Shown piece after piece: positions 1 to 64,000 of a DNA stretch of 64,000 nucleotides. The notes under the pieces are model-generated. The model did no database searches. It saw only the letters and a program-made list of their open reading frames with translations, and was not told the DNA's origin. The translations under genes were made by a program, and so were the position numbers. The stretch covers positions 1 through 64,000 of the forward strand of contig NZ_SIHJ01000008.1 in NCBI RefSeq assembly GCF_007859765.1. The letters run 5' to 3'. Position 1 is the stretch's first letter. Every line of letters begins with the position of its first letter. The DNA comes from Posidoniimonas corsicana (GTDB taxonomy: Bacteria; Planctomycetota; Planctomycetia; Pirellulales; Lacipirellulaceae).

Positions 1-2
1 CC

Positions 3-149
3 ACCCGCTACGGGCAACGCGCCCAGGCCGAGACCACCATCAGCATGCTCAAACGCCTCCTCGGGCCCCAGCTGCGAGCACGAAAAAAGCCCATGCAGCG
101 ACGCGAAGCCGCCCTCAAGACCCTCACTCTCAACCTCATGATCCTCTAA
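3..149 (+). CDS. Transposase C-terminal fragment (partial, cut by window start)
   Basis: The first 49 codons read open from the window edge to a TAA at 147-149. The translated tail has the pattern YGQRAQAETTISMLKR, a basic stretch, then a closing LTLNLMIL. This is the usual C-terminus of DDE transposases of the IS4/IS5 type, in which the E of 'R.Q.ET' completes the catalytic triad. Only the last part is visible, so it is not possible to say whether the gene is intact. A palindromic repeat starts 26 bases downstream, which could mean that the element inserted beside or into that repeat. Family assignment is from pattern memory only. Confidence 0.6.
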   Translation, partial: TRYGQRAQAETTISMLKRLLGPQLRARKKPMQRREAALKTLTLNLMIL

Positions 150-174
150 ACATCTAGAAGCTTTCTACAGAGCT

Positions 175-217
175 ACTTTTGTCCCTAAAAATCGATGCGC
201 CAGAACGGGACAAAACT
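175..217. repeat. GGACAAAA palindromic element, copy 1
   Basis: Arms ACTTTTGTCCC (175-185) and GGGACAAAACT (207-217) pair with one mismatch around a 21-base core. The core, TAAAAATCG followed by ATGCGCCAGAAC, is nearly the reverse complement of the core of the copy at 35576-35620, so the whole 43-base unit is conserved and not just the arms. It lies in the non-coding stretch between the transposase fragment and the cytochrome gene. Confidence 0.75.
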
Positions 218-389
218 ACCGGCGGTGGGCCCGCGTCCGATGCACGGCGTGATGTCGGTCTGCGAGGGAATCTCGTCGGGCGGATGCGATTGAACGCAGT
301 CCGGGCGTTGCTCGACCCGACCAGACCGGTCAGGCTACAATGGAAGGCCCTGGCTTGATCACCCACGCACCCGAGTCACCCTGCTCCTT

Positions 390-1559
390 ATGAAAACCCT
401 GTTTCCGATTGCCCTGCTTGCGGTCATTGCCACAGTTCTCCAACCAGTTGACGCGGCGGCCGCTGACAAAGTCGACTACGCGACCCAGATCAAGCCGATC
501 CTCGAGGCCAGCTGCACCAAGTGCCATGGCGAGAAACGCCAGCTGGGCGACCTGGCACTGCACACCGACGCGCTGGCGGAGGTGATCGAGGACGGGTACA
601 TCCTCGAAGGGGACGCCGAGTCAAGCAGCGTATACGAGCGGCTCACCCTCGAGCCGGATGACAAGCTGCTGATGCCCAAGGGGGGCGACCCGCTTCCCAA
701 GGAACAGATTGCGCTGATCGAGCAGTGGATCAACGAGGGCGCGGTGCTCACCTCGGCCGAAGCCACGCCCGAGCCGATGGCCCACGGCGAGGACGAGCAC
801 GCTGAGGACGAGGTCGACCCAATGCCCGCTCCACCCGCGGCCGACGAGTCGCGGGTCCAGGCGATCGCCGACATGGGCGCCAGCATCGTGCCGCTGTACC
901 AGGGCAGCACGCTGCTGAGCATTTCGTTCCCCAGCAACCCGCAGCAGGTGACCGACGAGTCGATCGACGCGATTGCGGCCGTCGGTCCCAACGTCGCGTG
1001 GCTCAGCCTGGGCGGCACGGCCGTTACGGACGCGGGCGTCGCGAAGCTGGCGGCGGCCTGCCCCAACCTGTCACGGCTGCACCTGGAGAAGACCGCCACG
1101 ACCGACGCCTCGGCGGACGCGCTCACCGGGCTGCAGCGGCTGGAGTACCTCAACCTGTACGGCACGGCCATCACCGACGCCACCGTGGCCAAGGCGGCGG
1201 CGCTGCCCAAGCTCCAACGCCTGTACGTGTGGCAGACCCCGGTCACGTACGACGCGGCCAAGCAGGCGATGGCGGCGCACGAGGGCCTGGAGATCAACCT
1301 CGGCTGGGACCACCCGGGCGTGGTCCGCGAGCGTCTGACCAGCGAGTTGGAGCGGGTGTCGACCCGCAAGGCCGAGGCCGCCGAGCGCGCCAAGCAGGCC
1401 GAGACGCAGCTCGCCGAGGCGAAGCAGCAGTTGGAGTCGTCCGCCGCGCGTGAGGAGGAGATCAAGCAAGAGCTGCAGGCCCTCGACGGCACGCCCGAAG
1501 AAGCCGAGGGAACGCCGGCCGAGGGTGCGACCGAAGCGTCCGAGCCGCAAGACGCCTAG
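390..1559 (+). CDS. Secreted planctomycete-type cytochrome c with leucine-rich repeats
   Basis: The 389-residue protein starts with a signal peptide (hydrophobic residues 4-20, AAAA cleavage region near 22-25). Residues about 28-117 match the planctomycete cytochrome c domain (PSCyt1-like), with one haem motif CTKCH at 42-46 and the usual closing 'LIEQWINEGA'. A low-complexity acidic linker follows. Residues about 180-300 form leucine-rich repeats (LSLGGTAVTDAGV, LHLEKTATTD, LNLYGTAITD). Residues about 310-365 are a charged predicted coiled coil, then an acidic tail. It should be periplasmic and may bind a partner through the LRR part; its electron donor or acceptor is unknown. fhcB begins 23 bases downstream, so the two may be cotranscribed. 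No clear ribosome binding site precedes the ATG; the signal peptide supports this start. Confidence 0.8.
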   Translation: MKTLFPIALLAVIATVLQPVDAAAADKVDYATQIKPILEASCTKCHGEKRQLGDLALHTDALAEVIEDGYILEGDAESSSVYERLTLEPDDKLLMPKGGDPLPKEQIALIEQWINEGAVLTSAEATPEPMAHGEDEHAEDEVDPMPAPPAADESRVQAIADMGASIVPLYQGSTLLSISFPSNPQQVTDESIDAIAAVGPNVAWLSLGGTAVTDAGVAKLAAACPNLSRLHLEKTATTDASADALTGLQRLEYLNLYGTAITDATVAKAAALPKLQRLYVWQTPVTYDAAKQAMAAHEGLEINLGWDHPGVVRERLTSELERVSTRKAEAAERAKQAETQLAEAKQQLESSAAREEEIKQELQALDGTPEEAEGTPAEGATEASEPQDA

Positions 1560-1582
1560 CCGCCGAACCCGGGGAGCCCAGG

Positions 1583-2866
1583 ATGGCGAGCCACCAGACG
1601 CACGTTGACGTCCTCTGCTTCGGATGCGGGTGCTTGTGCGATGATCTGCGGGTGACGGTGGACGGCGAATCCGCGCTGGCCGAAGGCCTGTCCTGCTCGC
1701 TGGGCCGTGAATGGCTCGACCGAGTCGCCGCTTGGCGTCCCGGGCCGTGTGTGATCGAGGGTCGCGAGGCGCCGCTCGCCGAAGCGGTCGCGCGGGCCGC
1801 CGATCTGCTTTCCGCCGCCCACGCGCCGCTGGTGTGCGGGCTGGCGGGCGCGGGGACCGACGCGCAGCGCGCCGCGGTGGGGATTGCCGACCGGCTGGGC
1901 GGCTTCGTGGACTGGACCACCACGCCGGCCGATGCGGCCGCAATCGAGTCGATGCAGACGGTCGGAGCGGTCGGCGTTTCGCTGGGAGAGATCGCGCAGC
2001 GGGCGGACCTGGTGGTGTTTTGGCAGTGCGACCCGGCCTCCACGCACCCGCGGCACTTTGAGCGGTACAGCCTGCAGCCCAAGAGCCGCTGGCTGCCGCG
2101 GGGCAGGGCAGACCGGAAGGTTGTCGCGGTGGGGGACCCGGCGTCCGCTACCGCGGCGGAGGCGGACAGCGTTGTTGAGCTGCCAGCCGGCGGCGCCGTC
2201 GACGCGCTAGTCGCGCTGCGGGCGGCGCTGGCCGGCGTGACGCTTGCGTCCGACCCGCCGGCCCCGATCGCCCGCCTAGCGGAGCAGATCCGCGACGCCA
2301 GCTTCGCGGTGTTCTTCTACGGCGATGAGTTGAAACGGCAGGGCGCCGCGGCGCTGACGGAGCTCACGCTGCTCGCGCAGTCGCAGCAGGAAACGACGCG
2401 CGTAGTCACCGCTCCGCTGGGCGGCGCCGGCAACGCGCCCGGCGCGAAGAGTGTGATGACCTGGCAGACCGGCTACCCGATGGCGGTGTCCTTTGCGAGC
2501 GGTTCGCCCGAGTACGGAGCGCCGGATTTCACCGCCGAGTCGCTCCTCGCGCGGGGCGAGGTCGACGCCGTGCTGGTGGTTTCCGAGGACGGGATGGCCG
2601 GGCTCAGCGACGCGGCGATCCAGGCGGTCTCGCGGGTGGATTCAGTGGTGCTGAGCTCTGCGCCGGTGGACGGGCTTGGCGCCACGGTTCGGTTCAGCAC
2701 GCCGCCGTTGGGGGCGGCGCCGGGCGGCGCCGTGTTCCGCTCCGATCACGTAGCGCTGCCGCTTCACCAGCCGTTGGTGGACGCCGCCACGACCGACGCG
2801 GGGGTGCTGGCGGCCATCGCTGCGCGGCTGGCGCCGGCGTTCAGCGGTTTGCCGGCCGGCCCATGA
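1583..2866 (+). CDS. fhcB: Formylmethanofuran dehydrogenase subunit B homologue
   Basis: The 427-residue protein resembles the molybdopterin-binding B subunit (FwdB/FmdB) of formylmethanofuran dehydrogenase. In bacteria it belongs to the formyltransferase/hydrolase (Fhc) complex of tetrahydromethanopterin-linked formaldehyde oxidation. Near the N-terminus is a cysteine group CFGCGCLCDD (residues 12-21) with another cysteine in 'LSCSLGREW', as in the iron-sulfur segment of FwdB. 'WQCDPASTHPRHF' (Cys149) corresponds to the conserved C-N-P...HPRH segment that carries the metal-ligating cysteine in archaeal enzymes. In bacterial Fhc the subunit may have lost redox function; the sequence does not settle this. 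GGGGAG 7 bases before the ATG is the ribosome binding site. Its 3' end overlaps the antisense DinB gene by 26 bases. Confidence 0.82.
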   Translation: MASHQTHVDVLCFGCGCLCDDLRVTVDGESALAEGLSCSLGREWLDRVAAWRPGPCVIEGREAPLAEAVARAADLLSAAHAPLVCGLAGAGTDAQRAAVGIADRLGGFVDWTTTPADAAAIESMQTVGAVGVSLGEIAQRADLVVFWQCDPASTHPRHFERYSLQPKSRWLPRGRADRKVVAVGDPASATAAEADSVVELPAGGAVDALVALRAALAGVTLASDPPAPIARLAEQIRDASFAVFFYGDELKRQGAAALTELTLLAQSQQETTRVVTAPLGGAGNAPGAKSVMTWQTGYPMAVSFASGSPEYGAPDFTAESLLARGEVDAVLVVSEDGMAGLSDAAIQAVSRVDSVVLSSAPVDGLGATVRFSTPPLGAAPGGAVFRSDHVALPLHQPLVDAATTDAGVLAAIAARLAPAFSGLPAGP

Positions 2867-3347
2867 GACGGCGGAGCAGGATCACCTGGCCGATATGCAG
2901 CAGCTCGTGCGAGGGGCAAAACTCCACCGCGCCCAGCGGCGTGGAGAACCGCGGGTGCGAGTTCTCCAGCTCGACGTCGAGGAACGCGTCGCTCATCAGC
3001 ACGAGCTCGCTGTAGGTGTGCTCCGCAACCGCGTCCAGCACCCGCACCAGCTCTTGCGGCGACGTGTTGGCCGCCGGGTCGGGGCTGGGGGTCGAACCGC
3101 GTCCGTAGCGGGTGCGGATCTCGTCGGAGATCAGCAGCTGGTCGGTCACCTGCTCGCCCCGCACCCGTACCAGGCAGAGCGCGTACTGGGTCGCGGTGAT
3201 GTGCCCCACCTGCCAGGCGATGTTCGTGACGCCCTCGTGCGGCTGCCAGAACCACTCGTCGGGCTGCAGGTCGGCGAGGAAGCCCTTGAGCATCTCGCGC
3301 GTCTGCTTCATCCGTTCGACCGCCGCGTCGATTCGTGTCCGCCCCAT
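2841..3347 (-). CDS. DinB-family protein
   Basis: A 168-residue all-helical protein of the DinB/YfiT-like putative metalloenzyme superfamily. The expected histidine metal ligands are present: 'WQVGHITATQY' in the second helix and 'SHELLHIGQVILLRR' near the C-terminus. Members are thiol-dependent transferases or of unknown function. The ATG at 3347 is preferred because AGGAGG lies 6 bases upstream; TTG and GTG codons just before it are too close to the ribosome binding site. The gene is convergent with fhcB (26-base tail overlap) and divergent from fhcA, so it splits two genes whose products form one complex. A second, dissimilar DinB-like gene lies at 30144-30638. Confidence 0.8.
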   Translation of the reverse strand: MGRTRIDAAVERMKQTREMLKGFLADLQPDEWFWQPHEGVTNIAWQVGHITATQYALCLVRVRGEQVTDQLLISDEIRTRYGRGSTPSPDPAANTSPQELVRVLDAVAEHTYSELVLMSDAFLDVELENSHPRFSTPLGAVEFCPSHELLHIGQVILLRRLMGRPANR

Positions 3348-3494
3348 CACCAACCTCCTGCGTGAATGCTGACCTTGCGGTTAAGATAGCGTTTCACCAT
3401 CCATGCGGCCAGCAAGCCGGCCGGCCGCCGCGAGCAGGACTTGTGGCTCCGCTTGTCCGCAATCCGTACGAACCCAACCAACCGACCACCACGC

Positions 3495-5147
3495 ATGCTC
3501 AAGATCGCCGGCGCAACGCTGCACGACCCGGCCAACGGGGTAGACGGCCGGCAGGCGGACTTGTGGATCGACGGCGGAAAGATCGTCGCCCCGCCGGACA
3601 ATCCTGCGGTCAAGCCCGCCCGCGTGCTGGACGCCAAGGGGCTGATCGCGATGCCCGGGGGCGTGGACATGCACTGCCACATCGCGGGACCGAAGGTCAA
3701 CGCGGCGCGTGAGCTGCGGTGCGACGACCGCCGCGCCGAGGACCAGCGGATCGCCCGCCGCGAGGGGTTCCGCAGCGGCACGCTAGGCAGCGTCCCCAGC
3801 ACGTTCGCCACGGGCTACAAGTACGCGGGCCTGGGCTACACCACGGCCTTCGACGCCGCGGTTCCGCCGATGGCCGCCCGGCATGCGCACCTGGAGCTCG
3901 CCGACACGCCCTGCATCGACAGCGGCTTCTACGTGCTGCTGGGCAACAACCACTACGTGATGGACTGCCTGAAGCAGCGTGACCCGGCGCGGCTGCGCTC
4001 GTACCTGGCGTGGCTGCTGGGCGCCACGAAGGGCTACGCGCCGAAGCTGGTGAACCCGGGCGGTGTGGAAGTGTGGAAGCAATCGGGGCAGGACGCCCTG
4101 CAAGGGCTGGAAGACAAGGTCCCGCAGTTTGACGTTTCGCCGCGGGAGATCATCCGCGGCGTCGCCCAGGCGGCGGCCGAGCTCGGGCTCCCCCACCCGG
4201 TGCACCTGCACTGCAACCAACTCGGCATGCCGGGCAACTGGCGGACCACGCTCGACAGCATGCACGCGCTCGAGGGCTGCCGCGCCCACCTGACGCACAT
4301 CCAGTTCCACAGCTACGGCGGCGGCGATGAGGACGAGGGCACGCTTGCCAGCCGCGTGCAGCCGCTGGTGGAGCACGTTAACCGCCACGAAAACCTGACC
4401 GTCGACGTGGGTCAGGTGCTGTTCGGCGCCACCACCAACATGACCGGCGACGGGCCGCTCGGGCACTACCTTTACCGCACCACCGGGGACCGCTGGTACT
4501 GCCACGACACCGAGGTCGAAGCCGGGTGCGGGGTGCTGCCGATGGAGTACCGCGACAAGAACCTGTTCAACGCGTTGCAGTGGGCCATCGGGCTGGAGTG
4601 GCACCTGATGATCGACGACCCGTGGCGGCTGGCGCTCAGCACCGACAGCCCCAACGGCGGCTCATTCCTCGCCTACCCCGAGCTGATCCGCCTGCTGATG
4701 GACCGCGACCACCGCAACGAGGTGCTCTCCCGCTGCCCGCCCAAGCTGCAGGACCGCTGCGGGCTTGCCGGGCTGGACCGCGAGTACACGCTGAACGAGA
4801 TCGCGATCATCACCCGCGCAAGCCCGGCAAGGATCCTCGGCCTGCCGAACAAGGGGCGATTGGACGCCGGCGCCGACGCGGACATCACGCTCTACACGCC
4901 CAGCGACAACGCCGCGGAGATGTTCGCGCTGCCGCGGTACGTGCTCAAAGCGGGCGAGCTGATCATCGACAACTATGAGCCGTGCGCTGCGCCCGACGGC
5001 AAGACGCTCTGCGTCGCGCCCGACTACGACCCTACGCCGCTGTCGGACATGGAGAAGTGGTTCGCCAGCGAGTACTCGGTCCAGATGAGCCACTACGGCG
5101 TCCGCGATGACGAGACGCCCCGCGCCGAAGTCACCCCGACCGGCTAG
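3495..5147 (+). CDS. fhcA: Formylmethanofuran dehydrogenase subunit A homologue (amidohydrolase)
   Basis: A 550-residue amidohydrolase-superfamily protein of the FwdA/FmdA type, expected to hydrolyse the formyl carrier to formate in the Fhc complex. Metal-site motifs seen: MHCHIAG (HxH) near residue 57, 'YAPKLVNPGG' with the likely carboxylated lysine, 'HLHCNQLG', 'HLTHIQFHSYGG', and the catalytic aspartate in 'LSTDSPNGGSF'. The open frame extends upstream to 3441, but family alignment and the compact 'MLKIAGATL' N-terminus favour the ATG at 3495. It is separated from fhcB by an antisense DinB gene. fhcD and fhcC, often adjacent in other genomes, are not in this window. Its TAG stop shares the CTAG at 5144-5147 with the stop of the convergent mscS-like gene. 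Confidence 0.88.
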   Translation: MLKIAGATLHDPANGVDGRQADLWIDGGKIVAPPDNPAVKPARVLDAKGLIAMPGGVDMHCHIAGPKVNAARELRCDDRRAEDQRIARREGFRSGTLGSVPSTFATGYKYAGLGYTTAFDAAVPPMAARHAHLELADTPCIDSGFYVLLGNNHYVMDCLKQRDPARLRSYLAWLLGATKGYAPKLVNPGGVEVWKQSGQDALQGLEDKVPQFDVSPREIIRGVAQAAAELGLPHPVHLHCNQLGMPGNWRTTLDSMHALEGCRAHLTHIQFHSYGGGDEDEGTLASRVQPLVEHVNRHENLTVDVGQVLFGATTNMTGDGPLGHYLYRTTGDRWYCHDTEVEAGCGVLPMEYRDKNLFNALQWAIGLEWHLMIDDPWRLALSTDSPNGGSFLAYPELIRLLMDRDHRNEVLSRCPPKLQDRCGLAGLDREYTLNEIAIITRASPARILGLPNKGRLDAGADADITLYTPSDNAAEMFALPRYVLKAGELIIDNYEPCAAPDGKTLCVAPDYDPTPLSDMEKWFASEYSVQMSHYGVRDDETPRAEVTPTG

Positions 5148-6109
5148 CCCCCGTGGGCGTGCTCGGCGGGCGTGGCGTCGCCCTGCACGGTGATTGGCTC
5201 TTTGAAGGTCATGGTGCGGTGCGGGAACGGGATCTCGATCTCAGCGCCGTCGAGTCGGCGTTTGATCTCCTGCACCACCTCGTCGCGTGACGCCCGCTGC
5301 TCCTTTGGGGTGGAGCCGGCCCACCAGCAGACCTCGAAGTTGATGCTCGAGTCGCCGAACTCGCGGGCGAAGACTTCGGGCTGAGGATTAGCTTTGACGC
5401 TGTCACAGGCGACGAGCGCGTCGTGGATGGTCTGCTGTGCGGACGACAGGTCGGTCGTGTAGTCGACGCCGCAGATTAGGCGGGCCCGCCGGGTTGGTCT
5501 GCTGGTCATCACCCGGACCGGCGACTTGAAAAGCTGGGCGTTGGGCAGCACAACCAGCTGCCCATCCACCTGGCGGATGGTCGTCATGCGGATGGTGGTT
5601 TCCTCAACGGCGCCCTCGATGTCGCCGCACTCGATGAAGTCGCCGTTCTCGAACGGGAACCGCCACAGGATGAGCACGCCGGCGAAGAAGTTCTCCACGA
5701 TGTCCTTGAACGCGAATCCGATCGCGATGGACCCCAGGCCAAACACCGTCAGCACCTTGGCGATGGTCATGCCCGGGAAGATGATCACGGCCGCCACGAG
5801 CAGCCCGACAACCCACACCGCCGCGTAGGCCACCTGGCGGAGCAGGTCCTTGAGGCTGCGCCGCAGCCGCACCCGCGTGAGGGCCTTGCGGGTCACGCGG
5901 TCGGCCAGCGCTGCCACGCCCCAAGTGACCAGCAGGATCAGCAACGCGGCCACGATCAGCGGCAGCCTCGCGAGGAAGTCTTCTAGCATGCCCGACAGGC
6001 TTCCGACGACCGTGCTCACGGCGTCGTCGATGGAGCGGATTTCGGGCGTCTGGATCTCCGGGGCGTCGTCGGCTTCATCGGCCGCTTGCGCCAACAGCAA
6101 CGTGTTCAC
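5144..6109 (-). CDS. MscS-family mechanosensitive channel
   Basis: A 321-residue small-conductance mechanosensitive channel. A non-conserved N-terminal region with acidic residues precedes a transmembrane segment (about 48-68, LIVAALLILLVTWGVAALA), a second at about 96-112, and the conserved pore helix region containing 'VFGLGSIAIGFAFKDIVENFFAGVLIL'. The beta domain follows with 'FENGDFIECGDIEGAVEETTIRMTTIRQ', then a C-terminal alpha/beta domain. It releases osmolytes on hypo-osmotic shock in the inner membrane. Transcribed convergently with fhcA, with interleaved stop codons and no space for a terminator between them. Confidence 0.9.
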   Translation of the reverse strand: MNTLLLAQAADEADDAPEIQTPEIRSIDDAVSTVVGSLSGMLEDFLARLPLIVAALLILLVTWGVAALADRVTRKALTRVRLRRSLKDLLRQVAYAAVWVVGLLVAAVIIFPGMTIAKVLTVFGLGSIAIGFAFKDIVENFFAGVLILWRFPFENGDFIECGDIEGAVEETTIRMTTIRQVDGQLVVLPNAQLFKSPVRVMTSRPTRRARLICGVDYTTDLSSAQQTIHDALVACDSVKANPQPEVFAREFGDSSINFEVCWWAGSTPKEQRASRDEVVQEIKRRLDGAEIEIPFPHRTMTFKEPITVQGDATPAEHAHGG

Positions 6110-6253
6110 GGCGGTGCTCGCTGAGGGTAGGTGCTTGCCTGCTACCCCCTATTGTGGGGCTGCGATCCAGGACGACCACCCGTGGCGCGAAAGCGGCCGT
6201 TGGCTGCGTGCTGGGTAACCAGTCTGGCGCCGAATCAGTCAGCGACGGGCTCG

Positions 6254-7429
6254 CTACTCCGTGATAAACCGTACGCAAACGGGGCGGGGCGCCTTGATCG
6301 GTTCGCCGATTGGCGTGAGCTCGCCCGTCTGCTGGTTAACACGGAAGACGCTCACGCTGTCAGAGTCCTGGCCGCAGGCCAGCAGGTACTCCCCGGACGG
6401 GACGATGCCGAAGTTGCGGGGCGTGCGGACCCGTGCCGGCGTGTGCCCATTAGGCGTGAGCGTCCCAGTTGCCGGATCGATCGCGAAGACCGCGATGCTG
6501 TCGTGCCCGCGGTTCGACCCGTAGACGAACCGCCCGCTGGGGTGCACGTGGACGTCCGCGCACGAGTTGCGGCCGTCGTAGTCCGCGGGCAGCGTGCTCT
6601 GCAGGTCAAGCTGCTCGAGGGCGCCAGTCGCGGGGTCCCACGCGAGCGATGCGAGCGTGCTCGAGAGTTCGTTGATCACCAGCAGCAAACGCCCCTTGGG
6701 GTGGAACGCCAGGTGGCGGGGCCCGGCGCCCGCGGGCATGGAGAACGACGGCGGGTCGTGCGGGGCGAGCTCGCCGGTCTGCTCGTCGAAGCGGTAGACG
6801 TACACCTTGTCCGTGCCGAGGTCGGCCGCCAGCGCGAAGCGGTTGCTGGGGTCGGTCACGATGCAGTGCGCGTGCGGGCCGCTCTGCCGCGACTCGATGA
6901 CGCTCCTGCCGGTGTGCTGGTGGAAGCTGACAGCCGGGCCGACTTTTCCGTTCGGCTGCACCGGCAGCGAGGCCACCGTTCCCGCTCCGTAGTTGGCGAT
7001 CAGCAGAAATTTGGACCGATTGTCGAGCGAGACGTAGCAGGGCCCACCCCCGGCCGTTGGGGCCGCGTTCAGCTCCGACCACTCACCCGCCGGGCCCAGT
7101 TGCAACGCGACCACTTTGCCGGTCGGCCGCCCCTGGAACTCGCGGACCTCTCCCACGGCGTATAAGCGGCGTCCGCCGGGCGCGAGCGCGAGGAACGACG
7201 GGTTGTCGGCCTCCGCGATCAGCTTGACCTCTCCCTGCAGCGAGTCGCCGTCCACGGTGACGTCCAGGCGGTAGACGCCACGGCTCAACTCGCTGTTGTA
7301 CGTGCCCAGGTAAGCGGAGAGCTGCGTCTCGCCGGCGGGCGTCGCCGCACGACCTGTGCCGGGCGCCACGGCATAGCAAGAGAACAGGAGGAGGGCTTGT
7401 GCGGCGCGGCTTAGGTGGGATATCGGCAT
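6254..7429 (-). CDS. Secreted lactonase, 6-phosphogluconolactonase-like beta-propeller
   Basis: A 391-residue protein with a signal peptide (hydrophobic 9-21, cleavage near GRA-AT) followed by a seven-bladed beta-propeller of the lactonase (Pgl/YbhE) family. Typical blade motifs are 'YLGTYN', 'NPSFLALAPGGRRLYAVGE', 'GPCYVSLDNRSKFLLIANYG', 'GPHAHCIVTDPSNRFALAADLGTDKVYVYRFD', 'GPRHLAFHPKGRLLLVINE' and 'RTPRNFGIVPSGEYLLACGQDSDSVSVFRV'. Export suggests that the substrate is a sugar lactone rather than cytosolic 6-phosphogluconolactone. It is last in a minus-strand set GH97-SDR-lactonase with gaps of 42 and 31 bases, so an oxidation-and-lactone-opening step on released sugar is plausible, though the SDR itself looks cytoplasmic. 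Confidence 0.85.
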   Translation of the reverse strand: MPISHLSRAAQALLLFSCYAVAPGTGRAATPAGETQLSAYLGTYNSELSRGVYRLDVTVDGDSLQGEVKLIAEADNPSFLALAPGGRRLYAVGEVREFQGRPTGKVVALQLGPAGEWSELNAAPTAGGGPCYVSLDNRSKFLLIANYGAGTVASLPVQPNGKVGPAVSFHQHTGRSVIESRQSGPHAHCIVTDPSNRFALAADLGTDKVYVYRFDEQTGELAPHDPPSFSMPAGAGPRHLAFHPKGRLLLVINELSSTLASLAWDPATGALEQLDLQSTLPADYDGRNSCADVHVHPSGRFVYGSNRGHDSIAVFAIDPATGTLTPNGHTPARVRTPRNFGIVPSGEYLLACGQDSDSVSVFRVNQQTGELTPIGEPIKAPRPVCVRFITE

Positions 7430-7460
7430 GGGTGTTGTTTGTCTGGAGTGCAGCGGTGAC

Positions 7461-8255
7461 TCAGTCCTTGGCCGGCACGGTAGCCCGGGTGGCGCCGGTC
7501 GAGATGCCGCCGTCGACTAGTAGCGTCTGCCCGGTGACGTACTGGCTGGCGTCGGACGCCAGGAACACCACCGCGCCGCGGAGGTCGCCCGGCTGGCCGG
7601 GGCGGCGGAGCGGGATGCGGTCGACCAGGTAGTCGAGCCACTCCTGGTTCTCGTACAGCACCTTGTTCTGCTCGGTGCGGAACCAGCCGGGCGCCAGGCA
7701 GTTGACCGTTACGCCATGGGGGCCCCAGTCGTCGGCCAGACTCATCGTGAGCTGCTTCACGCCGCCGCGGCTCGCGCAATACGGCCCCAGTCCCGCGTAA
7801 CCAGCGACCGAGGTCACCGACCCGATGTTGATCACCCGCCCGTAGCCGCGCTCGACCATCCCGCGGCCGATCGCCTGAGCGACGAAGAACGTCCCGCGGA
7901 GGTTGGTGTCGAGCACCAGGTTCCAGTCGTCCCAGCTCACGTCGAGCGCCGGCTTGCGGACGTTGCAGCCGGCGTTGTTGACCAGGATGTCGATGGCGCC
8001 GCACGCATTGGCCGCGGCGTCGGCCATCCGTTGGATGCTGCCGTGGTCCCGGACGTCGAGCTCCAGGGCCGTGACCTTGCGGCCGAGAGACTCGATCTCC
8101 GCTTGGAACGCCGCGAGGTCGTCACGCTTGCGGCTGGTGATCACTAGGTCTGCGCCTGCCGCGGCGAGCGCGCGGCCGAACTCCTGGCCCAGCCCCCGGC
8201 TGGCGCCGGTGACGACAGCCGTGCGGCCGGTCAGGTCGAAGGGGTTGTCTTGCAA
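7461..8255 (-). CDS. SDR oxidoreductase, gluconate 5-dehydrogenase-like, catalytic Lys replaced by Arg
   Basis: A 264-residue classical short-chain dehydrogenase. The cofactor glycine motif TGASRGLG lies at 16-23, NNAG at 93-96, and catalytic Ser146 and Tyr159 are present. The segment 'DDWGPHGVTVNCLAPGWFRTEQNKVLYEN' is typical of gluconate 5-dehydrogenase or 2-deoxygluconate 3-dehydrogenase relatives. The YxxxK motif reads Y159-C-A-S-R163: the catalytic lysine is an arginine (codon at 7767-7769). The start is a TTG at 8255 with GGAG about 8 bases upstream. No signal peptide, so cytoplasmic. It sits between GH97 and lactonase genes on the same strand. Substrate is not determinable; activity may be reduced or altered by the substitution. 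Confidence 0.82.
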   Translation of the reverse strand: MQDNPFDLTGRTAVVTGASRGLGQEFGRALAAAGADLVITSRKRDDLAAFQAEIESLGRKVTALELDVRDHGSIQRMADAAANACGAIDILVNNAGCNVRKPALDVSWDDWNLVLDTNLRGTFFVAQAIGRGMVERGYGRVINIGSVTSVAGYAGLGPYCASRGGVKQLTMSLADDWGPHGVTVNCLAPGWFRTEQNKVLYENQEWLDYLVDRIPLRRPGQPGDLRGAVVFLASDASQYVTGQTLLVDGGISTGATRATVPAKD

Positions 8256-8297
8256 GGGATGCTCCGGTGAAGAGTTTGGCTCTGGTGTGCTGCGTGC

Positions 8298-10277
8298 CTA
8301 GTCGTTCGCGGGACGCAGCCAGCCGGCCCAGCCGCCGCCCGACTCCAGACGCACCTGCAGGCTGTCGGCGCTGGTGACCGTCTGCGTGGTGTGCTTGAAG
8401 TCCATTGCGTTTTGGTCGGCGTTCACGCCGTCGGCCCAGGCTTCCAGCTTGTAGGCGCGATCGCCGAGGAACGAGAGGTCGAGTTCCAGCCGCCGCGGCG
8501 TCCAGTTGGTCATCGCGCCGACGAACCAGGCGTCGCCGCTCCGGCGGGCGATGGCGACCACCTCGCCCAGTTCTGCGTGTAGCACGACGGTCTCGTCCCA
8601 CACGGTGGGCACGGCGGACAGGAACCGCAGGCACTCAGGTTCGCGGCGGTACTGCGTGGGGCTGTCGGCCAGCATCTGCAGTGGGCTCTCGTACACCACG
8701 TACATTGCCAGCTGGTGGCAGCGGGTGCCGAGGCTCATCGGACGCTCGTAGATGTCGTGGAAGTACTCGCGGTGCGAGTTGTCCATCGCGCCTGGCGTGT
8801 AGTCCATCGGGCCGGCGGTCATGCGGATGAACGGCAGCACCAGCTCTTGGGGCGGTGTGGCCGTTTCGTTGCTCCACTTGTAGTTCTCGAGGCCGGTGAC
8901 CGCCTCGAACGAGATCACATTCGGGTAGGTCCGCCGGATGCCGAACGGCTTGCAGCTGCCGTGGAAGTCGACCAGCATCCGCCGTTTGCCGGCCTCGGCG
9001 GCGGTGCGGTGGTAGAACTCCACGAGCGGCTGGTCGTCACGCTGCATGAAGTCGACCTTGATGCCCGCAACGCCCAGCCCCTCGAACTTGTCGAGCGCCT
9101 CGATCATGTTGGCGTCCAGCTCGTTCCACAACGTCCACAGGATCACCCCCACGCCCTTGTCATTGGCGTGGCCGATCAGCTCCACCAGGTCGATCTCCGG
9201 GACGGTCTGGGTGAGGTCGCCACGCTTGGACCAGCCCTCGTCGAGGATGATGTACTGCAGGCCAGCCTCGGCGGCGAAGTCGATGAAGTGCTTGTAGGTC
9301 GCGGTGTTGACGCCCACCCGGAAGTCGACGCCGGTGACGTTGATGCCGTTCCACCAGTCCCACGAGACCTTGCCCGGCTTGATCCAGCTGGTGTCGGCCA
9401 GCTCGCAGGGCGGGGCGAGCTGGTAGATCAGTTCGTTGGTGAGAAAGTCGGCGTCGGCCTCGGCCAGGATCATCACCCGCCAGGGGTACGCCCGCGTGCC
9501 GCTGGTCTTGGCCAGGTAGTCCGCGGCCTTGGTGACCATCACGTCGCGGTCCCGGACCGTTCTGGTCGCCAGCGGGTACGGCGCGAATTTGCCGACCAGC
9601 CCGCGGTGATCCTCCGCGCCCCGCAGGAACATGCCCGGGTAGGACGCCAGGTCCGACTCCGAGAGGTAGACCTTCGGACCGTTCTGCGGTTCGACCACCA
9701 TGCCGGTCGAGCAGAACCGCTCGGGGCCGATCTCGCCCAGCGGCACGTGCTTGTACACCCGCTCCTGGTGCGACATCAAGCTATCCTCTTCCGGGAACCA
9801 GGTCATCGGCGTCCCGGGGAACCTGAACTCGGCCAGTTCGCTCTCCACCACCACACCGCCGGGCAGGTTCGTCACCCAGCGGTAGGCGACGCCGCGGTCG
9901 TACGCCCTCACGACCAGGGCGTGGCTGCCCGACTCGGCGGTCAGCGTCAGCTCGTTGCAGCGGTGCGGCAGCGACTTGAACCGCCGCGGCACGACGAAGG
10001 TGGTCGTCTCATTGATCTCGGTTCGCGTTTCGTTGGCGGCGCCCAGGCTCGTGCCGAACGGCTTGCGGCCCCTGATTGTCAGGTCGATCTGCGACCGATC
10101 AATCACCACTTCGCCTTTGTGCTGAACAGAGAAGCGGACGCCGTCGCTCTCTTCGATCTCCACCAGAACGTCGCCAGACGGAGACTCTAATCTCCATTCG
10201 GCGGCGCTCAGGCCGTTAACCAACAAAAGGATAGCGAGGATCGCAATCAGGCGGACGCAGCGGTGGGGCAGGGACAT
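8298..10277 (-). CDS. Glycoside hydrolase family 97 (alpha-galactosidase/alpha-glucosidase type)
   Basis: A 659-residue secreted GH97 enzyme. A signal peptide at 1-25 (RLIAILAILLLVNGLSA) is followed by the N-terminal beta-sandwich (WRLESPSGDVLVEIEESDGVRFSV), the catalytic barrel ('SWDWWNGINVTGVDFRVGVNT', 'YIILDEGWSKRGDL', 'GIKVDFMQRDDQPLVEFYHR') and a C-terminal domain. Asp409 in 'KVDFM' is the likely nucleophile by analogy with retaining GH97 alpha-galactosidases; inverting SusB-type enzymes use glutamates instead, so retention is favoured but not proven. The frame is open to 10382 but the ATG at 10277 gives the signal peptide directly. It heads a probable operon with the SDR and lactonase genes and is divergent from the GH78 gene, sharing a 246-base promoter region. 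Confidence 0.88.
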   Translation of the reverse strand: MSLPHRCVRLIAILAILLLVNGLSAAEWRLESPSGDVLVEIEESDGVRFSVQHKGEVVIDRSQIDLTIRGRKPFGTSLGAANETRTEINETTTFVVPRRFKSLPHRCNELTLTAESGSHALVVRAYDRGVAYRWVTNLPGGVVVESELAEFRFPGTPMTWFPEEDSLMSHQERVYKHVPLGEIGPERFCSTGMVVEPQNGPKVYLSESDLASYPGMFLRGAEDHRGLVGKFAPYPLATRTVRDRDVMVTKAADYLAKTSGTRAYPWRVMILAEADADFLTNELIYQLAPPCELADTSWIKPGKVSWDWWNGINVTGVDFRVGVNTATYKHFIDFAAEAGLQYIILDEGWSKRGDLTQTVPEIDLVELIGHANDKGVGVILWTLWNELDANMIEALDKFEGLGVAGIKVDFMQRDDQPLVEFYHRTAAEAGKRRMLVDFHGSCKPFGIRRTYPNVISFEAVTGLENYKWSNETATPPQELVLPFIRMTAGPMDYTPGAMDNSHREYFHDIYERPMSLGTRCHQLAMYVVYESPLQMLADSPTQYRREPECLRFLSAVPTVWDETVVLHAELGEVVAIARRSGDAWFVGAMTNWTPRRLELDLSFLGDRAYKLEAWADGVNADQNAMDFKHTTQTVTSADSLQVRLESGGGWAGWLRPAND

Positions 10278-10523
10278 GGCGGGCGGCGGACCAGTTGGAG
10301 GGTGGGATCGCGTGCCCGACAGTGTAAGCCGCGGGGCTGTGCGATACGAGCCTTTGCCGGAGATTGGAAGGCATCGCACCACGTCTGCGGCGGGTCGCAG
10401 TGCTCACCAGCGTTCGGCTGTTTTAGCTGCACCGCGCGAGCGGTTCGTTTATCATGCGCCGGCCACGCCGTTGGGGCGTGGTTGCTCATCCATCCAGCAC
10501 GCCCGCTTCGGGCAACCAGTTCT

Positions 10524-13313
10524 ATGAATCCTTACGTTCCGTTCGTCAGGAGCCAGTTGAGCGTCGTAGGCGTCTGCTTATCGGCCCTGCTGGCCTGCCA
10601 CACCGTCCTCGGCCAGCAACCTACGAGCAAGGCGTCGGTCGCCGCCCCAATTGGGCTGACCTGCGAGTATCTGGTCGACCCGCTCGGGGTTGACGTTGCG
10701 CAGCCGCGGCTCGGCTGGAAGCTGCCGCCCGACCTGCACGCGGCGCCCGGGCCTCGGCAGGCCGGCTACGAGGTGCTCGTCGCATCGAGTCGACGCAAGC
10801 TGCACCGCGATGAAGGTGACCTGTGGTCATCCGGCAAGCGAGACGGCGCTCAGAGCACTTTGGTCGCTTACGAGGGTCAGCCACTGGAGTCTGGGGCCGA
10901 GTGCTTCTGGAAGGTGCGGGTGTGGGACGACGCCGGCTCGGTGTCCGACTGGAGCCCAATCGCCCGGTGGTCGGTCGGTCTGCTGAGCGCAGACGACTGG
11001 CAGGCGGAGTGGATCGGCCCGCCCGAGTCTCAGCGGATCGAACCCACCGATGCCGACCGATCGCCGGTCTGGGATCCGTGGCTGCGCAAGGCGTTCGAGC
11101 TGCCGTGGCGGCCCGAGCGGGCAGAGCTGTGCGTGGCGTCGATCGGCTACCACGAACTGTACGTCAACGGGCAGCAGGTCACGGCCCAGGTGCTGGCGCC
11201 GGCGGTTTCGAACCACCGCGTACGGGCCCGCTACGTGACTTACGACATCGCAGCGCACCTCCGGCCGGGCAAGAACGTGGTCGCCTTGTGGCTGGGCGCC
11301 TCGTGGGCGATCTATCCACACTACCGCACGCCTAGCAGCCCGGGCGTGCCGGTGGTGATCGCGCAGGGGGAGTTCAAACGCGGAGGCGCGAGTTTTCAGC
11401 TCCGCACCGACAAGTCATGGCTCACGCACCCCAGCCCTAACCGGCTGCTGGGGCGGTGGGAGTTCCGTCACTTCGGCGGCGAGCACTACGACGCGCGCCG
11501 CGAGCTGCCCGGCTGGAGCGAGACCGCGTTCGATGATTCGGAATGGCAGGCGTCCGCGGTCTACCGCCCGGACGTGGAGCTGTCCGCCCAGATGGTCGAG
11601 CCCAATATCGTTTCCGAAACGTTCGAGGCGGCGTCGGTCCATGAAACCGAACCGGGCGTGTACCAGGTTGATTTTGGGCGGAACTTTGCGGGGATGATCG
11701 AAGTCGATCTCGCCGCCCAACCGGGCAAGGCGGTGCGGCTGCTCTCGTCGGAGCTGCCCGAGCGGGAGGAGATGTTCGGCCTGCACAGCGAGTACATTGC
11801 CGACCAGCGCGGCCGGGGCACGTTCCGCAGCCGCTTCAATTACCACAGCGGCCGCTACCTGACGATCCACGGCGCCGCCCGCCGGCCGCTGACATCCGAG
11901 GTCCGCGCAATGCCTGTACGCACCGGCTTCGCGCGCACGGGGCGTTTCGCCTGCTCGAACGAGCGGCTCAACCGCATCTACGACGCGTCGATGTGGACGC
12001 TGGAGAACCTCAGCCTGGGCGGGTACCTGGTGGACTGCCCGCAGCGCGAGCGGATGGGCTACGGCGGCGACGCCCACGCCACGCTGCTCGCCACGCTGTA
12101 CAACTACGGCGCCGGGGCCTTCTACACCAAGTGGGCCGAGGACTGGCGTGACTGCCAGTACGACGACGGCTACCTCCCCAATACGGCGCCCACCTACTGG
12201 GGCGGCGGTGGACCCGGCTGGGGCGGCTTCACAGTCACGCTGCCGTGGCAACTGTACCGGCAGCACGGCGACCGCCGCATCCTCCAGCAGCAGCGGCCGA
12301 CTATCGAAAGGTGGCTGGCGTTCATGGACTCCACCTCGCAAGACAACCTGCTGACGCCCTGGAAGGGGCGGGACACGGCGCCGCAGGACGAGTGGGTGTT
12401 CCTGGGCGACTGGCTGTGGCCCGACGCCCACGGCACCAACAGCCACACCGACGAGACGCTCTTCTTCAACAACTGCTACTGGGTCTACAACCTGCAGACC
12501 GCCGCCCAGGTCATGTCCGTGCTCGGGGACCAGTCCGCCGCCGAAGGCTACCGCCGGCGCGCCGACGAGGTGCGGGCCGCTATCAACAACCGGTTCTACG
12601 ATCCGGACCAGCACAGCTACGTCAACGGGCAGCAGGCCTACCTCGCGCTCGCCCTGCTTGCGGACGTGCCGTACGCGGACGAGCGGGACGGAGTCTGGCA
12701 GACGCTCGAGCGTGAAATCGTTGAGCGGCAGGGGGGCCACATCGACGCCGGGATCACCGGCGGCGCGATGCTGTTCAATCTACTGATGGACGCCGGCCGC
12801 AACGACCTGATCTACGCCATGGTCGACCGCTCGGACTACCCGAGCTGGGGGCACATGCTCGAACAGGGCGCGACCACTATCTGGGAGTCGTGGGAGCGGC
12901 GGGCCGACTCGGGACACTCAATGCTGCACAGCTCCTACCTGTACGTCGGCGCCTGGCCGCTCCACGGGCTGGTGGGCATCTCGCCCGGCCCGGAACCGGG
13001 TTTCGCCGAGTTCGAGATCCGACCGTCTAAAGTGTTGTTCGACAAGCTGGATTGGGTCACCGCCTCGTACGAGTCGGAGCACGGCGCGATCGAGTTCGCG
13101 AGCAAACGCACCGACGACGGCCACGAACTGAGCATCCTGGTCCCGCCGAACACCCAGGCGAGGTTGGTGCTGCCTGTTGGTCTGCACGCCTACACGCCCA
13201 GCGGCGCCGTGATCAAAGACGGTCACGCCGAAAGCGATGACGCGCACGACGCCCGCACCGTGAACCTGGCGGCGCCCGGTCGACGGTCGATCATCGTGCG
13301 TAGCGCGTACTAG
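10524..13313 (+). CDS. Alpha-L-rhamnosidase, GH78
   Basis: A 929-residue exported GH78 enzyme that removes terminal alpha-L-rhamnose from polysaccharides or glycosides. Residues 1-34 are a signal peptide (SVVGVCLSALLACHTVLG). An N-terminal Fn3-like domain ('LTCEYLVDPLGVDVAQPRLGWKL'), beta-sandwich carbohydrate-binding domains, the (alpha/alpha)6 catalytic barrel and a C-terminal beta domain follow in the usual order. In the catalytic site 'DCPQRERMGYGGDAH' starts at Asp504 (general acid candidate Glu509) and 'TTIWESWE' carries the probable general base Glu788. The frame is open from 10263, but the ATG at 10524 places the signal peptide at the N-terminus. The sulfatase gene follows 52 bases downstream, suggesting use of sulfated rhamnose-containing glycans. 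Confidence 0.92.
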   Translation: MNPYVPFVRSQLSVVGVCLSALLACHTVLGQQPTSKASVAAPIGLTCEYLVDPLGVDVAQPRLGWKLPPDLHAAPGPRQAGYEVLVASSRRKLHRDEGDLWSSGKRDGAQSTLVAYEGQPLESGAECFWKVRVWDDAGSVSDWSPIARWSVGLLSADDWQAEWIGPPESQRIEPTDADRSPVWDPWLRKAFELPWRPERAELCVASIGYHELYVNGQQVTAQVLAPAVSNHRVRARYVTYDIAAHLRPGKNVVALWLGASWAIYPHYRTPSSPGVPVVIAQGEFKRGGASFQLRTDKSWLTHPSPNRLLGRWEFRHFGGEHYDARRELPGWSETAFDDSEWQASAVYRPDVELSAQMVEPNIVSETFEAASVHETEPGVYQVDFGRNFAGMIEVDLAAQPGKAVRLLSSELPEREEMFGLHSEYIADQRGRGTFRSRFNYHSGRYLTIHGAARRPLTSEVRAMPVRTGFARTGRFACSNERLNRIYDASMWTLENLSLGGYLVDCPQRERMGYGGDAHATLLATLYNYGAGAFYTKWAEDWRDCQYDDGYLPNTAPTYWGGGGPGWGGFTVTLPWQLYRQHGDRRILQQQRPTIERWLAFMDSTSQDNLLTPWKGRDTAPQDEWVFLGDWLWPDAHGTNSHTDETLFFNNCYWVYNLQTAAQVMSVLGDQSAAEGYRRRADEVRAAINNRFYDPDQHSYVNGQQAYLALALLADVPYADERDGVWQTLEREIVERQGGHIDAGITGGAMLFNLLMDAGRNDLIYAMVDRSDYPSWGHMLEQGATTIWESWERRADSGHSMLHSSYLYVGAWPLHGLVGISPGPEPGFAEFEIRPSKVLFDKLDWVTASYESEHGAIEFASKRTDDGHELSILVPPNTQARLVLPVGLHAYTPSGAVIKDGHAESDDAHDARTVNLAAPGRRSIIVRSAY

Positions 13314-13365
13314 TTGACTCGCAGGTGTTCCTGCTGTGGTGAAGAGATAGGGGAGGTTGAGTTCG

Positions 13366-15234
13366 ATGGCCCGTTGTTCCTTGCTATTGCTCTTGATCCT
13401 CGCCGGCGGGGCGGCCGCCGCGGATTCGGCTCGCCCCAACATCCTGTGGATCTCGGTCGAGGACATCGGCCCCCACCTGGGCTGCTATGGCTACGCGCCG
13501 GCCAAGACGCCCACACTCGACGCGCTGGCGGCGCGGGGCGTGCGGTACGACAACGCGTTCACCACCTGCCCGGTCTGCGCCACCAACCGGTCCTCCATCA
13601 TCACGGGCATGTACCCGACTTCCATCGGCACGCTGCACATGCGCTGCAAGTCGAGGCTGCCTGCCGGCGTGCGGTGCTTCCCGGCCTATCTCCGCGAGGC
13701 GGGCTACTACTGCACCAACCAGTCGAAGACCGACTACAACCTGGTGGACGCGGGCGACCCGTGGGACGAGTCGAGCAAGCGTGCCCATTGGCGCGGCCGC
13801 GGCGACGGTCAGCCGTTCTTCGCGGTGTTCAATCTGACCAACACGCACGAGAGCAAGGTGTGGCCGCGCGGCGCCGCCCACCGTCGGCAGACCCCGGACC
13901 TGACCGCCGCGGACCGGCAGGACCCCGGCGAGGTTGCCCCTCCCCCGTACCTGCCGGACACCAGGCCGGCGCGGCGCGACTGGGCCAACTACCTGGAGAA
14001 CATCACCCAGGCCGACTACTACGCCGCGGAGCTGCTACGCCAGCTCCGCGAGGACGGCCTCGAGGACAACACCATCGTGTTCTTCTGGTCCGACCACGGC
14101 GCCGGACTGCCCCGCAACAAACGCTGGCCGTACGACTCCGGCCTGCGGGCGCCACTGATTGTCTACGTGCCGCCGTCGCTGCGGGCGGAGGGGCAGGGCC
14201 AGCCGGGGATGGTCGATGAGCAGCTTGTCAGTTTTGTCGACTTCGCGCCCACGGTGCTGAACCTGCTTGGCCTGCCGGTGCCCGACCACATGCAGGGCAG
14301 GGCGTTTCTGGGCGAGGATCTGGCGCCGCCGCGCGACTACGCCATCGCGACCCGCGACCGGATGGACGAACGGATCGATCTGATCCGTTCGGTCCGCGAT
14401 CAACGCTACCGCTATATCCGCAACTTCATGCACTGGAAGCCCTTCACGCAATGGATTGGGTACGGGGAGCGTAATGCCACGATGAAGGAGCTCAGGCGCC
14501 TGGCCGCCGCAGGCGAGCTGCCCGTAGCGAGCCGCCTGTACATGTCGGACCGCAAGCCGATGGAGGAGCTGTACGACCTGCAGCAGGACCCGCACGAGTT
14601 GGTCAACCTGTCCGATCGGCCCTCGCCGGAGCACCAGCAGGTGCTCGCCCGGATGCGGGCCGAGCTCCGCGAGTGGCAGCTCGCCACCGGCGACCTCGGC
14701 TTGATCCCCGAGCCGATCATGCGGCAACGCGAGGCCGAGCTCGGCGATTGCCGGCAGATCTACCGCGAGCCGCAGGCCAAGCAGAGCCTGGGCGCGCTGC
14801 TGCGGGCGCTCGCCCCCGGGCTGACGGAGGATGAGCGTAGCGAACAATCCCAGGCCCTGCTTGCGGCGGACGATCCGGTCCAGCGGTACTGGGGCGTCAA
14901 GCTGGTGGGCGAGCTGCCGGAGGACCCCAGCCTACCGGGCGCAACGAAAGAACGGCTGGCCGAGCTGCTCCGCGATCCGGCGGGCGTGGTGCGGGTGGCT
15001 GCCGCGGCGGCGCTGCTGCGCGGCGGCGCCGCGTCGCAACCAGCGGCGGTGCAGGCGTTGCTCGACGAGCTCGTCGGCGCCGACCCCTGGGTGCGCTACC
15101 ACGCGGCGCTTGCGCTCGACGAGCGTGCAGGCGACTTACCAGACGTAGTAGCGGCGATGAAATCGGCGGTCGACGATCGGAACGAGTACGTCGTTCGCGT
15201 CGCGGAGCGGGTCCTTGAACGGGCGGCGCCGTAG
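13366..15234 (+). CDS. Secreted sulfatase with HEAT-like C-terminal extension; unusual CxTxR active site
   Basis: A 622-residue arylsulfatase-type protein with signal peptide (CSLLLLLILAGGAAA). The metal site at the N-terminus reads 'RPNILWISVEDIG'. The formylglycine signature is C71-A-T-N-R75 followed by 'SSIITGMYPTSIGTLHMR'. The usual motif is C-x-P/A-x-R, so Thr73 stands where Pro or Ala is expected. A later alkaline-phosphatase-fold site, 'FFWSDHGAGLPRNKRWPYDSGLRAPLIVY' is conserved. From about residue 485 the protein continues into helical repeats resembling HEAT repeats ('PVQRYWGVKLVGEL', 'VRVAAAAALLRGG', 'WVRYHAALALDE'), a combination common in planctomycete sulfatases. The ATG at 13366 is chosen because GGGAGG lies 9 bases upstream; a TTG at 13357 abuts that site. 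Convergent with xerD, 7 bases apart. Confidence 0.9.
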   Translation: MARCSLLLLLILAGGAAAADSARPNILWISVEDIGPHLGCYGYAPAKTPTLDALAARGVRYDNAFTTCPVCATNRSSIITGMYPTSIGTLHMRCKSRLPAGVRCFPAYLREAGYYCTNQSKTDYNLVDAGDPWDESSKRAHWRGRGDGQPFFAVFNLTNTHESKVWPRGAAHRRQTPDLTAADRQDPGEVAPPPYLPDTRPARRDWANYLENITQADYYAAELLRQLREDGLEDNTIVFFWSDHGAGLPRNKRWPYDSGLRAPLIVYVPPSLRAEGQGQPGMVDEQLVSFVDFAPTVLNLLGLPVPDHMQGRAFLGEDLAPPRDYAIATRDRMDERIDLIRSVRDQRYRYIRNFMHWKPFTQWIGYGERNATMKELRRLAAAGELPVASRLYMSDRKPMEELYDLQQDPHELVNLSDRPSPEHQQVLARMRAELREWQLATGDLGLIPEPIMRQREAELGDCRQIYREPQAKQSLGALLRALAPGLTEDERSEQSQALLAADDPVQRYWGVKLVGELPEDPSLPGATKERLAELLRDPAGVVRVAAAAALLRGGAASQPAAVQALLDELVGADPWVRYHAALALDERAGDLPDVVAAMKSAVDDRNEYVVRVAERVLERAAP

Positions 15235-15241
15235 CCGCCGC

Positions 15242-16180
15242 TTACGCCCGTGGGTGGAACGAGTCGTGCACCTTCTTCAGGCGGGTGTGGTCGACGTGCG
15301 TGTAGATCTGCGTGGTGGCGATGCTGGCGTGGCCGAGCATCTCCTGCACCTGCCGCAGGTCGGCGCCGCCGCCCACCAGGTGCGTGGCGAAGCTGTGCCT
15401 GAGGCTGTGCGGGCTGAGCTTGGCGGTCACCCCGGCGGCCGCCGCGTACTTCTTGATCAGCTCCCAGATCCGCTCACGCCCCAGCCGCTGCCCGCGGGTA
15501 GAGAGGAACAGGAACTCCGAGGCGGGCTCGCGCCGCTCGGCCAGTTTGGGCCGCTCTTTTTCTTGGTACTCGACCAGCAGCGCGACCGCCCGCTCGCCCA
15601 GCGGCACCACGCGTTGCTTGTCGCCCTTGCCGTGGCAGACGCAGTAGCCGTCGTCGGGGTGCACGTCGCGGCCGCGGAGGTTGGACAGTTCCGACACGCG
15701 GGCGCCGGTGGCGTAGAGGGTCTCGAGGATGGCCCGGTCACGCCGCCAGAGCGGCTCGCCCCGCACGGGGGCCGACAGCAGCTGATCGATCTGGGCCGGT
15801 GAGAGCACGGTCGGCATCCGCTGCCACAGCTTCTGCGAGCTGAGCAGCTCCGCCTGGTTGTCGTTCAGCAGGCCCTCGAGCTGCAGGTAGCGGAAGAACA
15901 TCCGCAACGACGCCACGTGCCGCGCGATGCTCGACGGCGCCAGGCCCAGCTCGTTCATGTGCCGCGGGTAGTCGGACAGGTCCGACACGGTGAGGCTCTC
16001 GAGCCGCCGGCCCGCCAGCCAGCCGAAGAACCGCCGCATGTCGCGGCGGTACGCGGCCACCGTGTTGTCCGACAGGTGGCACTCGCTGGCCAGGTAGCGG
16101 GTGAACGCCTCGACAAGCCGCGTCGCCTCCTCGGCGGAGGCTTGGCGTTTCGGCTTGATGATCTTCTTGCGCGGGGCCAT
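15242..16180 (-). CDS. xerD: Tyrosine recombinase XerC/XerD
   Basis: A 312-residue tyrosine recombinase, likely the chromosome-dimer resolution enzyme. The SAM-like N-terminal core-binding domain ('FTRYLASECHLSDNTVAAYRRDMRRFFGWL') is followed by the catalytic domain: 'TGARVSELSNLRGRDV' (first Arg), 'CHGKGDKQRVVPL' (Lys), 'LSPHSLRHSFATHL' (His-x-x-Arg), 'LGHASIATTQIYTHV' (His and the nucleophilic Tyr). The full set of catalytic residues is present. Closer in look to XerD than XerC, but the distinction is not certain. The frame is open to 16300; the ATG at 16180 starts a lysine-rich leader that fits family length. No phage or integron genes are nearby, arguing for a housekeeping role. Confidence 0.9.
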   Translation of the reverse strand: MAPRKKIIKPKRQASAEEATRLVEAFTRYLASECHLSDNTVAAYRRDMRRFFGWLAGRRLESLTVSDLSDYPRHMNELGLAPSSIARHVASLRMFFRYLQLEGLLNDNQAELLSSQKLWQRMPTVLSPAQIDQLLSAPVRGEPLWRRDRAILETLYATGARVSELSNLRGRDVHPDDGYCVCHGKGDKQRVVPLGERAVALLVEYQEKERPKLAERREPASEFLFLSTRGQRLGRERIWELIKKYAAAAGVTAKLSPHSLRHSFATHLVGGGADLRQVQEMLGHASIATTQIYTHVDHTRLKKVHDSFHPRA

Positions 16181-16347
16181 CGTTTTGTTGATCGGCGGGG
16201 CGTCCGCCGTGCCGAAAACCCCCCTAGGGTCGAAACCCCCGGGCTGGTTATCCTGGTGAGGGCTGTAACGGTTAGCCGAAGCCTGCAGCCGGCCGCTCAC
16301 GCCGCCAACCCTGGCGGCGCCCCTTCAAGTTAGCGTCGCGACGCGAT

Positions 16348-17571
16348 ATGCAGAACATCATCCTGGAAGAGCCGTACGAATTTGTCCCGCCGATCGAGTC
16401 GCGATTCTGGACCTGGGCCATCCGCTTCTGGCTCAAGCGGTACCTCCGCAAGGTGTTCTCGGTCACCAGCTTCGAGGTCCGCGACGCGGCCAAGCTGCGG
16501 GCGTCGATCGACGAGGGCAAGGGCGTTATCGTCGCGCCCAACCACAGCCGGCTGTCGGACCCGATGGTGCTGGGCATGCTGTCCAAGGAGGCCGGCACCC
16601 AGTTGTTCGCGATGGCCAGCTGGCACCTGTTCATGCAGAACAAGTTTGAGCGGTTCCTGATCCGCCGGATGGGCGCTTTCAGCGTGTACCGCGAGGGGAA
16701 CGACCGCACGGCCGTCAACTACGCCATCGATATCCTCGAGAAGGGCCGCCGGCCGCTGGTGATGTTCCCCGAGGGCGCGGTTAGCCGGCACTGCGACCTG
16801 CTGATGGACCTGATGGACGGCCCCGCCTTCATCGCGCGGCAGTCGGCCAAGAAGCGCGAGAAGCAGGGCAAGCCGCCGGTGGTGATCCACCCGGTAGCCA
16901 TCCGCTACTACTTCGACGGGGACGTGGAGGCCACCATCGGCCCCGACCTGGATGCACTGGAGCACCGCTTCAGCTGGCACCCCCAGAAGCACCTCACCCT
17001 CACCCAGCGGCTCGGCAAGCTGGGCCGCGCGATCCTGTGCGCTAAGGAGATCGAGTACCTCGGCTTCGCCCGCGAGGGCGACCCCCACGAGCGGGCCGAC
17101 CAGCTGATGCAGGAGGTGCTCGCGCGGCTGGAGGAGAAGTGGGGCACCGCCGGCAAGGAACGCGGCGTGGTTGGCCGGGTGAAGCTGCTGCGCACGGTGA
17201 TCCTGCCCGACATGATCGCCAATAAGGTCACGCCCGAAGAACGCGACGCCCGCTGGCGCGACCTGGCCGAGTGCTACTACCTGCAGCAGCTCGCCCACTA
17301 CCCGAAGGGCTACATCGGCGGCGGGGCCGACCTGCCCGAGCGGCTGCTGGAGACCATCGAGCGGATGGAGGAGGACTTCACCGACGAGTCCAAGTACCAC
17401 GGCCCGCTGCACTGCGTCATCCAGGTGGGCGACCCCATCACGGTCGACCCGGTCCGCGACCGCTCCGCCCCCCGCGACCCTGCCATGGCCGAGGCGCAGC
17501 GTTCCCTGCAGGGCATGCTCGACGCGCTGGTCGCCGAGCGCCGCGCCGCCCTGGCCGAGCGGGCGGGGTAG
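16348..17571 (+). CDS. PlsC-like 1-acylglycerol-3-phosphate acyltransferase family protein
   Basis: A 407-residue protein with the glycerolipid acyltransferase motifs: block I 'PNHSRLSD' (His66, Asp71), block II region 'RMGAFSVYREGNDR', block III 'VMFPEGAVSR' (FPEG at 140-143) and 'IHPVAIRYYF'. It should transfer an acyl chain to a lysophospholipid or related acceptor at the inner membrane face. It is much longer than typical PlsC (about 240 residues): the C-terminal 170 or so residues are a charged, mostly helical extension with no recognised motif. Because there is no strong hydrophobic N-terminus, it may be peripheral. Starts at the ATG 16348, 168 bases from the divergent xerD start. Confidence 0.82.
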   Translation: MQNIILEEPYEFVPPIESRFWTWAIRFWLKRYLRKVFSVTSFEVRDAAKLRASIDEGKGVIVAPNHSRLSDPMVLGMLSKEAGTQLFAMASWHLFMQNKFERFLIRRMGAFSVYREGNDRTAVNYAIDILEKGRRPLVMFPEGAVSRHCDLLMDLMDGPAFIARQSAKKREKQGKPPVVIHPVAIRYYFDGDVEATIGPDLDALEHRFSWHPQKHLTLTQRLGKLGRAILCAKEIEYLGFAREGDPHERADQLMQEVLARLEEKWGTAGKERGVVGRVKLLRTVILPDMIANKVTPEERDARWRDLAECYYLQQLAHYPKGYIGGGADLPERLLETIERMEEDFTDESKYHGPLHCVIQVGDPITVDPVRDRSAPRDPAMAEAQRSLQGMLDALVAERRAALAERAG

Positions 17572-17698
17572 GGCGCCGCCGGGCCGGCCTCGGTGGCCGC
17601 TGCTCCCCAACCCGCCGCCCACTCCGTTAGACTAACCTCCGAACCTCGGCGCCTGGGCGTTGGGGCGGTTCAAGCAACACGCTGAGGAATCCAGAGCA

Positions 17699-18739
17699 TT
17701 GCCAGAGCTATTCGACAAGACCGGTGAGTCCTCGCCCATCACGCCGCTGGGCGACCTGACCAACGGTCAGGAGGCCGACTTCTTCGCGCTGCTGGCCGAC
17801 AAGACGCAGCTCACCACCAAGGACGGCAAGCCCTACTGGCGGGTCACCTTCCGCGACGCCCGCCGCGACGTCAGCTTCCCCGTCTGGAGCGACGCGCCGC
17901 TCTTCGCCAAGTGCAACAGCGAGTGGCAGGTCGGCGGCTTCTACAAGCTGCGGGCGCTGTACCACGAGACCTCCTACGGCCCGCAGCTGGACATCCGCCT
18001 GATCCGCCCGGTGGAGGAGACCGACAAGGCCGACGGCTTCGACCCGACTATGTGCCAGCCGCGGTCGCGTTTCGACTTCGAGGAGATGTTCGCCGACCTC
18101 CGCGGCATCGCCGAGGAGCGGATCGCCGAGGGTCCGCTGCAGACGCTGGTGCTCGGGCTGCTGGACCAGCACCGCGACGACCTGCTGGTCTGGCCCGCCG
18201 CCAGCCGCAACCACCACGCGTTCGCCGGCGGGTACCTGGAGCACGTGCGGAACGTGGCGACCAACGCCGTAATGCTGGCCGAGCGGTACGCCGAGATCTA
18301 CCCGGACATGGACCCGCCGCTGGATGTCGGCATGGTGGCGGCCGGCGCCGCGCTGCACGACATCGGCAAGCTCCGCGAGCTGCGCAACTCGCCGGTCGGC
18401 GCCGAGTACACCGCGTCCGGGTCGCTGGTGGGCCACATCTTGCAGGGCCGCGACATGATCCGCGAGGCGGCCGCCGAGATGCAGCGCGAAGGGCAGGACC
18501 CGCCCGACGCCGAGACCATGCTCCGCCTGGAGCACATCATCATCAGCCACCAACGCCTGCCGGAGTGGGGCAGCCCCAAGCCCCCCATGACGCCCGAGGC
18601 GCTGATCGTCCACTACGCCGACGATACCGACGCCAAGCTGCAGATGATGATGACCATCCTCGCCGAAACCGACGCCGACGCGGCGCTCAGCTCACGCCGC
18701 AATGTGCTGGGGCAGCAGGTGTACCGGGGTGGGGAGTAG
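17699..18739 (+). CDS. OB-fold and HD-domain nuclease, YhaM-like 3'-5' exoribonuclease
   Basis: A 346-residue protein with an N-terminal OB-fold nucleic-acid binding domain (about 12-105: 'GQEADFFALLADKTQLTTKDGKPYWRVTFRD') and a C-terminal HD metal-dependent phosphohydrolase domain ('AFAGGYLEHVRNVATNA', 'AAGAALHDIGKLREL', 'HIIISHQRLPEWGSPKPPMTPEALIVHYADDTDAK'). This is the architecture of YhaM/CBF1, a 3'-5' exoribonuclease. There is no ATG at the front. A TTG at 17699 with GAGGA about 10 bases upstream is the best start; a further upstream TTG at 17660 would add 13 residues. Cytoplasmic. Convergent with the Kef-type antiporter gene. Confidence 0.8.
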   Translation: MPELFDKTGESSPITPLGDLTNGQEADFFALLADKTQLTTKDGKPYWRVTFRDARRDVSFPVWSDAPLFAKCNSEWQVGGFYKLRALYHETSYGPQLDIRLIRPVEETDKADGFDPTMCQPRSRFDFEEMFADLRGIAEERIAEGPLQTLVLGLLDQHRDDLLVWPAASRNHHAFAGGYLEHVRNVATNAVMLAERYAEIYPDMDPPLDVGMVAAGAALHDIGKLRELRNSPVGAEYTASGSLVGHILQGRDMIREAAAEMQREGQDPPDAETMLRLEHIIISHQRLPEWGSPKPPMTPEALIVHYADDTDAKLQMMMTILAETDADAALSSRRNVLGQQVYRGGE

Positions 18740-18752
18740 GGCGGCAGCCCCG

Positions 18753-20363
18753 TTAAACCCGATCGCTCGTCAGCCGCCCTTCAAGTTCCGCCACCAGCCG
18801 CTCGTAGGTCATCCGTTCTTCGCTCACCACCAACGCGGCGCCGGCGCGGTGCAGGGCGTCGACGCTGCCCTGGTAGCGGCACCGCACCACCACGCTGGCC
18901 GCGGCGTTGAGCTGCCGCACGGACCGCACGATGCCCAGCGCGTCGGCGTCGGTCGGCACGCACACCACCACCATGCCGGCGTCCGGCACGTGCGCGGCGC
19001 GCAGGGTCTCGGCGTGGGTGGCGTCGCCCGCCGCGGTGGCGAAGCCTAGCTGGCTGAACGGGTACAGGTTCACCGGGCTGCGGTCGACCATCGTGACCTC
19101 CACGCCGCGGGTCTCGAGGAAGCTGGCCACCTGCTTGCCCACCGGGCCCACGCCGATCACCACGGCCATCTGCGGGCGGCTCAGCTCGGTGCGGGGCGTC
19201 TGGGGCGATTCCTCCTCGCGTCCGTCGGTCCACTTCAGGCCGATCCGCAGCACGATCGGCGTGGCGATCAGCGTGCCCAGCGCCACGGCCGACATGTGCT
19301 GGTACGACGCCCGGCTCAGCACGCCGGCCTCGGTTGCGATACGGCCCAGGAAGAACGCGAACTCGCCCACGTGCGCCAGGCCTAGGCCCATGCCGAGGGC
19401 GGCCCGCGGCCGCAGGCCGGTGACCGCCAGCGCGATGGCGGCCGCGGCCAGCTTCAGCCCGGCAAGGCCGATCGCCATCGGCACGATCCAGCCGACGTTG
19501 ATGTCCTTGTCGAGCAGCAGGCCGAGGCTGATGAAGAACACCGCGGCGAAGGTTTCGCGGAACGGCAGCACCAACGCGTCGACCTGGGCGCTCCAGCGGT
19601 TGCCGCCGAACAGCAGCCCCGCCGCAAACGCGCCCAGCGCCGCGGGCAGGCCCAGCTTGTGCGCGAACAGCGCCATCCCGCCCAGCACCACCACGGCCAT
19701 CAGCACCACGAGGTCCGGGCTGCGGAACGAGGTGAGCGCCGGCGCCAGGTAGCCGCTGATCACGATCCGCGCCAGCAGCACCGCGCCGATGAACGCGCCG
19801 GACGCCAGCGCCAGCTCGGCCAATTCGGAGAAGCCCGGGGCGGCGCCCCCCTGGATGAGCGGCACCAGCAGCAGCAGCGGCACGAGCGCCATGTCCTGGA
19901 ACAGCAGCACGCCGATCGCCCGCCGCCCGTGCGGCGTGGACGTCTGGCCGAGCTCGCCCAAAGCCTTGAACACGATGACCGTCGAGCTGAACGACAACGC
20001 CGCGCCCAGCAGCAGCGACGCCGGCAGCGACAGGCCGGCCCAGTAGCACGCCAGCGCGACCGGCGCGGCCACCAGCAGCATCTGCAGGCCGCCCCCCACC
20101 GGCAGCCGCCAGGCGAGCGGCCGCAGCTCGTCGATGGAGAACTCGAGCCCCACGGTGAACAGCAGCAGGAACACGCCCGCCTCGCCCAGTACCTCGATCT
20201 CGTGGTTGTCGGTGCGGATCAGCTCGAACCCGGCGTCGCCCAGAACCACGCCGGCCAGCAGGTACCCCAGGATGGTCGACACCCCCAGCCGCTGGCACGC
20301 CACGTTGGCCAGCAGGCCCGTGGTGAGGATCATCAGCAGGTCGGTTAGGACGTGGTCGGGCAT
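18753..20363 (-). CDS. Kef-type monovalent cation:proton antiporter (CPA2) with TrkA-N domain
   Basis: A 536-residue CPA2 family transporter. About 12 hydrophobic segments cover residues 5-385, including the family signatures 'GYLLAGVVLG', 'GEAGVFLLLFTVGLEFSIDELR' and 'ALSFSSTVIVFKALGE'. After a short charged linker, residues about 403-520 form a Rossmann RCK/TrkA-N domain: 'MAVVIGVGPVGKQVASFLETRGVEVTMVDRSP', 'GDATHAETLRAAHVPDAGMVVVCVPTDADAL'. This nucleotide-binding part gates K+ or Na+/H+ exchange. No RCK-C domain is evident. Likely role is pH and K+ homeostasis at the inner membrane. Confidence 0.9.
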   Translation of the reverse strand: MPDHVLTDLLMILTTGLLANVACQRLGVSTILGYLLAGVVLGDAGFELIRTDNHEIEVLGEAGVFLLLFTVGLEFSIDELRPLAWRLPVGGGLQMLLVAAPVALACYWAGLSLPASLLLGAALSFSSTVIVFKALGELGQTSTPHGRRAIGVLLFQDMALVPLLLLVPLIQGGAAPGFSELAELALASGAFIGAVLLARIVISGYLAPALTSFRSPDLVVLMAVVVLGGMALFAHKLGLPAALGAFAAGLLFGGNRWSAQVDALVLPFRETFAAVFFISLGLLLDKDINVGWIVPMAIGLAGLKLAAAAIALAVTGLRPRAALGMGLGLAHVGEFAFFLGRIATEAGVLSRASYQHMSAVALGTLIATPIVLRIGLKWTDGREEESPQTPRTELSRPQMAVVIGVGPVGKQVASFLETRGVEVTMVDRSPVNLYPFSQLGFATAAGDATHAETLRAAHVPDAGMVVVCVPTDADALGIVRSVRQLNAAASVVVRCRYQGSVDALHRAGAALVVSEERMTYERLVAELEGRLTSDRV

Positions 20364-20544
20364 CGGGTGGAGGCGGGGCTTCGTGGCGGCGGGCGCCGGG
20401 GTACAATCGGTCGCGAGCCCGGATTGTCGATACCGGGCGGCGGATTATCTAGGGGCGAGGTCGGCCTGGCAGGCCGCTCGCCGCCCACCCGCAACCGGCC
20501 GATCACCCTGCACAGCAGCACCCCCAAGCATAGCTCTCTCCCGC

Positions 20545-20868
20545 ATGGCAACGCGACGCGAAAAGATCGAGGCGATGCTCGCCGACGACCCCACCGACAC
20601 GTTCCTCCGCTACAGCCTGGCCATGGAGCTAGACAAGGAGGGCGAGCACGAGGCCAGCCTCGCCAAGCTAGCTGAGCTCTCGCAGGATGAGCCGCCGTAC
20701 GTGCCCGCCTTCTTCATGGCCGGGCAGCAGCTCACCCGGCTGGGCCGCGTCAACGACGCCCGCACATACCTCCGCGACGGCATCGACGCCGCCCGCGCCC
20801 AGGGCGACGCGCACGCCGCCGGCGAGATGAGCGAGTTCCTGGCCAGCCTCGGCGACCTGGGCGAGTAG
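20545..20868 (+). CDS. Small TPR-like cytoplasmic protein
   Basis: A 107-residue acidic helical protein. Residues about 17-96 read as two to three TPR-like helical hairpins ('FLRYSLAMELDKEGEHEASLAKLAELSQ', 'VPAFFMAGQQLTRLGRVNDARTYLRDGIDAARAQG'). No signal peptide. The same open frame continues upstream to 20134 through the start of the antisense Kef gene, but the ATG at 20545 begins the recognisable domain. Proteins of this kind are widespread in planctomycetes and usually annotated as tetratricopeptide repeat proteins; function is unknown, presumably protein binding. Confidence 0.75.
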   Translation: MATRREKIEAMLADDPTDTFLRYSLAMELDKEGEHEASLAKLAELSQDEPPYVPAFFMAGQQLTRLGRVNDARTYLRDGIDAARAQGDAHAAGEMSEFLASLGDLGE

Positions 20869-20969
20869 CGGTCCCGTTGCTTGAGCGCCGCCGCCGACCC
20901 GCCTAGAATCGAGCCCCTCGTCTGCTTGCAATTCTTCTCTGAGACGGCATCGACTTGGGAGGGCGGCTA

Positions 20970-21647
20970 ATGCGATTCTCTTGCTGCGCGGTGTTCCTGG
21001 CCGCGCTGACGCCGGCGTGTTCGCTGGCGAATGTTCTGTTGGCCGACTCGGTCGCGGAATTCTCCAATGTGCAGGGACAGGACAGCTGGCTGTACGGCTA
21101 CTACAGCGGGCCCTTCACGCCCGACAACTTCCAGCAGATGCCCGAGTACGACGCCGCCCGCGAGCGGTGGCAGGTCGATGGCACGCACCCGTTCCCCTTC
21201 TTCTGGACCATGCTCGATCGCCAGGGCGGGCACCCCAATGGGCTGACCACCAGCGGCGAGATCCAGCCGGCCGAGCACTGGGCCGTCCGCCGCTACGTGA
21301 GCGAGGCCGCCGGACCGGTGACGATCGCCGGGGTGGTGGGCGACATCGACCCCCGCATTGGCGGGCAGGGGCTGATCGCGAGGATCTTTGTCGACGGCCT
21401 GGAGGTCTACACGCGCAACCTGGCCAACGCCGAGTCGCAAGTTCCCTATCAGGTCGAAGCGGCGGTCGCGGTTGGTTCGTTCATCGATTTCGTGGTCGAT
21501 CCGAAGAACTCCAACGACTGGGCCGACCGGTTCCAGTTCACCGCGGTGGTGACGACCGTGCCCGAGCCCGCCTCGGCGGCTCTGCTAGCGGCGGTGCTGG
21601 CGCCCGTTGCGTCGAGGCGGCGGCGGAGCTACGCGTCCGGCTCGTAG
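20970..21647 (+). CDS. Secreted PEP-CTERM-type protein of unknown function
   Basis: A 225-residue protein with signal peptide (1-20, CCAVFLAALTPACSLA). The C-terminus has the exosortase sorting signal layout: VPEP (residues about 201-204), a hydrophobic stretch 'ASAALLAAVLAPVA', then an arginine cluster SRRRR. The central domain contains aromatic-rich segments ('DSWLYGYYSGPFTPDNFQQMPEYD', 'HPFPFFWTMLDRQGG') and 'IDPRIGGQGLIARIFVDGLEVYTRN', which suggest a beta-sandwich carbohydrate-binding-like fold; this is inference. The ATG at 20970 has GGGAGG about 8 bases upstream. Its 3' end overlaps the convergent GNAT gene by 19 bases. Confidence 0.8.
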   Translation: MRFSCCAVFLAALTPACSLANVLLADSVAEFSNVQGQDSWLYGYYSGPFTPDNFQQMPEYDAARERWQVDGTHPFPFFWTMLDRQGGHPNGLTTSGEIQPAEHWAVRRYVSEAAGPVTIAGVVGDIDPRIGGQGLIARIFVDGLEVYTRNLANAESQVPYQVEAAVAVGSFIDFVVDPKNSNDWADRFQFTAVVTTVPEPASAALLAAVLAPVASRRRRSYASGS

Positions 21648-22072
21648 TTCCGCATCCTGCGGTGGTCGATCCCCGCGTCCTGGTAGACCGGGCCGTAGGC
21701 GGCGAAGCCGAGCCGCTCGTAGAAGCCGATCGCGCTCACCTGGGCCTCGAGGTAGAGCCTCGTGTGGCCCAGCTCGGCCAGCGCGGCGATGGTGTGTTCC
21801 AGCAGCCGCCGTCCGACGCCCCGGCCCCGGTAGGCCGCGTGCACCACAAAGCGGGAGATCTTCTGGTGCTCCGGCAGGTCGATCACGCGCAGCGCGGCCA
21901 CCAGGTCGCCACCGACAAGTGTGACATAGTGCACACTCTTCAGATCGAGCTCATCGTACTCCAGCTCGGGCGGCACGTGCTGCTCATGGACAAACACGTC
22001 GCGCCGCAGCTTGTGGGCCAGCCACGCCAGGTCGGAAGAGGGAGGTGCGATAGCGATCAGTTCGGTCGACAT
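21629..22072 (-). CDS. GNAT-family N-acetyltransferase
   Basis: A 147-residue acetyltransferase resembling ElaA/YjcF-like GNAT proteins. The N-terminal 'LAHKLRRDVFVHEQHVPPELEYDELDLKSVHYV' is typical, and acetyl-CoA motif A reads 'ISRFVVHAAYRGRGVGRRLLEHTI' (R-G-x-G-x-G/R). 'LYLEAQVSAIGFYERLGFAAYGPVYQDAGIDHRRM' is motif B and the C-terminal strand. Substrate unknown. Cytoplasmic. Convergent with the PEP-CTERM gene. Confidence 0.87.
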   Translation of the reverse strand: MSTELIAIAPPSSDLAWLAHKLRRDVFVHEQHVPPELEYDELDLKSVHYVTLVGGDLVAALRVIDLPEHQKISRFVVHAAYRGRGVGRRLLEHTIAALAELGHTRLYLEAQVSAIGFYERLGFAAYGPVYQDAGIDHRRMRNYEPDA

Positions 22073-22529
22073 AACGCCAGCATAATAGCAGCTCTTCAGG
22101 CGGGTGGGGGCAATGCCATTGCCCCATCACTTGATGATGAGGGGCAGCGTCCGGTCGACGCTGTCGAGAATGAACGACGCTCGCCGGAAACACGCCGAAG
22201 ATCGGGCGCCAAGCGACGACATTCTGCGCTCACCAGGTAGTCGTTTGCACTCAATCCGCCTGTCTCGACCGCGTGGAGCACGGGGCGTTGCACGTTGCCG
22301 AACGAGGTCGAGTTGCTGCGCCGCACTGTGCCTGCGCGGCGTCGTCAGTTGCACACTTTGCAGTACTCCGAACGATGAGCCTCAACGGCGCCCGCCCGGA
22401 GTTCGGCGACCCGTCCTGCCAACGGCGTAGGTGAAAGTCAACGTTTTTTTCCTCGCCATTCGCGTAATCGCTGGTAAAAATAGAAGCGGGGACACGCATT
22501 GCGTTACTCTTCATAGAAGGTGGGTCAGC
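22073..22529. other. Gene-free stretch upstream of the HTH gene
   Basis: No credible coding region was seen in these 457 bases; short frames on both strands have no family signature. A perfect hairpin lies at 22107-22125: GGGGCAAT and ATTGCCCC around a GCC loop, without a T-run on the plus strand. A tract of seven T at 22444-22450 and AAAAAT near 22476 make the last 90 bases AT-richer than the surroundings, fitting a promoter for the downstream HTH gene. Confidence 0.5.
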
Positions 22530-22784
22530 ATGAGTGTGGATCTTACACAGCACGAGAGAGAGTTGCTGGAGCTCCTCATCGGCGGCGCGTCCAACAAGGT
22601 TGCCGCGCGTCAGCTCGGCATCGCGCTGCGGACGATGGAGCTTCACCGTCAGAAGCTGATGAACAAGCTTGGCGCCCGCTCGGCGGCGCAGCTCGGCTAC
22701 CTGTACGCCGATCTGAAACGCCGTGAAGGCGGGCAAGCGACTTCGTCGGCGGCGGAGCCCGTTAGTCGGGCGATGGCGATCTAG
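22530..22784 (+). CDS. Stand-alone LuxR/FixJ-type HTH DNA-binding protein
   Basis: An 84-residue protein consisting almost only of a GerE/LuxR helix-turn-helix: 'LTQHERELLELLIGGASNKVAARQLGIALRTMELHRQKLMNKLGARSAAQLGYL'. The usual N-terminal receiver or ligand-binding domain is missing; the C-terminal 20 residues are not conserved. The ATG at 22530 is supported by AAGGTG about 8 bases upstream; the open frame extends to 22431 without signature. It may act as a minimal regulator or partner a separate sensor. Nothing adjacent is an obvious partner: upstream is non-coding and downstream genes are on the other strand. Confidence 0.82.
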   Translation: MSVDLTQHERELLELLIGGASNKVAARQLGIALRTMELHRQKLMNKLGARSAAQLGYLYADLKRREGGQATSSAAEPVSRAMAI

Positions 22785-22929
22785 CGACCGCGGCTGCTCC
22801 TTTTCGATATTAGGCCACGCGTCGTCTCATCTCACAGGCCTAGTCGAGCGTACCGCGTTGTTGGTTCTGCTCCGTTACCAGACTCTTGAAGGACGCCACC
22901 GGGCGGGCCTTGCCGCCGGAGGTACGGGC

Positions 22930-23412
22930 TCAGGTTGCGGCATCGTCCGCCGCCGCCGGTCCGCGCCCGCCGCGTGCAAGCAGCTTCCCGTGGTGGGTGC
23001 TCATGAGCTGCGCGTCCGGCCGGATGCCGACGCGTGGCAGATCCAACCGGTCGGCGTCCCAGCACGTGCCGATGGTGAGGTCGCCCGTTGTGAGCCCGTC
23101 GTTGTGCCCTCGGCAGGCGTCCAGCAAGAGCAGTAATTGTGTTGCTTCTATCTGGAACGCGTCGCCGTGCAGCGACTGGACCAGATCAGCGGCGCGCCTG
23201 CCATGGTCTGGGTCGTGCCCCTCGTTGCGCCGTTCGATGTCGTGGAACAGTGCGAAGAGCCGAACAACGGTCTCGTCGGCGCCATTCAGTCGGCAGAGGC
23301 GCCTGCCGTTAATCTCCACGTTGCGCCAGTGGTTCGGCCCATGTAGTGACCAATCGCCCAAGGAGAAATGAGCGATCGCTAGATCGCAGAGGGCAGGGTA
23401 GTCGACGGACAT
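22930..23412 (-). CDS. HD-domain protein, putative phosphohydrolase
   Basis: A 160-residue protein with an HD-type metal site: 'GPNHWRNVE' (first His), 'RLFALFHDIERRNEGHDPDHGRRAADL' (HD pair), and 'GTCWDADRLDLPRVGIRP' (final Asp). This is the layout of small HD-superfamily hydrolases acting on nucleotides or phosphoesters. The C-terminal 25 residues are glycine/alanine-rich. It lies 40 bases downstream of the PSP1 gene on the same strand and may be cotranscribed. Substrate not determinable. Confidence 0.75.
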   Translation of the reverse strand: MSVDYPALCDLAIAHFSLGDWSLHGPNHWRNVEINGRRLCRLNGADETVVRLFALFHDIERRNEGHDPDHGRRAADLVQSLHGDAFQIEATQLLLLLDACRGHNDGLTTGDLTIGTCWDADRLDLPRVGIRPDAQLMSTHHGKLLARGGRGPAAADDAAT

Positions 23413-23452
23413 GTACCGATCGTGTGGAGGTGCGCGGTCGGCAGGTACAACG

Positions 23453-23989
23453 CTACTTCTTGCACGCGCTGGCGACGGCGCAGCCGGCGCACGAGTCGCA
23501 GCCGCCTTGGCCCTTGGCCTCTTCGGTGCCGCAGCCGGGGCCGCAGCCCTCGGTGAGTGTTTCGGCGAAGCGGCCGATCTGGGCCTTGGCCTCGTACGCC
23601 TCGGAGAGCTCGGCGGTGAGCGCCTCGACCTCGGGCGACACCTCGCCCAGGAAGTGGAAGTACAGGCCCTGGCCGTCGAACAGGTGCTCGACGTCCATCA
23701 GCACCGCGTCCAGGTTACGCTCCGCGAGCAACGCGACGCAGGCGTCGTAGGCCTCGCCGCGGCGCTGCTCCAGCCGCTGGCTGAGCAGGTGGTCCTGTGG
23801 GGTCATCGCCCGCAGCAGCTCGCCGTCGGTCGCGGCGGCGGCCGTATCACAGGCGGAGAGCACCTCGCCCGTTTCCAGGCCGCGGGCGGTGCGGACGATC
23901 ACCCGCCGTCCGCGTGGGTAGCGGGCGCTGTCGGTTGAGCGGAAGCGGCCGACCTCTCCGTGCAGGCCGACGCGGACGTAGTGGTGCAT
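23453..23989 (-). CDS. PSP1-domain protein (YaaT/RicT-like) with cysteine-rich tail
   Basis: A 178-residue protein with the PSP1 C-terminal conserved domain: 'VIVRTARGLETGEVLSACD', 'MTPQDHLLSQRLEQRRGEAYDACVALLAERNLDAVLMDVEHLFDGQGLYFHFLGEV'. In Bacillus the relative RicT/YaaT is part of the RicAFT complex that carries iron-sulfur clusters and affects RNA maturation. Here the last 30 residues contain eight cysteines (CGPGCG...CDSCAGC...C), compatible with a metal cluster or zinc site. No RicA or RicF candidates are in the window. Probable operon with the HD gene. Confidence 0.78.
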   Translation of the reverse strand: MHHYVRVGLHGEVGRFRSTDSARYPRGRRVIVRTARGLETGEVLSACDTAAAATDGELLRAMTPQDHLLSQRLEQRRGEAYDACVALLAERNLDAVLMDVEHLFDGQGLYFHFLGEVSPEVEALTAELSEAYEAKAQIGRFAETLTEGCGPGCGTEEAKGQGGCDSCAGCAVASACKK

Positions 23990-24292
23990 GCCGTGACTTG
24001 AGTGAGAACTGGTGAGGCGCCCCTATTGTTACGCGAAGGCGGGCCGGGGGCTATGCGTGTTGGCCCGGTTGCGAATCGCCGGGTCGGCCCAGTTTGTCGT
24101 AGCAAACGGCCACCCGGCGCGGTCCAATAGAGGGTTGGCCGGGCGTCTGCGCGGCCGGGGTGGACTCCAGACCCGCCGTTCAGAGCGGTAGAGCGGCTCC
24201 CGGGCGCCGCGGCAAGTGCGGGGGCGGCCATGGTAGTTCGCGCAGATAAGGGCGGAATCGTGGCGTGGGTTGGGGGCCGGAGACCGCCCCGT

Positions 24293-24330
24293 GGTTTTGG
24301 CCCCTGCTGCGCTCAAAAACGGACAAAACC
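24293..24330. repeat. GGACAAAA palindromic element, copy 2
   Basis: Arms GGTTTTGGCC (24293-24302) and GGACAAAACC (24321-24330) pair with one mismatch around an 18-base core CCTGCTGCGCTCAAAAAC. The core again has a GCGC next to an A-run, as in the other copies. Confidence 0.65.
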
Positions 24331-24410
24331 CCGCTGGTCCGTTTCCCCGCAAACGATGAAGACCCTGCTATATAAGCGTGTGAGGGCGGTCTTAGGAGAA
24401 GTAGGCCCAG

Positions 24411-24447
24411 AGTTTTGTCCGCTTCGCTCGTTTTTTTGGACAAAACT
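24411..24447. repeat. GGACAAAA palindromic element, copy 3
   Basis: Perfect 10-base arms AGTTTTGTCC (24411-24420) and GGACAAAACT (24438-24447) flank a 17-base core GCTTCGCTCG plus a T-run. It lies about 50 bases upstream of the bioB -35 element. Confidence 0.75.
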
Positions 24448-24495
24448 AGGCGGCCAAAACGGGCCGAACATGGAGGAGTCGGCGGCCGTCGGGAC

Positions 24496-24525
24496 TTGCC
24501 ACGGGCGGGGCCGGCTCGGGATAAT
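24496..24525 (+). promoter_or_regulatory. Candidate sigma-70 promoter of bioB
   Basis: TTGCCA (24496-24501) and GATAAT (24520-24525) are separated by 18 bases, each differing from the housekeeping consensus at one or two positions. The predicted transcript start near 24532 gives a leader of about 27 bases before the bioB ATG. Confidence 0.55.
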
Positions 24526-24558
24526 GCCGGGCTACTTTTTTCGAACTACGGAGCTGCG

Positions 24559-25596
24559 ATGTCCGAGACGCTTGATTGCCCGACCGCCAATGCCGCCCCC
24601 ACCGCCAGCCGCTGGCAGGCCCTGGCCGACCAGGTGCTGGCCGGCGAGCCGCTGACCGCGGAGCAGGCCGGCGAGGTGCTGGCCTGCCCCGACAGCGAGC
24701 TGCTCAACCTGCTGGACGCGGCGTACCGGGTGCGGCGGCATTACTTCGCCAACCAGGTGCAGCTGTACCTGCTGATGAACGCTAAGAGCGGCCTGTGCCC
24801 GGAGGACTGCGGGTACTGCTCGCAGTCCAAGGACAGCCAGGCGGAGATCCCCAAGTACAACATTCTCAGCCGCGACAAGCTGATGGACGGCGCCCGGGTG
24901 GCCAAGGAGCGTGACGCGCGGACCTACTGCATCGTGATCTCCGCCCGCGGCCCCAACGAGCGGGAGATGAAGGCCGTCGAAACGATCGTGCCGGAGATCA
25001 AGGAGAAGTACGGCCTGCACATCTGCGCGTGCCTGGGCCTGCTGACCGACGACCAGGCCCAGCGGCTCAAGGCGTGCGGCGTCGACCGGGTAAACCACAA
25101 CCTGAACACGGGCCAGGGGCACTACGAGAAGATCTGCACCACCCACACCTTCGCCGACCGGGTCGACACGCTCAAGGCGGTCCGCTCGGCCGGCATGGAG
25201 ATGTGCTCCGGCGGCATCGTCGGCATGGGCGAGTCGAACGAGGACCTGGTGAGTATGGCGATTGAGCTGCGCGAGCTGGGCGTGCACTCGATCCCAGTGA
25301 ACTTCCTGATCCCGATCGAGGGGGTCGACATGCCGCACCAGGAGCACGTCACGCCGCAGTACTGCCTGAAGACGCTGGCCATGTTCCGCCTGGTCTGCCC
25401 GGACCGCGAGATCCGCATCGCCGGCGGCCGCGAGATGCACCTGCGGAGCCTGCAGCCGCTGGGGCTGTACGCGGCGAACTCGATGTTCGTGGGCGACTAC
25501 CTGACCACCATGGGCCAGCCGCCTGAAGAGGACTACCAGATGATCCGCGACCTTGGCTTCGAGATCGTCAGCGAGTCTGAGGCGAGTGTTTGTTAG
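24559..25596 (+). CDS. bioB: Biotin synthase
   Basis: A 345-residue radical SAM enzyme that inserts sulfur into dethiobiotin to form biotin. The radical SAM cluster motif is CPEDCGYCSQS; the [2Fe-2S] ligands are supplied by later cysteines ('TYCIVISARGP', 'HICACLGLL', 'CGVDRVNHNLNTG') and Arg in 'IRIAGGRE'. 'GGIVGMGES' and 'PVNFLIPIEGVDM' are standard. The frame is open from 24415, but the ATG at 24559, following GGAG, matches family length. It stands alone with no other bio genes nearby. A heptanucleotide repeat tract starts 3 bases after its stop codon. Confidence 0.96.
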   Translation: MSETLDCPTANAAPTASRWQALADQVLAGEPLTAEQAGEVLACPDSELLNLLDAAYRVRRHYFANQVQLYLLMNAKSGLCPEDCGYCSQSKDSQAEIPKYNILSRDKLMDGARVAKERDARTYCIVISARGPNEREMKAVETIVPEIKEKYGLHICACLGLLTDDQAQRLKACGVDRVNHNLNTGQGHYEKICTTHTFADRVDTLKAVRSAGMEMCSGGIVGMGESNEDLVSMAIELRELGVHSIPVNFLIPIEGVDMPHQEHVTPQYCLKTLAMFRLVCPDREIRIAGGREMHLRSLQPLGLYAANSMFVGDYLTTMGQPPEEDYQMIRDLGFEIVSESEASVC

Positions 25597-25599
25597 TGG

Positions 25600-25728
25600 G
25601 TGGTAGGTGGTAGGTGGTAGGTGGTAGGTGGTAGGTGGTAGGTGGTAGGTGGTAGGTGGTAGGTGGTAGGTGGTAGGTGGTAGGTGGTAGGTGGTGGCTG
25701 GTGGCTGGTGGCTGGTGGCTGGTGGCTG
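25600..25728. repeat. Heptanucleotide tandem repeat tract (GTGGTAG x13, then GTGGCTG x5)
   Basis: Thirteen perfect GTGGTAG units run from 25600 to 25690. After three extra bases (GTG), five perfect GTGGCTG units run from 25694 to 25728. The tract starts right behind the bioB stop codon. The plus strand is made of closely spaced GG pairs and could form two-layer G-quadruplexes. The perfect copies and sharp switch of unit indicate recent slippage expansion. Confidence 0.95.
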
Positions 25729-25827
25729 GGTGGCGACCGGAGTGACTTGGTGGTGGGTCACCCTGGCGGTAAGCCTTGCTAGCAGTGCCGGACGTTGCTC
25801 GGCTGCTTTGCCTATCCTTCCGGGGTG

Positions 25828-25867
25828 GGTTAACCGGTAGAAATCATCGTCTTTTGTTAACCGGCAG
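25828..25867 (+). promoter_or_regulatory. Paired GTTAACCGG boxes upstream of the DUF11 gene
   Basis: GGTTAACCGGTAG (25828-25840) and TGTTAACCGGCAG (25855-25867) are direct repeats with 27 bases between equivalent positions, about two and a half helical turns. GGTTAACC within the first is itself palindromic. They lie 130-170 bases upstream of the DUF11 protein start and look like a regulator-binding or promoter element; no known site was recognised. Confidence 0.45.
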
Positions 25868-25997
25868 GGTCGTCGGCGCCGATAGACGGTGGATAGCGGG
25901 CGGAGTCTACCGTCACGCTGCGGCTGTAGCGCCTGTGGGGGGAACGCTAGCAGCCGCCGGAAATGCGGCGAACGCAACGCAAGGACGCGTATCCACC

Positions 25998-28799
25998 ATG
26001 CGGCACATCACCCCCCTCGCTCTGATCCTGGCTGTCACCCTGTGCTGCGCGCCGTTGGCGTCGGCCCAAGAGGGGTCCCGCCCGTCGTTCGCGCAGCGGC
26101 TGGCGTCGCTCCGGCTGGGCTGGGGCGGATCGGACGAAGAGGAGCAGGATCCCCGTCAGGCGATCGAGGCCTCGGCCGCCCAGCGGCGGGCAGGCTCGGC
26201 GGCCGAGCAGGAAGAGCGGTCTGGCATCTCCGCCCGTTTGCCGCGGCTCGACCCGAGCGACCTGCTGCCCGGTGAGCGGTTCGCTGGATCGACCAACAAC
26301 CGCACCACGCGCCGGCCGACGTCGGCTCACCTGAGGCACAACCGCCACGCGCAGCCGGACTCGACAAGCACCACCGCCGGGTCGGCCCGGTCGCGCATCA
26401 TGCGTGATTTGCGGGTGCAGACTTCGTCGGAAACCAGCGAGTCGCCGCGGACCGCGTCGAGGACGCCAGCCCGCGACACCAATCCAACAAGCGCAGCCCC
26501 GGCGACGGGCAACCTGGCGCCCCGCCCGCAGGGGCCGGTGACCACGCTCGTGCCCGGTCGCAACCGCACCGCGCGTGCTGGCAGCGTGCTGTCCGCCGGC
26601 AACGGCGGAGAGGCCGGCCCCGCGCCGGAGGACGCGCCGTCCGCCACGCTGCCGCCGCTGGTCCGCGAAGCCGACCTGCGCCGCGAGCTGCTCGGCCCGG
26701 CGGCGTTCGCCCGGGGTGGTTCGACCAAGCCGCGTGCCGACGACGCGACCGCCAAGAGCATCGCCGCCGCGGTCGCCAGCAGCATGGCCGCCGAAGCGGC
26801 GACCGCCGACAGCGAAGACAACCAAACCACCGACGGAGCCTCGGACATCGAGGCGATCCTCGCGGCGGAGCCCGGCGAGACTACTTCGGACACTGACGAG
26901 GCCGCTGCGGTCGAAGAGCAGGTCGCCGTTGACTCGTCGGCTGAGCAGGCGCCGGCCCCCGAAGCTGAGCAAGAGGGCGGCGCCGACCGCTATGCCGCGG
27001 TTGGCCTGCCGCCGATCCCGACTGGGGATCAGGGCTCGTCCGACGGGACCGTCGCCGCGGCGCCCCAGGAAGACTGGCGCAACGCGGGACGCGCGACGCC
27101 GGCCGACACGATGGACGCCGTTAACAACGACCCCACTCCGATCGCCGGGCCGCCTGCCGCGGTGCAGCAGCCGGCCGGTGCCCAGGACGGGTTTGAGCAG
27201 GAAGTCGCCAAGCGGCGTTTTGAAGACACCGTAGAGCAGTCGATCGAAGCCCGCACCGCGGCGCCCCAGCCGGCGTGGGACGCGGCTCAGCAGAACCAGG
27301 CCCCGGCGCCGGTGGCCTCGACTGCCCTGGGCGCCAGCCGCGACGCCGACCTGCTGATGAGCCAGCGGATGCCACAGATTGTGTCGCGGGTGTCGGGCCC
27401 CAAGCAGATTGTCATCGGCCGCGAGGCGGTCTACCGGGTGACGATTGCCAACCGCGGCGACGAGACCGCCGACCAACTGGCGACCACGGTCACCGTGCCC
27501 GAATGGGCCGAGGTGGTGGGCTCGCGGAGCACGGTCGGCCTGGTGGAGCCGCCGGCGACGAGCGCCGGAGCGACCTCGGTGCTGTGGAAGATGGCCGAGC
27601 TGCAGCCCGGCCGGACGCAGCACCTGGACCTGAAGCTAGTCGCGCGGCAGGGCCGCCCGATCGAGCTGGGCGTGAACTGGAAGCATGCCCCGGTAGGGTC
27701 GCGGACCGTGGTTGAGGTGCAGGAGCCGAAGCTGGCCGTCGCGCTCGACGGGCCGGACGAGGTGCTGTTTGGCAAGCCGCAGGTCTACCGCCTGCACGTG
27801 TCCAACCCCGGCACCGGGCCGGCCGAGGACGTGCGGGTGCAGGTGGTTCCGCCCGGCGGCGGGCCGGCGTCGCAGTCGCTGGGGAACCTGCTGCCGAACG
27901 AGTCGCGCACGATCGAGTTCAAGGTGACCGGCGCCGAGGCGGGCGAGCTCAAGCTCCAGGCCCAGGCGGCGGCGATGGGCGGGCTGTCCGAGCAGACCAG
28001 CAAGAGCGTCTTCTGCCGCAAGCCGGAGCTGGAGGTCGACTGGCGGGGCCCGGCTCGGAAGTACGCCGGCGCGTCGGCGACCTACTACTTCCGCGTCCGC
28101 AACCCGGGCACGGCGACCGCCGAGGGCGTTGAGTTCCGTGTGAACCTGCCGCAGGGCTTCGAGGTCAGCAAGGCGAGCGGCAACGGCCGTGTCGACGCCG
28201 CCGGCCGGCAGCTGCAGTGGGGCGTCGGCTCGCTCCGCCCGGGCGACGACTACTACATGGAGCTGCAGGGCGTGATCAACCAGCCGGGCGCCAATGAGTT
28301 TGCGATGGGCGCCATGGACCGCGAGAGGATGGCGTCGTCCACCACGACCGCGACCACCGAGGTTATCGCGCTGGCGGACCTTAAGTTGGAGATCCGCGAC
28401 CCCAAGGGCCCTCTGCCGGTGGGCCGCGAGGCGGTGTACGAGGTGCGGGTCCGCAACCGCGGCACGAGCGCCGCCCGCAAGGTAAAGATCGTCGGCCTGT
28501 TCTCCGAGGGCATCGAGCCGTACAAGGTCGAGGGCGCGCAGGCGAGCATCGCCGACGGCCGCGTCGCGATCCGCACGGTCGAGAGCCTCACGGTCGGCAG
28601 CGAGCTGGTGCTGATGATCCACGCGAAGGCGACCAAGCCGGGCGCCCACCTGTTCCGGGCCGAGGTGCTCTGCGAGGACCTGGACATCAAGCTGGCCGCC
28701 GAAGAGAGCACCCGCTTCTACACGGAGGAGCGCATCGACCTGGGCCAGGCGCCGGCGCGTTCGGCGAACATGGCCGACCGGTTTTCGACGCCCCGCTAG
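25998..28799 (+). CDS. Large secreted protein with four DUF11/CARDB-like Ig repeats
   Basis: A 933-residue protein with signal peptide (ITPLALILAVTLCCAPLASA). Residues about 25-455 are low-complexity, rich in Ala, Glu, Thr, Ser and Pro, probably disordered. Four Ig-like repeats of about 100 residues follow, starting near 460, 578, 677 and 795; each has the pattern 'G..Y.v.v.N.G...A..v.v....P', for example 'REAVYRVTIANRGDETADQLATTVTVPEWAEVVG' and 'REAVYEVRVRNRGTSAARKVKIVGL'. No sorting signal or transmembrane anchor is seen at the C-terminus. Likely a periplasmic or surface structural/adhesive protein. The ATG at 25998 is chosen because it directly precedes the signal peptide; the frame opens at 25776. 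Confidence 0.82.
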   Translation: MRHITPLALILAVTLCCAPLASAQEGSRPSFAQRLASLRLGWGGSDEEEQDPRQAIEASAAQRRAGSAAEQEERSGISARLPRLDPSDLLPGERFAGSTNNRTTRRPTSAHLRHNRHAQPDSTSTTAGSARSRIMRDLRVQTSSETSESPRTASRTPARDTNPTSAAPATGNLAPRPQGPVTTLVPGRNRTARAGSVLSAGNGGEAGPAPEDAPSATLPPLVREADLRRELLGPAAFARGGSTKPRADDATAKSIAAAVASSMAAEAATADSEDNQTTDGASDIEAILAAEPGETTSDTDEAAAVEEQVAVDSSAEQAPAPEAEQEGGADRYAAVGLPPIPTGDQGSSDGTVAAAPQEDWRNAGRATPADTMDAVNNDPTPIAGPPAAVQQPAGAQDGFEQEVAKRRFEDTVEQSIEARTAAPQPAWDAAQQNQAPAPVASTALGASRDADLLMSQRMPQIVSRVSGPKQIVIGREAVYRVTIANRGDETADQLATTVTVPEWAEVVGSRSTVGLVEPPATSAGATSVLWKMAELQPGRTQHLDLKLVARQGRPIELGVNWKHAPVGSRTVVEVQEPKLAVALDGPDEVLFGKPQVYRLHVSNPGTGPAEDVRVQVVPPGGGPASQSLGNLLPNESRTIEFKVTGAEAGELKLQAQAAAMGGLSEQTSKSVFCRKPELEVDWRGPARKYAGASATYYFRVRNPGTATAEGVEFRVNLPQGFEVSKASGNGRVDAAGRQLQWGVGSLRPGDDYYMELQGVINQPGANEFAMGAMDRERMASSTTTATTEVIALADLKLEIRDPKGPLPVGREAVYEVRVRNRGTSAARKVKIVGLFSEGIEPYKVEGAQASIADGRVAIRTVESLTVGSELVLMIHAKATKPGAHLFRAEVLCEDLDIKLAAEESTRFYTEERIDLGQAPARSANMADRFSTPR

Positions 28800-28947
28800 C
28801 GAACAGCCGCAAGAACTGCGAGCGGCCGCAGAGGTGCGAAGCGGGTTGCCGATAAGTCGCGGACAACCGATGCGCGCAACGCTCGGCCAAACTACGCAGC
28901 CGCGCTAGACTACTGGTTTGCTGCTCGGCCACGGAAGCTGCCCCTCG

Positions 28948-30147
28948 ATGCCCCGCCTGCGACGCTTTGCTTTCATCCTGCTGCTGCTCGTTCCGGCGAC
29001 CGCGCTAGGGCAGCTGCGCGTCGTGACCTGGAACACCAACGGCGGCGCCCGCAGCGGCATGCAAGACGTGCTCGCGGCGATTGGTTTGGAAGAAGTCAAC
29101 GGCTTCGCCCAGCCGATCGACGTGCTCACGCTGCAGGAACAGTCCGGCGGCGACTCCGCGTCCATCCTGGCGTTGTTCAACAACCTCTACGGCGCGGGCG
29201 TCTACGAGGTTGCTCCGACGCCGGCGGCCGCGCAGAGCTCCGGCGGAGGGTTGCCGGGGCTGATCTACAACACACAGACAATCGACCTGCTGCAGGTAAC
29301 GGCGTTCGGCTCGGTGGACACCAGCGCCCAGGCCCGCTCGACGCTGCGGTACCAGCTCCGTCCCGACGGCTACGACGACGATGCCGAGTTCTACGTCTAC
29401 AGCAACCACTACAAGGCGTCGACCGGCGGCAGCAACGAGGCCCGCCGCAACGTTGAGGCCAATGCACTCCGCGGCGACCTGGACGCGCTAGGCGATGGCG
29501 TCGCGGCGATCCTGACCGGCGACTTCAACGTGTACGACAGCGCCGAGCCCGCTTACCAGACGCTGCTGTCGGCCGGTCCCGGGCAGGCGTTTGATCCGAT
29601 TGACACGCCGGGCGACTGGCATGACGACCCCGCGTTCAAGTCCGTCCACACACAGAGCCCCACCACCAGCTCGCTGTTCCCGGGGCAGGTGACCGGCGGC
29701 ATGGACGACCGGTTCGATTTTCAGCTTGTGACCGGCGAGCTGCTCGACGGTGTCGGCCTGGACTATTGGCCGGGCAGCTACCGGACCTTTGGCAACAACG
29801 GCACCCACCAGCTCAACGGCGCAATCACCAGCGGGACCGGCGCGTCGCCGTCGGTGCTGGCCGCGCTGCAGATGGCGAGCGACCATCTGCCGGTCGTCGC
29901 CGATTACCTGCTCCCGTCGCTCGGGCTGGCGGGCGACTTCAACGAGGACGGGCTGGTGGACTCGGCGGACTACACGGTCTGGCGTGACGGTTTCGGATCA
30001 GTCTACAACCAGCAGGACTACGACGACTGGCGGTCCAACTTCGGCGCGACCTCCGGGGTCGCGTCGTCGACGCCGGTCCCCGCGCCCGCCGCGGCCTGGC
30101 TTGTGCTGCTAGGCGCTCTGCTCTTGGGCGGCCGCAGGCGCTCCTAG
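28948..30147 (+). CDS. Secreted EEP-family phosphodiesterase/nuclease with dockerin-like and PEP-CTERM-like ends
   Basis: A 399-residue protein: signal peptide (RRFAFILLLLVPATALG), an endonuclease/exonuclease/phosphatase domain (about 22-325), a dockerin-like calcium segment ('GDFNEDGLVDSADYTVWRDGFG') and a C-terminal anchor 'VPAPAAAWLVLLGALLLGGRRRS' like a PEP-CTERM signal with PAP in place of PEP. EEP catalytic residues are visible: Asn in 'TWNTNGG', Glu in 'LQEQ', His in 'SNHYKA', Asp/Asn in 'TGDFNVYD', Asp in 'MDDRFDFQL', and Asp-His in 'ASDHLPV'. It may degrade extracellular nucleic acid or another phosphoester. The ATG at 28948 is preferred over a TTG at 28918. Its stop shares CTAG with the stop of the convergent DinB gene. 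Confidence 0.85.
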   Translation: MPRLRRFAFILLLLVPATALGQLRVVTWNTNGGARSGMQDVLAAIGLEEVNGFAQPIDVLTLQEQSGGDSASILALFNNLYGAGVYEVAPTPAAAQSSGGGLPGLIYNTQTIDLLQVTAFGSVDTSAQARSTLRYQLRPDGYDDDAEFYVYSNHYKASTGGSNEARRNVEANALRGDLDALGDGVAAILTGDFNVYDSAEPAYQTLLSAGPGQAFDPIDTPGDWHDDPAFKSVHTQSPTTSSLFPGQVTGGMDDRFDFQLVTGELLDGVGLDYWPGSYRTFGNNGTHQLNGAITSGTGASPSVLAALQMASDHLPVVADYLLPSLGLAGDFNEDGLVDSADYTVWRDGFGSVYNQQDYDDWRSNFGATSGVASSTPVPAPAAAWLVLLGALLLGGRRRS

Positions 30148-30638
30148 AACAACGCCGCGTGCCCCGCCGCCCGCCGGCAGCTCGACAGCTGCGACAGGTG
30201 GAACGCGAAGTGGTTGGTCAAGATCAGCGTGGTCATCTGCGAGACCGTCTTGACCGGCGTGTCTTCCAGCAGCTCCACGCCGTGCGGGCGGGCCAGCAAC
30301 TCTTCATCGGCAGCGGCCGCCAGCGTGTGCATCTTTGGGTAGGCCGTGTTGATCGCGGCCAAGAACGACTCCTGCGTGTAGGCGTCATCCGGCTCTACCT
30401 TGCCTGAGGACCCGGGGCCGAACACGGGTATCCACTCGCGGTGCGTCACTTCACCGCCGAGCAGCATGCACCCCATCTCCCCAACGATGGCCAGGTGCCC
30501 CAGGACCCACGCCGGCGAGTGCCCGTGGCCCGCCGCGCTCGCGTAGTGCTGGTCCGCGGGCAGGTCGGCCGCGATCCGGTCCAGGTACGCTAGCTGCATC
30601 TGGTTGATGGTGATGTCGTTGTCGAACGTCGTGTTCAT
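30144..30638 (-). CDS. DinB-family protein
   Basis: A 164-residue DinB-superfamily helical protein. The metal-binding histidines are seen in 'GHSPAWVLGHLAIVGEMG' and 'LTNHFAFHLSQLSSCRRAAGH'. 'EWIPVFGPGSSGKVE' is commonly seen in planctomycete members. It follows the GH28 gene by 41 bases on the same strand, so it may be in the same transcript, but there is no functional link known. Activity unknown. Confidence 0.8.
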   Translation of the reverse strand: MNTTFDNDITINQMQLAYLDRIAADLPADQHYASAAGHGHSPAWVLGHLAIVGEMGCMLLGGEVTHREWIPVFGPGSSGKVEPDDAYTQESFLAAINTAYPKMHTLAAAADEELLARPHGVELLEDTPVKTVSQMTTLILTNHFAFHLSQLSSCRRAAGHAALF

Positions 30639-30679
30639 CGCGGCCGATCCGTGGGGATTGAGTGGGTGGATTCAGGCGG

Positions 30680-32023
30680 CTACTCGTCGCCCATCTGCAC
30701 GTTCTCTAGCGTGAGGTTCGCGACATCGCGGATCAGGCTTGGCTTCTTGGCGCCGCGGAAGTCGCAGTCGCGGAGCACGACGTCCTCGATCAGCGTCTCC
30801 GGCAGGCCCATCAGGTGCAAGGGACGCTTGCTCTTTTTGCTGACCACCCGCTCCAGCAGGATGTTGCTCACCTTGGGGAAGTAGTCTCCCTCCTCGTTGA
30901 AATACCGCAGGTTGATACGCAGCACCGCGTCGGAAACCTCGCCCACCTCGATGTCACGCACGTACATGTTCCGCAGGTAGCCGCCCCGGCGGGAGTTGGA
31001 CTTCAGCCGGATGGCCCGCTCCAGGTTCGGGCTGTCCATCTGGCAGTTCTCGACAAAGATGTTCTCGATGCCGCCGGACATCTCGCTGCCCAGCACCACG
31101 CCGCCGTGGCCGTCCCGCATGGTGCAGTTGCGGACCACGATGTTCTGGCTGGGCGTGGCCAGGCGTCGGCCGTCGGCGTTGCGGCCGGACTTGATGGCGA
31201 TGCAGTCGTCGCCGGTGTTGAAGAAGCACTCCTCGATCAGCACGCCGTCGCACGACTCGGGGTTGCAGCCGTCGTTGTTGGGGCCGTGGCTCTCCACCCG
31301 CACGCCCCGCACCGTAACGTTCTGGCACAGCACCGGGTTCAGGCACCACATCGGCGAGCGGTGCACGGTGATCCCCTCGATGAGCAAGTTCTTGCAGCGG
31401 TAGGGCTGCACAAAGTTGACGCGCATCTTGCGGCCCGACCCAAACCGACGCTCGGCGACCGGCACGTTGCGGTCGGCCATGTCGATCAGGTCGTTGCCGT
31501 CGTCGGTCCCGTTGCCCTTCCACTTCCACCAGCTCTTGTCGTCGGCCTGGCCGTCGATCGTGCCCTGGCCGGTGACCGCAATATTCTCCTGGTCCAACGC
31601 CCAGATGGGCGGCGAGAAGTTCATCAGCTCCGTTCCCTCAAACCGGGTCAGCACCATCGGCAGGAAGTCCTCTGGGTCGTTGCTGAACAGCAGCGTGGCG
31701 TCCTTCTCCAGGTGTAGGTTCACGTTAGAGAGCAGGTGCACCGGACCCTTCACAAACCATTCGCCGGCCGGCACAACCACCCGCCCGCCGCCGGCCTGGT
31801 TGCAGGCCGTGATGGCGTCGGCGATCGCCGCACGGCAGTCGCACTTGCCGCCGGGCTTGGCGCCGTGGGCGGTGATCGGGAAGTCCTTGTCGGCGAACGT
31901 CGGTGGCTGGATCTTCTCTAGCAACGCGGGCAGCTGATCCCACGGCGAGTCCGCCAGCGCGGGCGCGCAGGCGGCGAGCAGCAAGAGGCACGTGAACAGT
32001 CGGTTGATTGATTGATAGGCCAT
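30680..32023 (-). CDS. Glycoside hydrolase family 28 (polygalacturonase-like)
   Basis: A 447-residue exported right-handed beta-helix. Signal peptide 1-24 (LFTCLLLLAACAPALA), then 'DFPITAHGAKPGGKCDCRAAIADAITACNQAGGGRVVVPAGEWFVKGPV', the usual GH28 entry. The active site shows 'GPNNDGCNPESC' (Asn-x-Asp), 'NTGDDCIAIKSG' (Asp-Asp), 'GHGGVVLGSEMSGG' (Gly-His-Gly) and 'AIRLKSN' (Arg-x-Lys). All catalytic residues are in place, so it probably hydrolyses galacturonan or rhamnogalacturonan in the periplasm or outside. A much longer open frame reaches 33544 but overlaps the Gfo/Idh/MocA gene and lacks any domain; the ATG at 32023 gives the signal peptide. Confidence 0.93.
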   Translation of the reverse strand: MAYQSINRLFTCLLLLAACAPALADSPWDQLPALLEKIQPPTFADKDFPITAHGAKPGGKCDCRAAIADAITACNQAGGGRVVVPAGEWFVKGPVHLLSNVNLHLEKDATLLFSNDPEDFLPMVLTRFEGTELMNFSPPIWALDQENIAVTGQGTIDGQADDKSWWKWKGNGTDDGNDLIDMADRNVPVAERRFGSGRKMRVNFVQPYRCKNLLIEGITVHRSPMWCLNPVLCQNVTVRGVRVESHGPNNDGCNPESCDGVLIEECFFNTGDDCIAIKSGRNADGRRLATPSQNIVVRNCTMRDGHGGVVLGSEMSGGIENIFVENCQMDSPNLERAIRLKSNSRRGGYLRNMYVRDIEVGEVSDAVLRINLRYFNEEGDYFPKVSNILLERVVSKKSKRPLHLMGLPETLIEDVVLRDCDFRGAKKPSLIRDVANLTLENVQMGDE

Positions 32024-32401
32024 AGGAGCTTCAGGATAAGGTGACACGAGTAGTTGCGGGCGTCGGCACGATTCTATCAGCTCGCCAAGGCGGCCAGCAA
32101 CGAACGGTCGCGGGGATTGCAACCATGCCCGCCCGACCTGCGTTGGCGGGAACCTCGCTGGCCCGCATCGAGTACGGCACCGGCCTGGACATCGGGAGTC
32201 TGGACGGCGGACGCCTGATCCCGCATTGTGCTGCGCCACGCGCAGTCCTGACTCTCGTTCGCGCACCAAGCACCGTTCCTGGGGCGTCGATGCGTTACCC
32301 TGGGTCAGAGCGACACGGCGGCCCATCGCCGCCCGCCCCCTCCACCCCGGCCAGCTAGGCTCACGATGAGCCGCTCCCCGCCCAGCCTTCAGGAGCACCG
32401 C
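32024..32401. other. Divergent intergenic region between GH28 and Gfo/Idh/MocA genes
   Basis: No gene, repeat or clear terminator was recognised in these 378 bases. It must contain the promoters of the two divergent genes; no strong -35/-10 pair stands out. Confidence 0.5.
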
Positions 32402-33682
32402 TTGAACCCTATCGATCGTCGGACCTTCCTGCACGCCGCCGCCGCTTCCGGCGCCCTCACGTCTGCCGCACCCTCGCTCGCCAACCCGGCCAGCAGCGAC
32501 GTCACCTTTGCGCTGATGGGCGCCAACAGCCGCGGGTCGCAGCTCGCCAAGCGGTTCCTCAAGTTCCCCGGCGTCCGCTTCGCCTACGTGTGCGACCCGG
32601 ACGAGCGGGCGCTTGCTAAGGGGCTCAAGACCATCGCCGACAACGACGGCGGCCGGCCGCGGGGAGTGAAGGACTTCCGCACCGCGCTCGACGACCCCCA
32701 CGTCGACGCCTTGATCTGCGCGGCGCCCAACCACTGGCACGCCGCCGCCACGGTAGCCGCGTGCGCGGCCGGCAAGCACGTCTACGTCGAGAAGCCCTGC
32801 ACCCACACCGCGTGGGAGGGGCAGGTCATGCAGGACGCGGCGGAACGCTCGGGACGCGTGGTGCAGGTCGGCACTCAGCGACGCAGCAGCCCGATGTACC
32901 AAGAGGTAATGCAGAAGGCCCGCGAAGGCGTCATCGGCGAGGTGCTCTACGCCAAGTCGTGGTACCTGCGGGACCGACCGCCGATCAAGCTGCAGGCGGC
33001 CGACGGTCCCCCCGCCGGGCTCGACTACCGCCTGTGGCAGGGGCCGGCGCCAGACCGGAACTACCAAGCAGGCCTGCTGCCGTACAACTGGCACTGGTTC
33101 TGGCACTGGGGCAACGGCGAGATCGGCAACAACGGGGTGCATATGATCGACCTTTGCCGCTGGGTGCTGGGGATGGACCTTCCCGAACGAGTCAGCTGCG
33201 ACGCCTCTCAGCTCAGGCCTGGCGACCAGCGGCAGACCCCCGACAGCACCGTGGCCGTGTACGACCAGGGCGGCAAGCGGATTGTCTGGGAAGGGCTCAG
33301 TTGGTCCTCGCCCCACCAGACCGCCGGCGGGGTGGGCATGGAGTTCCGCGGGACGCAGGGCACGCTGATCGTTGGCGACAACGGCTACGAGGTCTACAAC
33401 GCCGGACGCGAGCTGGTCGAACGCCAGCAGCGCGGCGGCGTCGGCGACGATGAGCACTGCATCAACTTCCTCTCCGCCGTCCGCAGCGGCGCCGCGGTCA
33501 ACGCCCCGCTCGACGAGGGCTGCCGCAGCGCGCTGTTCTGCCACCTGGCCAACATCGCGTACCGCACCGGCGGCGTCCTCGCGACCGACCCGCAGTCCGG
33601 TCGCATCAACGACAACCCGGCCGCGATGCGGCTGTGGGACCGTGAGTACCAGCCCGGCTGGGCGCCGCAGGAGCTTGGCTAA
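32402..33682 (+). CDS. Tat-exported Gfo/Idh/MocA-family oxidoreductase
   Basis: A 426-residue NAD(P)-dependent oxidoreductase. The N-terminus 'NPIDRRTFLHAAAASGALTSAAPSLA' is a twin-arginine signal. The Rossmann domain begins 'VTFALMGANSRGSQLAKRF'; 'DALICAAPNHWHAAATVAACAAGKHVYVEKP' is the family signature (EKP at the end), and 'GEIGNNGVHMIDLCRWVLGMDLPERVSC' belongs to the C-terminal domain. I favour the TTG at 32402 since AGGAG lies 6 bases upstream and places the RR motif at the very start; the ATG at 32366 would add 12 residues. Many planctomycete members are periplasmic sugar oxidoreductases; the substrate is unknown. Confidence 0.87.
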   Translation: MNPIDRRTFLHAAAASGALTSAAPSLANPASSDVTFALMGANSRGSQLAKRFLKFPGVRFAYVCDPDERALAKGLKTIADNDGGRPRGVKDFRTALDDPHVDALICAAPNHWHAAATVAACAAGKHVYVEKPCTHTAWEGQVMQDAAERSGRVVQVGTQRRSSPMYQEVMQKAREGVIGEVLYAKSWYLRDRPPIKLQAADGPPAGLDYRLWQGPAPDRNYQAGLLPYNWHWFWHWGNGEIGNNGVHMIDLCRWVLGMDLPERVSCDASQLRPGDQRQTPDSTVAVYDQGGKRIVWEGLSWSSPHQTAGGVGMEFRGTQGTLIVGDNGYEVYNAGRELVERQQRGGVGDDEHCINFLSAVRSGAAVNAPLDEGCRSALFCHLANIAYRTGGVLATDPQSGRINDNPAAMRLWDREYQPGWAPQELG

Positions 33683-33903
33683 CCCACTGCCGGGCGTTGC
33701 ACTGCGTCAGCTTCTTTTTGGCTGACTGGGCCGCGGATTCAAACGCGGCGGAACCGGGCCGCTGCGCGCTCGCGTGGGTGGGCAGTTTTACGGTGCGCAC
33801 CACGCGGCCCGGCCTGCTACACTGTCGGGCCCTTGTCTAGCGGAGTGTCCTGGAATCGCGGGGGATTCCGCTGCATTTCTAAACTTTCTGAAGGCGATTG
33901 TGC

Positions 33904-35511
33904 ATGGGGCTATCTCGTAAACTGCTGAGCAGCGCGGTGGTCGCCGCGTTGGGCGGGTTCCTATTCGGTTTCGACACGGTGGTGATCTCCGGCGCCGAGC
34001 AGACGATCCAGTCGCTCTGGTCGCTCAGCGACACGATGCATGGCCTGGCCACCAGTGCGGCGCTGTGGGGCACGGTGCTGGGCGCCCTCACCGGCAGCAT
34101 CCCCACAGACCGGCTCGGACGAAAAGGCACGCTGGGCTGGATCGGCGTGCTGTACTTCGTCTCGGCGGTGTGGTCGGGCATGGCCGGTGGGCCGTACTCG
34201 TTCATGATCGCGCGGTTCATCGGCGGCGTGGGCGTTGGCATCTCGACGGTCGCCGCGCCGCTGTACATCGCCGAGATCGCCCCGGCCGAGTGGCGCGGCC
34301 GGCTGACCGGCATGTTCCAGTTCAACATCGTGTTCGGCATCCTCATGGCGTTCCTCAGCAACTACCTGCTGAAGACCAGCCTGAGCGGCGACGCCTGGCG
34401 GTGGATGCTGGGCGTCGAGGCAGTCCCCGCCCTCGTGTACACCGTGTTCACGCTCGGCATCCCCGAGAGCCCGCGCTGGCTGATCGGCTTCCGCCGCGAC
34501 TCGGCCGCTGCGCGGCAGGTGCTGACCAAAATCCAACCCGCCGCCGCCGACGCGGAGATCGACGCGACGGTCGCGGAGATCGAGAACGCCGCCCACTCCG
34601 AGGAGTCCGCCAGCGGCGGTTCGGCCTGGCCGCGGTGGCTGGTGACCCCGATGCTGCTGGCCTTCACCATCGCGTTCTTCAACCAGCTATCCGGCATCAA
34701 CGCGGTGCTGTACTTCGCCCCCCGCATCCTCGGCATGACCGGGTTGGGCGAGCAGGCGTCGATGATCCAGTCGACCGGCATCGGGCTGGTCAACCTCCTG
34801 TTCACGTTCGTTGGGTTGTGGCTGATCGACCGGCTGGGGCGGAGGAACCTGATGCTGATCGGCTCGGTGGGTTACATCGCATCGTTGTCGCTGATCGCGG
34901 CCGTGTTCTTCGCCAAAGCCGCGCCGTTCGGCGTCGCGGCCAACGCCCTCGAGGCCCAATCCGCCTATGAGGAACTGGCCGCCGCGCAGTCCACCGACCA
35001 AGCCGACCTGGAACCGCTCCGCCAGCAGGCCGACTCCGCACGCGAGCGACTGCTCGCCGCGACCGCAAACGCCGACTACCCGCCCGGGACCGCCACGCTG
35101 CCGGCCGATTCCGACCCCGCGGCGCTGGCCGTCGCGGCCGGTTTGCTGGCGGAGCAGGCTTCCGAGGCGGCCGGCAGCGGCGGCGCGCTGGTGCTGCTGG
35201 GCATCTTCGCGTTCATCGCGTCGCACGCGGTGGGGCAGGGCGCCGTGATCTGGGTGTTTATCTCCGAGATCTTCCCCAACGAGCACCGCGCGGTTGGCAA
35301 CTCCATCGGCTCCGGCACGCACTGGGTATTCGCCGCGCTGGTCACCATGGCGTTCCCGGTCGCCGCCGGCGCGTTCGCGCCGGGCTACATCTTCGCGTTC
35401 TTCGCGTTCATGATGGTGCTTCAGCTGCTGTGGACCCTGACCCTCATGCCCGAGACCAAAGGCGTGCCGCTGGAGGAGATCCAGCAGCGGTTCGCGTCGC
35501 GGGCGGCATAG
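33904..35511 (+). CDS. Sugar porter family MFS transporter with long periplasmic insert
   Basis: A 535-residue proton-sugar symporter-like protein of the XylE/GLUT family. Signatures: 'GGFLFGFDTVVISGAE', 'DRLGRKG', 'RFIGGVGVGISTVAAPLYIAEIAPAEWRGRLTGMFQFNIVFG', 'GIPESPRWLIG', 'FNQLSGINAVLYFAP' and 'PETKGVPLEEIQQRF'. Twelve transmembrane helices are expected. Between TM9 ('LIGSVGYIASLSLIAAVFFA') and TM10 ('GALVLLGIFAFIASHAVG') is an insert of about 85 residues (340-424), Ala-, Glu- and Gln-rich and probably helical, on the periplasmic side; ordinary sugar porters have a loop of 10-20 residues here. AAGG 9 bases before the ATG supports the start. Substrate likely a pentose or hexose. Confidence 0.9.
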   Translation: MGLSRKLLSSAVVAALGGFLFGFDTVVISGAEQTIQSLWSLSDTMHGLATSAALWGTVLGALTGSIPTDRLGRKGTLGWIGVLYFVSAVWSGMAGGPYSFMIARFIGGVGVGISTVAAPLYIAEIAPAEWRGRLTGMFQFNIVFGILMAFLSNYLLKTSLSGDAWRWMLGVEAVPALVYTVFTLGIPESPRWLIGFRRDSAAARQVLTKIQPAAADAEIDATVAEIENAAHSEESASGGSAWPRWLVTPMLLAFTIAFFNQLSGINAVLYFAPRILGMTGLGEQASMIQSTGIGLVNLLFTFVGLWLIDRLGRRNLMLIGSVGYIASLSLIAAVFFAKAAPFGVAANALEAQSAYEELAAAQSTDQADLEPLRQQADSARERLLAATANADYPPGTATLPADSDPAALAVAAGLLAEQASEAAGSGGALVLLGIFAFIASHAVGQGAVIWVFISEIFPNEHRAVGNSIGSGTHWVFAALVTMAFPVAAGAFAPGYIFAFFAFMMVLQLLWTLTLMPETKGVPLEEIQQRFASRAA

Positions 35512-35575
35512 GGTAAATGCTGCGGGCAACCTGGTCTGCTGTCGGCAACAGTGGAACCGCCTTGCTTAGCGACCC

Positions 35576-35620
35576 GACTTTTGTCCCTTCTGGCGCTATC
35601 GATTTTTAGGGACAAAAGTC
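35576..35620. repeat. GGACAAAA palindromic element, copy 4
   Basis: Arms GACTTTTGTCCC (35576-35587) and GGGACAAAAGTC (35609-35620) are perfectly complementary over 12 bases around the core TTCTGGCGCTATCGATTTTTA. That core is the near reverse complement of the core in the copy at 175-217. Confidence 0.85.
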
Positions 35621-35700
35621 GGCCCCCATCTCGGGCCTGAGAATGCGTTTCACGCTTGTATAGTAGTGTCTAGGGCGTTGCGGCTGGTCGGCCCAGGGGC

Positions 35701-35740
35701 GACTTTTGTCCACCAATGGCGCGGCATAGGGACAAAAGTC
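35701..35740. repeat. GGACAAAA palindromic element, copy 5
   Basis: Arms GACTTTTGTCC (35701-35711) and GGACAAAAGTC (35730-35740) pair perfectly over 11 bases. The core ACCAATGGCGCGGCATAG keeps the TGGCGC seen in copy 4 but is otherwise different, so the arms are better conserved than the core. Confidence 0.85.
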
Positions 35741-36206
35741 TCGCGGGCCGCTGCCGCCGTGCCCTCCTCTCGCTTCTGCGAGTCGCTAAAGACCGGTCGT
35801 CGGCTCATGTTTCTCCCGGATTAACGCCTCCCGACAGCCGCGCACATCACGCCGCATACCCCTGTTTTTAAGGCGCCAGGTGGCCGGTTTCTACTCAAAA
35901 GTGCAGCGAGAAACGGGAGCAAGTGGCGGTCCTTCTCGCGGATATCAGCGGTCACCGCCTGCCGGCGCCTTGTGGCGGCCGTGCAACGACAAGGCCTCCG
36001 AACGGATTCTCACCAATCAGAGGTTGCATCAAGCCGGCGACTGCGCCGGAACGCTCACAACGGGCCAAAAACTACGCCCAATCAGCGGAGCAATCGGCCG
36101 CCTGCGGGGTTCCATCCGCACGCGGCGCCGCGCAGTCAACGGCAACACATAGCTCCGGCGCCGCCGCACCGTACCCGCTCATTCCCCAATCCCCACGGCG
36201 CCGACC

Positions 36207-37673
36207 TTGATCCGCACCCGCTCTGCCTGCCTGCTCGTTATCGTCGCCCTGCTGCTGAGCCAACGCGTGGCCGATGCGCGGCACTTCGTGCTCACCATCG
36301 GCGGCGGATACTCCCCCGAGGGCAACCAGGCCTCGCTGGAAAAGAACGTGCAGTTCTTCCAGCGCGTCCTCGCCGGCCAGCCGAAACGCGTCCACCGGCA
36401 CGACATCCTGTTCGCCGACGGGCTGGACCCGGGCAAGGACCTGCTGGTCCACGACCCGGAGCTCGTCCCGCTGGCCAACCGGCTGATGGCGGAGTTCTTC
36501 GGCAGCACCCGCGACCTCGGCCTGGAGTACCGCGACCACCGCGTGGCGGGAGTGCGCAACGCGTCCACCCCGGCGAACGTCCGCGCCTGGTTCGCCGAGC
36601 ACGGCCCGCAGATGCGCGACGGCGACAAGCTGGTAGTCTACGTGACGGCCCACGGCCACCGCAGCCGCGACCGGGGCCGCCCGTACAACACGTCGATCGC
36701 GATGTGGGACGACTCGTCGCTGCGCATGGCCGAGTTCGCGGGCCTGCTCGACGACCTCGACCTGCGGGTGGACGTGGTGCTGGTGATGGTGCAGTGCTAC
36801 ACGGGCGGGTTCTCCCACCTGATCTACCGGGGCGGGGACCCGGAGCGTGGCCTGTCGCCTCAGCGCCGCGTCGGCTTCTACGCCACCGTGCACGACCGCC
36901 CGGCTGCCGGCTGCACGCCCAGCGTCGACGAGGGCAACTACGTCGAGTACAGCACGTACTTCTGGGCGGCGGTGTCCGGCAGGGACCGGTTCGGCGAGCC
37001 GATCGAAGAGCCGGACTACGATCGCGACGGCCGGGTCTCGATGGAGGAGGCCCACGCGTACACGATCCTCACCGCCAACACCATCGACCTGCCGGTCAAG
37101 ACCTCCGGCGAGTACCTCGGACGCGAGAGCGCGTTCGGCGACGACGACAACGACAACCTGCTGCGGGAGGACGAGCCGTACAGCGTGGTGCTCGAGCACG
37201 CCTCGCCGGTCGAGCGGGTGCTGCTCGCCAAGCTGTCGGAGAAGCTGGAGCTGGACGGCGAGGACCGCTTGGAGGACGCGCGGCGTTCGGCCCGCCCCAG
37301 CCGCCGCCGGCGACGCGGCCGCGGGCCCCGACCGGCCGTCACCAAGAACCGCATCGCCGCCGACTTGCTGGAGCGTTGGCCGGAGCTCGCCAACACGATG
37401 AACCCGGTGAGCATCGAGCTGGTCACCACCCGCCAGCAGGAGTTCATCGACGCCGTGCAGAACCACCCGCTCTACGAGCGCTACCAACGCGAGTCGGAAG
37501 AAGACCGCGCCCGCCCCGATCAGCAGCAGACCCGCGTGCAGTTCGAACGGCTGCTCCGGGTGGCCGACAACGTCATCCTGGCCGAAAACCTCCGCCGGCT
37601 GAACCAGCCCGAGAAGGTGCGAGAGCACGAGCGGCTGGTCGCGGCCGAGCGGGAAGTGTTTTTGTCGCCGTAG
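36207..37673 (+). CDS. Secreted legumain/caspase-like (clan CD, C13-like) putative peptidase with two EF-hand loops
   Basis: A 488-residue protein with signal peptide (SACLLVIVALLLSQRVADA). Residues about 25-265 resemble the caspase-haemoglobinase fold. A strand 'KLVVYVTAHGHRSRD' carries His149, and a second, 'VDVVLVMVQCYTGGFSHLIY', carries Cys197, the spacing and surroundings expected of a clan CD His/Cys dyad, as in legumain. 'RVGFYATVHDRPAAGCTP' and 'YVEYSTYFWAAVSG' match later legumain-like segments. Then a canonical EF-hand loop spans 270-281 (Asp270, Asp272, Asp274, Gly275, Ser278, Glu281), and a degenerate one 312-323 (Asp312, Asp314, Asp316, Glu323). The C-terminal 160 residues are charged and helical. 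The start is a TTG with no clear ribosome binding site; the signal peptide supports it. Function is inference. Confidence 0.62.
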   Translation: MIRTRSACLLVIVALLLSQRVADARHFVLTIGGGYSPEGNQASLEKNVQFFQRVLAGQPKRVHRHDILFADGLDPGKDLLVHDPELVPLANRLMAEFFGSTRDLGLEYRDHRVAGVRNASTPANVRAWFAEHGPQMRDGDKLVVYVTAHGHRSRDRGRPYNTSIAMWDDSSLRMAEFAGLLDDLDLRVDVVLVMVQCYTGGFSHLIYRGGDPERGLSPQRRVGFYATVHDRPAAGCTPSVDEGNYVEYSTYFWAAVSGRDRFGEPIEEPDYDRDGRVSMEEAHAYTILTANTIDLPVKTSGEYLGRESAFGDDDNDNLLREDEPYSVVLEHASPVERVLLAKLSEKLELDGEDRLEDARRSARPSRRRRRGRGPRPAVTKNRIAADLLERWPELANTMNPVSIELVTTRQQEFIDAVQNHPLYERYQRESEEDRARPDQQQTRVQFERLLRVADNVILAENLRRLNQPEKVREHERLVAAEREVFLSP

Positions 37674-37777
37674 TTGGCCTGCCCGAAGATGCTGCCGAGC
37701 ACAGGTCGGCACTCTTTGAGCATGCGCGACCCATCGGTCAAACACAACGGATGAAGCATTCCCGTTGGTAGTCCGCC

Positions 37778-37800
37778 CAGCTCCTGCAACCCAGGAGCTG
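37778..37800 (+). terminator. Candidate hairpin terminator after the legumain-like gene
   Basis: CAGCTCCTG and CAGGAGCTG form a perfect 9-base stem with a 5-base loop, about 105 bases after the stop codon. No T-run follows, so it may act as an RNA-stabilising hairpin or Rho-assisted end rather than a classic intrinsic terminator. Confidence 0.4.
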
Positions 37801-37938
37801 TGCCGGCTGGGATGCTAGAGTGGTAGTTGCCCAGACGCACATTACCAGCAACCTGGGTGGTGGCGCACGAGTGGAGTCTGCTACCACCGAGATGGGGTTT
37901 CCCCGCCGATCGACAGTCGCAGATCTCTACCGAAGTCC

Positions 37939-38994
37939 ATGAGGTACCGCGTGTACCGCCTATTCCTCGCCGCAGTTCTAGCCAGCACTTTGACCTTTGG
38001 GATTGGGGAACTGCGCGCTGAGGTGGCGCCGCTTTGGTCAACCGTGAAACTGGTAGATGGCGCCGCACTCCCGGTCCTTCAAAGTTGGAAATGGATGTCA
38101 ATGCCCGGCCGGGCATCGCTTGTGGCCGTGCAGATAACCCGTCGGGATCTAGAGGGTGGCCTGTCGCAGCAAACATTTCCGTTTCGCAATTTGGTTAGGG
38201 GAGATGCTGTAGCTGAAATCACTAGGGTGTACGCTGGCGACGAGAGACTCATCTCGCGGCAAGCGGTCATCCGAGTGATTCGCGGCGGAAGGAAGGCGGC
38301 TGCACCACCGTTTCAGAGTGACTCGATTCCGTCGGAAGACGGTCGAGGCGTGTGGCTAGTTGTCAAGCACAGAGGTGACTTGCGTGGCATCAGATGTATG
38401 GTCGCGAACGCGTCCTTCCCCGTGTACGACAAGGCAGAGGTTCCGGCACTACATGATTTCGGTGTCTGGGAGCTGGATGAGATCGAAGAGTTTGCAAATC
38501 GAATCGAAGTAGTCAAGAAAGAGGGGCTTCCAACTGCTGACCACATTTTGTCGCTGGCAAGTGCCGACAACAGGTGCATTGCTCAGTGGGCGGCCGGGCT
38601 CGCGACAAGCGGCGCCGTTGAGCTTACAGAAGAACAGCTAATGGCAATTTGCAAGAGTCGCGAGGCAAACGCACTAGCTCAGTCTCAGATCGACGATTGC
38701 CTCATCTCGACCCCGTCAACAGCAAAGAGTTGGCGGACCCATGAAGTGCGTAAGGAGATGTATCGGCGGTGGCTTCAGCTTAGCGAGGCGTCATTCCGCG
38801 ACATTTACATTGGGTACCTTCAGGCTTGCTTCAAGGACTGGGACGACCGAGGATTTGGCGACGAAGCCTTGGACCATCTCGTTTCAGACGCACTCGGCCA
38901 TCATCAACGGACTTCCATCGAGTGGAAGTCGCTCCATCAAATGTTCCCAAAAGTCCGGCCCCCTAGCACCACCATCACGTTGCCCGCAGAGTAG
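37939..38994 (+). CDS. Exported protein of unknown function, AT-richer than neighbours
   Basis: A 351-residue protein with signal peptide (RLFLAAVLASTLTFGIGELRA). I recognise no family. Residues 30-140 look beta-rich ('VAVQITRRDLEGGLSQQTFPFRNLVRGDAVAEITRVYAGDERLISRQAVIRVIRGG'); residues 190-340 look alpha-helical. Base composition differs: the two 60-base stretches at 38161 and 38461 are 45-47% GC, while most genes here are near 65-68%. Codon use is correspondingly relaxed (many NNA and NNT codons). This suggests recent acquisition or a rapidly evolving orphan. Not in an obvious operon; the GH10 gene starts 90 bases later. Confidence 0.65.
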   Translation: MRYRVYRLFLAAVLASTLTFGIGELRAEVAPLWSTVKLVDGAALPVLQSWKWMSMPGRASLVAVQITRRDLEGGLSQQTFPFRNLVRGDAVAEITRVYAGDERLISRQAVIRVIRGGRKAAAPPFQSDSIPSEDGRGVWLVVKHRGDLRGIRCMVANASFPVYDKAEVPALHDFGVWELDEIEEFANRIEVVKKEGLPTADHILSLASADNRCIAQWAAGLATSGAVELTEEQLMAICKSREANALAQSQIDDCLISTPSTAKSWRTHEVRKEMYRRWLQLSEASFRDIYIGYLQACFKDWDDRGFGDEALDHLVSDALGHHQRTSIEWKSLHQMFPKVRPPSTTITLPAE

Positions 38995-39084
38995 GGATGC
39001 GCTCGCGCGTTCCCTGGACGAAGGCTTCGCCGGGATTGTGATGGCAGCAGGGCGCCACGGCCGCGAAGTGGTTAGAATCGTGGC

Positions 39085-40218
39085 ATGAAGACTTCTCCCC
39101 TTTTAGGTATCGTCCTCGGCGGGTTGCCGATCCTATTGCTAGGCGGCCCGCCGGCGGTGGGCGATGAGCCCGCCGGGCGTTCGCTCAAGGAAGCGGTCGG
39201 GCCGCGGTTCAAGCTGGGGGTGGGAGTGAGCCACCGCACGCTGCGCGTGCCGGAGGACGCCGAGCTGATCCGCCGGCACTTCGCGATCCTCACGCCCGAG
39301 AACTGCATGAAGCCTCAGGCGATCCACCCGGCGGAGGACGAGTGGCGGTTCGAGGCGGCCGACGGCTTCGCCCAGTTCGTGCGCGACAATCAACTCGAGA
39401 TGGTGGGCCACTGCCTGGTCTGGGCCAAGGACGACCGGACCGACGCGTGGATGTTAGAGGAGGGCGACGGGCCGGTGTCGCGTGGGAAGCTGCTCGAGCG
39501 GATCAAGACGCACGTCGAGCGCGTCGTCGGGCGGTACGCGGATGTCTGCTCACACTGGGACGTGGTCAACGAGGCGATCGCGGACACGGGCGACAAGCTG
39601 CTGCGCGACTCGGTGTACTCCCGCACCACGGGCGCCGACTTCATCGTGGCCGCGTTCCGCGCCGCCCGGCGGCAGGACCCGGACGCGCTGCTCATCTACA
39701 ACGACTACAACGGCCACAAGCCGGAGAAACGCGAGAAGCTGCTGACGCTGCTCCGCCAACTGAAGGACCGCGGCGCCCCGATCGACGCGTACGGCATGCA
39801 GGGGCACTTCGAGCTGGGCGACGACTCGCTCGACGAGTTGCGGGCCACGTTCGAGGAGCTACGCAAGCTGGGCCTGCAGGTGGTGGTGTCGGAACTGGAC
39901 ATCGACGTGGTGACCCGCAGCCGCTGGTGGGCCGACGACAACGCCCACCGCGAAGAGCTCCGCCGCTTCGACCCGTACCGCGACGGCATGCCGCCGCATG
40001 TCGAGCAGCAGCTTGCCGACGAGTACGCCGCGCTGTTCCGGCTGTTCGACGAGTACCGCGACACAGTCGCCAGGGTGTCGTTCTGGAACCTGCACGACGG
40101 GCAGAGCTGGCTGAACTACTTCCCGTGGCGGCGGGTCAACCACCCGCTGCTGTTCGACCGCCAGCGGCGAGCGAAGCCCGCGTTCGACGCGGTGTACGGC
40201 GTGCTTGCTGGCGAGTAG
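39085..40218 (+). CDS. Endo-1,4-beta-xylanase, GH10
   Basis: A 377-residue exported xylanase. A signal peptide (LGIVLGGLPILLLGGPPAVG) precedes a single GH10 (beta/alpha)8 barrel: 'HFAILTPENCMKPQAIHP', 'GHCLVWAKDD', 'HWDVVNEAIAD' with acid/base Glu163, 'YNDYN', 'DAYGMQGHFEL', 'VVVSELDIDV' with nucleophile Glu270, and 'VSFWNLHDGQSWLNYFPW'. All catalytic residues are present. In 'GHCLVWAKDD' the usual HxLVWHxQ is altered (Trp-Ala-Lys), as in a subset of bacterial GH10 enzymes. No carbohydrate-binding module is attached. Confidence 0.93.
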   Translation: MKTSPLLGIVLGGLPILLLGGPPAVGDEPAGRSLKEAVGPRFKLGVGVSHRTLRVPEDAELIRRHFAILTPENCMKPQAIHPAEDEWRFEAADGFAQFVRDNQLEMVGHCLVWAKDDRTDAWMLEEGDGPVSRGKLLERIKTHVERVVGRYADVCSHWDVVNEAIADTGDKLLRDSVYSRTTGADFIVAAFRAARRQDPDALLIYNDYNGHKPEKREKLLTLLRQLKDRGAPIDAYGMQGHFELGDDSLDELRATFEELRKLGLQVVVSELDIDVVTRSRWWADDNAHREELRRFDPYRDGMPPHVEQQLADEYAALFRLFDEYRDTVARVSFWNLHDGQSWLNYFPWRRVNHPLLFDRQRRAKPAFDAVYGVLAGE

Positions 40219-40235
40219 CCGGTGCCCAGTGTGGC

Positions 40236-41465
40236 CTACAGCCCCTCGCACAGCGTCAGGCCGTCGACCACGCTGCACGAGTGCACGTTCTGCTTGCCCG
40301 CGTAGTCGGGGCAGCGCTCGGGGTACTGGTCGTTGACCGCCGCGCGGAGCGGCTCGACCGCGCTGGGCGTGACGATCGCCCCGGAGGCGCCCTTGTCGCC
40401 GCCGCCCAGCATCCTCTCGCCCAGCACGCCGTCGACGGTCCGGGCGATCTCGCACATCGCCTCGAGCTCGGGGCCGGAAATCTCGTAGTCGTCCCGCAGC
40501 CCGTAGCCGTCCTGGCGGAACACCTGACCGACGGTCGTGAGGTCGCCGGCCCGCCAGGCGGAGAGCATGGTGTCGAACCGCTGCTGGGCCTCGAAGATGT
40601 ACTTGAGCCGCTTGACCAGGTGGGGCGCCCGCTCGTTGAAGGCGTCGCGGATGGCGTTGTACTGCTCGACGGTCTTCACGTCGCCAAGGGTCTGGATGCC
40701 GAACGGCCCGCGGCACAGCTCGGCCATCTCGGCGCACTCGGCGGCGCGGACCTTGTAGGTCGACTTCTCCAGGCCGGGGCGGATAGTGCCCGTGTCGAGG
40801 CTGACCAGGCGGAACTCGTCGGCCGTGTCGGGCAGCGGCACGTGGTCCACCGACCCGTCGGACGGCTTGTAGTGCGTGCCCATGCCCGCCTTGGCGAAGT
40901 AGATCATGATCTGATCGAGGTTGCCGCACGGCGAGCCGATATAGTCGTTCTCAACCGCCTTGGCGAGCTCGACCACCGGCATGCCCACCACGCCCTCCAC
41001 GCCGGAGCACTCGAGGAAGGTCTCGATCAGGTTGAGCGCGAGCGACGCCGAGCGCGACATGCCGCCGCCGGGGATGTTGCCGTACAGCACCGCGTCGAAG
41101 CCGCCGCCCAGCTTGTGCCCCTCCCGCTGCAGGATGTAGCTCACGCCGTACGGGAAGCGGGCCCAGCTATCGGGCGTTTCGCCGGGCGCGGGGGGCTGCG
41201 TGACCGGGAAGTCGACTAGCCCGTCCTCAGGGAAGTTGGCGCTGGCCAGACGCACGCGGCCGGACTGGTTGGGCTTGTAGGCCAGCCAGATGAACCGGTC
41301 GGTGCCGACGCCAAACAGCTCGGTGCCGTTGTAGTCGCCGTGCTCCACGCCCAGGCAGAACCGCGACGACGAGCGTCGCACGCGGCCGCCGTGAACGTCC
41401 AGGTGGTGCTCCTTGGCGAGCAAGGAAAGCTTCTCACGGACGTCGGCGGGGATCGGTTGCGGCAT
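40236..41465 (-). CDS. GHMP kinase of the galactokinase family, downstream of araA
   Basis: A 409-residue sugar kinase. The N-terminal galactokinase signature appears as 'FCLGVEHGDYNGTELFGVGTDRF' (EH.DYNG), the ATP loop as 'IPGGGMSRSASLAL', the catalytic Asp region as 'GSPCGNLDQIMIYFAK', and the C-terminal GHMP motif as 'LGGGDKGASGAIV'. Canonical galactokinases have 'GLSSSAS' in the loop; Arg replaces one Ser here. The ATG at 41465 is chosen over upstream in-frame codons by domain fit. It is the third gene of an araD-araA-kinase set on the minus strand. AraB is absent, so this kinase may phosphorylate L-ribulose or L-arabinose, or simply galactose released with arabinose. Confidence 0.8.
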   Translation of the reverse strand: MPQPIPADVREKLSLLAKEHHLDVHGGRVRRSSSRFCLGVEHGDYNGTELFGVGTDRFIWLAYKPNQSGRVRLASANFPEDGLVDFPVTQPPAPGETPDSWARFPYGVSYILQREGHKLGGGFDAVLYGNIPGGGMSRSASLALNLIETFLECSGVEGVVGMPVVELAKAVENDYIGSPCGNLDQIMIYFAKAGMGTHYKPSDGSVDHVPLPDTADEFRLVSLDTGTIRPGLEKSTYKVRAAECAEMAELCRGPFGIQTLGDVKTVEQYNAIRDAFNERAPHLVKRLKYIFEAQQRFDTMLSAWRAGDLTTVGQVFRQDGYGLRDDYEISGPELEAMCEIARTVDGVLGERMLGGGDKGASGAIVTPSAVEPLRAAVNDQYPERCPDYAGKQNVHSCSVVDGLTLCEGL

Positions 41466-41611
41466 ATCGCAGAGCAGGGCGTCACGAGGCGGCGGCCCGC
41501 CGGGAGGAAACGCCCTGACGTGGCCGCGGGGACAGCGGCGAGCCACACATTGTCGCTAGACCGCAGCGGGGGAGTCAACCCACGCAAGCCCGCGCCGCCG
41601 GACCTGCGTGC

Positions 41612-43081
41612 CTAGCGGAAGTCCCGCAGCTTGCTGTCGGCGTCGATCACCAGCAGCTCCACGCCGGTCATCTGTGCGAAGTCCTCGAAGTGCTCGGTCC
41701 CGATCGCCTGGGAGAACACCGGGTGGTGCGAGCCGCCGGCGTAGATCCACGCGGCCGCGGCGGTCTTGAGGTCCGGCAGCGGCTTCCACAGCGCGCGGGC
41801 CACCGGCAGCTTGGGCAGCGGCGCCGGCGGGTCGATCACCTCCACCTCGTTGAGCACCATGCGGAAGCGGTCGCCCAGGTCGATCAGCGTGGCGTTGACG
41901 GCCGGGCCGGCGGGCACGTTGAACACCAGCCGCACCGGGTCCTCCTTGCCGCCGATTCCCAGCGGGTGGATCTCGCACCGTGGGCGGCCCGAGGCGATCG
42001 TGGGGCAGATCTCGAGCATGTGCGAGCCGAGCACCTGCGCCTCGCCGTCGGCCGGCAGGTGGTAGGTGTAGTCTTCCATGAACGAGGTGCCGCCCGGCAG
42101 TCCGGTCGCCATGACCTTGGCGGCGCGGACCATCGCCGAGGCCTTCCAGTCGCCCTCGCCGCCGAAGCCGTAGCCGTCGGCCATGAGCCGCTGGGCGGCG
42201 ATGCCGGGCAGCTGCTTCATGCCGACCAGGTTCTCAAAGGTGTCGGTGAAGCCGACGAACCCGCCCTCGGTCAGGAACGAGCGGAGGCCCAGCTCGATGC
42301 GGGCGGCGTCGCGGAGCGACTCGCGCGCCGCGCCGCCCGAGGCGATCTCCTTGGCCATCTCGTAGGCTTCGTCGTACTCGCCGCAGAGGGCGTCGACCTG
42401 GGCGTCGGTGGCGGCGTCGATGTGCTTGACCAGGTCGCCCACGCCGTAGCCGTTGACCGAGAAGCCCAGCACCTCTTCCGCGGCGACCTTGTCGCCCTCG
42501 GTGACCGCTACGTCACGCATGTTGTCGCCGATGCGGGCGAACCTGGCCGTGCGCAGGTCCTGGCGGGCCGCGGCGGCGCGGCTCCACGCGCCGATCGACT
42601 CCTGCACGCCGGCGTTCAGCCAGTGGCCCACCACCACCTTGCGGGGGATGTTCAGGCGGGTGCAGATGAACCCGAACTCCCGCCCGCCGTGGGCGGACTG
42701 GTTCAGGTTCATGAAGTCCATATCGATGGAGTCCCACGGGATCTCGCGGTGGAACTGCGTGTGCAGGTGGCACAGCGGCTTCTGCAGCAGCGTCAGGCCC
42801 GGGATCCACATCTTGGCGGGCGAGAAGGTGTGCATCCAGGCCACGATGCCGACGCACTTGTCCGAGGCGTTGGCCTCTAGGATCACGCGGCGGATCTCCT
42901 CGGCGGTCTTGACCACCGACTTGAAGACGACCTTGGTCGGCACCTCGGGCGACTTGTCGAGCCCGGCGGCCACCTCGCGCGAGTGCGTCGCGACCTGCTC
43001 CAAGGTCTCGGGCCCGTAGAGGTGCTGGCTGCCGGTGATGAACCAGACTTCGGATTGGTCAAGCTGCGGAAGGATAGACAT
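41612..43081 (-). CDS. araA: L-arabinose isomerase
   Basis: A 489-residue cytoplasmic enzyme converting L-arabinose to L-ribulose. Typical segments are '[20 protein letters not shown]' at the N-terminus, '[19 protein letters not shown]', '[29 protein letters not shown]', '[15 protein letters not shown]', '[52 protein letters not shown]' and 'EDYTYHL'. The metal-binding glutamates and histidines are within these. Length is normal for the family. Second gene of the araD-araA-kinase operon; 49 bases separate it from araD. Confidence 0.96.
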
Positions 43082-43130
43082 ATTGCGCGACGGGTCGGGT
43101 TGTTCGTGTGCGGGTTAAGGGGCCGGTCCG

Positions 43131-43826
43131 CTACTTCTGGCCGTAGTAAGCGTTCGGGCCGTGTTTGCGGGAGTAGTGCTTCTCGAGGAGGTAGTCGTCT
43201 ACCGGCGGGACGCTGGGCGCCAGCGCGAGGGTGTCGATCGCCATCCCGGCGACCGCCTCGAGCGCGACGGCGTTCTTGACCGACTCGGCGGCATGGGCGC
43301 CCCAGGCAAACGGGGCGTGACTCCCGACCAGGACCCCGGGGACCGCTACCGGGTCGAGGTCCGCGAAACGCTCTATGATAACGTGCCCGGTGTTCCCCTC
43401 GTAGTCGGTATTTATCTCTTCTTCACTAAGCGGCCGGGTCACCGGGATCGGGCCGTAGAAGTGGTCCGCGTGCGTGGTGCCGTAGCACGGGATCTCTCGC
43501 CGGGCCTGGGCGAACGCGGTGCCCTTGGGGCTGTGCGTGTGCGTGATCCCGCCGACCCCTTCAAACGCCTGGTACAGCAGCCGGTGGGTGGCCGTGTCGG
43601 AGGAGGGCTTGAGGTCGCCCTGGACCACCTTGCCGGTCTCGACGCTGACGATCACGCAGTGCTCGGGCCGCAGCTCCGGGTAGGGGACGCCGCTGGGCTT
43701 GATCGCGAAGACGTCGCGGTCGTCGCTCAGGCCGCTGACGTTGCCCCACGTGAGGGTCACCAGTCCGTGCGCCACCAGGTCGAGATTCGCCTGGCAGACG
43801 GCTTCCTGCAGCTGTTCGATAGTCAT
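43131..43826 (-). CDS. araD: L-ribulose-5-phosphate 4-epimerase
   Basis: A 231-residue class II aldolase-fold epimerase converting L-ribulose 5-phosphate to D-xylulose 5-phosphate. Motifs: 'LVTLTWGNVSGLSD', 'IKPSGVPY', 'PSSDTATHRLLYQAF', zinc-binding 'GITHTHSPKGTAFAQARREIPCYGTTHADHFYGPIPVTR' and 'GVLVGSHAPFAWG'. First gene of the arabinose operon, which implies that L-ribulose must be phosphorylated before this step. Starts at ATG 43826, with a weak promoter about 65 bases upstream. Confidence 0.95.
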   Translation of the reverse strand: MTIEQLQEAVCQANLDLVAHGLVTLTWGNVSGLSDDRDVFAIKPSGVPYPELRPEHCVIVSVETGKVVQGDLKPSSDTATHRLLYQAFEGVGGITHTHSPKGTAFAQARREIPCYGTTHADHFYGPIPVTRPLSEEEINTDYEGNTGHVIIERFADLDPVAVPGVLVGSHAPFAWGAHAAESVKNAVALEAVAGMAIDTLALAPSVPPVDDYLLEKHYSRKHGPNAYYGQK

Positions 43827-43888
43827 TTAACGCTGGGGTCGAGGTCGTTGTTGGGCGCCGGGCCCGGGTCGCCCCAGGCTGACCCCTA

Positions 43889-43917
43889 AGAATATCCGAT
43901 AGGCGGGTCGGTTTTAA
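43889..43917 (-). promoter_or_regulatory. Weak candidate sigma-70 promoter of araD
   Basis: On the minus strand TTAAAA (43917-43912) and TATTCT (43894-43889) are 17 bases apart, each four of six to consensus. The araD ATG is about 55 bases downstream of the predicted start. Confidence 0.35.
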
Positions 43918-44002
43918 TCGCCCAAATCGGGCCCGTATTGAGAATCCGCCGCCCGAAAACCGTCCCAAACCGGCGCGGGCAGGTGTGCGGAACTGGCACG
44001 CC

Positions 44003-44073
44003 GCGGCGTGGGCGGACGCCGGTCCACGCCGCGCCGGGCACGCCGCCCGCCGTGACACTTCGTCGCGGCGTGG
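44003..44073. promoter_or_regulatory. Three GCGGCGTGG boxes, possible upstream activator site
   Basis: GCGGCGTGG occurs at 44003-44011, inverted (CCACGCCGC) at 44024-44032, and direct again at 44065-44073. The first two form a 9-base inverted repeat with a 12-base spacer. They lie 120-190 bases upstream of the sigma-54 promoter, the usual distance for bacterial enhancer-binding protein sites. In such GC-rich DNA chance is not excluded. Confidence 0.45.
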
Positions 44074-44190
44074 CCGTCTTCAACCGGCGTTGTCTGTTCG
44101 GGCGTCCGCCGCTCGCCGCCCGAATCGCCGTGGATTCCGCGCGTCGATGTCGGCGCGGCGGGTGAGCCGACCGCCGCACCCGCGGGGCAA

Positions 44191-44205
44191 TGGCACGACG
44201 ATTGC
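44191..44205 (+). promoter_or_regulatory. Sigma-54 (-24/-12) promoter for rrf2 and the cbb3 operon
   Basis: TGGCACGACGATTGC at 44191-44205 matches the sigma-54 consensus TGGCAC-N5-TTGC exactly, with GG and GC 12 bases apart. The predicted start near 44216 gives a leader of about 70 bases before the rrf2 ATG at 44288. Confidence 0.75.
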
Positions 44206-44287
44206 CTAGCACGGCGATTACGGACATCCAGAGTCGGATGCCCGTTTCGAGTCACGTCGCGAAGCACAACGCCGAAAGAGCCCGTCG

Positions 44288-44758
44288 ATGCCAGTTTCCC
44301 AAACCGCCGAGTACGCGTTGAGGGCGGTCACCTGCCTCGCGCAGCACGACACCGCGCAGACAACCCAGAGCATCGCCAAGTGCACCGGGGTGCCGCTCAG
44401 CTACCTGCCGAAGGTGCTGCAGCCGCTGACCCGCGCCGAGATCGTGTCGGCCCAGCGTGGCGTGCGGGGGGGCTACAAGCTGGAACGCGAGTGCGGCGAC
44501 CTGACCGTGCTGGACGTGGTGAACTGCGTCGACCCCGTGCGTCGGCTCGACGCCTGCCCGCCCAACCGCGTCCGCGTCTCCGCCGCTCTGTGCCCGCTGC
44601 ACAAGCTGCTCGACGAGGTCCAGGAGTCGATGCAGACGCGCTTCGCCGAGACCTCCATCAAGCAGCTCGCGTTCACCGCCGACGGCCGGCCCCAACGCTG
44701 TGGCACGCACGGCGTGGGGGACGCGGTCGCCGACCCGCTGCAGACGCCAACGGCCTGA
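44288..44758 (+). CDS. Rrf2-family transcriptional regulator
   Basis: A 156-residue winged-helix regulator of the IscR/NsrR type. The HTH is 'TTQSIAKCTGVPLSYLPKVLQPLTRAEIVSAQRGVRGGYKL'. Cys80, Cys90 and Cys102 lie in the region where IscR and NsrR hold three cluster-ligating cysteines, but the spacing (x9 and x11) differs from their C-x5-C-x5-C. It may sense nitric oxide, oxygen or redox state through a cluster. It is first in the transcript from the sigma-54 promoter, 72 bases before ccoNO, and therefore probably controls the oxidase and its own expression. Confidence 0.85.
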   Translation: MPVSQTAEYALRAVTCLAQHDTAQTTQSIAKCTGVPLSYLPKVLQPLTRAEIVSAQRGVRGGYKLERECGDLTVLDVVNCVDPVRRLDACPPNRVRVSAALCPLHKLLDEVQESMQTRFAETSIKQLAFTADGRPQRCGTHGVGDAVADPLQTPTA

Positions 44759-44830
44759 CCGCAATGCGACTGCGCTGCGGCTCGCCTTTCAAGTACCTCA
44801 GACTCCACCCCTACACAACTCACGCAAGAC

Positions 44831-47197
44831 ATGACGACTACCGATTCCGAGGACGCCGCTCCAGGGCTTGAGCGGTTCAGCTACGACGACGCCATCGTGC
44901 GTATGTTTGTCGCCGCCACGCTGGTGTGGGCCGTCGTGGGGTTCCTGGTGGGCCTGCTGATCGCGGCCGAGCTGCCGATGCCGTGGCTCAATGGCGGCAT
45001 CGAGTGGATCACCTTCGGGCGGCTGCGGCCGCTGCACACCAACGCGGTGATCTTCGCGTTTGCCGGCAACGCGATCTTCGCGGCCATCTACTACAGCACC
45101 CAGCGGCTGTGCAAGGCGCGCATGTTCAGCGACACGCTCAGCCGCCTGCACTTCTGGGGCTGGCAGGCGATAATTGTCAGCGCCGCCCTGACGCTGCCGT
45201 TCGGCATCACCCAGAGCAAGGAGTACGCTGAGCTGGAGTGGCCGATCGACATCGCGATCGCGGTGGTTTGGGCTGGTTTCTTCGGCGTGAACTTCTTTGG
45301 CACGCTTCTCAACCGCCGCGAGCGTCACATGTACGTGGCGCTGTGGTTCTACATCGCCACGATCATCACCGTGGCGGTGCTGCACATCTTCAACAACCTG
45401 GTCGTCCCTGCCGGCTGGTTCAAGAGCTACCCCGTGTACGCCGGCGTGCAGGACGCCATGATGCAGTGGTGGTACGGCCACAACGCGGTGGCGTTCTTCC
45501 TCACCACGCCGTTCCTCGGGCTGATGTACTACTTCCTGCCCAAGGCGGCGGAGCGGCCGGTCTTCTCCTACCGGCTGTCGATCCTGCACTTCTGGTCGCT
45601 GGTGTTCATCTACATCTGGGCCGGCCCTCACCACCTGCACTACACCGCGATCCCGGAGTGGGCGCAGTCGCTGGGCATGCTGTTCAGCCTCATGCTGTGG
45701 ATGCCCAGCTGGGGCGGGATGATCAACGGGCTGTTGACGCTCCGCGGCGCGTGGCACAAGGTGACCACGGACCCGGTGCTCAAATTCTTCGTGGTGGCGA
45801 TCACGTTCTACGGCATGGCCACCTTCGAGGGGCCGATGCTGTCGATCAAGGCGGTCAACTCCCTGAGCCACTACACCGACTGGGGCATCGGGCACGTCCA
45901 CGCCGGGGCGCTCGGCTGGAACGGCTTCATGGCCTTCGGCATGATCTACTGGCTCGCCCCGCGGCTGTTCCAGACCAAGCTGTACAGCCGGGGTCTCGCC
46001 GACCTGCACTTCTACACCGCGACGCTCGGCATCCTGCTGTACGTGGTGTCGATGTACGTGGCCGGCATCACCCAGGGGCTCATGTGGCGCGCCATCACGC
46101 CCGGCGGCCAGCTGCTGTATCCGGAATTCGTCCAGACCACGACCGCCATCCTGCCGATGTACTACATCCGCCTGTTGGGCGGCGGGCTGTACCTGGGCGG
46201 CACGCTGGTGGGCTGCTGGAACGTCTACAAGACCTGGGCCGCCCGGCCCGCGGAGTACGAGGTTACGGTCCACGAGGCACCCGCGCTGCGGGACCTGGAA
46301 TTCACGCCAGAGACCGCGCCCGAGTCGGAGCTCGAGATGGTCACCGACTACGCCAAGAAGCTGGACGTTTGGTCCACGCTGTGGTGGCATCGCGCGTGGG
46401 AGCGTCTGCCGGTGAAGTTCACCGTCATGACCACGCTGGCGGTGGTGCTGGCCTCGGTGCTGGAACTGGTCCCCACGTTTGTGATCCGCTCGAATGTGCC
46501 GACCATCGCGACCGTCAAGCCCTACACCCCGCTGGAGCTGGCGGGGCGCGACATCTACATCAGCGAGGGGTGCTACAACTGCCACTCGCAGATGATCCGG
46601 CCGATGGTCGCCGAGACCAAGCGGTACGGCGAGTTCAGCAAACCGGGCGAGAGCGTGTACGACCACCCGTTCCAGTGGGGTTCGCGCCGCATCGGGCCCG
46701 ACCTGGCTCGCGAGGGTGGCAAGCAGAGCGTCGACTGGCACGTGCGGCACTTTCAAGATCCGGCCGCGCTCAACGACGGGTCGGTGATGCCAGAGTACCC
46801 GTGGCTGATGAAGAAGAAGATCGATTTTGAATCGATCCCGGTCCGCATCGCCGCGATGCAGACCCTCGGCGTGCCCTACGACCAATACCAGGGCGCCGAT
46901 CGCGACCGTTCGGTGGACGACGCCAAGCAGCAGGCTCAGCAGATTGCGGCTGAGTACGTGCAGCAGACCGGCCAGCCCTACCGCACGCCAGACGGAGACC
47001 AAGTCGACCTGGCCGACAAGCGGGTTGTGGCGCTGATCGCCTACCTGCAGCGGCTGGGGACCGACCTATTCGCGGCTCCGGATGCGCCCTCTAGCGGGGG
47101 CGCCGAGCCGCAGCCCGTCGAGGAGGTGGCCAACCAGCCGACCGCGGCGCCGTCCACCGCAATGTCCGAACCACGCACCACGGAGGCCACCCGATGA
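44831..47197 (+). CDS. ccoNO: cbb3-type cytochrome c oxidase, fused CcoN-CcoO subunit
   Basis: A 788-residue fusion. Residues about 15-485 are the haem-copper catalytic subunit CcoN, with histidine ligands in 'RPLHTNAVIFAF', 'WWYGHNAVAFFL', 'GPHHLHYTAIPEWAQ' and 'GHVHAGALGWNGFM'. From about 510 the CcoO part starts with a membrane anchor ('FTVMTTLAVVLASVLELVPTFVI') and one haem c site CYNCH at 581-585, with 'GSRRIGPDLAREGG' and 'MPEYPWL' as expected for CcoO. The C-terminal 40 residues are a Pro/Ala-rich tail. The enzyme reduces oxygen with high affinity in the inner membrane. NO fusion is known from some other phyla. Its TGA overlaps the ATG of ccoQ. Confidence 0.95.
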   Translation: MTTTDSEDAAPGLERFSYDDAIVRMFVAATLVWAVVGFLVGLLIAAELPMPWLNGGIEWITFGRLRPLHTNAVIFAFAGNAIFAAIYYSTQRLCKARMFSDTLSRLHFWGWQAIIVSAALTLPFGITQSKEYAELEWPIDIAIAVVWAGFFGVNFFGTLLNRRERHMYVALWFYIATIITVAVLHIFNNLVVPAGWFKSYPVYAGVQDAMMQWWYGHNAVAFFLTTPFLGLMYYFLPKAAERPVFSYRLSILHFWSLVFIYIWAGPHHLHYTAIPEWAQSLGMLFSLMLWMPSWGGMINGLLTLRGAWHKVTTDPVLKFFVVAITFYGMATFEGPMLSIKAVNSLSHYTDWGIGHVHAGALGWNGFMAFGMIYWLAPRLFQTKLYSRGLADLHFYTATLGILLYVVSMYVAGITQGLMWRAITPGGQLLYPEFVQTTTAILPMYYIRLLGGGLYLGGTLVGCWNVYKTWAARPAEYEVTVHEAPALRDLEFTPETAPESELEMVTDYAKKLDVWSTLWWHRAWERLPVKFTVMTTLAVVLASVLELVPTFVIRSNVPTIATVKPYTPLELAGRDIYISEGCYNCHSQMIRPMVAETKRYGEFSKPGESVYDHPFQWGSRRIGPDLAREGGKQSVDWHVRHFQDPAALNDGSVMPEYPWLMKKKIDFESIPVRIAAMQTLGVPYDQYQGADRDRSVDDAKQQAQQIAAEYVQQTGQPYRTPDGDQVDLADKRVVALIAYLQRLGTDLFAAPDAPSSGGAEPQPVEEVANQPTAAPSTAMSEPRTTEATR

Positions 47198-47349
47198 TCC
47201 TTGCCGCATCACCCGCACTGCTCAGCGTAACCTCCGTGATCGGGATGCTGATCTTCCTGACCGTGTTCCTGGGCGTCGTGTTCTGGGTCGCGACCCGCAG
47301 CCGCCGCCAGGTCAACGACTGGTCGCGGCTCCCCCTCGACGACAAGTAG
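47194..47349 (+). CDS. ccoQ: CcoQ-like small membrane subunit
   Basis: A 51-residue protein starting at an ATG that overlaps the stop of ccoNO (ATGA). It has one transmembrane helix ('VIGMLIFLTVFLGVVFWVATRS') followed by 'RRQVNDWSRLPLDDK'. Position, size and the 'R...P.D' tail match CcoQ/FixQ, which stabilises the cbb3 complex. Translational coupling is likely. Confidence 0.8.
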   Translation: MILAASPALLSVTSVIGMLIFLTVFLGVVFWVATRSRRQVNDWSRLPLDDK

Positions 47350-47387
47350 CCCTCTCCGCACACAACGATTTCTGATTACGAGCAGAC

Positions 47388-47981
47388 ATGTCCTACCAAC
47401 CCAATGACGACTCGGAGACCGACAAACTCTCCGGGCACATGTACGACGGCATCCAGGAGTACGACAACCCAACACCCGGCTGGTGGAACTGGTTGTTCGT
47501 CGCGTCGATCGCCTTCGCGCCGTTCTACCTGCTGGTGTTCCATTCGCCGTACCAAGAAAACACCCTCGCCGCGCAGTACGATCGCGCCTACGCCGACAAC
47601 CTGCGTCTGCAGTTCGGCGAGATCGGCACCCTGGAGCCGGACGCCGACACCATCATCCAGTACATGGACGACCCCAAGTGGATCGCCGTCGGGCAGATCA
47701 CGTTCAAGACGCACTGCGTCACCTGCCACGGCAAGGAGGGTGAGGGCATCTCCGGACCCAACCTGACGGACAACTCCTACCTGCACGTGAAGCAGATCGA
47801 GGACATCGCGAAGGTGGTGCAGGAGGGTGCCAAGGCGGGCGCCATGCCGGCCTGGGGCAACCGGCTGCACCCCAATGAGGTTGTGCTGGTGGCGTCCTAC
47901 GTGGCGTCGCTCCGTGGGACGAACACCGCAGGCGGTAAAGCGCCTGAAGGGAACGAGATTCCTCCCTGGCCCAAGCAGTAG
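47388..47981 (+). CDS. ccoP: cbb3 oxidase subunit CcoP, monohaem form
   Basis: A 197-residue membrane-anchored cytochrome c. The N-terminus has the CcoP segment 'HMYDGIQEYDNPTPGWWNWLF' and one transmembrane helix (about 33-52). Only one haem motif is present, CVTCH at 110-114 with axial Met153 in 'GAMPAWG'. Proteobacterial CcoP is about 300 residues with two haems, so the second cytochrome domain is absent here. It should pass electrons to CcoO. Located between ccoQ and ccoG in the operon. Confidence 0.9.
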   Translation: MSYQPNDDSETDKLSGHMYDGIQEYDNPTPGWWNWLFVASIAFAPFYLLVFHSPYQENTLAAQYDRAYADNLRLQFGEIGTLEPDADTIIQYMDDPKWIAVGQITFKTHCVTCHGKEGEGISGPNLTDNSYLHVKQIEDIAKVVQEGAKAGAMPAWGNRLHPNEVVLVASYVASLRGTNTAGGKAPEGNEIPPWPKQ

Positions 47982-48032
47982 TCCGCCACCGGAGACAGTG
48001 TTCCGCCCGCTGGCCAACTTCCTCACCGCACG

Positions 48033-49457
48033 ATGACCAATCAGCTGCCCGTTTTGGAACCCGAAGACCGCGTGCTGTCGACGCTAGAGAGCGACGGCAG
48101 CCGTCGCTGGCTGTACCCGCGTCTGGCGAAGGGGCGGTTCTGGGCGTGGCGGCGCGTCGTCGCGTACGCGCTCATCGCGCTGTACGCGTTGCTGCCGTTC
48201 ATAGCGATCGGCGGCAAGCCCGCCATCCTGCTCGACCTGCCCAACCGGGAGTTCACCTTCTTCGGGTTCACGTTCCTCCCGACCGACACGGTGTTGCTGG
48301 CGGTGTTCGTGGTCATGCTGTTCCTGGGGATCTTCTTCGTCACGGCGATAGCCGGCCGGGTCTGGTGCGGGTGGGCCTGTCCGCAGACGGTCTACTTGGA
48401 GTTCGTCTTCCGCCCGATCGAACGCTTCTTCTCCGGCCGGGCGGGCAAGGGCGGCGCGCCAGACAGGAAGGTTGCTGGCCCCTGGCGGGCGCTGATGTAC
48501 CTGGCGTACTTCCTGGTTTGCCTGCACCTGGCGAACGTCTTCCTGGCGTACTTTGTCGGCGCCGAGCAGCTCCACCGCTGGATCTGGAGCAGCTCGCCGT
48601 GGAAGCACCCTGGGCCGTTCGCACTAGTCGCGTTCATCACCGCGCTGATGATGTTCGACTTCTGCTACTGGCGCGAGCAGCTCTGCATCATCGGCTGCCC
48701 CTACGGGCGTTTCCAGTCGGTGATGCTGGACCGCTCGTCGGCCATCATCGGGTACGACGAGCGTCGCGGCGAGCCGCGCGGCCGGGGACGCGACCGCGCA
48801 GCGGCGGGCCTGGGCGACTGTGTCGACTGCAGCATGTGCGTGGCGGTGTGCCCCACCGGGATCGACATCCGCGACGGCCTGCAGCTGGAGTGTGTTGGCT
48901 GCGCGCAGTGCATCGACGCCTGCGACGCCGTGATGCAGAAGGTGGGGCTGCCGCAGGGGCTGATCCGCTACAGCTCCCAGTCGGCGCTCGCCGGCCGGCC
49001 CATCAGGGTGCTCCGCCCGCGGGTGGTGGCTTACGCGGCGATCATCTTCCTGCTGGCGGGCGCCTTCGTGACGATGATCGCCACCAAGAGCCCGTTCGAC
49101 GTCGACACGCTCCGCAACGTCGGCCGGCCCTACCGCACCACCGAGTCGGGGCTCAACGAGAACACCTTCCGTCTGATACTCGAGAACCGCACCCACGATC
49201 CCCACACCTACAGCATCGCGGTGGAGGACCCTGCTTCCGTAGAGATCGCGGGCGGCCCCCTGCGGCTGAGCCTCGAGCCGCGGGAACGAATCACCGAGCC
49301 GCTCCGGTTGTTAACCTCACCCTCGGCGTTTCGGCGTGGGGAACTGGCGGTCACGATCCTAGTCACCGATGACGGCGGCAACCGACAGACCCATAGGATG
49401 CGTCTGATTGGCGATGTGGCGCCGCCAACGGCCGCCGACGAAGGAGAATCACCTTGA
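48033..49457 (+). CDS. ccoG: Cytochrome oxidase accessory protein CcoG (FixG/RdxA)
   Basis: A 474-residue membrane protein with about five transmembrane helices in the first 215 residues, including 'RVWCGWACPQTVYLEFVFRPIER', followed by two ferredoxin-type clusters: 'CVDCSMCVAVCPTGIDI' and 'CVGCAQCIDACDAVM'. A further helix (about 330-350) leads to a periplasmic Ig-like domain ('RLILENRTHDPHTYSIAVEDP'). CcoG is a copper-reducing assembly factor for cbb3 oxidases. Its TGA overlaps the TTG start of the next gene. Confidence 0.93.
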   Translation: MTNQLPVLEPEDRVLSTLESDGSRRWLYPRLAKGRFWAWRRVVAYALIALYALLPFIAIGGKPAILLDLPNREFTFFGFTFLPTDTVLLAVFVVMLFLGIFFVTAIAGRVWCGWACPQTVYLEFVFRPIERFFSGRAGKGGAPDRKVAGPWRALMYLAYFLVCLHLANVFLAYFVGAEQLHRWIWSSSPWKHPGPFALVAFITALMMFDFCYWREQLCIIGCPYGRFQSVMLDRSSAIIGYDERRGEPRGRGRDRAAAGLGDCVDCSMCVAVCPTGIDIRDGLQLECVGCAQCIDACDAVMQKVGLPQGLIRYSSQSALAGRPIRVLRPRVVAYAAIIFLLAGAFVTMIATKSPFDVDTLRNVGRPYRTTESGLNENTFRLILENRTHDPHTYSIAVEDPASVEIAGGPLRLSLEPRERITEPLRLLTSPSAFRRGELAVTILVTDDGGNRQTHRMRLIGDVAPPTAADEGESP

Positions 49458-49684
49458 GTCCTACCACCGAACCCACGCTCTGGCAGCGCATCTGCTGGCC
49501 CGTCATTGTCTGCGCACTCTTGGGCGGACACATGTTCCTGATGCTGATCGCGCTGACATTCGCGCTGGCGGCGCCGCCGGAGCCGGTCGGCCCGATGACG
49601 CGCGAAGCCGGGCACGGCGACGCGGCAGAGATACAACTCCCTGCTTCGACCGGGCCAGCGCCAGGTCAACCGACCGCCAACTGA
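49454..49684 (+). CDS. Short FixH/CcoH-like membrane protein
   Basis: A 76-residue protein in the place where ccoH (fixH) usually lies, between ccoG and the copper-transport genes. It has one transmembrane helix ('WPVIVCALLGGHMFLMLIALTFALA') and a short tail, without the periplasmic domain of full-length FixH (about 150 residues). It starts at a TTG overlapping the ccoG stop (TTGA), with AAGGAG 7 bases upstream. Assignment rests mainly on context; it could be a reduced CcoH. Confidence 0.6.
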   Translation: MSPTTEPTLWQRICWPVIVCALLGGHMFLMLIALTFALAAPPEPVGPMTREAGHGDAAEIQLPASTGPAPGQPTAN

Positions 49685-49707
49685 GCCCGCTATCTACCGA
49701 GACTTCC

Positions 49708-50487
49708 ATGATCACGCTCGCCGCCGCCGTTCTGTTCGCCAGCCTGCTGGGGTCGCTCCACTGCGCCGGCATGTGCGGGCCGTTTGTCGCCTTCGCAGTC
49801 AACGACCCCGCTGGCGCGCCGCAGACCCGATTGCAACTGGCCTACCACCTCGGCCGGCTGACCACCTACATGCTGCTGGGCGCCGCCGCGGGGGCGGCGG
49901 GCGCCCTGGTCGACCTGACCTCGACGCTGGCCGGCCTTCAGCCGCTCGCGATGGCCGCGGCGGGCGGCCTGATGATGGTGTTCGGAGGGCTGGAGCTGGC
50001 CCGCGTCGCGGGGCTGAGGATGGGGCATGCGCGGCCACCGCAAGCGATGGTCAGGGCCGTGCAGGCCGGGCAACGTGTCGCGTTCACGATGCCCCCGGTC
50101 CGGCGGGCGTTGACGATCGGGCTGCTCACCACGCTCCTGCCGTGCGGTTGGCTGTACGCGTTCGCGATCACCGCGGCGGGCACGGGGCGGCCCCTCGCCG
50201 GGGCGGCGGTCATGGCGGTGTTCTGGGCCGGCACGCTGCCCGTTCTGATCACGTTGGGCATGGGCGTTCAAGCGGCGATGGGGGCGCTCGGAAAGCGGAT
50301 GCCGGCGGTTTGTGCGATCGCGCTGATTGGGGTCGGCATGTACACGCTCGCCGGCCGCGCCGGGCTCGACCCGGCCACGCTGGCCAACGCAGCGGCGCCC
50401 GCCGGCGCCAACCAAACGCTTGCCCCGAACCCCCATGAGCTTCCCCCTTGCTGCCGTCCAGCGGTGACTCCAGAGGAGCTGCCATGA
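49708..50487 (+). CDS. TauE/SafE-family membrane protein of the cbb3 assembly cluster
   Basis: A 259-residue membrane protein with about six transmembrane helices, starting 'FASLLGSLHCAGMCGPFVAF'. The HCAGMCGP motif and the second cysteine motif 'LLPCGWLYAF' are typical of the sulfite-exporter-like/CcdA-like proteins encoded with cbb3 oxidases, which are believed to handle copper delivery. The frame is open from 49408 but the ATG at 49708 begins the first helix. Its TGA overlaps the ccoI ATG (ATGA). The tail contains 'PHELPPCCRP', a possible metal-binding cysteine pair. Confidence 0.82.
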   Translation: MITLAAAVLFASLLGSLHCAGMCGPFVAFAVNDPAGAPQTRLQLAYHLGRLTTYMLLGAAAGAAGALVDLTSTLAGLQPLAMAAAGGLMMVFGGLELARVAGLRMGHARPPQAMVRAVQAGQRVAFTMPPVRRALTIGLLTTLLPCGWLYAFAITAAGTGRPLAGAAVMAVFWAGTLPVLITLGMGVQAAMGALGKRMPAVCAIALIGVGMYTLAGRAGLDPATLANAAAPAGANQTLAPNPHELPPCCRPAVTPEELP

Positions 50488-52955
50488 ACGCCACCGCCGA
50501 TCCTGCTGAACCAGCTGAGCCGCCCGCAAAGACATCGGTCGCTTGCGATCACTGCGGCCTACCGGTCCCGAAGGGGCTGATCGAACCGCACGAAAAGGAG
50601 CAGTTCTGCTGCCAGGGCTGCCGCACGGTCTACCAGGTGATCCACGCCAACGGGCTGGAACGCTACTACCGGCTGCGAGACTCGGTCGCCGCTAAGCCCC
50701 GCCGGGCGGCGGCGACGACGAATCGCTACCTGGCGTTCGATTCCGAGGAGTTCCTCACGCACCAGACCCGGTCGACCGCCGGCGGCAGAAGGGTGGCGGA
50801 GCTGCGGCTGGAGGGCGTCCACTGCGCTGCCTGCCTGTGGCTGGTCGAGCGGCTCCCCGGCATTGTCGAGGGAGTGGCAGACGCGAAGCTGAGCCTGCGG
50901 GCGTCGCTGGTGCGGGTGACTTGGGACCCCACGGCCGTGAGCCTCTCTCGCATCGCCCAGACGCTTGACTGCCTCGGCTACCCCGCCTACCCGGCCGCCG
51001 GCGTGACCGCACTGGACGTTCGACGGAACGAGGAACGCAAGCAGCTGGTGCGACTAGGAGTCGCCGGCGCCCTGGCCGGCAACAGCATGCTGCTGGCGCT
51101 GGCGCTTTACGCCGGGCTCTTCTCCGGCATCGAGTCCCACTTCCACCTGCTGTTTCGGTGGGTGAGCGCCGGCCTGGGGATGGTGTCGTTGGCCTGGCCC
51201 GGCGCGGTGTTCTTCCGCGGCGCGTGGGCGGCGATTGCGGCGCGGCGGCCCAGCCTCGACCTCCCGATCGCCCTGGCGCTCACGGTGGGCGGCGTCGCTG
51301 GTCTGGCCAACACGCTGCTCGACCGCGGCGAGATCTACTTCGATTCGCTGTCGGTGCTGGTCTTCCTGCTGCTGGTCGGCCGTTGGTTCCAGGCGCGGCA
51401 GCAGCGGCGGGCCGACGAGGCGGTCGGGCTGATATTCGCCTTCACACCATCGACCTGCCGAGTAGTGATGGGCGACGAAGTCGTGGACCGGCCGGTCGAC
51501 TCGCTCGCGTTCGGGGAGCTGGTGGAGGTCCGCTCGGGCGACCTGATCCCCGCCGACGGCGCCGTCGAATCGGGCGAGTCGAGCGTCAACCAGGCGCTGC
51601 TGACCGGCGAGTCGCACCCGGCGCCCGTCGGCCCGGGGCAGAAAGTCTACGCGGGCGCTCAGAACCTGGGGGGCGTGCTGCGGGTGCGCGTCATCGCCAC
51701 CGGTGAGGAGTCCCGCGTCGGCGGGCTGATGCGGCTGGTCGACCAGGGCGTGCGCGAGAAACCGCCGATCGTCCAGTTCGCCGATCGTGTGTCGGGTTGG
51801 TTCGTTGCGGCGGTGGTCGTGTTGTCGCTCGCGACCCTGTTGGGGTGGTGGGCCGCGACGGGCGGCGCGGCCGCGATCGACCACACGGTCGCACTGCTGA
51901 TTGTCGCCTGCCCCTGCGCACTGGGGCTCGCAACGCCGCTCACCATGGCGATGGCGCTCGGCGCCGCGGCCCGGCGGAACATGCTGGTGAAGGACGCGCG
52001 GGCCATCGAGCGGCTGGCAAAGAGTGGGCGGCTTCTGCTCGACAAGACCGGCACGATCACGGCGGGCCGGCCCGTGCTCAAAACCTGGATCGGCCCCAGT
52101 TGGCTTAAGGCGGTCGTGGCCGCTGCCGAGCGGGACTCGGTGCACCCGGTCGGCGCCGCGTTGCGTCGGGCGTTCTGCAAGGAGGGCGTCGATGACGGCG
52201 CGATTGTCGACCAGGTGGTCGAGTTAGGCGATGGCGGGCTGACCGCGCGGTTCGAGGGTAGGCGGCTGCGGATAGGCTGCCCCAGCTATTTCGACCGTGA
52301 GTCCTTCCTCACCAACGACCTCTGGCGCCGCGCCGCGGCAGAGCACCAGACGCTCGGGCAAACGGTGGTGCTAGTTGCGCTTGACGAAGAGCTCATCGGC
52401 CTGGCGGCGCTGGCCGATCAGACCCGGCCGGACGCCGCAGGTGCGCTCGAGCAGCTCGCGTCGGCCGGCTGGCGGACCAGCATCCTGTCGGGCGACGCGG
52501 CCGACGTGGTCCACGGTGTGGCCGCTGAGGTTGGGGTGCCATTCGAGCACGCGTGCGCGGGCATGTCGCCCGAGGGCAAACTGGAGGTGGTCCGCCGCCG
52601 TGGCGACGCGGGCGGCGTGACCGTGATGGTGGGCGACGGCGTCAACGACGCGGCCGCACTGGCGGCGGCCGATGTCGGCGTGGCGGTGCAGGGCGGGGCC
52701 GAGGCGTCGCTCGCGGCGGCGGACGTCTACCTGGCTCAGTCTGGTCTGGCGCCGCTGGTCGACCTGACCGACCTTGCTCGCCAGGCGATGCGGGTGGTCC
52801 GCAGGAATCTGGCGATCTCTCTGGGGTACAACCTCTTGGCGGTGTCGCTGGCCGCCGCCGGCCTGATCACGCCGCTGGCGGCCGCGGTGCTGATGCCGAT
52901 CAGCTCCGCGACGGTGCTCGCGTCGGCCGCGGCTGGCCTCCGCGGGGGCCGGTGA
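50484..52955 (+). CDS. ccoI: Copper-translocating P-type ATPase CcoI/FixI
   Basis: An 823-residue P1B ATPase. The N-terminus holds a cysteine-rich metal-binding domain ('CDHCGLPVPKG', 'FCCQGCRTVY') followed by an HMA domain ('GVHCAACLWLVER'). Eight transmembrane helices are expected, with the transport motif C476-P-C478. Phosphorylation motif DKTGT starts at Asp520, 'SVHPVGAAL' is the HP locus and 'MVGDGVNDAAALAAADVGVAV' the hinge. CcoI exports Cu(I) for assembly of the CuB site of cbb3 oxidase. AGAGGAG lies 5 bases before the ATG. ccoS, often next, was not found. Confidence 0.93.
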   Translation: MNATADPAEPAEPPAKTSVACDHCGLPVPKGLIEPHEKEQFCCQGCRTVYQVIHANGLERYYRLRDSVAAKPRRAAATTNRYLAFDSEEFLTHQTRSTAGGRRVAELRLEGVHCAACLWLVERLPGIVEGVADAKLSLRASLVRVTWDPTAVSLSRIAQTLDCLGYPAYPAAGVTALDVRRNEERKQLVRLGVAGALAGNSMLLALALYAGLFSGIESHFHLLFRWVSAGLGMVSLAWPGAVFFRGAWAAIAARRPSLDLPIALALTVGGVAGLANTLLDRGEIYFDSLSVLVFLLLVGRWFQARQQRRADEAVGLIFAFTPSTCRVVMGDEVVDRPVDSLAFGELVEVRSGDLIPADGAVESGESSVNQALLTGESHPAPVGPGQKVYAGAQNLGGVLRVRVIATGEESRVGGLMRLVDQGVREKPPIVQFADRVSGWFVAAVVVLSLATLLGWWAATGGAAAIDHTVALLIVACPCALGLATPLTMAMALGAAARRNMLVKDARAIERLAKSGRLLLDKTGTITAGRPVLKTWIGPSWLKAVVAAAERDSVHPVGAALRRAFCKEGVDDGAIVDQVVELGDGGLTARFEGRRLRIGCPSYFDRESFLTNDLWRRAAAEHQTLGQTVVLVALDEELIGLAALADQTRPDAAGALEQLASAGWRTSILSGDAADVVHGVAAEVGVPFEHACAGMSPEGKLEVVRRRGDAGGVTVMVGDGVNDAAALAAADVGVAVQGGAEASLAAADVYLAQSGLAPLVDLTDLARQAMRVVRRNLAISLGYNLLAVSLAAAGLITPLAAAVLMPISSATVLASAAAGLRGGR

Positions 52956-52970
52956 TAGAACCGCCGAGAC

Positions 52971-53010
52971 GAAAAAAGACCGCCGCAGGGGGCGCCCCTG
53001 CGGCGGTCTT
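52971..53010 (-). terminator. Intrinsic terminator of the minus-strand Spy-like gene
   Basis: A perfect 16-base stem (52976-52991 with 52995-53010, arm ending GCCGCAGGGG) closes a 3-base loop. On the minus strand it is followed by six T (52977-52972), a textbook intrinsic terminator, 57 bases after the stop of the Spy-like gene. On the plus strand the same hairpin follows ccoI by 20 bases but without a T-run; it could still help end the cbb3 transcript. Confidence 0.88.
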
Positions 53011-53067
53011 GGCGTAGCTGCCTGTCGGCGGCGTGTGCGACCCTAACGCCCGCCGCCGATGGGCCGC

Positions 53068-53865
53068 TTACTCGAGTTCCGGACGGCCAGCGTCGCGGTT
53101 GCGTCCGCCGCCTTCGCCGCGGTTGCGTCCGCCGCCGGCGTTGAAACCGCCGCGGCCACGACCGCCCATCAGGTCCTGGACCGTGATGTCGATCTTGTCG
53201 CCTTGCATGGCGGTGAACGCCGCCTTCTCGCTGTCGGACAGCACTCCCAACAGCTTCTTCTGCATGGCGTCGCGCATCTCGGTCATCTTCTCGCGGAAGC
53301 CCTCACGATCGCCCGAGCTGAACATCTCGCGCATCTGATCGCGCATCTCCTGCTGGGCTTCCTCGTTGGTCTCCTTGAGCTTGGCGACCGTTTCGCTCGA
53401 CAGGCCGAGTTCGGTCTGGACGGCCGGATCAAGCAGCGCCGCGGCGCCTTGGACCTGGACTTTGATTTCCTTGAGCCGCTTCATCTGCCCGGCGTCGAGG
53501 ATCGAGGCTAGCTTCTCGGCCTCGGCCTTCTCCTGCTCGGCACGCTGGGCGGCGCGTTCCTCGCGGGCCTTCTCACGCTCTTCCTCGGTCATGTCGCGGA
53601 AGTTGCCCCGCTGGCCGCGGTCGCCACGCTCGCCGCGCATCTCGCGCCGCATCTCCTGGACCTGCTCCTTCTGGGCGTCGGTCAGCTTGACCGCGTCGGC
53701 GACCTTCTCGACGCCAAGCAGCTGGGCCAGCGTGACGCCGCCACCGCCGCCGCCCCCGAAACCTCCACGGCCGCCCCGACCGCCGCCGCGGCCCTGGGCC
53801 ATAGCGTCGGTCACGGCCAGCGCGCCCGCCAGCACGACCGTCAACGTAATGATCATGTTCCGCAT
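53068..53865 (-). CDS. Exported Spy/LTXXQ-like glycine-rich protein
   Basis: A 265-residue protein with signal peptide (MIITLTVVLAGALAVTDAMA), a glycine/arginine-rich stretch (25-44), and a helical charged domain. 'VKLTDAQKEQVQEMRREMR' and 'LGLSSETVAKLKETNEEAQQEMRDQMREMF' plus 'VLSDSEKAAFTAMQGDKI' are repeated helical hairpins reminiscent of the LTXXQ motif of Spy/CpxP periplasmic chaperones. The C-terminus returns to Gly/Arg/Asn-rich. Such proteins are abundant in planctomycetes; a chaperone or stress role is inference. AGGGAG 8 bases before the ATG is the ribosome binding site, and a strong terminator follows. Confidence 0.72.
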   Translation of the reverse strand: MRNMIITLTVVLAGALAVTDAMAQGRGGGRGGRGGFGGGGGGGVTLAQLLGVEKVADAVKLTDAQKEQVQEMRREMRGERGDRGQRGNFRDMTEEEREKAREERAAQRAEQEKAEAEKLASILDAGQMKRLKEIKVQVQGAAALLDPAVQTELGLSSETVAKLKETNEEAQQEMRDQMREMFSSGDREGFREKMTEMRDAMQKKLLGVLSDSEKAAFTAMQGDKIDITVQDLMGGRGRGGFNAGGGRNRGEGGGRNRDAGRPELE

Positions 53866-54046
53866 CTGTAGAACTCCCTGTGTTCGATAAGGCCCCCAAA
53901 CGTGGGGCGGTTGGCGGCCAGCCGGCCGCCTAGGCGTCCCCCCGATCCGTTTCGGGCGTCACGTTTCTGAACCCCCGGGCCAACGGCGGGTTTCGGAAAA
54001 AACGCCTCGGCAGCGGTAGCGGGGCGGATTTGAGGGGCGAAACCGC

Positions 54047-54952
54047 TTACAGGGCGCCCGCCGGCGTGGCGTCGCAGAGCTGGGCCGTCGCGTCCCGCGC
54101 GGCTTGCTGGACCGCGTCCTGCCAGCGATCCTGCCCGAATTGTGCGTATTCGGGCCGGTTGTAGGCGAAGATCACTCCGCGGCTGCTGTTTACCACCGCG
54201 CCCAGCCCCGACGCGTCAAACGCGCCGGCGACGTCCGCCGCGGCCCCCCCTTGGGCGCCGAACCCCGGGACCAGGAACCAGGTGTGCGGCATCGCCTGAC
54301 GGAGCTCGGAGAGCTGCTCCGGGTAGGTCGCCCCGACCACCGCACCGACCAACCCGTACCCGCACTCGCCGGCGGTCTTCTCCGCCAGGTGCTCAACGTG
54401 CTCGCCCACATGGCGGTACAACGGCTTGCCGTCGATCAGCTTGTCCTGCCACAGCGCGCCGCCGGGGTTGGAGGTCTTGACCAGCACGTACAGGCCCGCG
54501 TCCCGCTCGATTGCGGTAGTGACAAACGGCGCGAGGCTGTCGTCGCCCAGGTACGGGCTGACCGTCACCGAGTCGGCGCCCCACGGGCTGGCTTCCCCTA
54601 GCATGCCGCGGGCGTAGGCTTCGGCGGTGGAGCCGATGTCGTTCCGCTTGCCGTCCAGGATCACCTGCAGGCGGTTGCCGCGGGCGCGGGCAATCACGTC
54701 GCCCAGCGCGGCCATGCCGGCCGGGCCGAGCTCTTCGAAGAACGCCGCTTGGGGCTTCACCGCGGGAACCACACCGGCCACCGCCTCGATGACGCCGATC
54801 GAGAACCGCCGGTACGCCTCGGCGCGATCGGCAAGCGAGTCCCCCTGCCGGAGCGAGTCGGGCAGCTGGTCCCAGCGGGGGTCGATGCCGACCACCAGCG
54901 GGCTCTTGTGTTCGCGGACGAGGCTGGCGAGCGAATCGGCGTAGTGCGGCAC
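54047..54952 (-). CDS. pyrF: Orotidine 5'-phosphate decarboxylase, type 2
   Basis: A 301-residue enzyme of the longer (type 2) PyrF group, converting OMP to UMP. Motifs: 'PLVVGIDPRWDQLP', 'AVKPQAAFFEELGPAG', catalytic 'LDGKRNDIGSTAEAYA' (Asp-x-Lys-x-x-Asp), 'VSPYLGDDSLAPF', 'VLVKTSNPG', 'FLVPGFGAQGG' and 'VNSSRGVIFAY'. Typical type 2 enzymes have 'DGKRGDIGST'; the Asn is a mild variant. Stands alone on the minus strand, upstream of the Spy-like gene. Confidence 0.94.
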   Translation of the reverse strand: MPHYADSLASLVREHKSPLVVGIDPRWDQLPDSLRQGDSLADRAEAYRRFSIGVIEAVAGVVPAVKPQAAFFEELGPAGMAALGDVIARARGNRLQVILDGKRNDIGSTAEAYARGMLGEASPWGADSVTVSPYLGDDSLAPFVTTAIERDAGLYVLVKTSNPGGALWQDKLIDGKPLYRHVGEHVEHLAEKTAGECGYGLVGAVVGATYPEQLSELRQAMPHTWFLVPGFGAQGGAAADVAGAFDASGLGAVVNSSRGVIFAYNRPEYAQFGQDRWQDAVQQAARDATAQLCDATPAGAL

Positions 54953-55037
54953 GGCGGGGCGGAGGCTAGGGGCGACGGATAGAACGCCCCCAAGATATCC
55001 GATCCGGTCGGCAACGCGTAGCCGCCGCTGCTGCTCC

Positions 55038-58000
55038 TCAGACCGCGACGGTCCGCGCAGGCTCTGGCTGGCTAGACAGCCCCTCCGGCAACGCGTGCGA
55101 GGGGGATAGCTCGTCCGCCGCCGCGACCGGCGCCACCCGCAGCAGCAGGCTGAACAGCGTGGGAACCAGCAGCAGCGTGAACAGCGTCGACACGACCAGA
55201 CCGCCCAGCACGACGCTGCCGATGCCGCGGTACAACTCGCTGCCGGCGCCAGGGAACAGCACCAGCGGCAGCAGACCCAGCACGGTGGTGGTGGTGGTCA
55301 TGAAGATCGGTCGGATGCGCGTCCGGACGCTCTGCAGGATGGCGTCACGTGGCGTCATGCCGTCCTCGCGGAGGTGGATCAACGACTGGTGCACAATCAG
55401 GATCGGGTTGTTCACCACGGTGCCGATCAGCACCACGAAGCCGAGCATAGTCAGCACGTCCAGCGGCTGGAGCACGAACCAGTTCAAGATCCACAGCCCG
55501 AGCACCCCGCCCGCGGCGCCCAGCGGCACGCTGAGGATGATGATCAGCGGGTACAGCCACGACTCGAACAACGCCGCCATCAGCAGGTACGTGATCAGCA
55601 GCGCCAGCATGACGTTGAACCGCAACGCCCGCCAGGTTTCACTAAGCTTGTCGGCGGTGCCGGCGAGGGCGATGCGGTAGCCGCCCTCGAGCTGGCCGCT
55701 GGCGCGGATCGGCGCTACGATTTCGGACTCGATCCGCTTGATGACGTCCTCGAGTGCGACGGACTCCGGCGGCGTCACCTGCAGCGTGACCGAGCGGATC
55801 TTTTCCCGGTGGTTGATCTGCTCGGGACCGCTGCCGTAACGGACGTTCGCCACAGCGCTGAGCGGCACCAACTGGCCGTCGGGCGTGGCGATGGGCGCCG
55901 AGTCCAGCCGCTGCGTTCGGTCGGCAAAGCGTCCCTCGCTCATCACGGTCAGGTCGATCTTCTTGCCGCCCTGGTAGTAATCGCTCACGTAGGCGCCGTC
56001 GACCAGCACGTTCACCGCGAAGCCGAGGTCTTGGGCCGGCATCTCCACCGCACGGGCGCTGAGCGGCTTGGCCGTGACGTGCAGCTCGGGGCTGGAGAGG
56101 TCGAGGCTCGGCTTGGGGAACACCTGGGTGCCCTCGTACATCTGCATCACGCCGTAGCCGCCCGCCGCCTTGGGCGACATAATCTGCGCGCCGATGCCCA
56201 CCAGCTTTTCGACATCGGGGCCGGTGATCTCGATGTCCACGGTGCGGCCGGCTGTCAGGCCGCTCTCGAACAGGCTGGTCTGTTTTACGCTGCCGAACGC
56301 GCCGGGCGCGGCGCGGAGGGCGGGGCCCAGGATGCCCACCAGCTCGCCGGACCGCAGCGGGTTCATCGCCCGCACGCCCATGAATACCGAGCGGCCGCGC
56401 ACCACGAAGAAGTAGTCGTAGATGGCGGGTTCGTCGAGGTCCCCGGGGGCGACGCCTGGTTCGACGTCCCAGTAGGGTTTGAGCTCGGCCTCGACCGTGC
56501 GGCCCAGCTCTAGCAGCTGGTTGATGTTGTAGCCCGGCGGCGGCACAACGAAGCCGATCACCAGGTTCCGGTTGCCGGTCGGCAGGTACTCCACCCGCGG
56601 CCACAGGGACCAGCTGATGCCGCCGGCGAGGCCGATCAGCAGCACGACCGTCGTCAACCGGCGGAGCGTGCTGCCCTGGGCCCAACGATTGGTCGCCAAG
56701 ACGACCCCGACCAGGGCGCCGCCAATCCGACCGAGCGCGCGGGAGATCAGCGGCTGGTGGCGTTCGGGCCGAGGTGGACCGGCCGGCGCAGCCTGCCGCT
56801 TGTGGAACAGTCGAGAAGCGGCGGTTGGGATCATCGTCACGGACACGATGAGCGACAAGCCGACCGCTGCGCTGATCGCCAACGCGATGTCGCGGAACAG
56901 CTGCCCTGCTTCCTCCTGCACGAACACCACCGGCAGGAAGACCGCGATGGTGGTCAGCGTCGACGACACCACCGCGCCCCACACCTCCTGCGTTCCCCGC
57001 ACCGACGCCAGCAGCGGCGCCTCGCCGAGTGACGTGTACCGGCGGTAGATGTTCTCCAGCACCACCACCGCGTTGTCCACCAGCATGCCGACGGCGAACG
57101 CCATGCCGGCCAGGCTGATCACGTTGAGCGACCGCCCCAGGCCGCGGAGGATCAGGAAGGTGCCGATGATGCTCACCGGGATCGCCAGCCCGACCACCAG
57201 GGCGCCGCGGGCAAACCACAGACCCGACGCGATGATCAATGCCAGGCTCAACGCAAACCACCACGGGCTCAGGTAGACCGACGCGATCGCCGAGGCCAGG
57301 ATCATGGGCGCCACGACGAGCGTACGGGCGCCCAAGTGCAGGAACGCCATCAGCACGACCATTGTCAGGGCGCCGCCGAGGAAGATGTTCTGCTGCACCA
57401 GGTTGACCGAGGACTCGATGTAGTCGGTCTCGTCGTACACCTGGGTGAGGGTGAGGCCCTTCGGGTTGAGGATCTCGCGGTTGAGGAAGTCGTTGGTCTC
57501 GTACAGGCCGGCCATCACGTCGATGACGTTGGCGCCGGTCTCGCGGACGACGTTCACCGCGATGTTCTCTTCCCCGTACCGGCGGACGAGGCCGTCCGGC
57601 TTCTTGAAGCCGAAACGCACGTCCGCGACGTCCCGGACGTACACCGGCGCCCCCTCGCGGACGGCCAGCGGAAGTTCCAGCACGCGTTGGGGCGAGTCAA
57701 ACCGCCCGTCCAGACGCACCACATAGCGGTTCTTTCCATCCCAGATGTCGCCCGCCGAGGTGTTCTTGTTCTCCAGCCGCAGCACGTCCCGCAGCGCGGT
57801 GAGCGTAACCTGCCGGGCGGCCAGACGCTCCATGTCTACAATGACCTGCAGCTCCTCTTCCAGCCCGCCGATCACGTTCGACTGGGCGACCCCGTCCACG
57901 TTCTTGAAGCGGTCCGCGAGTTCGTCCTCGGCGAAGCGGCGGAGGTGGTCGACCTTGAGGTCCGGCGGCGGGAGGAGCACGGCCGCCTCGGGGTGCTGGG

Positions 58001-58559
58001 CGGCCAGCTCGCGCAGGCGGTGCATCCGCAGGCCGATGTTCTCGGTGGCCGCAATGCGGTCCAGCTGAGACTTCAGGGCGGGGTGGGCCTCCGCGAACGC
58101 GAGGATCTGCTCGTCGGTGGCCGGCAGGGCGCTGAGGATGAACCACGCGATCGGGCGGCTCGAGCTGTTGGCCGAAGAGACCACCGGCAGGTCGACATCT
58201 TCCGGGTACTCGGGCACCTGGCTTAGCGCGCTGGTCACCTTGGCGAGCGCGCTGTCCATGTCCTCGCCGACGGCGAACTCGAGGGTGATCTCGCCGGAAG
58301 AGTCCTTGCTCTCCGACGACATCTTCTGCACGCCCTCCACGCCCTTGAGCTGGTCTTCCTGCTCGATGACGATCTCTTGCTCCACCTCGGCGGGGCTCGC
58401 GCCCGGCCAACGCGTGGTGATCGTGAGGGTGGGGGTCTCGACTTCGGGGGTGAGCTGCATCGGCAGCTGGGTCATGGCGACCACGCCGAAGAGCACCAGC
58501 AGCAGCACGCCGACGCTGACCTTCACCGGGTTTCGGACGAGCGATTCGACGATGTTCAT
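55038..58559 (-). CDS. RND efflux permease (AcrB/HAE1-like)
   Basis: A 1173-residue inner-membrane RND pump. It opens 'IVESLVRNPVKVSVGVLLLVLFGVVAMTQLPMQLTPEVETPTLTI' (TM1), with the porter domain, the TM2-6 block, TM4 proton-relay segment 'GMAFAVGMLVDNAVVVLENIYRR' (single Asp where AcrB has Asp-Asp), a second porter half and TM8-12 ('TMLGFVVLIGTVVNNPILIVHQ'). It is about 120 residues longer than AcrB; part is an insert in the first porter subdomain, 'ATDEQILAFAEAHPALKSQL...EAAVLLPPP', likely helical. Third gene of the marR-MFP-RND operon. An outer-membrane channel gene is not in the window. Drug specificity unknown. Confidence 0.93.
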   Translation of the reverse strand: MNIVESLVRNPVKVSVGVLLLVLFGVVAMTQLPMQLTPEVETPTLTITTRWPGASPAEVEQEIVIEQEDQLKGVEGVQKMSSESKDSSGEITLEFAVGEDMDSALAKVTSALSQVPEYPEDVDLPVVSSANSSSRPIAWFILSALPATDEQILAFAEAHPALKSQLDRIAATENIGLRMHRLRELAAQHPEAAVLLPPPDLKVDHLRRFAEDELADRFKNVDGVAQSNVIGGLEEELQVIVDMERLAARQVTLTALRDVLRLENKNTSAGDIWDGKNRYVVRLDGRFDSPQRVLELPLAVREGAPVYVRDVADVRFGFKKPDGLVRRYGEENIAVNVVRETGANVIDVMAGLYETNDFLNREILNPKGLTLTQVYDETDYIESSVNLVQQNIFLGGALTMVVLMAFLHLGARTLVVAPMILASAIASVYLSPWWFALSLALIIASGLWFARGALVVGLAIPVSIIGTFLILRGLGRSLNVISLAGMAFAVGMLVDNAVVVLENIYRRYTSLGEAPLLASVRGTQEVWGAVVSSTLTTIAVFLPVVFVQEEAGQLFRDIALAISAAVGLSLIVSVTMIPTAASRLFHKRQAAPAGPPRPERHQPLISRALGRIGGALVGVVLATNRWAQGSTLRRLTTVVLLIGLAGGISWSLWPRVEYLPTGNRNLVIGFVVPPPGYNINQLLELGRTVEAELKPYWDVEPGVAPGDLDEPAIYDYFFVVRGRSVFMGVRAMNPLRSGELVGILGPALRAAPGAFGSVKQTSLFESGLTAGRTVDIEITGPDVEKLVGIGAQIMSPKAAGGYGVMQMYEGTQVFPKPSLDLSSPELHVTAKPLSARAVEMPAQDLGFAVNVLVDGAYVSDYYQGGKKIDLTVMSEGRFADRTQRLDSAPIATPDGQLVPLSAVANVRYGSGPEQINHREKIRSVTLQVTPPESVALEDVIKRIESEIVAPIRASGQLEGGYRIALAGTADKLSETWRALRFNVMLALLITYLLMAALFESWLYPLIIILSVPLGAAGGVLGLWILNWFVLQPLDVLTMLGFVVLIGTVVNNPILIVHQSLIHLREDGMTPRDAILQSVRTRIRPIFMTTTTTVLGLLPLVLFPGAGSELYRGIGSVVLGGLVVSTLFTLLLVPTLFSLLLRVAPVAAADELSPSHALPEGLSSQPEPARTVAV

Positions 58560-58564
58560 GGAAG

Positions 58565-59854
58565 CTACCTGCTGGCTCCGCCGCGCGCCGGCGCGTCTAG
58601 CTCGGTGATCGTCACCTCCTGCCCCGGGCGCAGCCGCTCGTTCCCGTGCGTGATCACCACCTCGCCGGGCCGCAGCTGGCCGGTCACCTGCGTCAGCCCG
58701 TCTTCGGCGACCCCCATCTCGACCGGCACGGGCCGGACCTTGACGGTCTGGCCGACGCCGGTGGTCGCGTCCGCCGCGAACAGCATCGGCGACGCGCCGC
58801 CGTGGATGATGGCGTCCTTGGGGACCATCGTGGCGACCACCCGCCCGCCGATCGGCAGCGTGACGCGGGCGTACATGCCGGGCTTCAGCAGCGGGCCGTC
58901 GTCGGTGATCTGATTGGGCAGCCGCACCTTGACCGAGAAGGTGCGCGTGCGGAGGTCGCCCTGCGGAACGGTGGCCAGGATCTTCCCCTCGAGCGGCGGG
59001 CCGGGGAGCGCCGGCACGACCACCTGCACCGGTTCGCCGGGGCGGATGAACGGCAGGCTCTGCTCGCCCACCTTTACGTCGATGTCGACCTCGTCGATCG
59101 CCACTACCTCGGCGACCGGGTCGCCCTGGTTGAGCCAGGCGCCGATTTCGGTGTGCTTCGCCACGACGTACCCGTCGAACTTGGTGGTGACCGTGTACTT
59201 CTTGCGCTGGTCCTTCAGACGCTCCACGACCGCCTGCTGCATCTGCACCTGCGCACGGTACTGGGCGATGACCTCTTCGCGTGGCCCCGCCACGGCCAGC
59301 TCGTGCGCCGCCTGAGCCTCGAGGTAGATCTGCTCCGCCTCGGACGCGTTGGCCCGGGCCTCCTGGAGCTCGTCCTCGGTGATCGCGCCGCGGGTCTTGG
59401 CGATGGTTGCCAGCCGGTCGCGTCGGGCGGCCAGGAAGTCGCGGCGGGCCTCGGCCGCCTGCATCTTGGCGAGCGCCTGTTTGATCTCTTCGGGACGCGT
59501 GCCGTTCTCGAGCTCCGCCAGCTGCTGCTGACGCAGCGACAGCTCGCCCTCAGCGGAGGCGATCTCGAGCGAGATCGTCTCGGTGAGCAGCTGGGCGAGT
59601 TCCGCCATCCGTTCCACACGGTCGCCGGCCTCGATAGGGCACTCAACGACCCGTCCGGCAACTGCGCTGCCAACCACCGCGCGTTTGACCGGCACCACGG
59701 TGCCGACAAACGAACGCGAGTCCATCACTTCCTGCTCCACGGCGCGGGCCGCGATCACCGGCGGGGCGCCGCCGCCCGGCTGCGCTTGCGCAGCGGCCCC
59801 GGACAAGAGCGCGGCCACGAGGGCCACCAAGCGTAAGGGCTGGCTATGCGACAT
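58565..59854 (-). CDS. RND periplasmic adaptor (membrane fusion protein)
   Basis: A 429-residue HlyD/AcrA-type protein. Signal peptide (LVALVAALLSGAAAQA), lipoyl-like half 'RAVVGSAVAGRVVECPIEAGDRVERM', a long coiled-coil hairpin (about 75-180: 'LQQQLAELENGTRPEEIKQALAKMQAAEARRDFLAARRDRL'), the second lipoyl half 'VTTKFDGYVVAKHTEIGAWLNQGDPVAEVVAI', then the beta-barrel and membrane-proximal domains. It links the RND pump with an outer-membrane channel. The start overlaps the end of marR by 11 bases and the RND gene follows after 5 bases, so the three genes are tightly coupled. Confidence 0.92.
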   Translation of the reverse strand: MSHSQPLRLVALVAALLSGAAAQAQPGGGAPPVIAARAVEQEVMDSRSFVGTVVPVKRAVVGSAVAGRVVECPIEAGDRVERMAELAQLLTETISLEIASAEGELSLRQQQLAELENGTRPEEIKQALAKMQAAEARRDFLAARRDRLATIAKTRGAITEDELQEARANASEAEQIYLEAQAAHELAVAGPREEVIAQYRAQVQMQQAVVERLKDQRKKYTVTTKFDGYVVAKHTEIGAWLNQGDPVAEVVAIDEVDIDVKVGEQSLPFIRPGEPVQVVVPALPGPPLEGKILATVPQGDLRTRTFSVKVRLPNQITDDGPLLKPGMYARVTLPIGGRVVATMVPKDAIIHGGASPMLFAADATTGVGQTVKVRPVPVEMGVAEDGLTQVTGQLRPGEVVITHGNERLRPGQEVTITELDAPARGGASR

Positions 59855-60272
59855 TGTCGCGCACCTTCTTGAGGAGCCGTTTCAGCGTGGCTTGTTCACG
59901 GTCGGACAGCCCCTCCGACGCCTCGGTGCGGAGGTTCTTGGCGCACCGGGTGACTTTCTTCCACACCTGGTTGGAACCGGGCAGGGGGTGGATCATCTTC
60001 TTGCGGCGGTCATCGGGGCAGGGCTGCCGCTCGATGAGCTCGGCGGCCTCCATGCGATCGATCACGCCAACCAGGCTGGGGGGCTCGATCAGCATCTTGG
60101 CGGCCAGGTCCGCCTGAAAGAGCGGCCCCTCTAAAGCCAAGTAGCCCAGCACCTGCGCCTGGCGGTACGTGATGCCGTGCGGGGCGAGCGTGGACTCGAG
60201 CCGCCGGGTATAGGCCTGGTGCGTCACCGCTAGCCAGAAGCCGATGCTGTCTTCGAAGTCGTAGTTGGTCAC
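59844..60272 (-). CDS. MarR-family transcriptional regulator of the efflux operon
   Basis: A 142-residue winged-helix regulator. 'HGITYRQAQVLGYLALEGPLFQADLAAKMLIEPPSLVGVIDRMEAAELIERQPCPDDRRKKMIHPL' is the MarR DNA-binding core with the D-x-R wing motif. It heads the operon with the adaptor and pump genes. A perfect palindrome 33-53 bases upstream of its ATG is the likely operator, so it should repress itself and the pump until a ligand binds. Confidence 0.92.
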   Translation of the reverse strand: MTNYDFEDSIGFWLAVTHQAYTRRLESTLAPHGITYRQAQVLGYLALEGPLFQADLAAKMLIEPPSLVGVIDRMEAAELIERQPCPDDRRKKMIHPLPGSNQVWKKVTRCAKNLRTEASEGLSDREQATLKRLLKKVRDNVA

Positions 60273-60305
60273 TGGTGGGCCGGGTGGGGACGCAGCGGAG
60301 GGGGA

Positions 60306-60325
60306 ATCGTTAGCATACTAACGAT
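60306..60325. promoter_or_regulatory. Palindromic MarR-type operator
   Basis: ATCGTTAG (60306-60313) and CTAACGAT (60318-60325) are perfect inverted arms separated by CATA. Size and symmetry match MarR-family operators of 16-20 bases. It lies just upstream of the marR start on the minus strand and contains TAGTAT on that strand, which may be a -10 element, so bound repressor would block the promoter. Confidence 0.75.
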
Positions 60326-60386
60326 CTCGCCACGAAGATACCCAAACCCGGCTGCCAGTGGACCCGCGGGTCTGCGGGCGCCCGAG

Positions 60387-62222
60387 TCAGTCCTGCCGGA
60401 TCAGCATGACGGACTCCTTGCGGTAGGAGTCGTGCGTGTCGCCCGGGCGCTGCACCGCGAGCTGCGCCTCCATGAAATCGAGCTTCTCGATCACCCTGGC
60501 GATGCTTGGCAGCAGCGCGATCACCTTCTGGATCGCCTCGGCGTCCTTGGGGTCGGCCTCCTGCAGGGCGGCGCCGGCGAGCAGCGGCGCCATCGCCGCC
60601 GCCTGGTTGATGTACTGGGCCGTCTTGCGGAACGCGCCGGCGGTGTCCGAGTACGAGATCGCCGACACGGGACCGGACACTTCGAGTCCAAACCGCTCGA
60701 ACGCCTCGGTCGACGCGAACGAATCGGCATCGCCCCAGCGGACGTCGATCGCCTGCTGGGCCGCCTCGGGGGTGGTGGCGAAGATCATCCAGCCGTCCTT
60801 GAAGCCGATCACCGGCCGCACGCCAACCGCCGCGAAGAACGACGCCCTCAGGTCCTCGAAGCCGGGCAGGGTCTCGCTCTCGACCAGCTCGAGCTGCTGC
60901 TGGGCGACCTGCGGGATCTGAACGGCCGCGTCGATCGCACGGTGCAGCAGCTCGCGGGTGTGCTCCGGCTGCCGGCACTTCAACGCGGCGAACGACTGCC
61001 CGTCGGCCAGGGTCACGGACACCGACTGCCCGGAGAACAGGGCCAGGATGTCGTCTTCCAGGTTGAGTTGCAGCTGGTCTTCTACCTTGGTGAGCTGCAC
61101 CAGGGCCTCGGCGGCGAGTTCGGGCGCCTCGCGCGAGAACACGCCCAGCACCCGCGTGTACAGGGCCTGCAGGTCGACGCCGGAGCTGAGTCGGAACGCG
61201 GCGGCGCCGGCGGGCGTCCAGCGGGTCCAGTCTTGCAGGGGCTCGCCGCCGACGAGCACCTGCCGCAGCAGCCGCTCGTCGGTGCCCGGGAGCAGCATGC
61301 CCAGCGTATCGGTGCGGTTGTGCCCTTCCTCGGTGTAGCCGACCGCGACCTCCAGGTCTGTGACCGCCAGCTCGTCCATCAATGCGTGGATCAGGCGCAC
61401 CGCCGCGGCCGCGTTGGCGTCGCCATCGCCCTGCTGCTTGATCGCCTCGAGCGCGGGGGCGAGCTGGTCGCGGAGCGACTTGAACTGCTGCTTGCCGTCG
61501 TAGAAGTAGACGGAGTCCTCGGCGGCGGGCAGCTTGGCCAGCGCGTCCTTCAGGCGGGGCTCGTCGAACTTCGACTCGGGCGAGTCCGAGCTAAGCCGCA
61601 TCACCGCGGCGCGGGCCAACGACTGCGACGTGCTGAAGATCAGCACGCCGTCCTTGCCGGCCAGCGTGGGCTGCATCGGGGCGGGGGAGGGCGGGTACAC
61701 GGTCAGGTAGTTGGCGCCGTCGACCTGCTCTTCGGTGATCGAGAACTCGTCGCCCGACTTCTGCTCCGCCAGGGCCAGCAGGTTCTTGGCGGCCTCGACG
61801 TAGCCGCTGACCGCCTCGGGCGTCATCCGCACCGCAATGACGTTGTTGGCGGCCTCGCCCTCGGCTACCTGGAAGAACGCGGCCTCGCTCGCGTTGGTCA
61901 AAGCATCGAGCGACGCGGAGGCGGTCGCCTCCCGCAATTCGGCGATGTTTTGCTGGGCTTCTTCGAGGTCGTCCTCCTCGATGCGTCCCTGGATAATGTC
62001 GAAGACGCGTTCGGCGATGCGTTCCTTGCGGAAGGTCTCTAGCACCTTCGCCAGCTGCTCCCGCTGGGGCTCCCGCTCCGGGTTTTGTCGCCAAACGACA
62101 GCCATCTGCGCTTCGGAGGGCACAAGCGCTTTGAGCGAGAAGTCGTCCGCCAGGCAGGCGAGCGGGCTGAGCAGGTAAGCGACAAGCAGGGCCGCTGCGG
62201 GCAGCGTCTGGGGGGTGGGCAT
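60387..62222 (-). CDS. Exported protein of unknown function
   Basis: A 611-residue protein with signal peptide (LPAAALLVAYLLSPLACLA). It is rich in Ala, Leu, Glu and Gln; no catalytic motif is evident. Repeated segments have the form of alternating strands and helices: 'MAVVWRQNPEREPQREQLAKVLETFRKERIAERVFDII', 'ANYLTVYPPSPAP...DGVLIFSTSQSLARAAVMRLS', and again 'GFKDGWMIFATTPEAAQQAIDV'. The two 'DG..IF.T....A..A' segments suggest an internal duplication. It resembles large exported planctomycete proteins sometimes labelled DUF3352-like, but that is uncertain. The ATG at 62222 is preferred to the upstream in-frame start at 62309 because of the signal peptide. Confidence 0.7.
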   Translation of the reverse strand: MPTPQTLPAAALLVAYLLSPLACLADDFSLKALVPSEAQMAVVWRQNPEREPQREQLAKVLETFRKERIAERVFDIIQGRIEEDDLEEAQQNIAELREATASASLDALTNASEAAFFQVAEGEAANNVIAVRMTPEAVSGYVEAAKNLLALAEQKSGDEFSITEEQVDGANYLTVYPPSPAPMQPTLAGKDGVLIFSTSQSLARAAVMRLSSDSPESKFDEPRLKDALAKLPAAEDSVYFYDGKQQFKSLRDQLAPALEAIKQQGDGDANAAAAVRLIHALMDELAVTDLEVAVGYTEEGHNRTDTLGMLLPGTDERLLRQVLVGGEPLQDWTRWTPAGAAAFRLSSGVDLQALYTRVLGVFSREAPELAAEALVQLTKVEDQLQLNLEDDILALFSGQSVSVTLADGQSFAALKCRQPEHTRELLHRAIDAAVQIPQVAQQQLELVESETLPGFEDLRASFFAAVGVRPVIGFKDGWMIFATTPEAAQQAIDVRWGDADSFASTEAFERFGLEVSGPVSAISYSDTAGAFRKTAQYINQAAAMAPLLAGAALQEADPKDAEAIQKVIALLPSIARVIEKLDFMEAQLAVQRPGDTHDSYRKESVMLIRQD

Positions 62223-62368
62223 CGGGGACTCCGTCAGGAAGAGCTGTGTGGCCAAGCGGGCCGGCGCATCATACACGAATTCGTTGATCCGCTGCCGCTT
62301 ATTTCGCACGACGGTCGTGGATCTTGGCGAACGCCGAGAGCATTTCTTGTTCTTAGCGGCCCGGGTCG

Positions 62369-63481
62369 CTAAGCGGGCGACGGCTCGGCCGACTCGGCCG
62401 GTTTCTTCGCGGGCTTCTTGGGGCCGCCGCGGGGGGCGAACACCAGCACGATCACGGCGCCCGCAATCACCATTATCAGGCCCGCCCAGAATAGGGGATT
62501 GATCTGGTTGTATTGCCCCTTGGCGACGATCGTGAAGAAGGTGTTAACAACCGGCGCCCCGCCGAACACCAATGGCATCACGTACACCGGTTTGCCGCCG
62601 AAGTTGAATGCCATGATGATCCCCAACGCCCCCAAGGCGCCCGCCGCGCCCGCCATCAGGCTCCACACCGCGCCGGTGAAGTCCCAGTGGCTGTTTTCCG
62701 GGTAGACGCTGAGGATCAGCTCGGACCCGAGCACGGCGATCACGAAATACGAGATCCCCACGCACAGCAGAGGACGCATCTTGCTGTTGTCCATGGCCGC
62801 CTGCCCCTTGTGCAGCGTGGGGCCGTACGTGCCCCAGCAGACCACGACCGTAGCGATCGACAGAAGCTGAAGTAAGAAGTTGCTGGCGGTCTTTGTGGCT
62901 TCTTTCGTCTGCTCGACCACCACATCCTCGATCCCCTCGGGCGCAGGGTCTGGGGCGGAGTCGGTCTTGGCTGCAACGGCAGCGTCCGCCTTGGGTTTCG
63001 CGGCGTCGGCCGGCTTGAAGATGAGCACCGTCACGGCCCCGAGCACAACGATGATCAACCCGGCGAGGAACATGGGCCCGATCTCCTTCATCTTCCGGGC
63101 CAGGAAGATCGTGACGAACGAGTTCACCACGGGCGCTCCGCCAAACACCAGCGGCATCACGTACGAAGGCTTCCCCCCGAACGTGAACGCCATGACGATC
63201 CCCAGCGCTCCCAGAGCGCCAAGCGCGCCGGCGCCGAGACTCAGCAACGCGCCGCGCGACGTCCAGTGGCCCTGCTCACCACGGGTCTGCAGCCATGCGA
63301 TCGGGGCGACGACGCCAACCGCAAAGTACGCGAGCCCCACGCACACGAAGGGCAGGAGCCGGGCGTACTGTCCTTCGACGGTGGACATCTGGTGCTGCCC
63401 CTCGTGCAGCAGGGGACCGTAGAGGCCCCAGCACAGCACCGTCAAAGCGAACGAGGCGACAACAAACAGCATTCCACGCAT
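62369..63481 (-). CDS. Tandemly duplicated five-helix membrane protein (DMT/sugar-transporter-like)
   Basis: A 370-residue membrane protein made of two similar halves, 1-156 and 201-350, joined by a charged linker of about 45 residues. Each half has five hydrophobic segments. Matching motifs are 'CWGLYGPLLHEGQ' (17-29) and 'CWGTYGPTLHKGQ' (215-227), 'LGALGALGIVMAFTFGGKPSYVMPLVFGGAPVVN' and 'GALGALGIIMAFNFGGKPVYVMPLVFGGAPVVN', and closing 'GLIIVVLGAVTVLIFKP' and 'GLIMVIAGAVIVLVFAP'. The five-plus-five plan recalls drug/metabolite transporters of the EamA and GRP/RhaT kind. Substrate unknown. A further ATG three codons in (63472) is an alternative start. Confidence 0.72.
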   Translation of the reverse strand: MRGMLFVVASFALTVLCWGLYGPLLHEGQHQMSTVEGQYARLLPFVCVGLAYFAVGVVAPIAWLQTRGEQGHWTSRGALLSLGAGALGALGALGIVMAFTFGGKPSYVMPLVFGGAPVVNSFVTIFLARKMKEIGPMFLAGLIIVVLGAVTVLIFKPADAAKPKADAAVAAKTDSAPDPAPEGIEDVVVEQTKEATKTASNFLLQLLSIATVVVCWGTYGPTLHKGQAAMDNSKMRPLLCVGISYFVIAVLGSELILSVYPENSHWDFTGAVWSLMAGAAGALGALGIIMAFNFGGKPVYVMPLVFGGAPVVNTFFTIVAKGQYNQINPLFWAGLIMVIAGAVIVLVFAPRGGPKKPAKKPAESAEPSPA

Positions 63482-63593
63482 ACGGCATCGTTGGGCGGGG
63501 GGAGGGGCGGGCGTCGGCTAGGTTGCAATGTAAGCGGCTGGCAACCCGCCTGATAGGCCCGGCCGGCTGTTTTTCTGCGGGCCGCGGGCGTTG

Positions 63594-64000
63594 CTACTCG
63601 CCGCGGAGCGCGGGCAAGAGCGGGGCCGCGATGGTGCGGCGCGTCGCCAGCCAACCCACCGCCAGTCCGACGCCGACGATCACCGCGAGCAGCACTAGTG
63701 CGCTCAGCCACGGGAAAGAGGCGTCGCCAACGAGCGACTGCGGCGCCAACGCCACCGCCGCGGCCAGGGCGCCGACGCCGAGTCCACCAAGCAGCAACGC
63801 CAGGTTCTCTCGCAGCACCAGCGACTCGAGTCGGGACGCCGTAAACCCGCCGGCCCGCAGCAACGCCAGCTCGCCCCGCCGCTGAGCCACGTTGCGGAGC
63901 TGCACTACCGCTACCCCGACTGCGCCCAGCAGCAGGCCCAGGGCGCCGATCGTCTGGAACGTCGACAAGTACGTGTTCTGCACCGCCAGGAAGCCTGCCA
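63594..64000 (-). CDS. FtsX-like ABC transporter permease, C-terminal part (cut by window end)
   Basis: The last 135 codons of an FtsX/MacB-type permease; the 5' part lies beyond the window. Reading from the edge, 'AGFLAVQNTYLSTFQTIGALGLLLGAVGVAVVQLRNVAQRRGELALLRAGGF' is the hallmark of the C-terminal FtsX domain, followed by two more helices and 'RRTIAAPLLPALRGE' at the end. A GTG at 63983 could look like a start but family alignment shows the gene continues upstream. Probably acts with an ATPase in lipoprotein release or export. Confidence 0.85.
   Translation of the reverse strand, partial: AGFLAVQNTYLSTFQTIGALGLLLGAVGVAVVQLRNVAQRRGELALLRAGGFTASRLESLVLRENLALLLGGLGVGALAAAVALAPQSLVGDASFPWLSALVLLAVIVGVGLAVGWLATRRTIAAPLLPALRGE

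Follow-up and report, generated by a model that had tools for sequence, protein, structure and literature searches.

Composite palindromic repeats of Lacipirellulaceae as possible phased protein-binding sites

Inspection of a 64,000-nucleotide stretch of Posidoniimonas corsicana DNA (the window) had revealed five intergenic palindromes with similar arms, raising the question of whether such elements are mobile DNA or structured RNA. We found all five palindromes of this original prediction in the sequence (Table 1), and each of the nine TTTTGTCC/GGACAAAA octamers in the window falls within one of them, the left arm of the palindrome at 24293 being degenerate (TTTTGGCC). The first and fourth copies do share a core in opposite orientation (CTAAAAATCGATGCGCCAGAACG, and CTAAAAATCGATAGCGCCAGAAG once reverse complemented). 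Copies 1, 4 and 5 do lie between genes. Whether copy 3 does so hangs on the choice of start codon, as a mechanically called ORF at 24415–25596 (TTG start) would overlap the palindrome and the ATG at 24559 would leave it intergenic.

Anatomy and distribution of the units

Two loci had been described as carrying two copies close together. The copies are indeed paired, but each pair is a single unit with a gap of 84 bp at the 24 kb locus and 86 bp at the 35 kb locus, and a third conserved block that the first reading missed belongs to it. The idea that the hairpins are copies of one mobile or copied unit thus holds as ancestry, the unit being a box, palindrome V, about 85 bp and palindrome C rather than a lone hairpin. 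In the aligned loci the order is box (GTAGAAACCGGCCACC...GGTCCAAT), variable spacer, V, 84–86 bp and C, and all arms repeat a single motif, A(C/G)TTTTGTCC. The left edge of the unit reads TTTnTn and is followed by the box, GTAGAAACCGGCCACCCnGCGCGGTCCAATRG, and then by a non-conserved spacer of about 15–140 bp. Palindrome V is mostly 34 nt long. Palindrome C is 39 nt with core CTAARAATCGAT..GCGCCAGAA in subfamily A, and 33 nt with core CCTCCGCGCGTGTTTTT, usually followed by a third arm, in subfamily B; V and C of subfamily A have CTnnTGGCGC in common in opposite orientation. Conservation begins 9 bases ahead of GAAACC in 37 boxes and ends with AAAA(G/C)TC in 29 A units and with the third arm in 24 B units. 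Because these sets were picked by patterns inside the box and the C palindrome, information comes from the edges and the interior alone. The two ends of the unit faintly mirror each other.

Table 1. Units of the repeat and the adjoining insertion sequence (IS) in the window
Feature	Position	Strand	Remarks
Right end of a 992–994 bp IS; contig C8 begins inside the IS	1..174	+	Transposase C-terminus 3–149; terminal repeat ends TTTCTACAGAGCT at 174
Unit 1, palindrome C, subfamily A; half-unit beside the inserted IS	175..217	+	175–182 ACTTTTGT = IS target octamer
Unit 2, box (GTAGCAAACGGCCACCCGGCGCGGTCCAAT); unit edge about 24091	24099..24128	+	Profile of 37 boxes
Unit 2, palindrome V, subfamily B; degenerate left arm TTTTGGCC	24293..24330	+	84 bp to C
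Unit 2, palindrome C, subfamily B; core GCTTCGCTCGTTTTTTT	24411..24447	+	A-type unit at the orthologous G001 site
Unit 3, palindrome C, subfamily A	35576..35620	-	Orthologous unit in G001
Unit 3, palindrome V	35701..35740	-	86 bp to C
Unit 3, box (GTAGAAACCGGCCACC..., second block diverged); unit edge about 35903	35868..35894	-	Aligned loci

Palindrome V and the box of unit 1 are absent from the contig. Elsewhere the box is nearly confined to units. A strict box pattern was found 86 times in the window's genome (G000; 6.77 Mb, 13 contigs) and never in 18 relatives, and on contig C1 below 2.98 Mb 32 of the 33 boxes adjoin a palindrome; the 33rd has, some 200 bp away, an arm into which an IS end is inserted.

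The pattern TTTTGTCC N5-35 GGACAAAA matched 216 exact palindromes in G000 compared with none for the reversed control. After merging, C1 up to 2.97 Mb contains 61 distinct sites, which extrapolates to about 139 genome-wide. The five palindromes are therefore members of a dispersed, REP-like, mostly intergenic and genome-wide family that is larger than first reported, with copy numbers well beyond tens, and they are not the only copies in the genome. In a sample of 396 genomes of the order, 32 had any match and nine had at least five palindromes: G000 (216), its congener G001 (119), G011 (56), G016 (26), G243 (11), G158 (9), G109 (6), G050 (6) and G147 (5). In most genomes of the order the family is missing. 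By eye, G011 and Lacipirellula limnantheis can be seen to have a box of the same form; G016 has another arrangement. A wider scan with a twin-palindrome pattern, from which the source genome itself was left out, matched 77 stretches, many of them in Bacillus or Desulfobacterales; twelve were inspected by eye, and the few of these from other groups looked unrelated. Chromosomal spacing showed no significant regularity (CV 0.87 compared with 0.97 for random positions). Neighbouring genes, called by GC3 only, were convergent, tandem and divergent in 14, 14 and 5 of the 33 G000 rows with both flanks called (one locus being counted twice) and in 1, 7 and 1 of nine G001 rows, so that the bias toward gene ends in G000 was not reproduced.

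Constancy of spacing and arms, and turnover of sites

Measured between their inner arms, V and C are 84–86 bp apart in 42 of 45 G000 units (exactly 85 bp in 28) and in 26 of 27 G001 units. The same test found none in a few loci of G011, G016 and L. limnantheis. With a looser pattern, which permitted gaps of 70–100 bp only, four L. limnantheis matches had gaps of 86, 87, 87 and 75 bp, three of them thus at 86–87 bp. The intervening sequence is not kept, as identity within the interior averaged 51% with a maximum of 83% (351 pairs from 27 A units), and the distance from the box to V varies freely, unlike the V–C gap. Conservation of spacing without conservation of sequence suggests the geometry of a DNA-bound protein. 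In G011, five of seven loci examined passed the C-palindrome test, and direct TGTCC motifs lie upstream, 11 and 20–22 bp apart, spacings that are near whole helical turns.

Most copies had been gathered by exact arm patterns, which inflates arm conservation. A mismatch-tolerant scan for four arms, allowing up to 3 mismatches per arm and 7 in all of the 32 arm bases, was meant to remove this effect, but a known shared unit had guided the choice of five of the six segment pairs, and the scan would miss arms lost through indels. We found 16 twin units in 571 kb of G000, eight with no arm mismatch, eight with one and none with two to seven, indicating that in G000 the arms are held while the interior drifts. 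The 11 twin units in 651 kb of G001 included 3, 4, 1, 2 and 1 with 0, 1, 2, 3 and 5 mismatches, respectively, such that some G001 arms are decayed (2, 3 or 5 mismatches in 4 of 11). Three mononucleotide block shuffles of each of the G000 and G001 segments contained no twin unit, so the twin units of G000 are more frequent than expected by chance.

Presence or absence at orthologous sites had been proposed as a check for mobility, and in the comparison with G001, whose matching stretches are 69–90% identical to G000, both shared and unshared sites were found. Units 2 and 3 of the window each have a unit at the same place and in the same orientation in G001, with a G001-type box and cores, unit 2 having switched subfamily between the two genomes. 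Five more sites are shared (L042/L103, L061/L128, L060/L107, L062/L134 and L066/L122, the last with a subfamily change). These seven shared sites came from a comparison of 40 G001 loci with 70 G000 loci and four further stretches from the window or from contig ends; 0.6–0.9 would be expected if 3000–5000 intergenic slots are assumed. We did not count L059/L127, in which the unit lies far away from the homologous gene, L081/L119, in which the site has no unit, or the weak cases L071/L134 and L043/L118.

Sequence did not follow position. For five ortholog pairs the V–C identity was 0.49–0.60 compared with a between-genome mean of 0.56, and the ortholog ranked 10, 2, 20, 10 and 17 among 21 candidates, while the G000 members of these pairs were 0.62–0.66 identical to peers in their own genome. 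Orthologous units are hence no more alike than unrelated ones, with L061/L128 as the exception. Sites that persist while their sequence is replaced are the pattern to be expected from concerted evolution.

Not every site is retained. Synteny allowed the placing of 8 of the 18 G000 units in the joined segments, of which five were present in G001 (three of these in segments chosen for them) and three absent. Among seven sites that had not been chosen as shared, two of which were read by hand, three were present (24293, 35576 and C8:71067) and four absent (175, judged from one side only, C1:2408441, C2:263409 and C2:274575); six further units could not be placed by synteny. With four of the seven judged sites empty in G001, none of the sites is indispensable on its own. 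The L081 site is also empty in G001. An attempt to read the edges of an empty site from L081 and L119 was abandoned because the intergenic DNA is too diverged.

RNA structure, mobility and insertion sequences

The original prediction allowed for RNA structural elements and expected compensatory arm changes. RNAalifold, applied to 44 A-type V–C sequences (27 from G000 and 17 from G001, leaving out L128, with a gap of 25 bp, and IS-broken units), predicted only parts of the V and C stems, and none of the 13 predicted pairs had a double change. As the C arms were preselected by pattern, only V is informative for compensation, and deviations in the V arms are single and uncompensated, so the arms are conserved as sequence and not as base pairs. 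Folding z-scores on the two strands were -0.28/-0.20 for A units (flanks -0.45 and -0.29), 0.18/-0.36 for B units (flanks -0.24 and -0.52) and -0.54/-0.50 for G001 units (flanks -0.74 and -0.24). A by-eye impression of covarying hairpins in the middle region was not borne out: RNAalifold predicted none there and the z-scores stayed within the range of flanking DNA, for which reason we dropped the RNA reading. A structured non-coding RNA present in many copies, with the box as an ECF-like promoter and V–C as the RNA, thus seems quite unlikely, even though a two-block box lies at a variable distance upstream of a module of fixed length and is almost restricted to units. The missing compensatory changes, by which a structured RNA would be recognised, and an interior that folds like its flanks on both strands argue against it, as do the Rfam searches, which gave no match at the gathering score in the window and only chance-level matches in eight loci. 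Nor was a named family found for the arms, in line with the original prediction; the open-access literature searched, as far as its accessible text goes, contained no description of them.

A transposase had been proposed as mobiliser. In one version V and C form an inverted REP doublet that a RAYT (Y1/HUH transposase) moves by way of single-stranded hairpins. This fits the preferred spacing of the twin palindromes, a feature shared with REPINs, the five Y1_Tnp (RAYT domain) matches in G000, the lack of target duplications (none in 33 units) and the presence of a unit about 500 bp from one weak Y1_Tnp match (L027). However, Y1_Tnp occurs in 42 of 43 family genomes regardless of unit number (5 matches and 216 palindromes in G000, 14 and 0 in G017), these counts pooling all Y1_Tnp rather than RAYT subfamilies. 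The accessible text of PMC2817692 describes RAYT genes flanked by two inverted REPs and a correlation of RAYT presence with REP abundance; we saw no such flanking at the Y1_Tnp loci and no such correlation in the 43 genomes. Four of the five G000 loci, including the best Y1_Tnp gene, had no exact arm or box within about 3.2 kb, and L027 has its unit on one side only. The palindromes also carry no GTAG or CGTC tag at the foot. Recent copying is not supported, as there are no near-identical copies among 27 A units, the best V–C identity between any two being 85%, and no target duplication. From these data we found no link between RAYT genes and units, and mobilisation by RAYT appears unlikely. 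We consider it rather improbable, too, that the units are MITEs of a DDE transposon with ends at the box side (GACTTTnTnGTAG) and at ACAAAAGTC, whose autonomous parent was lost or not found. Sharp edges, weakly mirrored ends, two subfamilies and unshared sites speak for such elements. Nevertheless, terminal inverted repeats with a target-site duplication define a MITE, and here the ends are only weakly mirrored and no target duplication was seen in 33 units; an IstB search found no autonomous relative, and fixed internal spacing and undecayed arms are unexpected of relics. An IS21 origin had been considered because the GGCCACC-like ends resemble those of IS21. It was rejected, since IstB gave three matches just over the cut-off, the same family also matched in 13 of 14 controls and the arms lie nowhere near these matches.

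One IS does insert precisely into the arms. It is 992–994 bp long and has the terminal repeat AGCTCTGTAGAAA, and contig ends, window position 1 among them, are broken at its copies. The fragment in the window scores 20.4 bits (E 0.00048) against DDE_Tnp_1 (PF01609), which is under that family's cut-off of 23. We distinguished 30 IS ends. In 28 of them the IS directly adjoins A(C/G)TTTTGT or its complement, and in the remaining two it adjoins ACATAAGT and ACTTATGT. The complete copy L236 is bordered by an 8-bp duplication, ACAAAACT. Eight of the nine A(C/G)TTTTGT-type octamers in the window lie in units. The abutting ends and the 8-bp duplication might suggest that the arms are themselves footprints, that is, target duplications left by this IS, but a target duplication is a direct repeat. 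The arms, by contrast, are inverted repeats around conserved cores, set in a fixed 85-bp architecture, which makes this origin highly improbable.

Relation to known repeats and a binding-site model

REPs are described in the accessible part of PMC12306157 as extragenic, palindromic, short (14–40 nt in E. coli), sharing a consensus, present in many copies and usually transcribed. The palindromes studied here, 33–41 nt by pattern, are short, numerous and of common consensus and, judged by GC3 gene calls and apart from the overlap with one mechanically called ORF, extragenic. Like the BIME/REP elements of enterobacteria and pseudomonads, they are high-copy, mostly intergenic palindromes in composite units and are chosen by an IS; IS1397, ISKpn1, IS621, ISPpu9 and others select a palindrome as target, according to the text seen of PMC1525189. 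They differ in their TTTTGTCC/GGACAAAA arms, in cores of 17–23 nt instead of short loops, in the fixed 84–86 bp gap plus box and in lacking compensatory stem changes and a detectable RAYT link. In BIMEs several REPs alternate in orientation and are accompanied by inter-REP motifs; here each unit has two near-symmetric palindromes whose orientation is clear only from the cores. As in REPINs, which have spacings of 71 and 110 bp in P. fluorescens SBW25 in the portion of PMC3116915 available, two palindromes form an inverted doublet at a preferred spacing. Unlike REPINs, each palindrome is itself an inverted pair of one motif, RAYT association was not found, and the scanned 571 kb of G000 held no decayed unit. 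Repeats tagged with GTAG or CGTC, which PMC3733652 reports from Planctomycetes as well (its accessible text mentions no Pirellula, Rhodopirellula or Blastopirellula), are likewise dispersed extragenic palindromes from the same phylum, but V and C have no such tag at the foot. The units may work like BIME/REP elements and be of one kind with them, although the RAYT-specific features were not found.

Our preferred reading, to which we give a probability of about one half, is that the family is a BIME/REPIN-like repeat found in Lacipirellulaceae and retained as phased sites that a putative protein binds. A sequence-specific DNA-binding protein would occupy the arms as dimers on each palindrome and, by bridging V and C over a distance of about eight helical turns, form a single nucleoprotein complex. 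The complex would act in cis between genes, for instance by organising the chromosome or insulating transcription, a role that has been suggested for BIME/REP elements. The units would descend from a repeat copied in the past; selection would now keep arms and spacing in G000 while cores and interior drift or are replaced.

In favour of binding sites are the gap, near-constant in both congeners despite 51% interior identity and a variable box–V distance, the arms of all 16 G000 twins, with at most one mismatch, the single, uncompensated changes in V arms, the 86–87 bp gaps in L. limnantheis, the TGTCC spacings in G011 and the seven sites shared with G001. The decayed G001 arms, the four empty sites among seven unchosen ones, the irregular chromosomal spacing, the many genomes of the order without the family and the single 75-bp gap in L. 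limnantheis argue against them, and gene conversion or insertion into existing units might equally account for uniform arms. As judged from sequence, the units look more like working docking sites than dead mobile DNA. It is possible, though doubtful, that they make up a network of roughly 140 selected nucleoprotein sites, in which a dedicated putative protein would recognise the TTTTGTCC arms of paired palindromes separated by eight helical turns. The sites would co-evolve with that protein in each genome, at partly fixed positions.

Interspersed bacterial palindromes are commonly attributed to RAYT transposases, and a role in the cell has only been suggested. Because here arms and spacing are near-invariant, the interior drifts, a RAYT link was not found and the scanned part of G000 holds no decayed twins, the question of selfish versus functional repeats becomes open to direct testing in a family whose copy numbers vary widely between species. 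If the network of selected sites exists, its units would represent a novel type of element that organises or insulates bacterial chromosomes, restricted to some Lacipirellulaceae.

Insertion sequence in the palindrome arms

The palindrome arms are the insertion target of a DDE_Tnp_1-like insertion sequence (IS) whose 8-bp duplication is ACAAAACT, and many contig breaks of the assembly are due to this IS. At one locus, L228, a short element with the IS terminal repeat at its ends directly adjoins a complete IS copy within one palindrome arm; this element is apparently a MITE of the IS.

Features of the window and of related loci
Feature	Size	Location
DDE_Tnp_1-like IS	992-994 bp	window 1-174 (right end of a copy); also loci L236 and L228
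Element bounded by IS terminal repeat	roughly 100 bp	L228, about 2497-2604
Short coding stretch		window 29922-29988

Repeats and matches in the congener genome

A small tandem array of GGACAAAAC with a period of ~16 bases follows one palindrome C in the congener (L101). The short coding stretch of the window has matches at many places in the same congener genome and, as a guess, is perhaps a common C-terminal sorting tail.

The arm motif in other bacteria

Other repeats composed of TTTTGTCC/GGACAAAA palindromes were found in tandem in Bacillus sp. ISL-45 (L215) and dispersed across contigs in a Desulfobacterales MAG (L154/L155). In Pirellulales and Planctomycetaceae MAGs (L200 and L207), TTTTGTCC and GGACAAAA are densely clustered in both orientations next to genes. 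These clusters resemble operator or iteron arrays and may serve as sites for a protein recognising the same motif.
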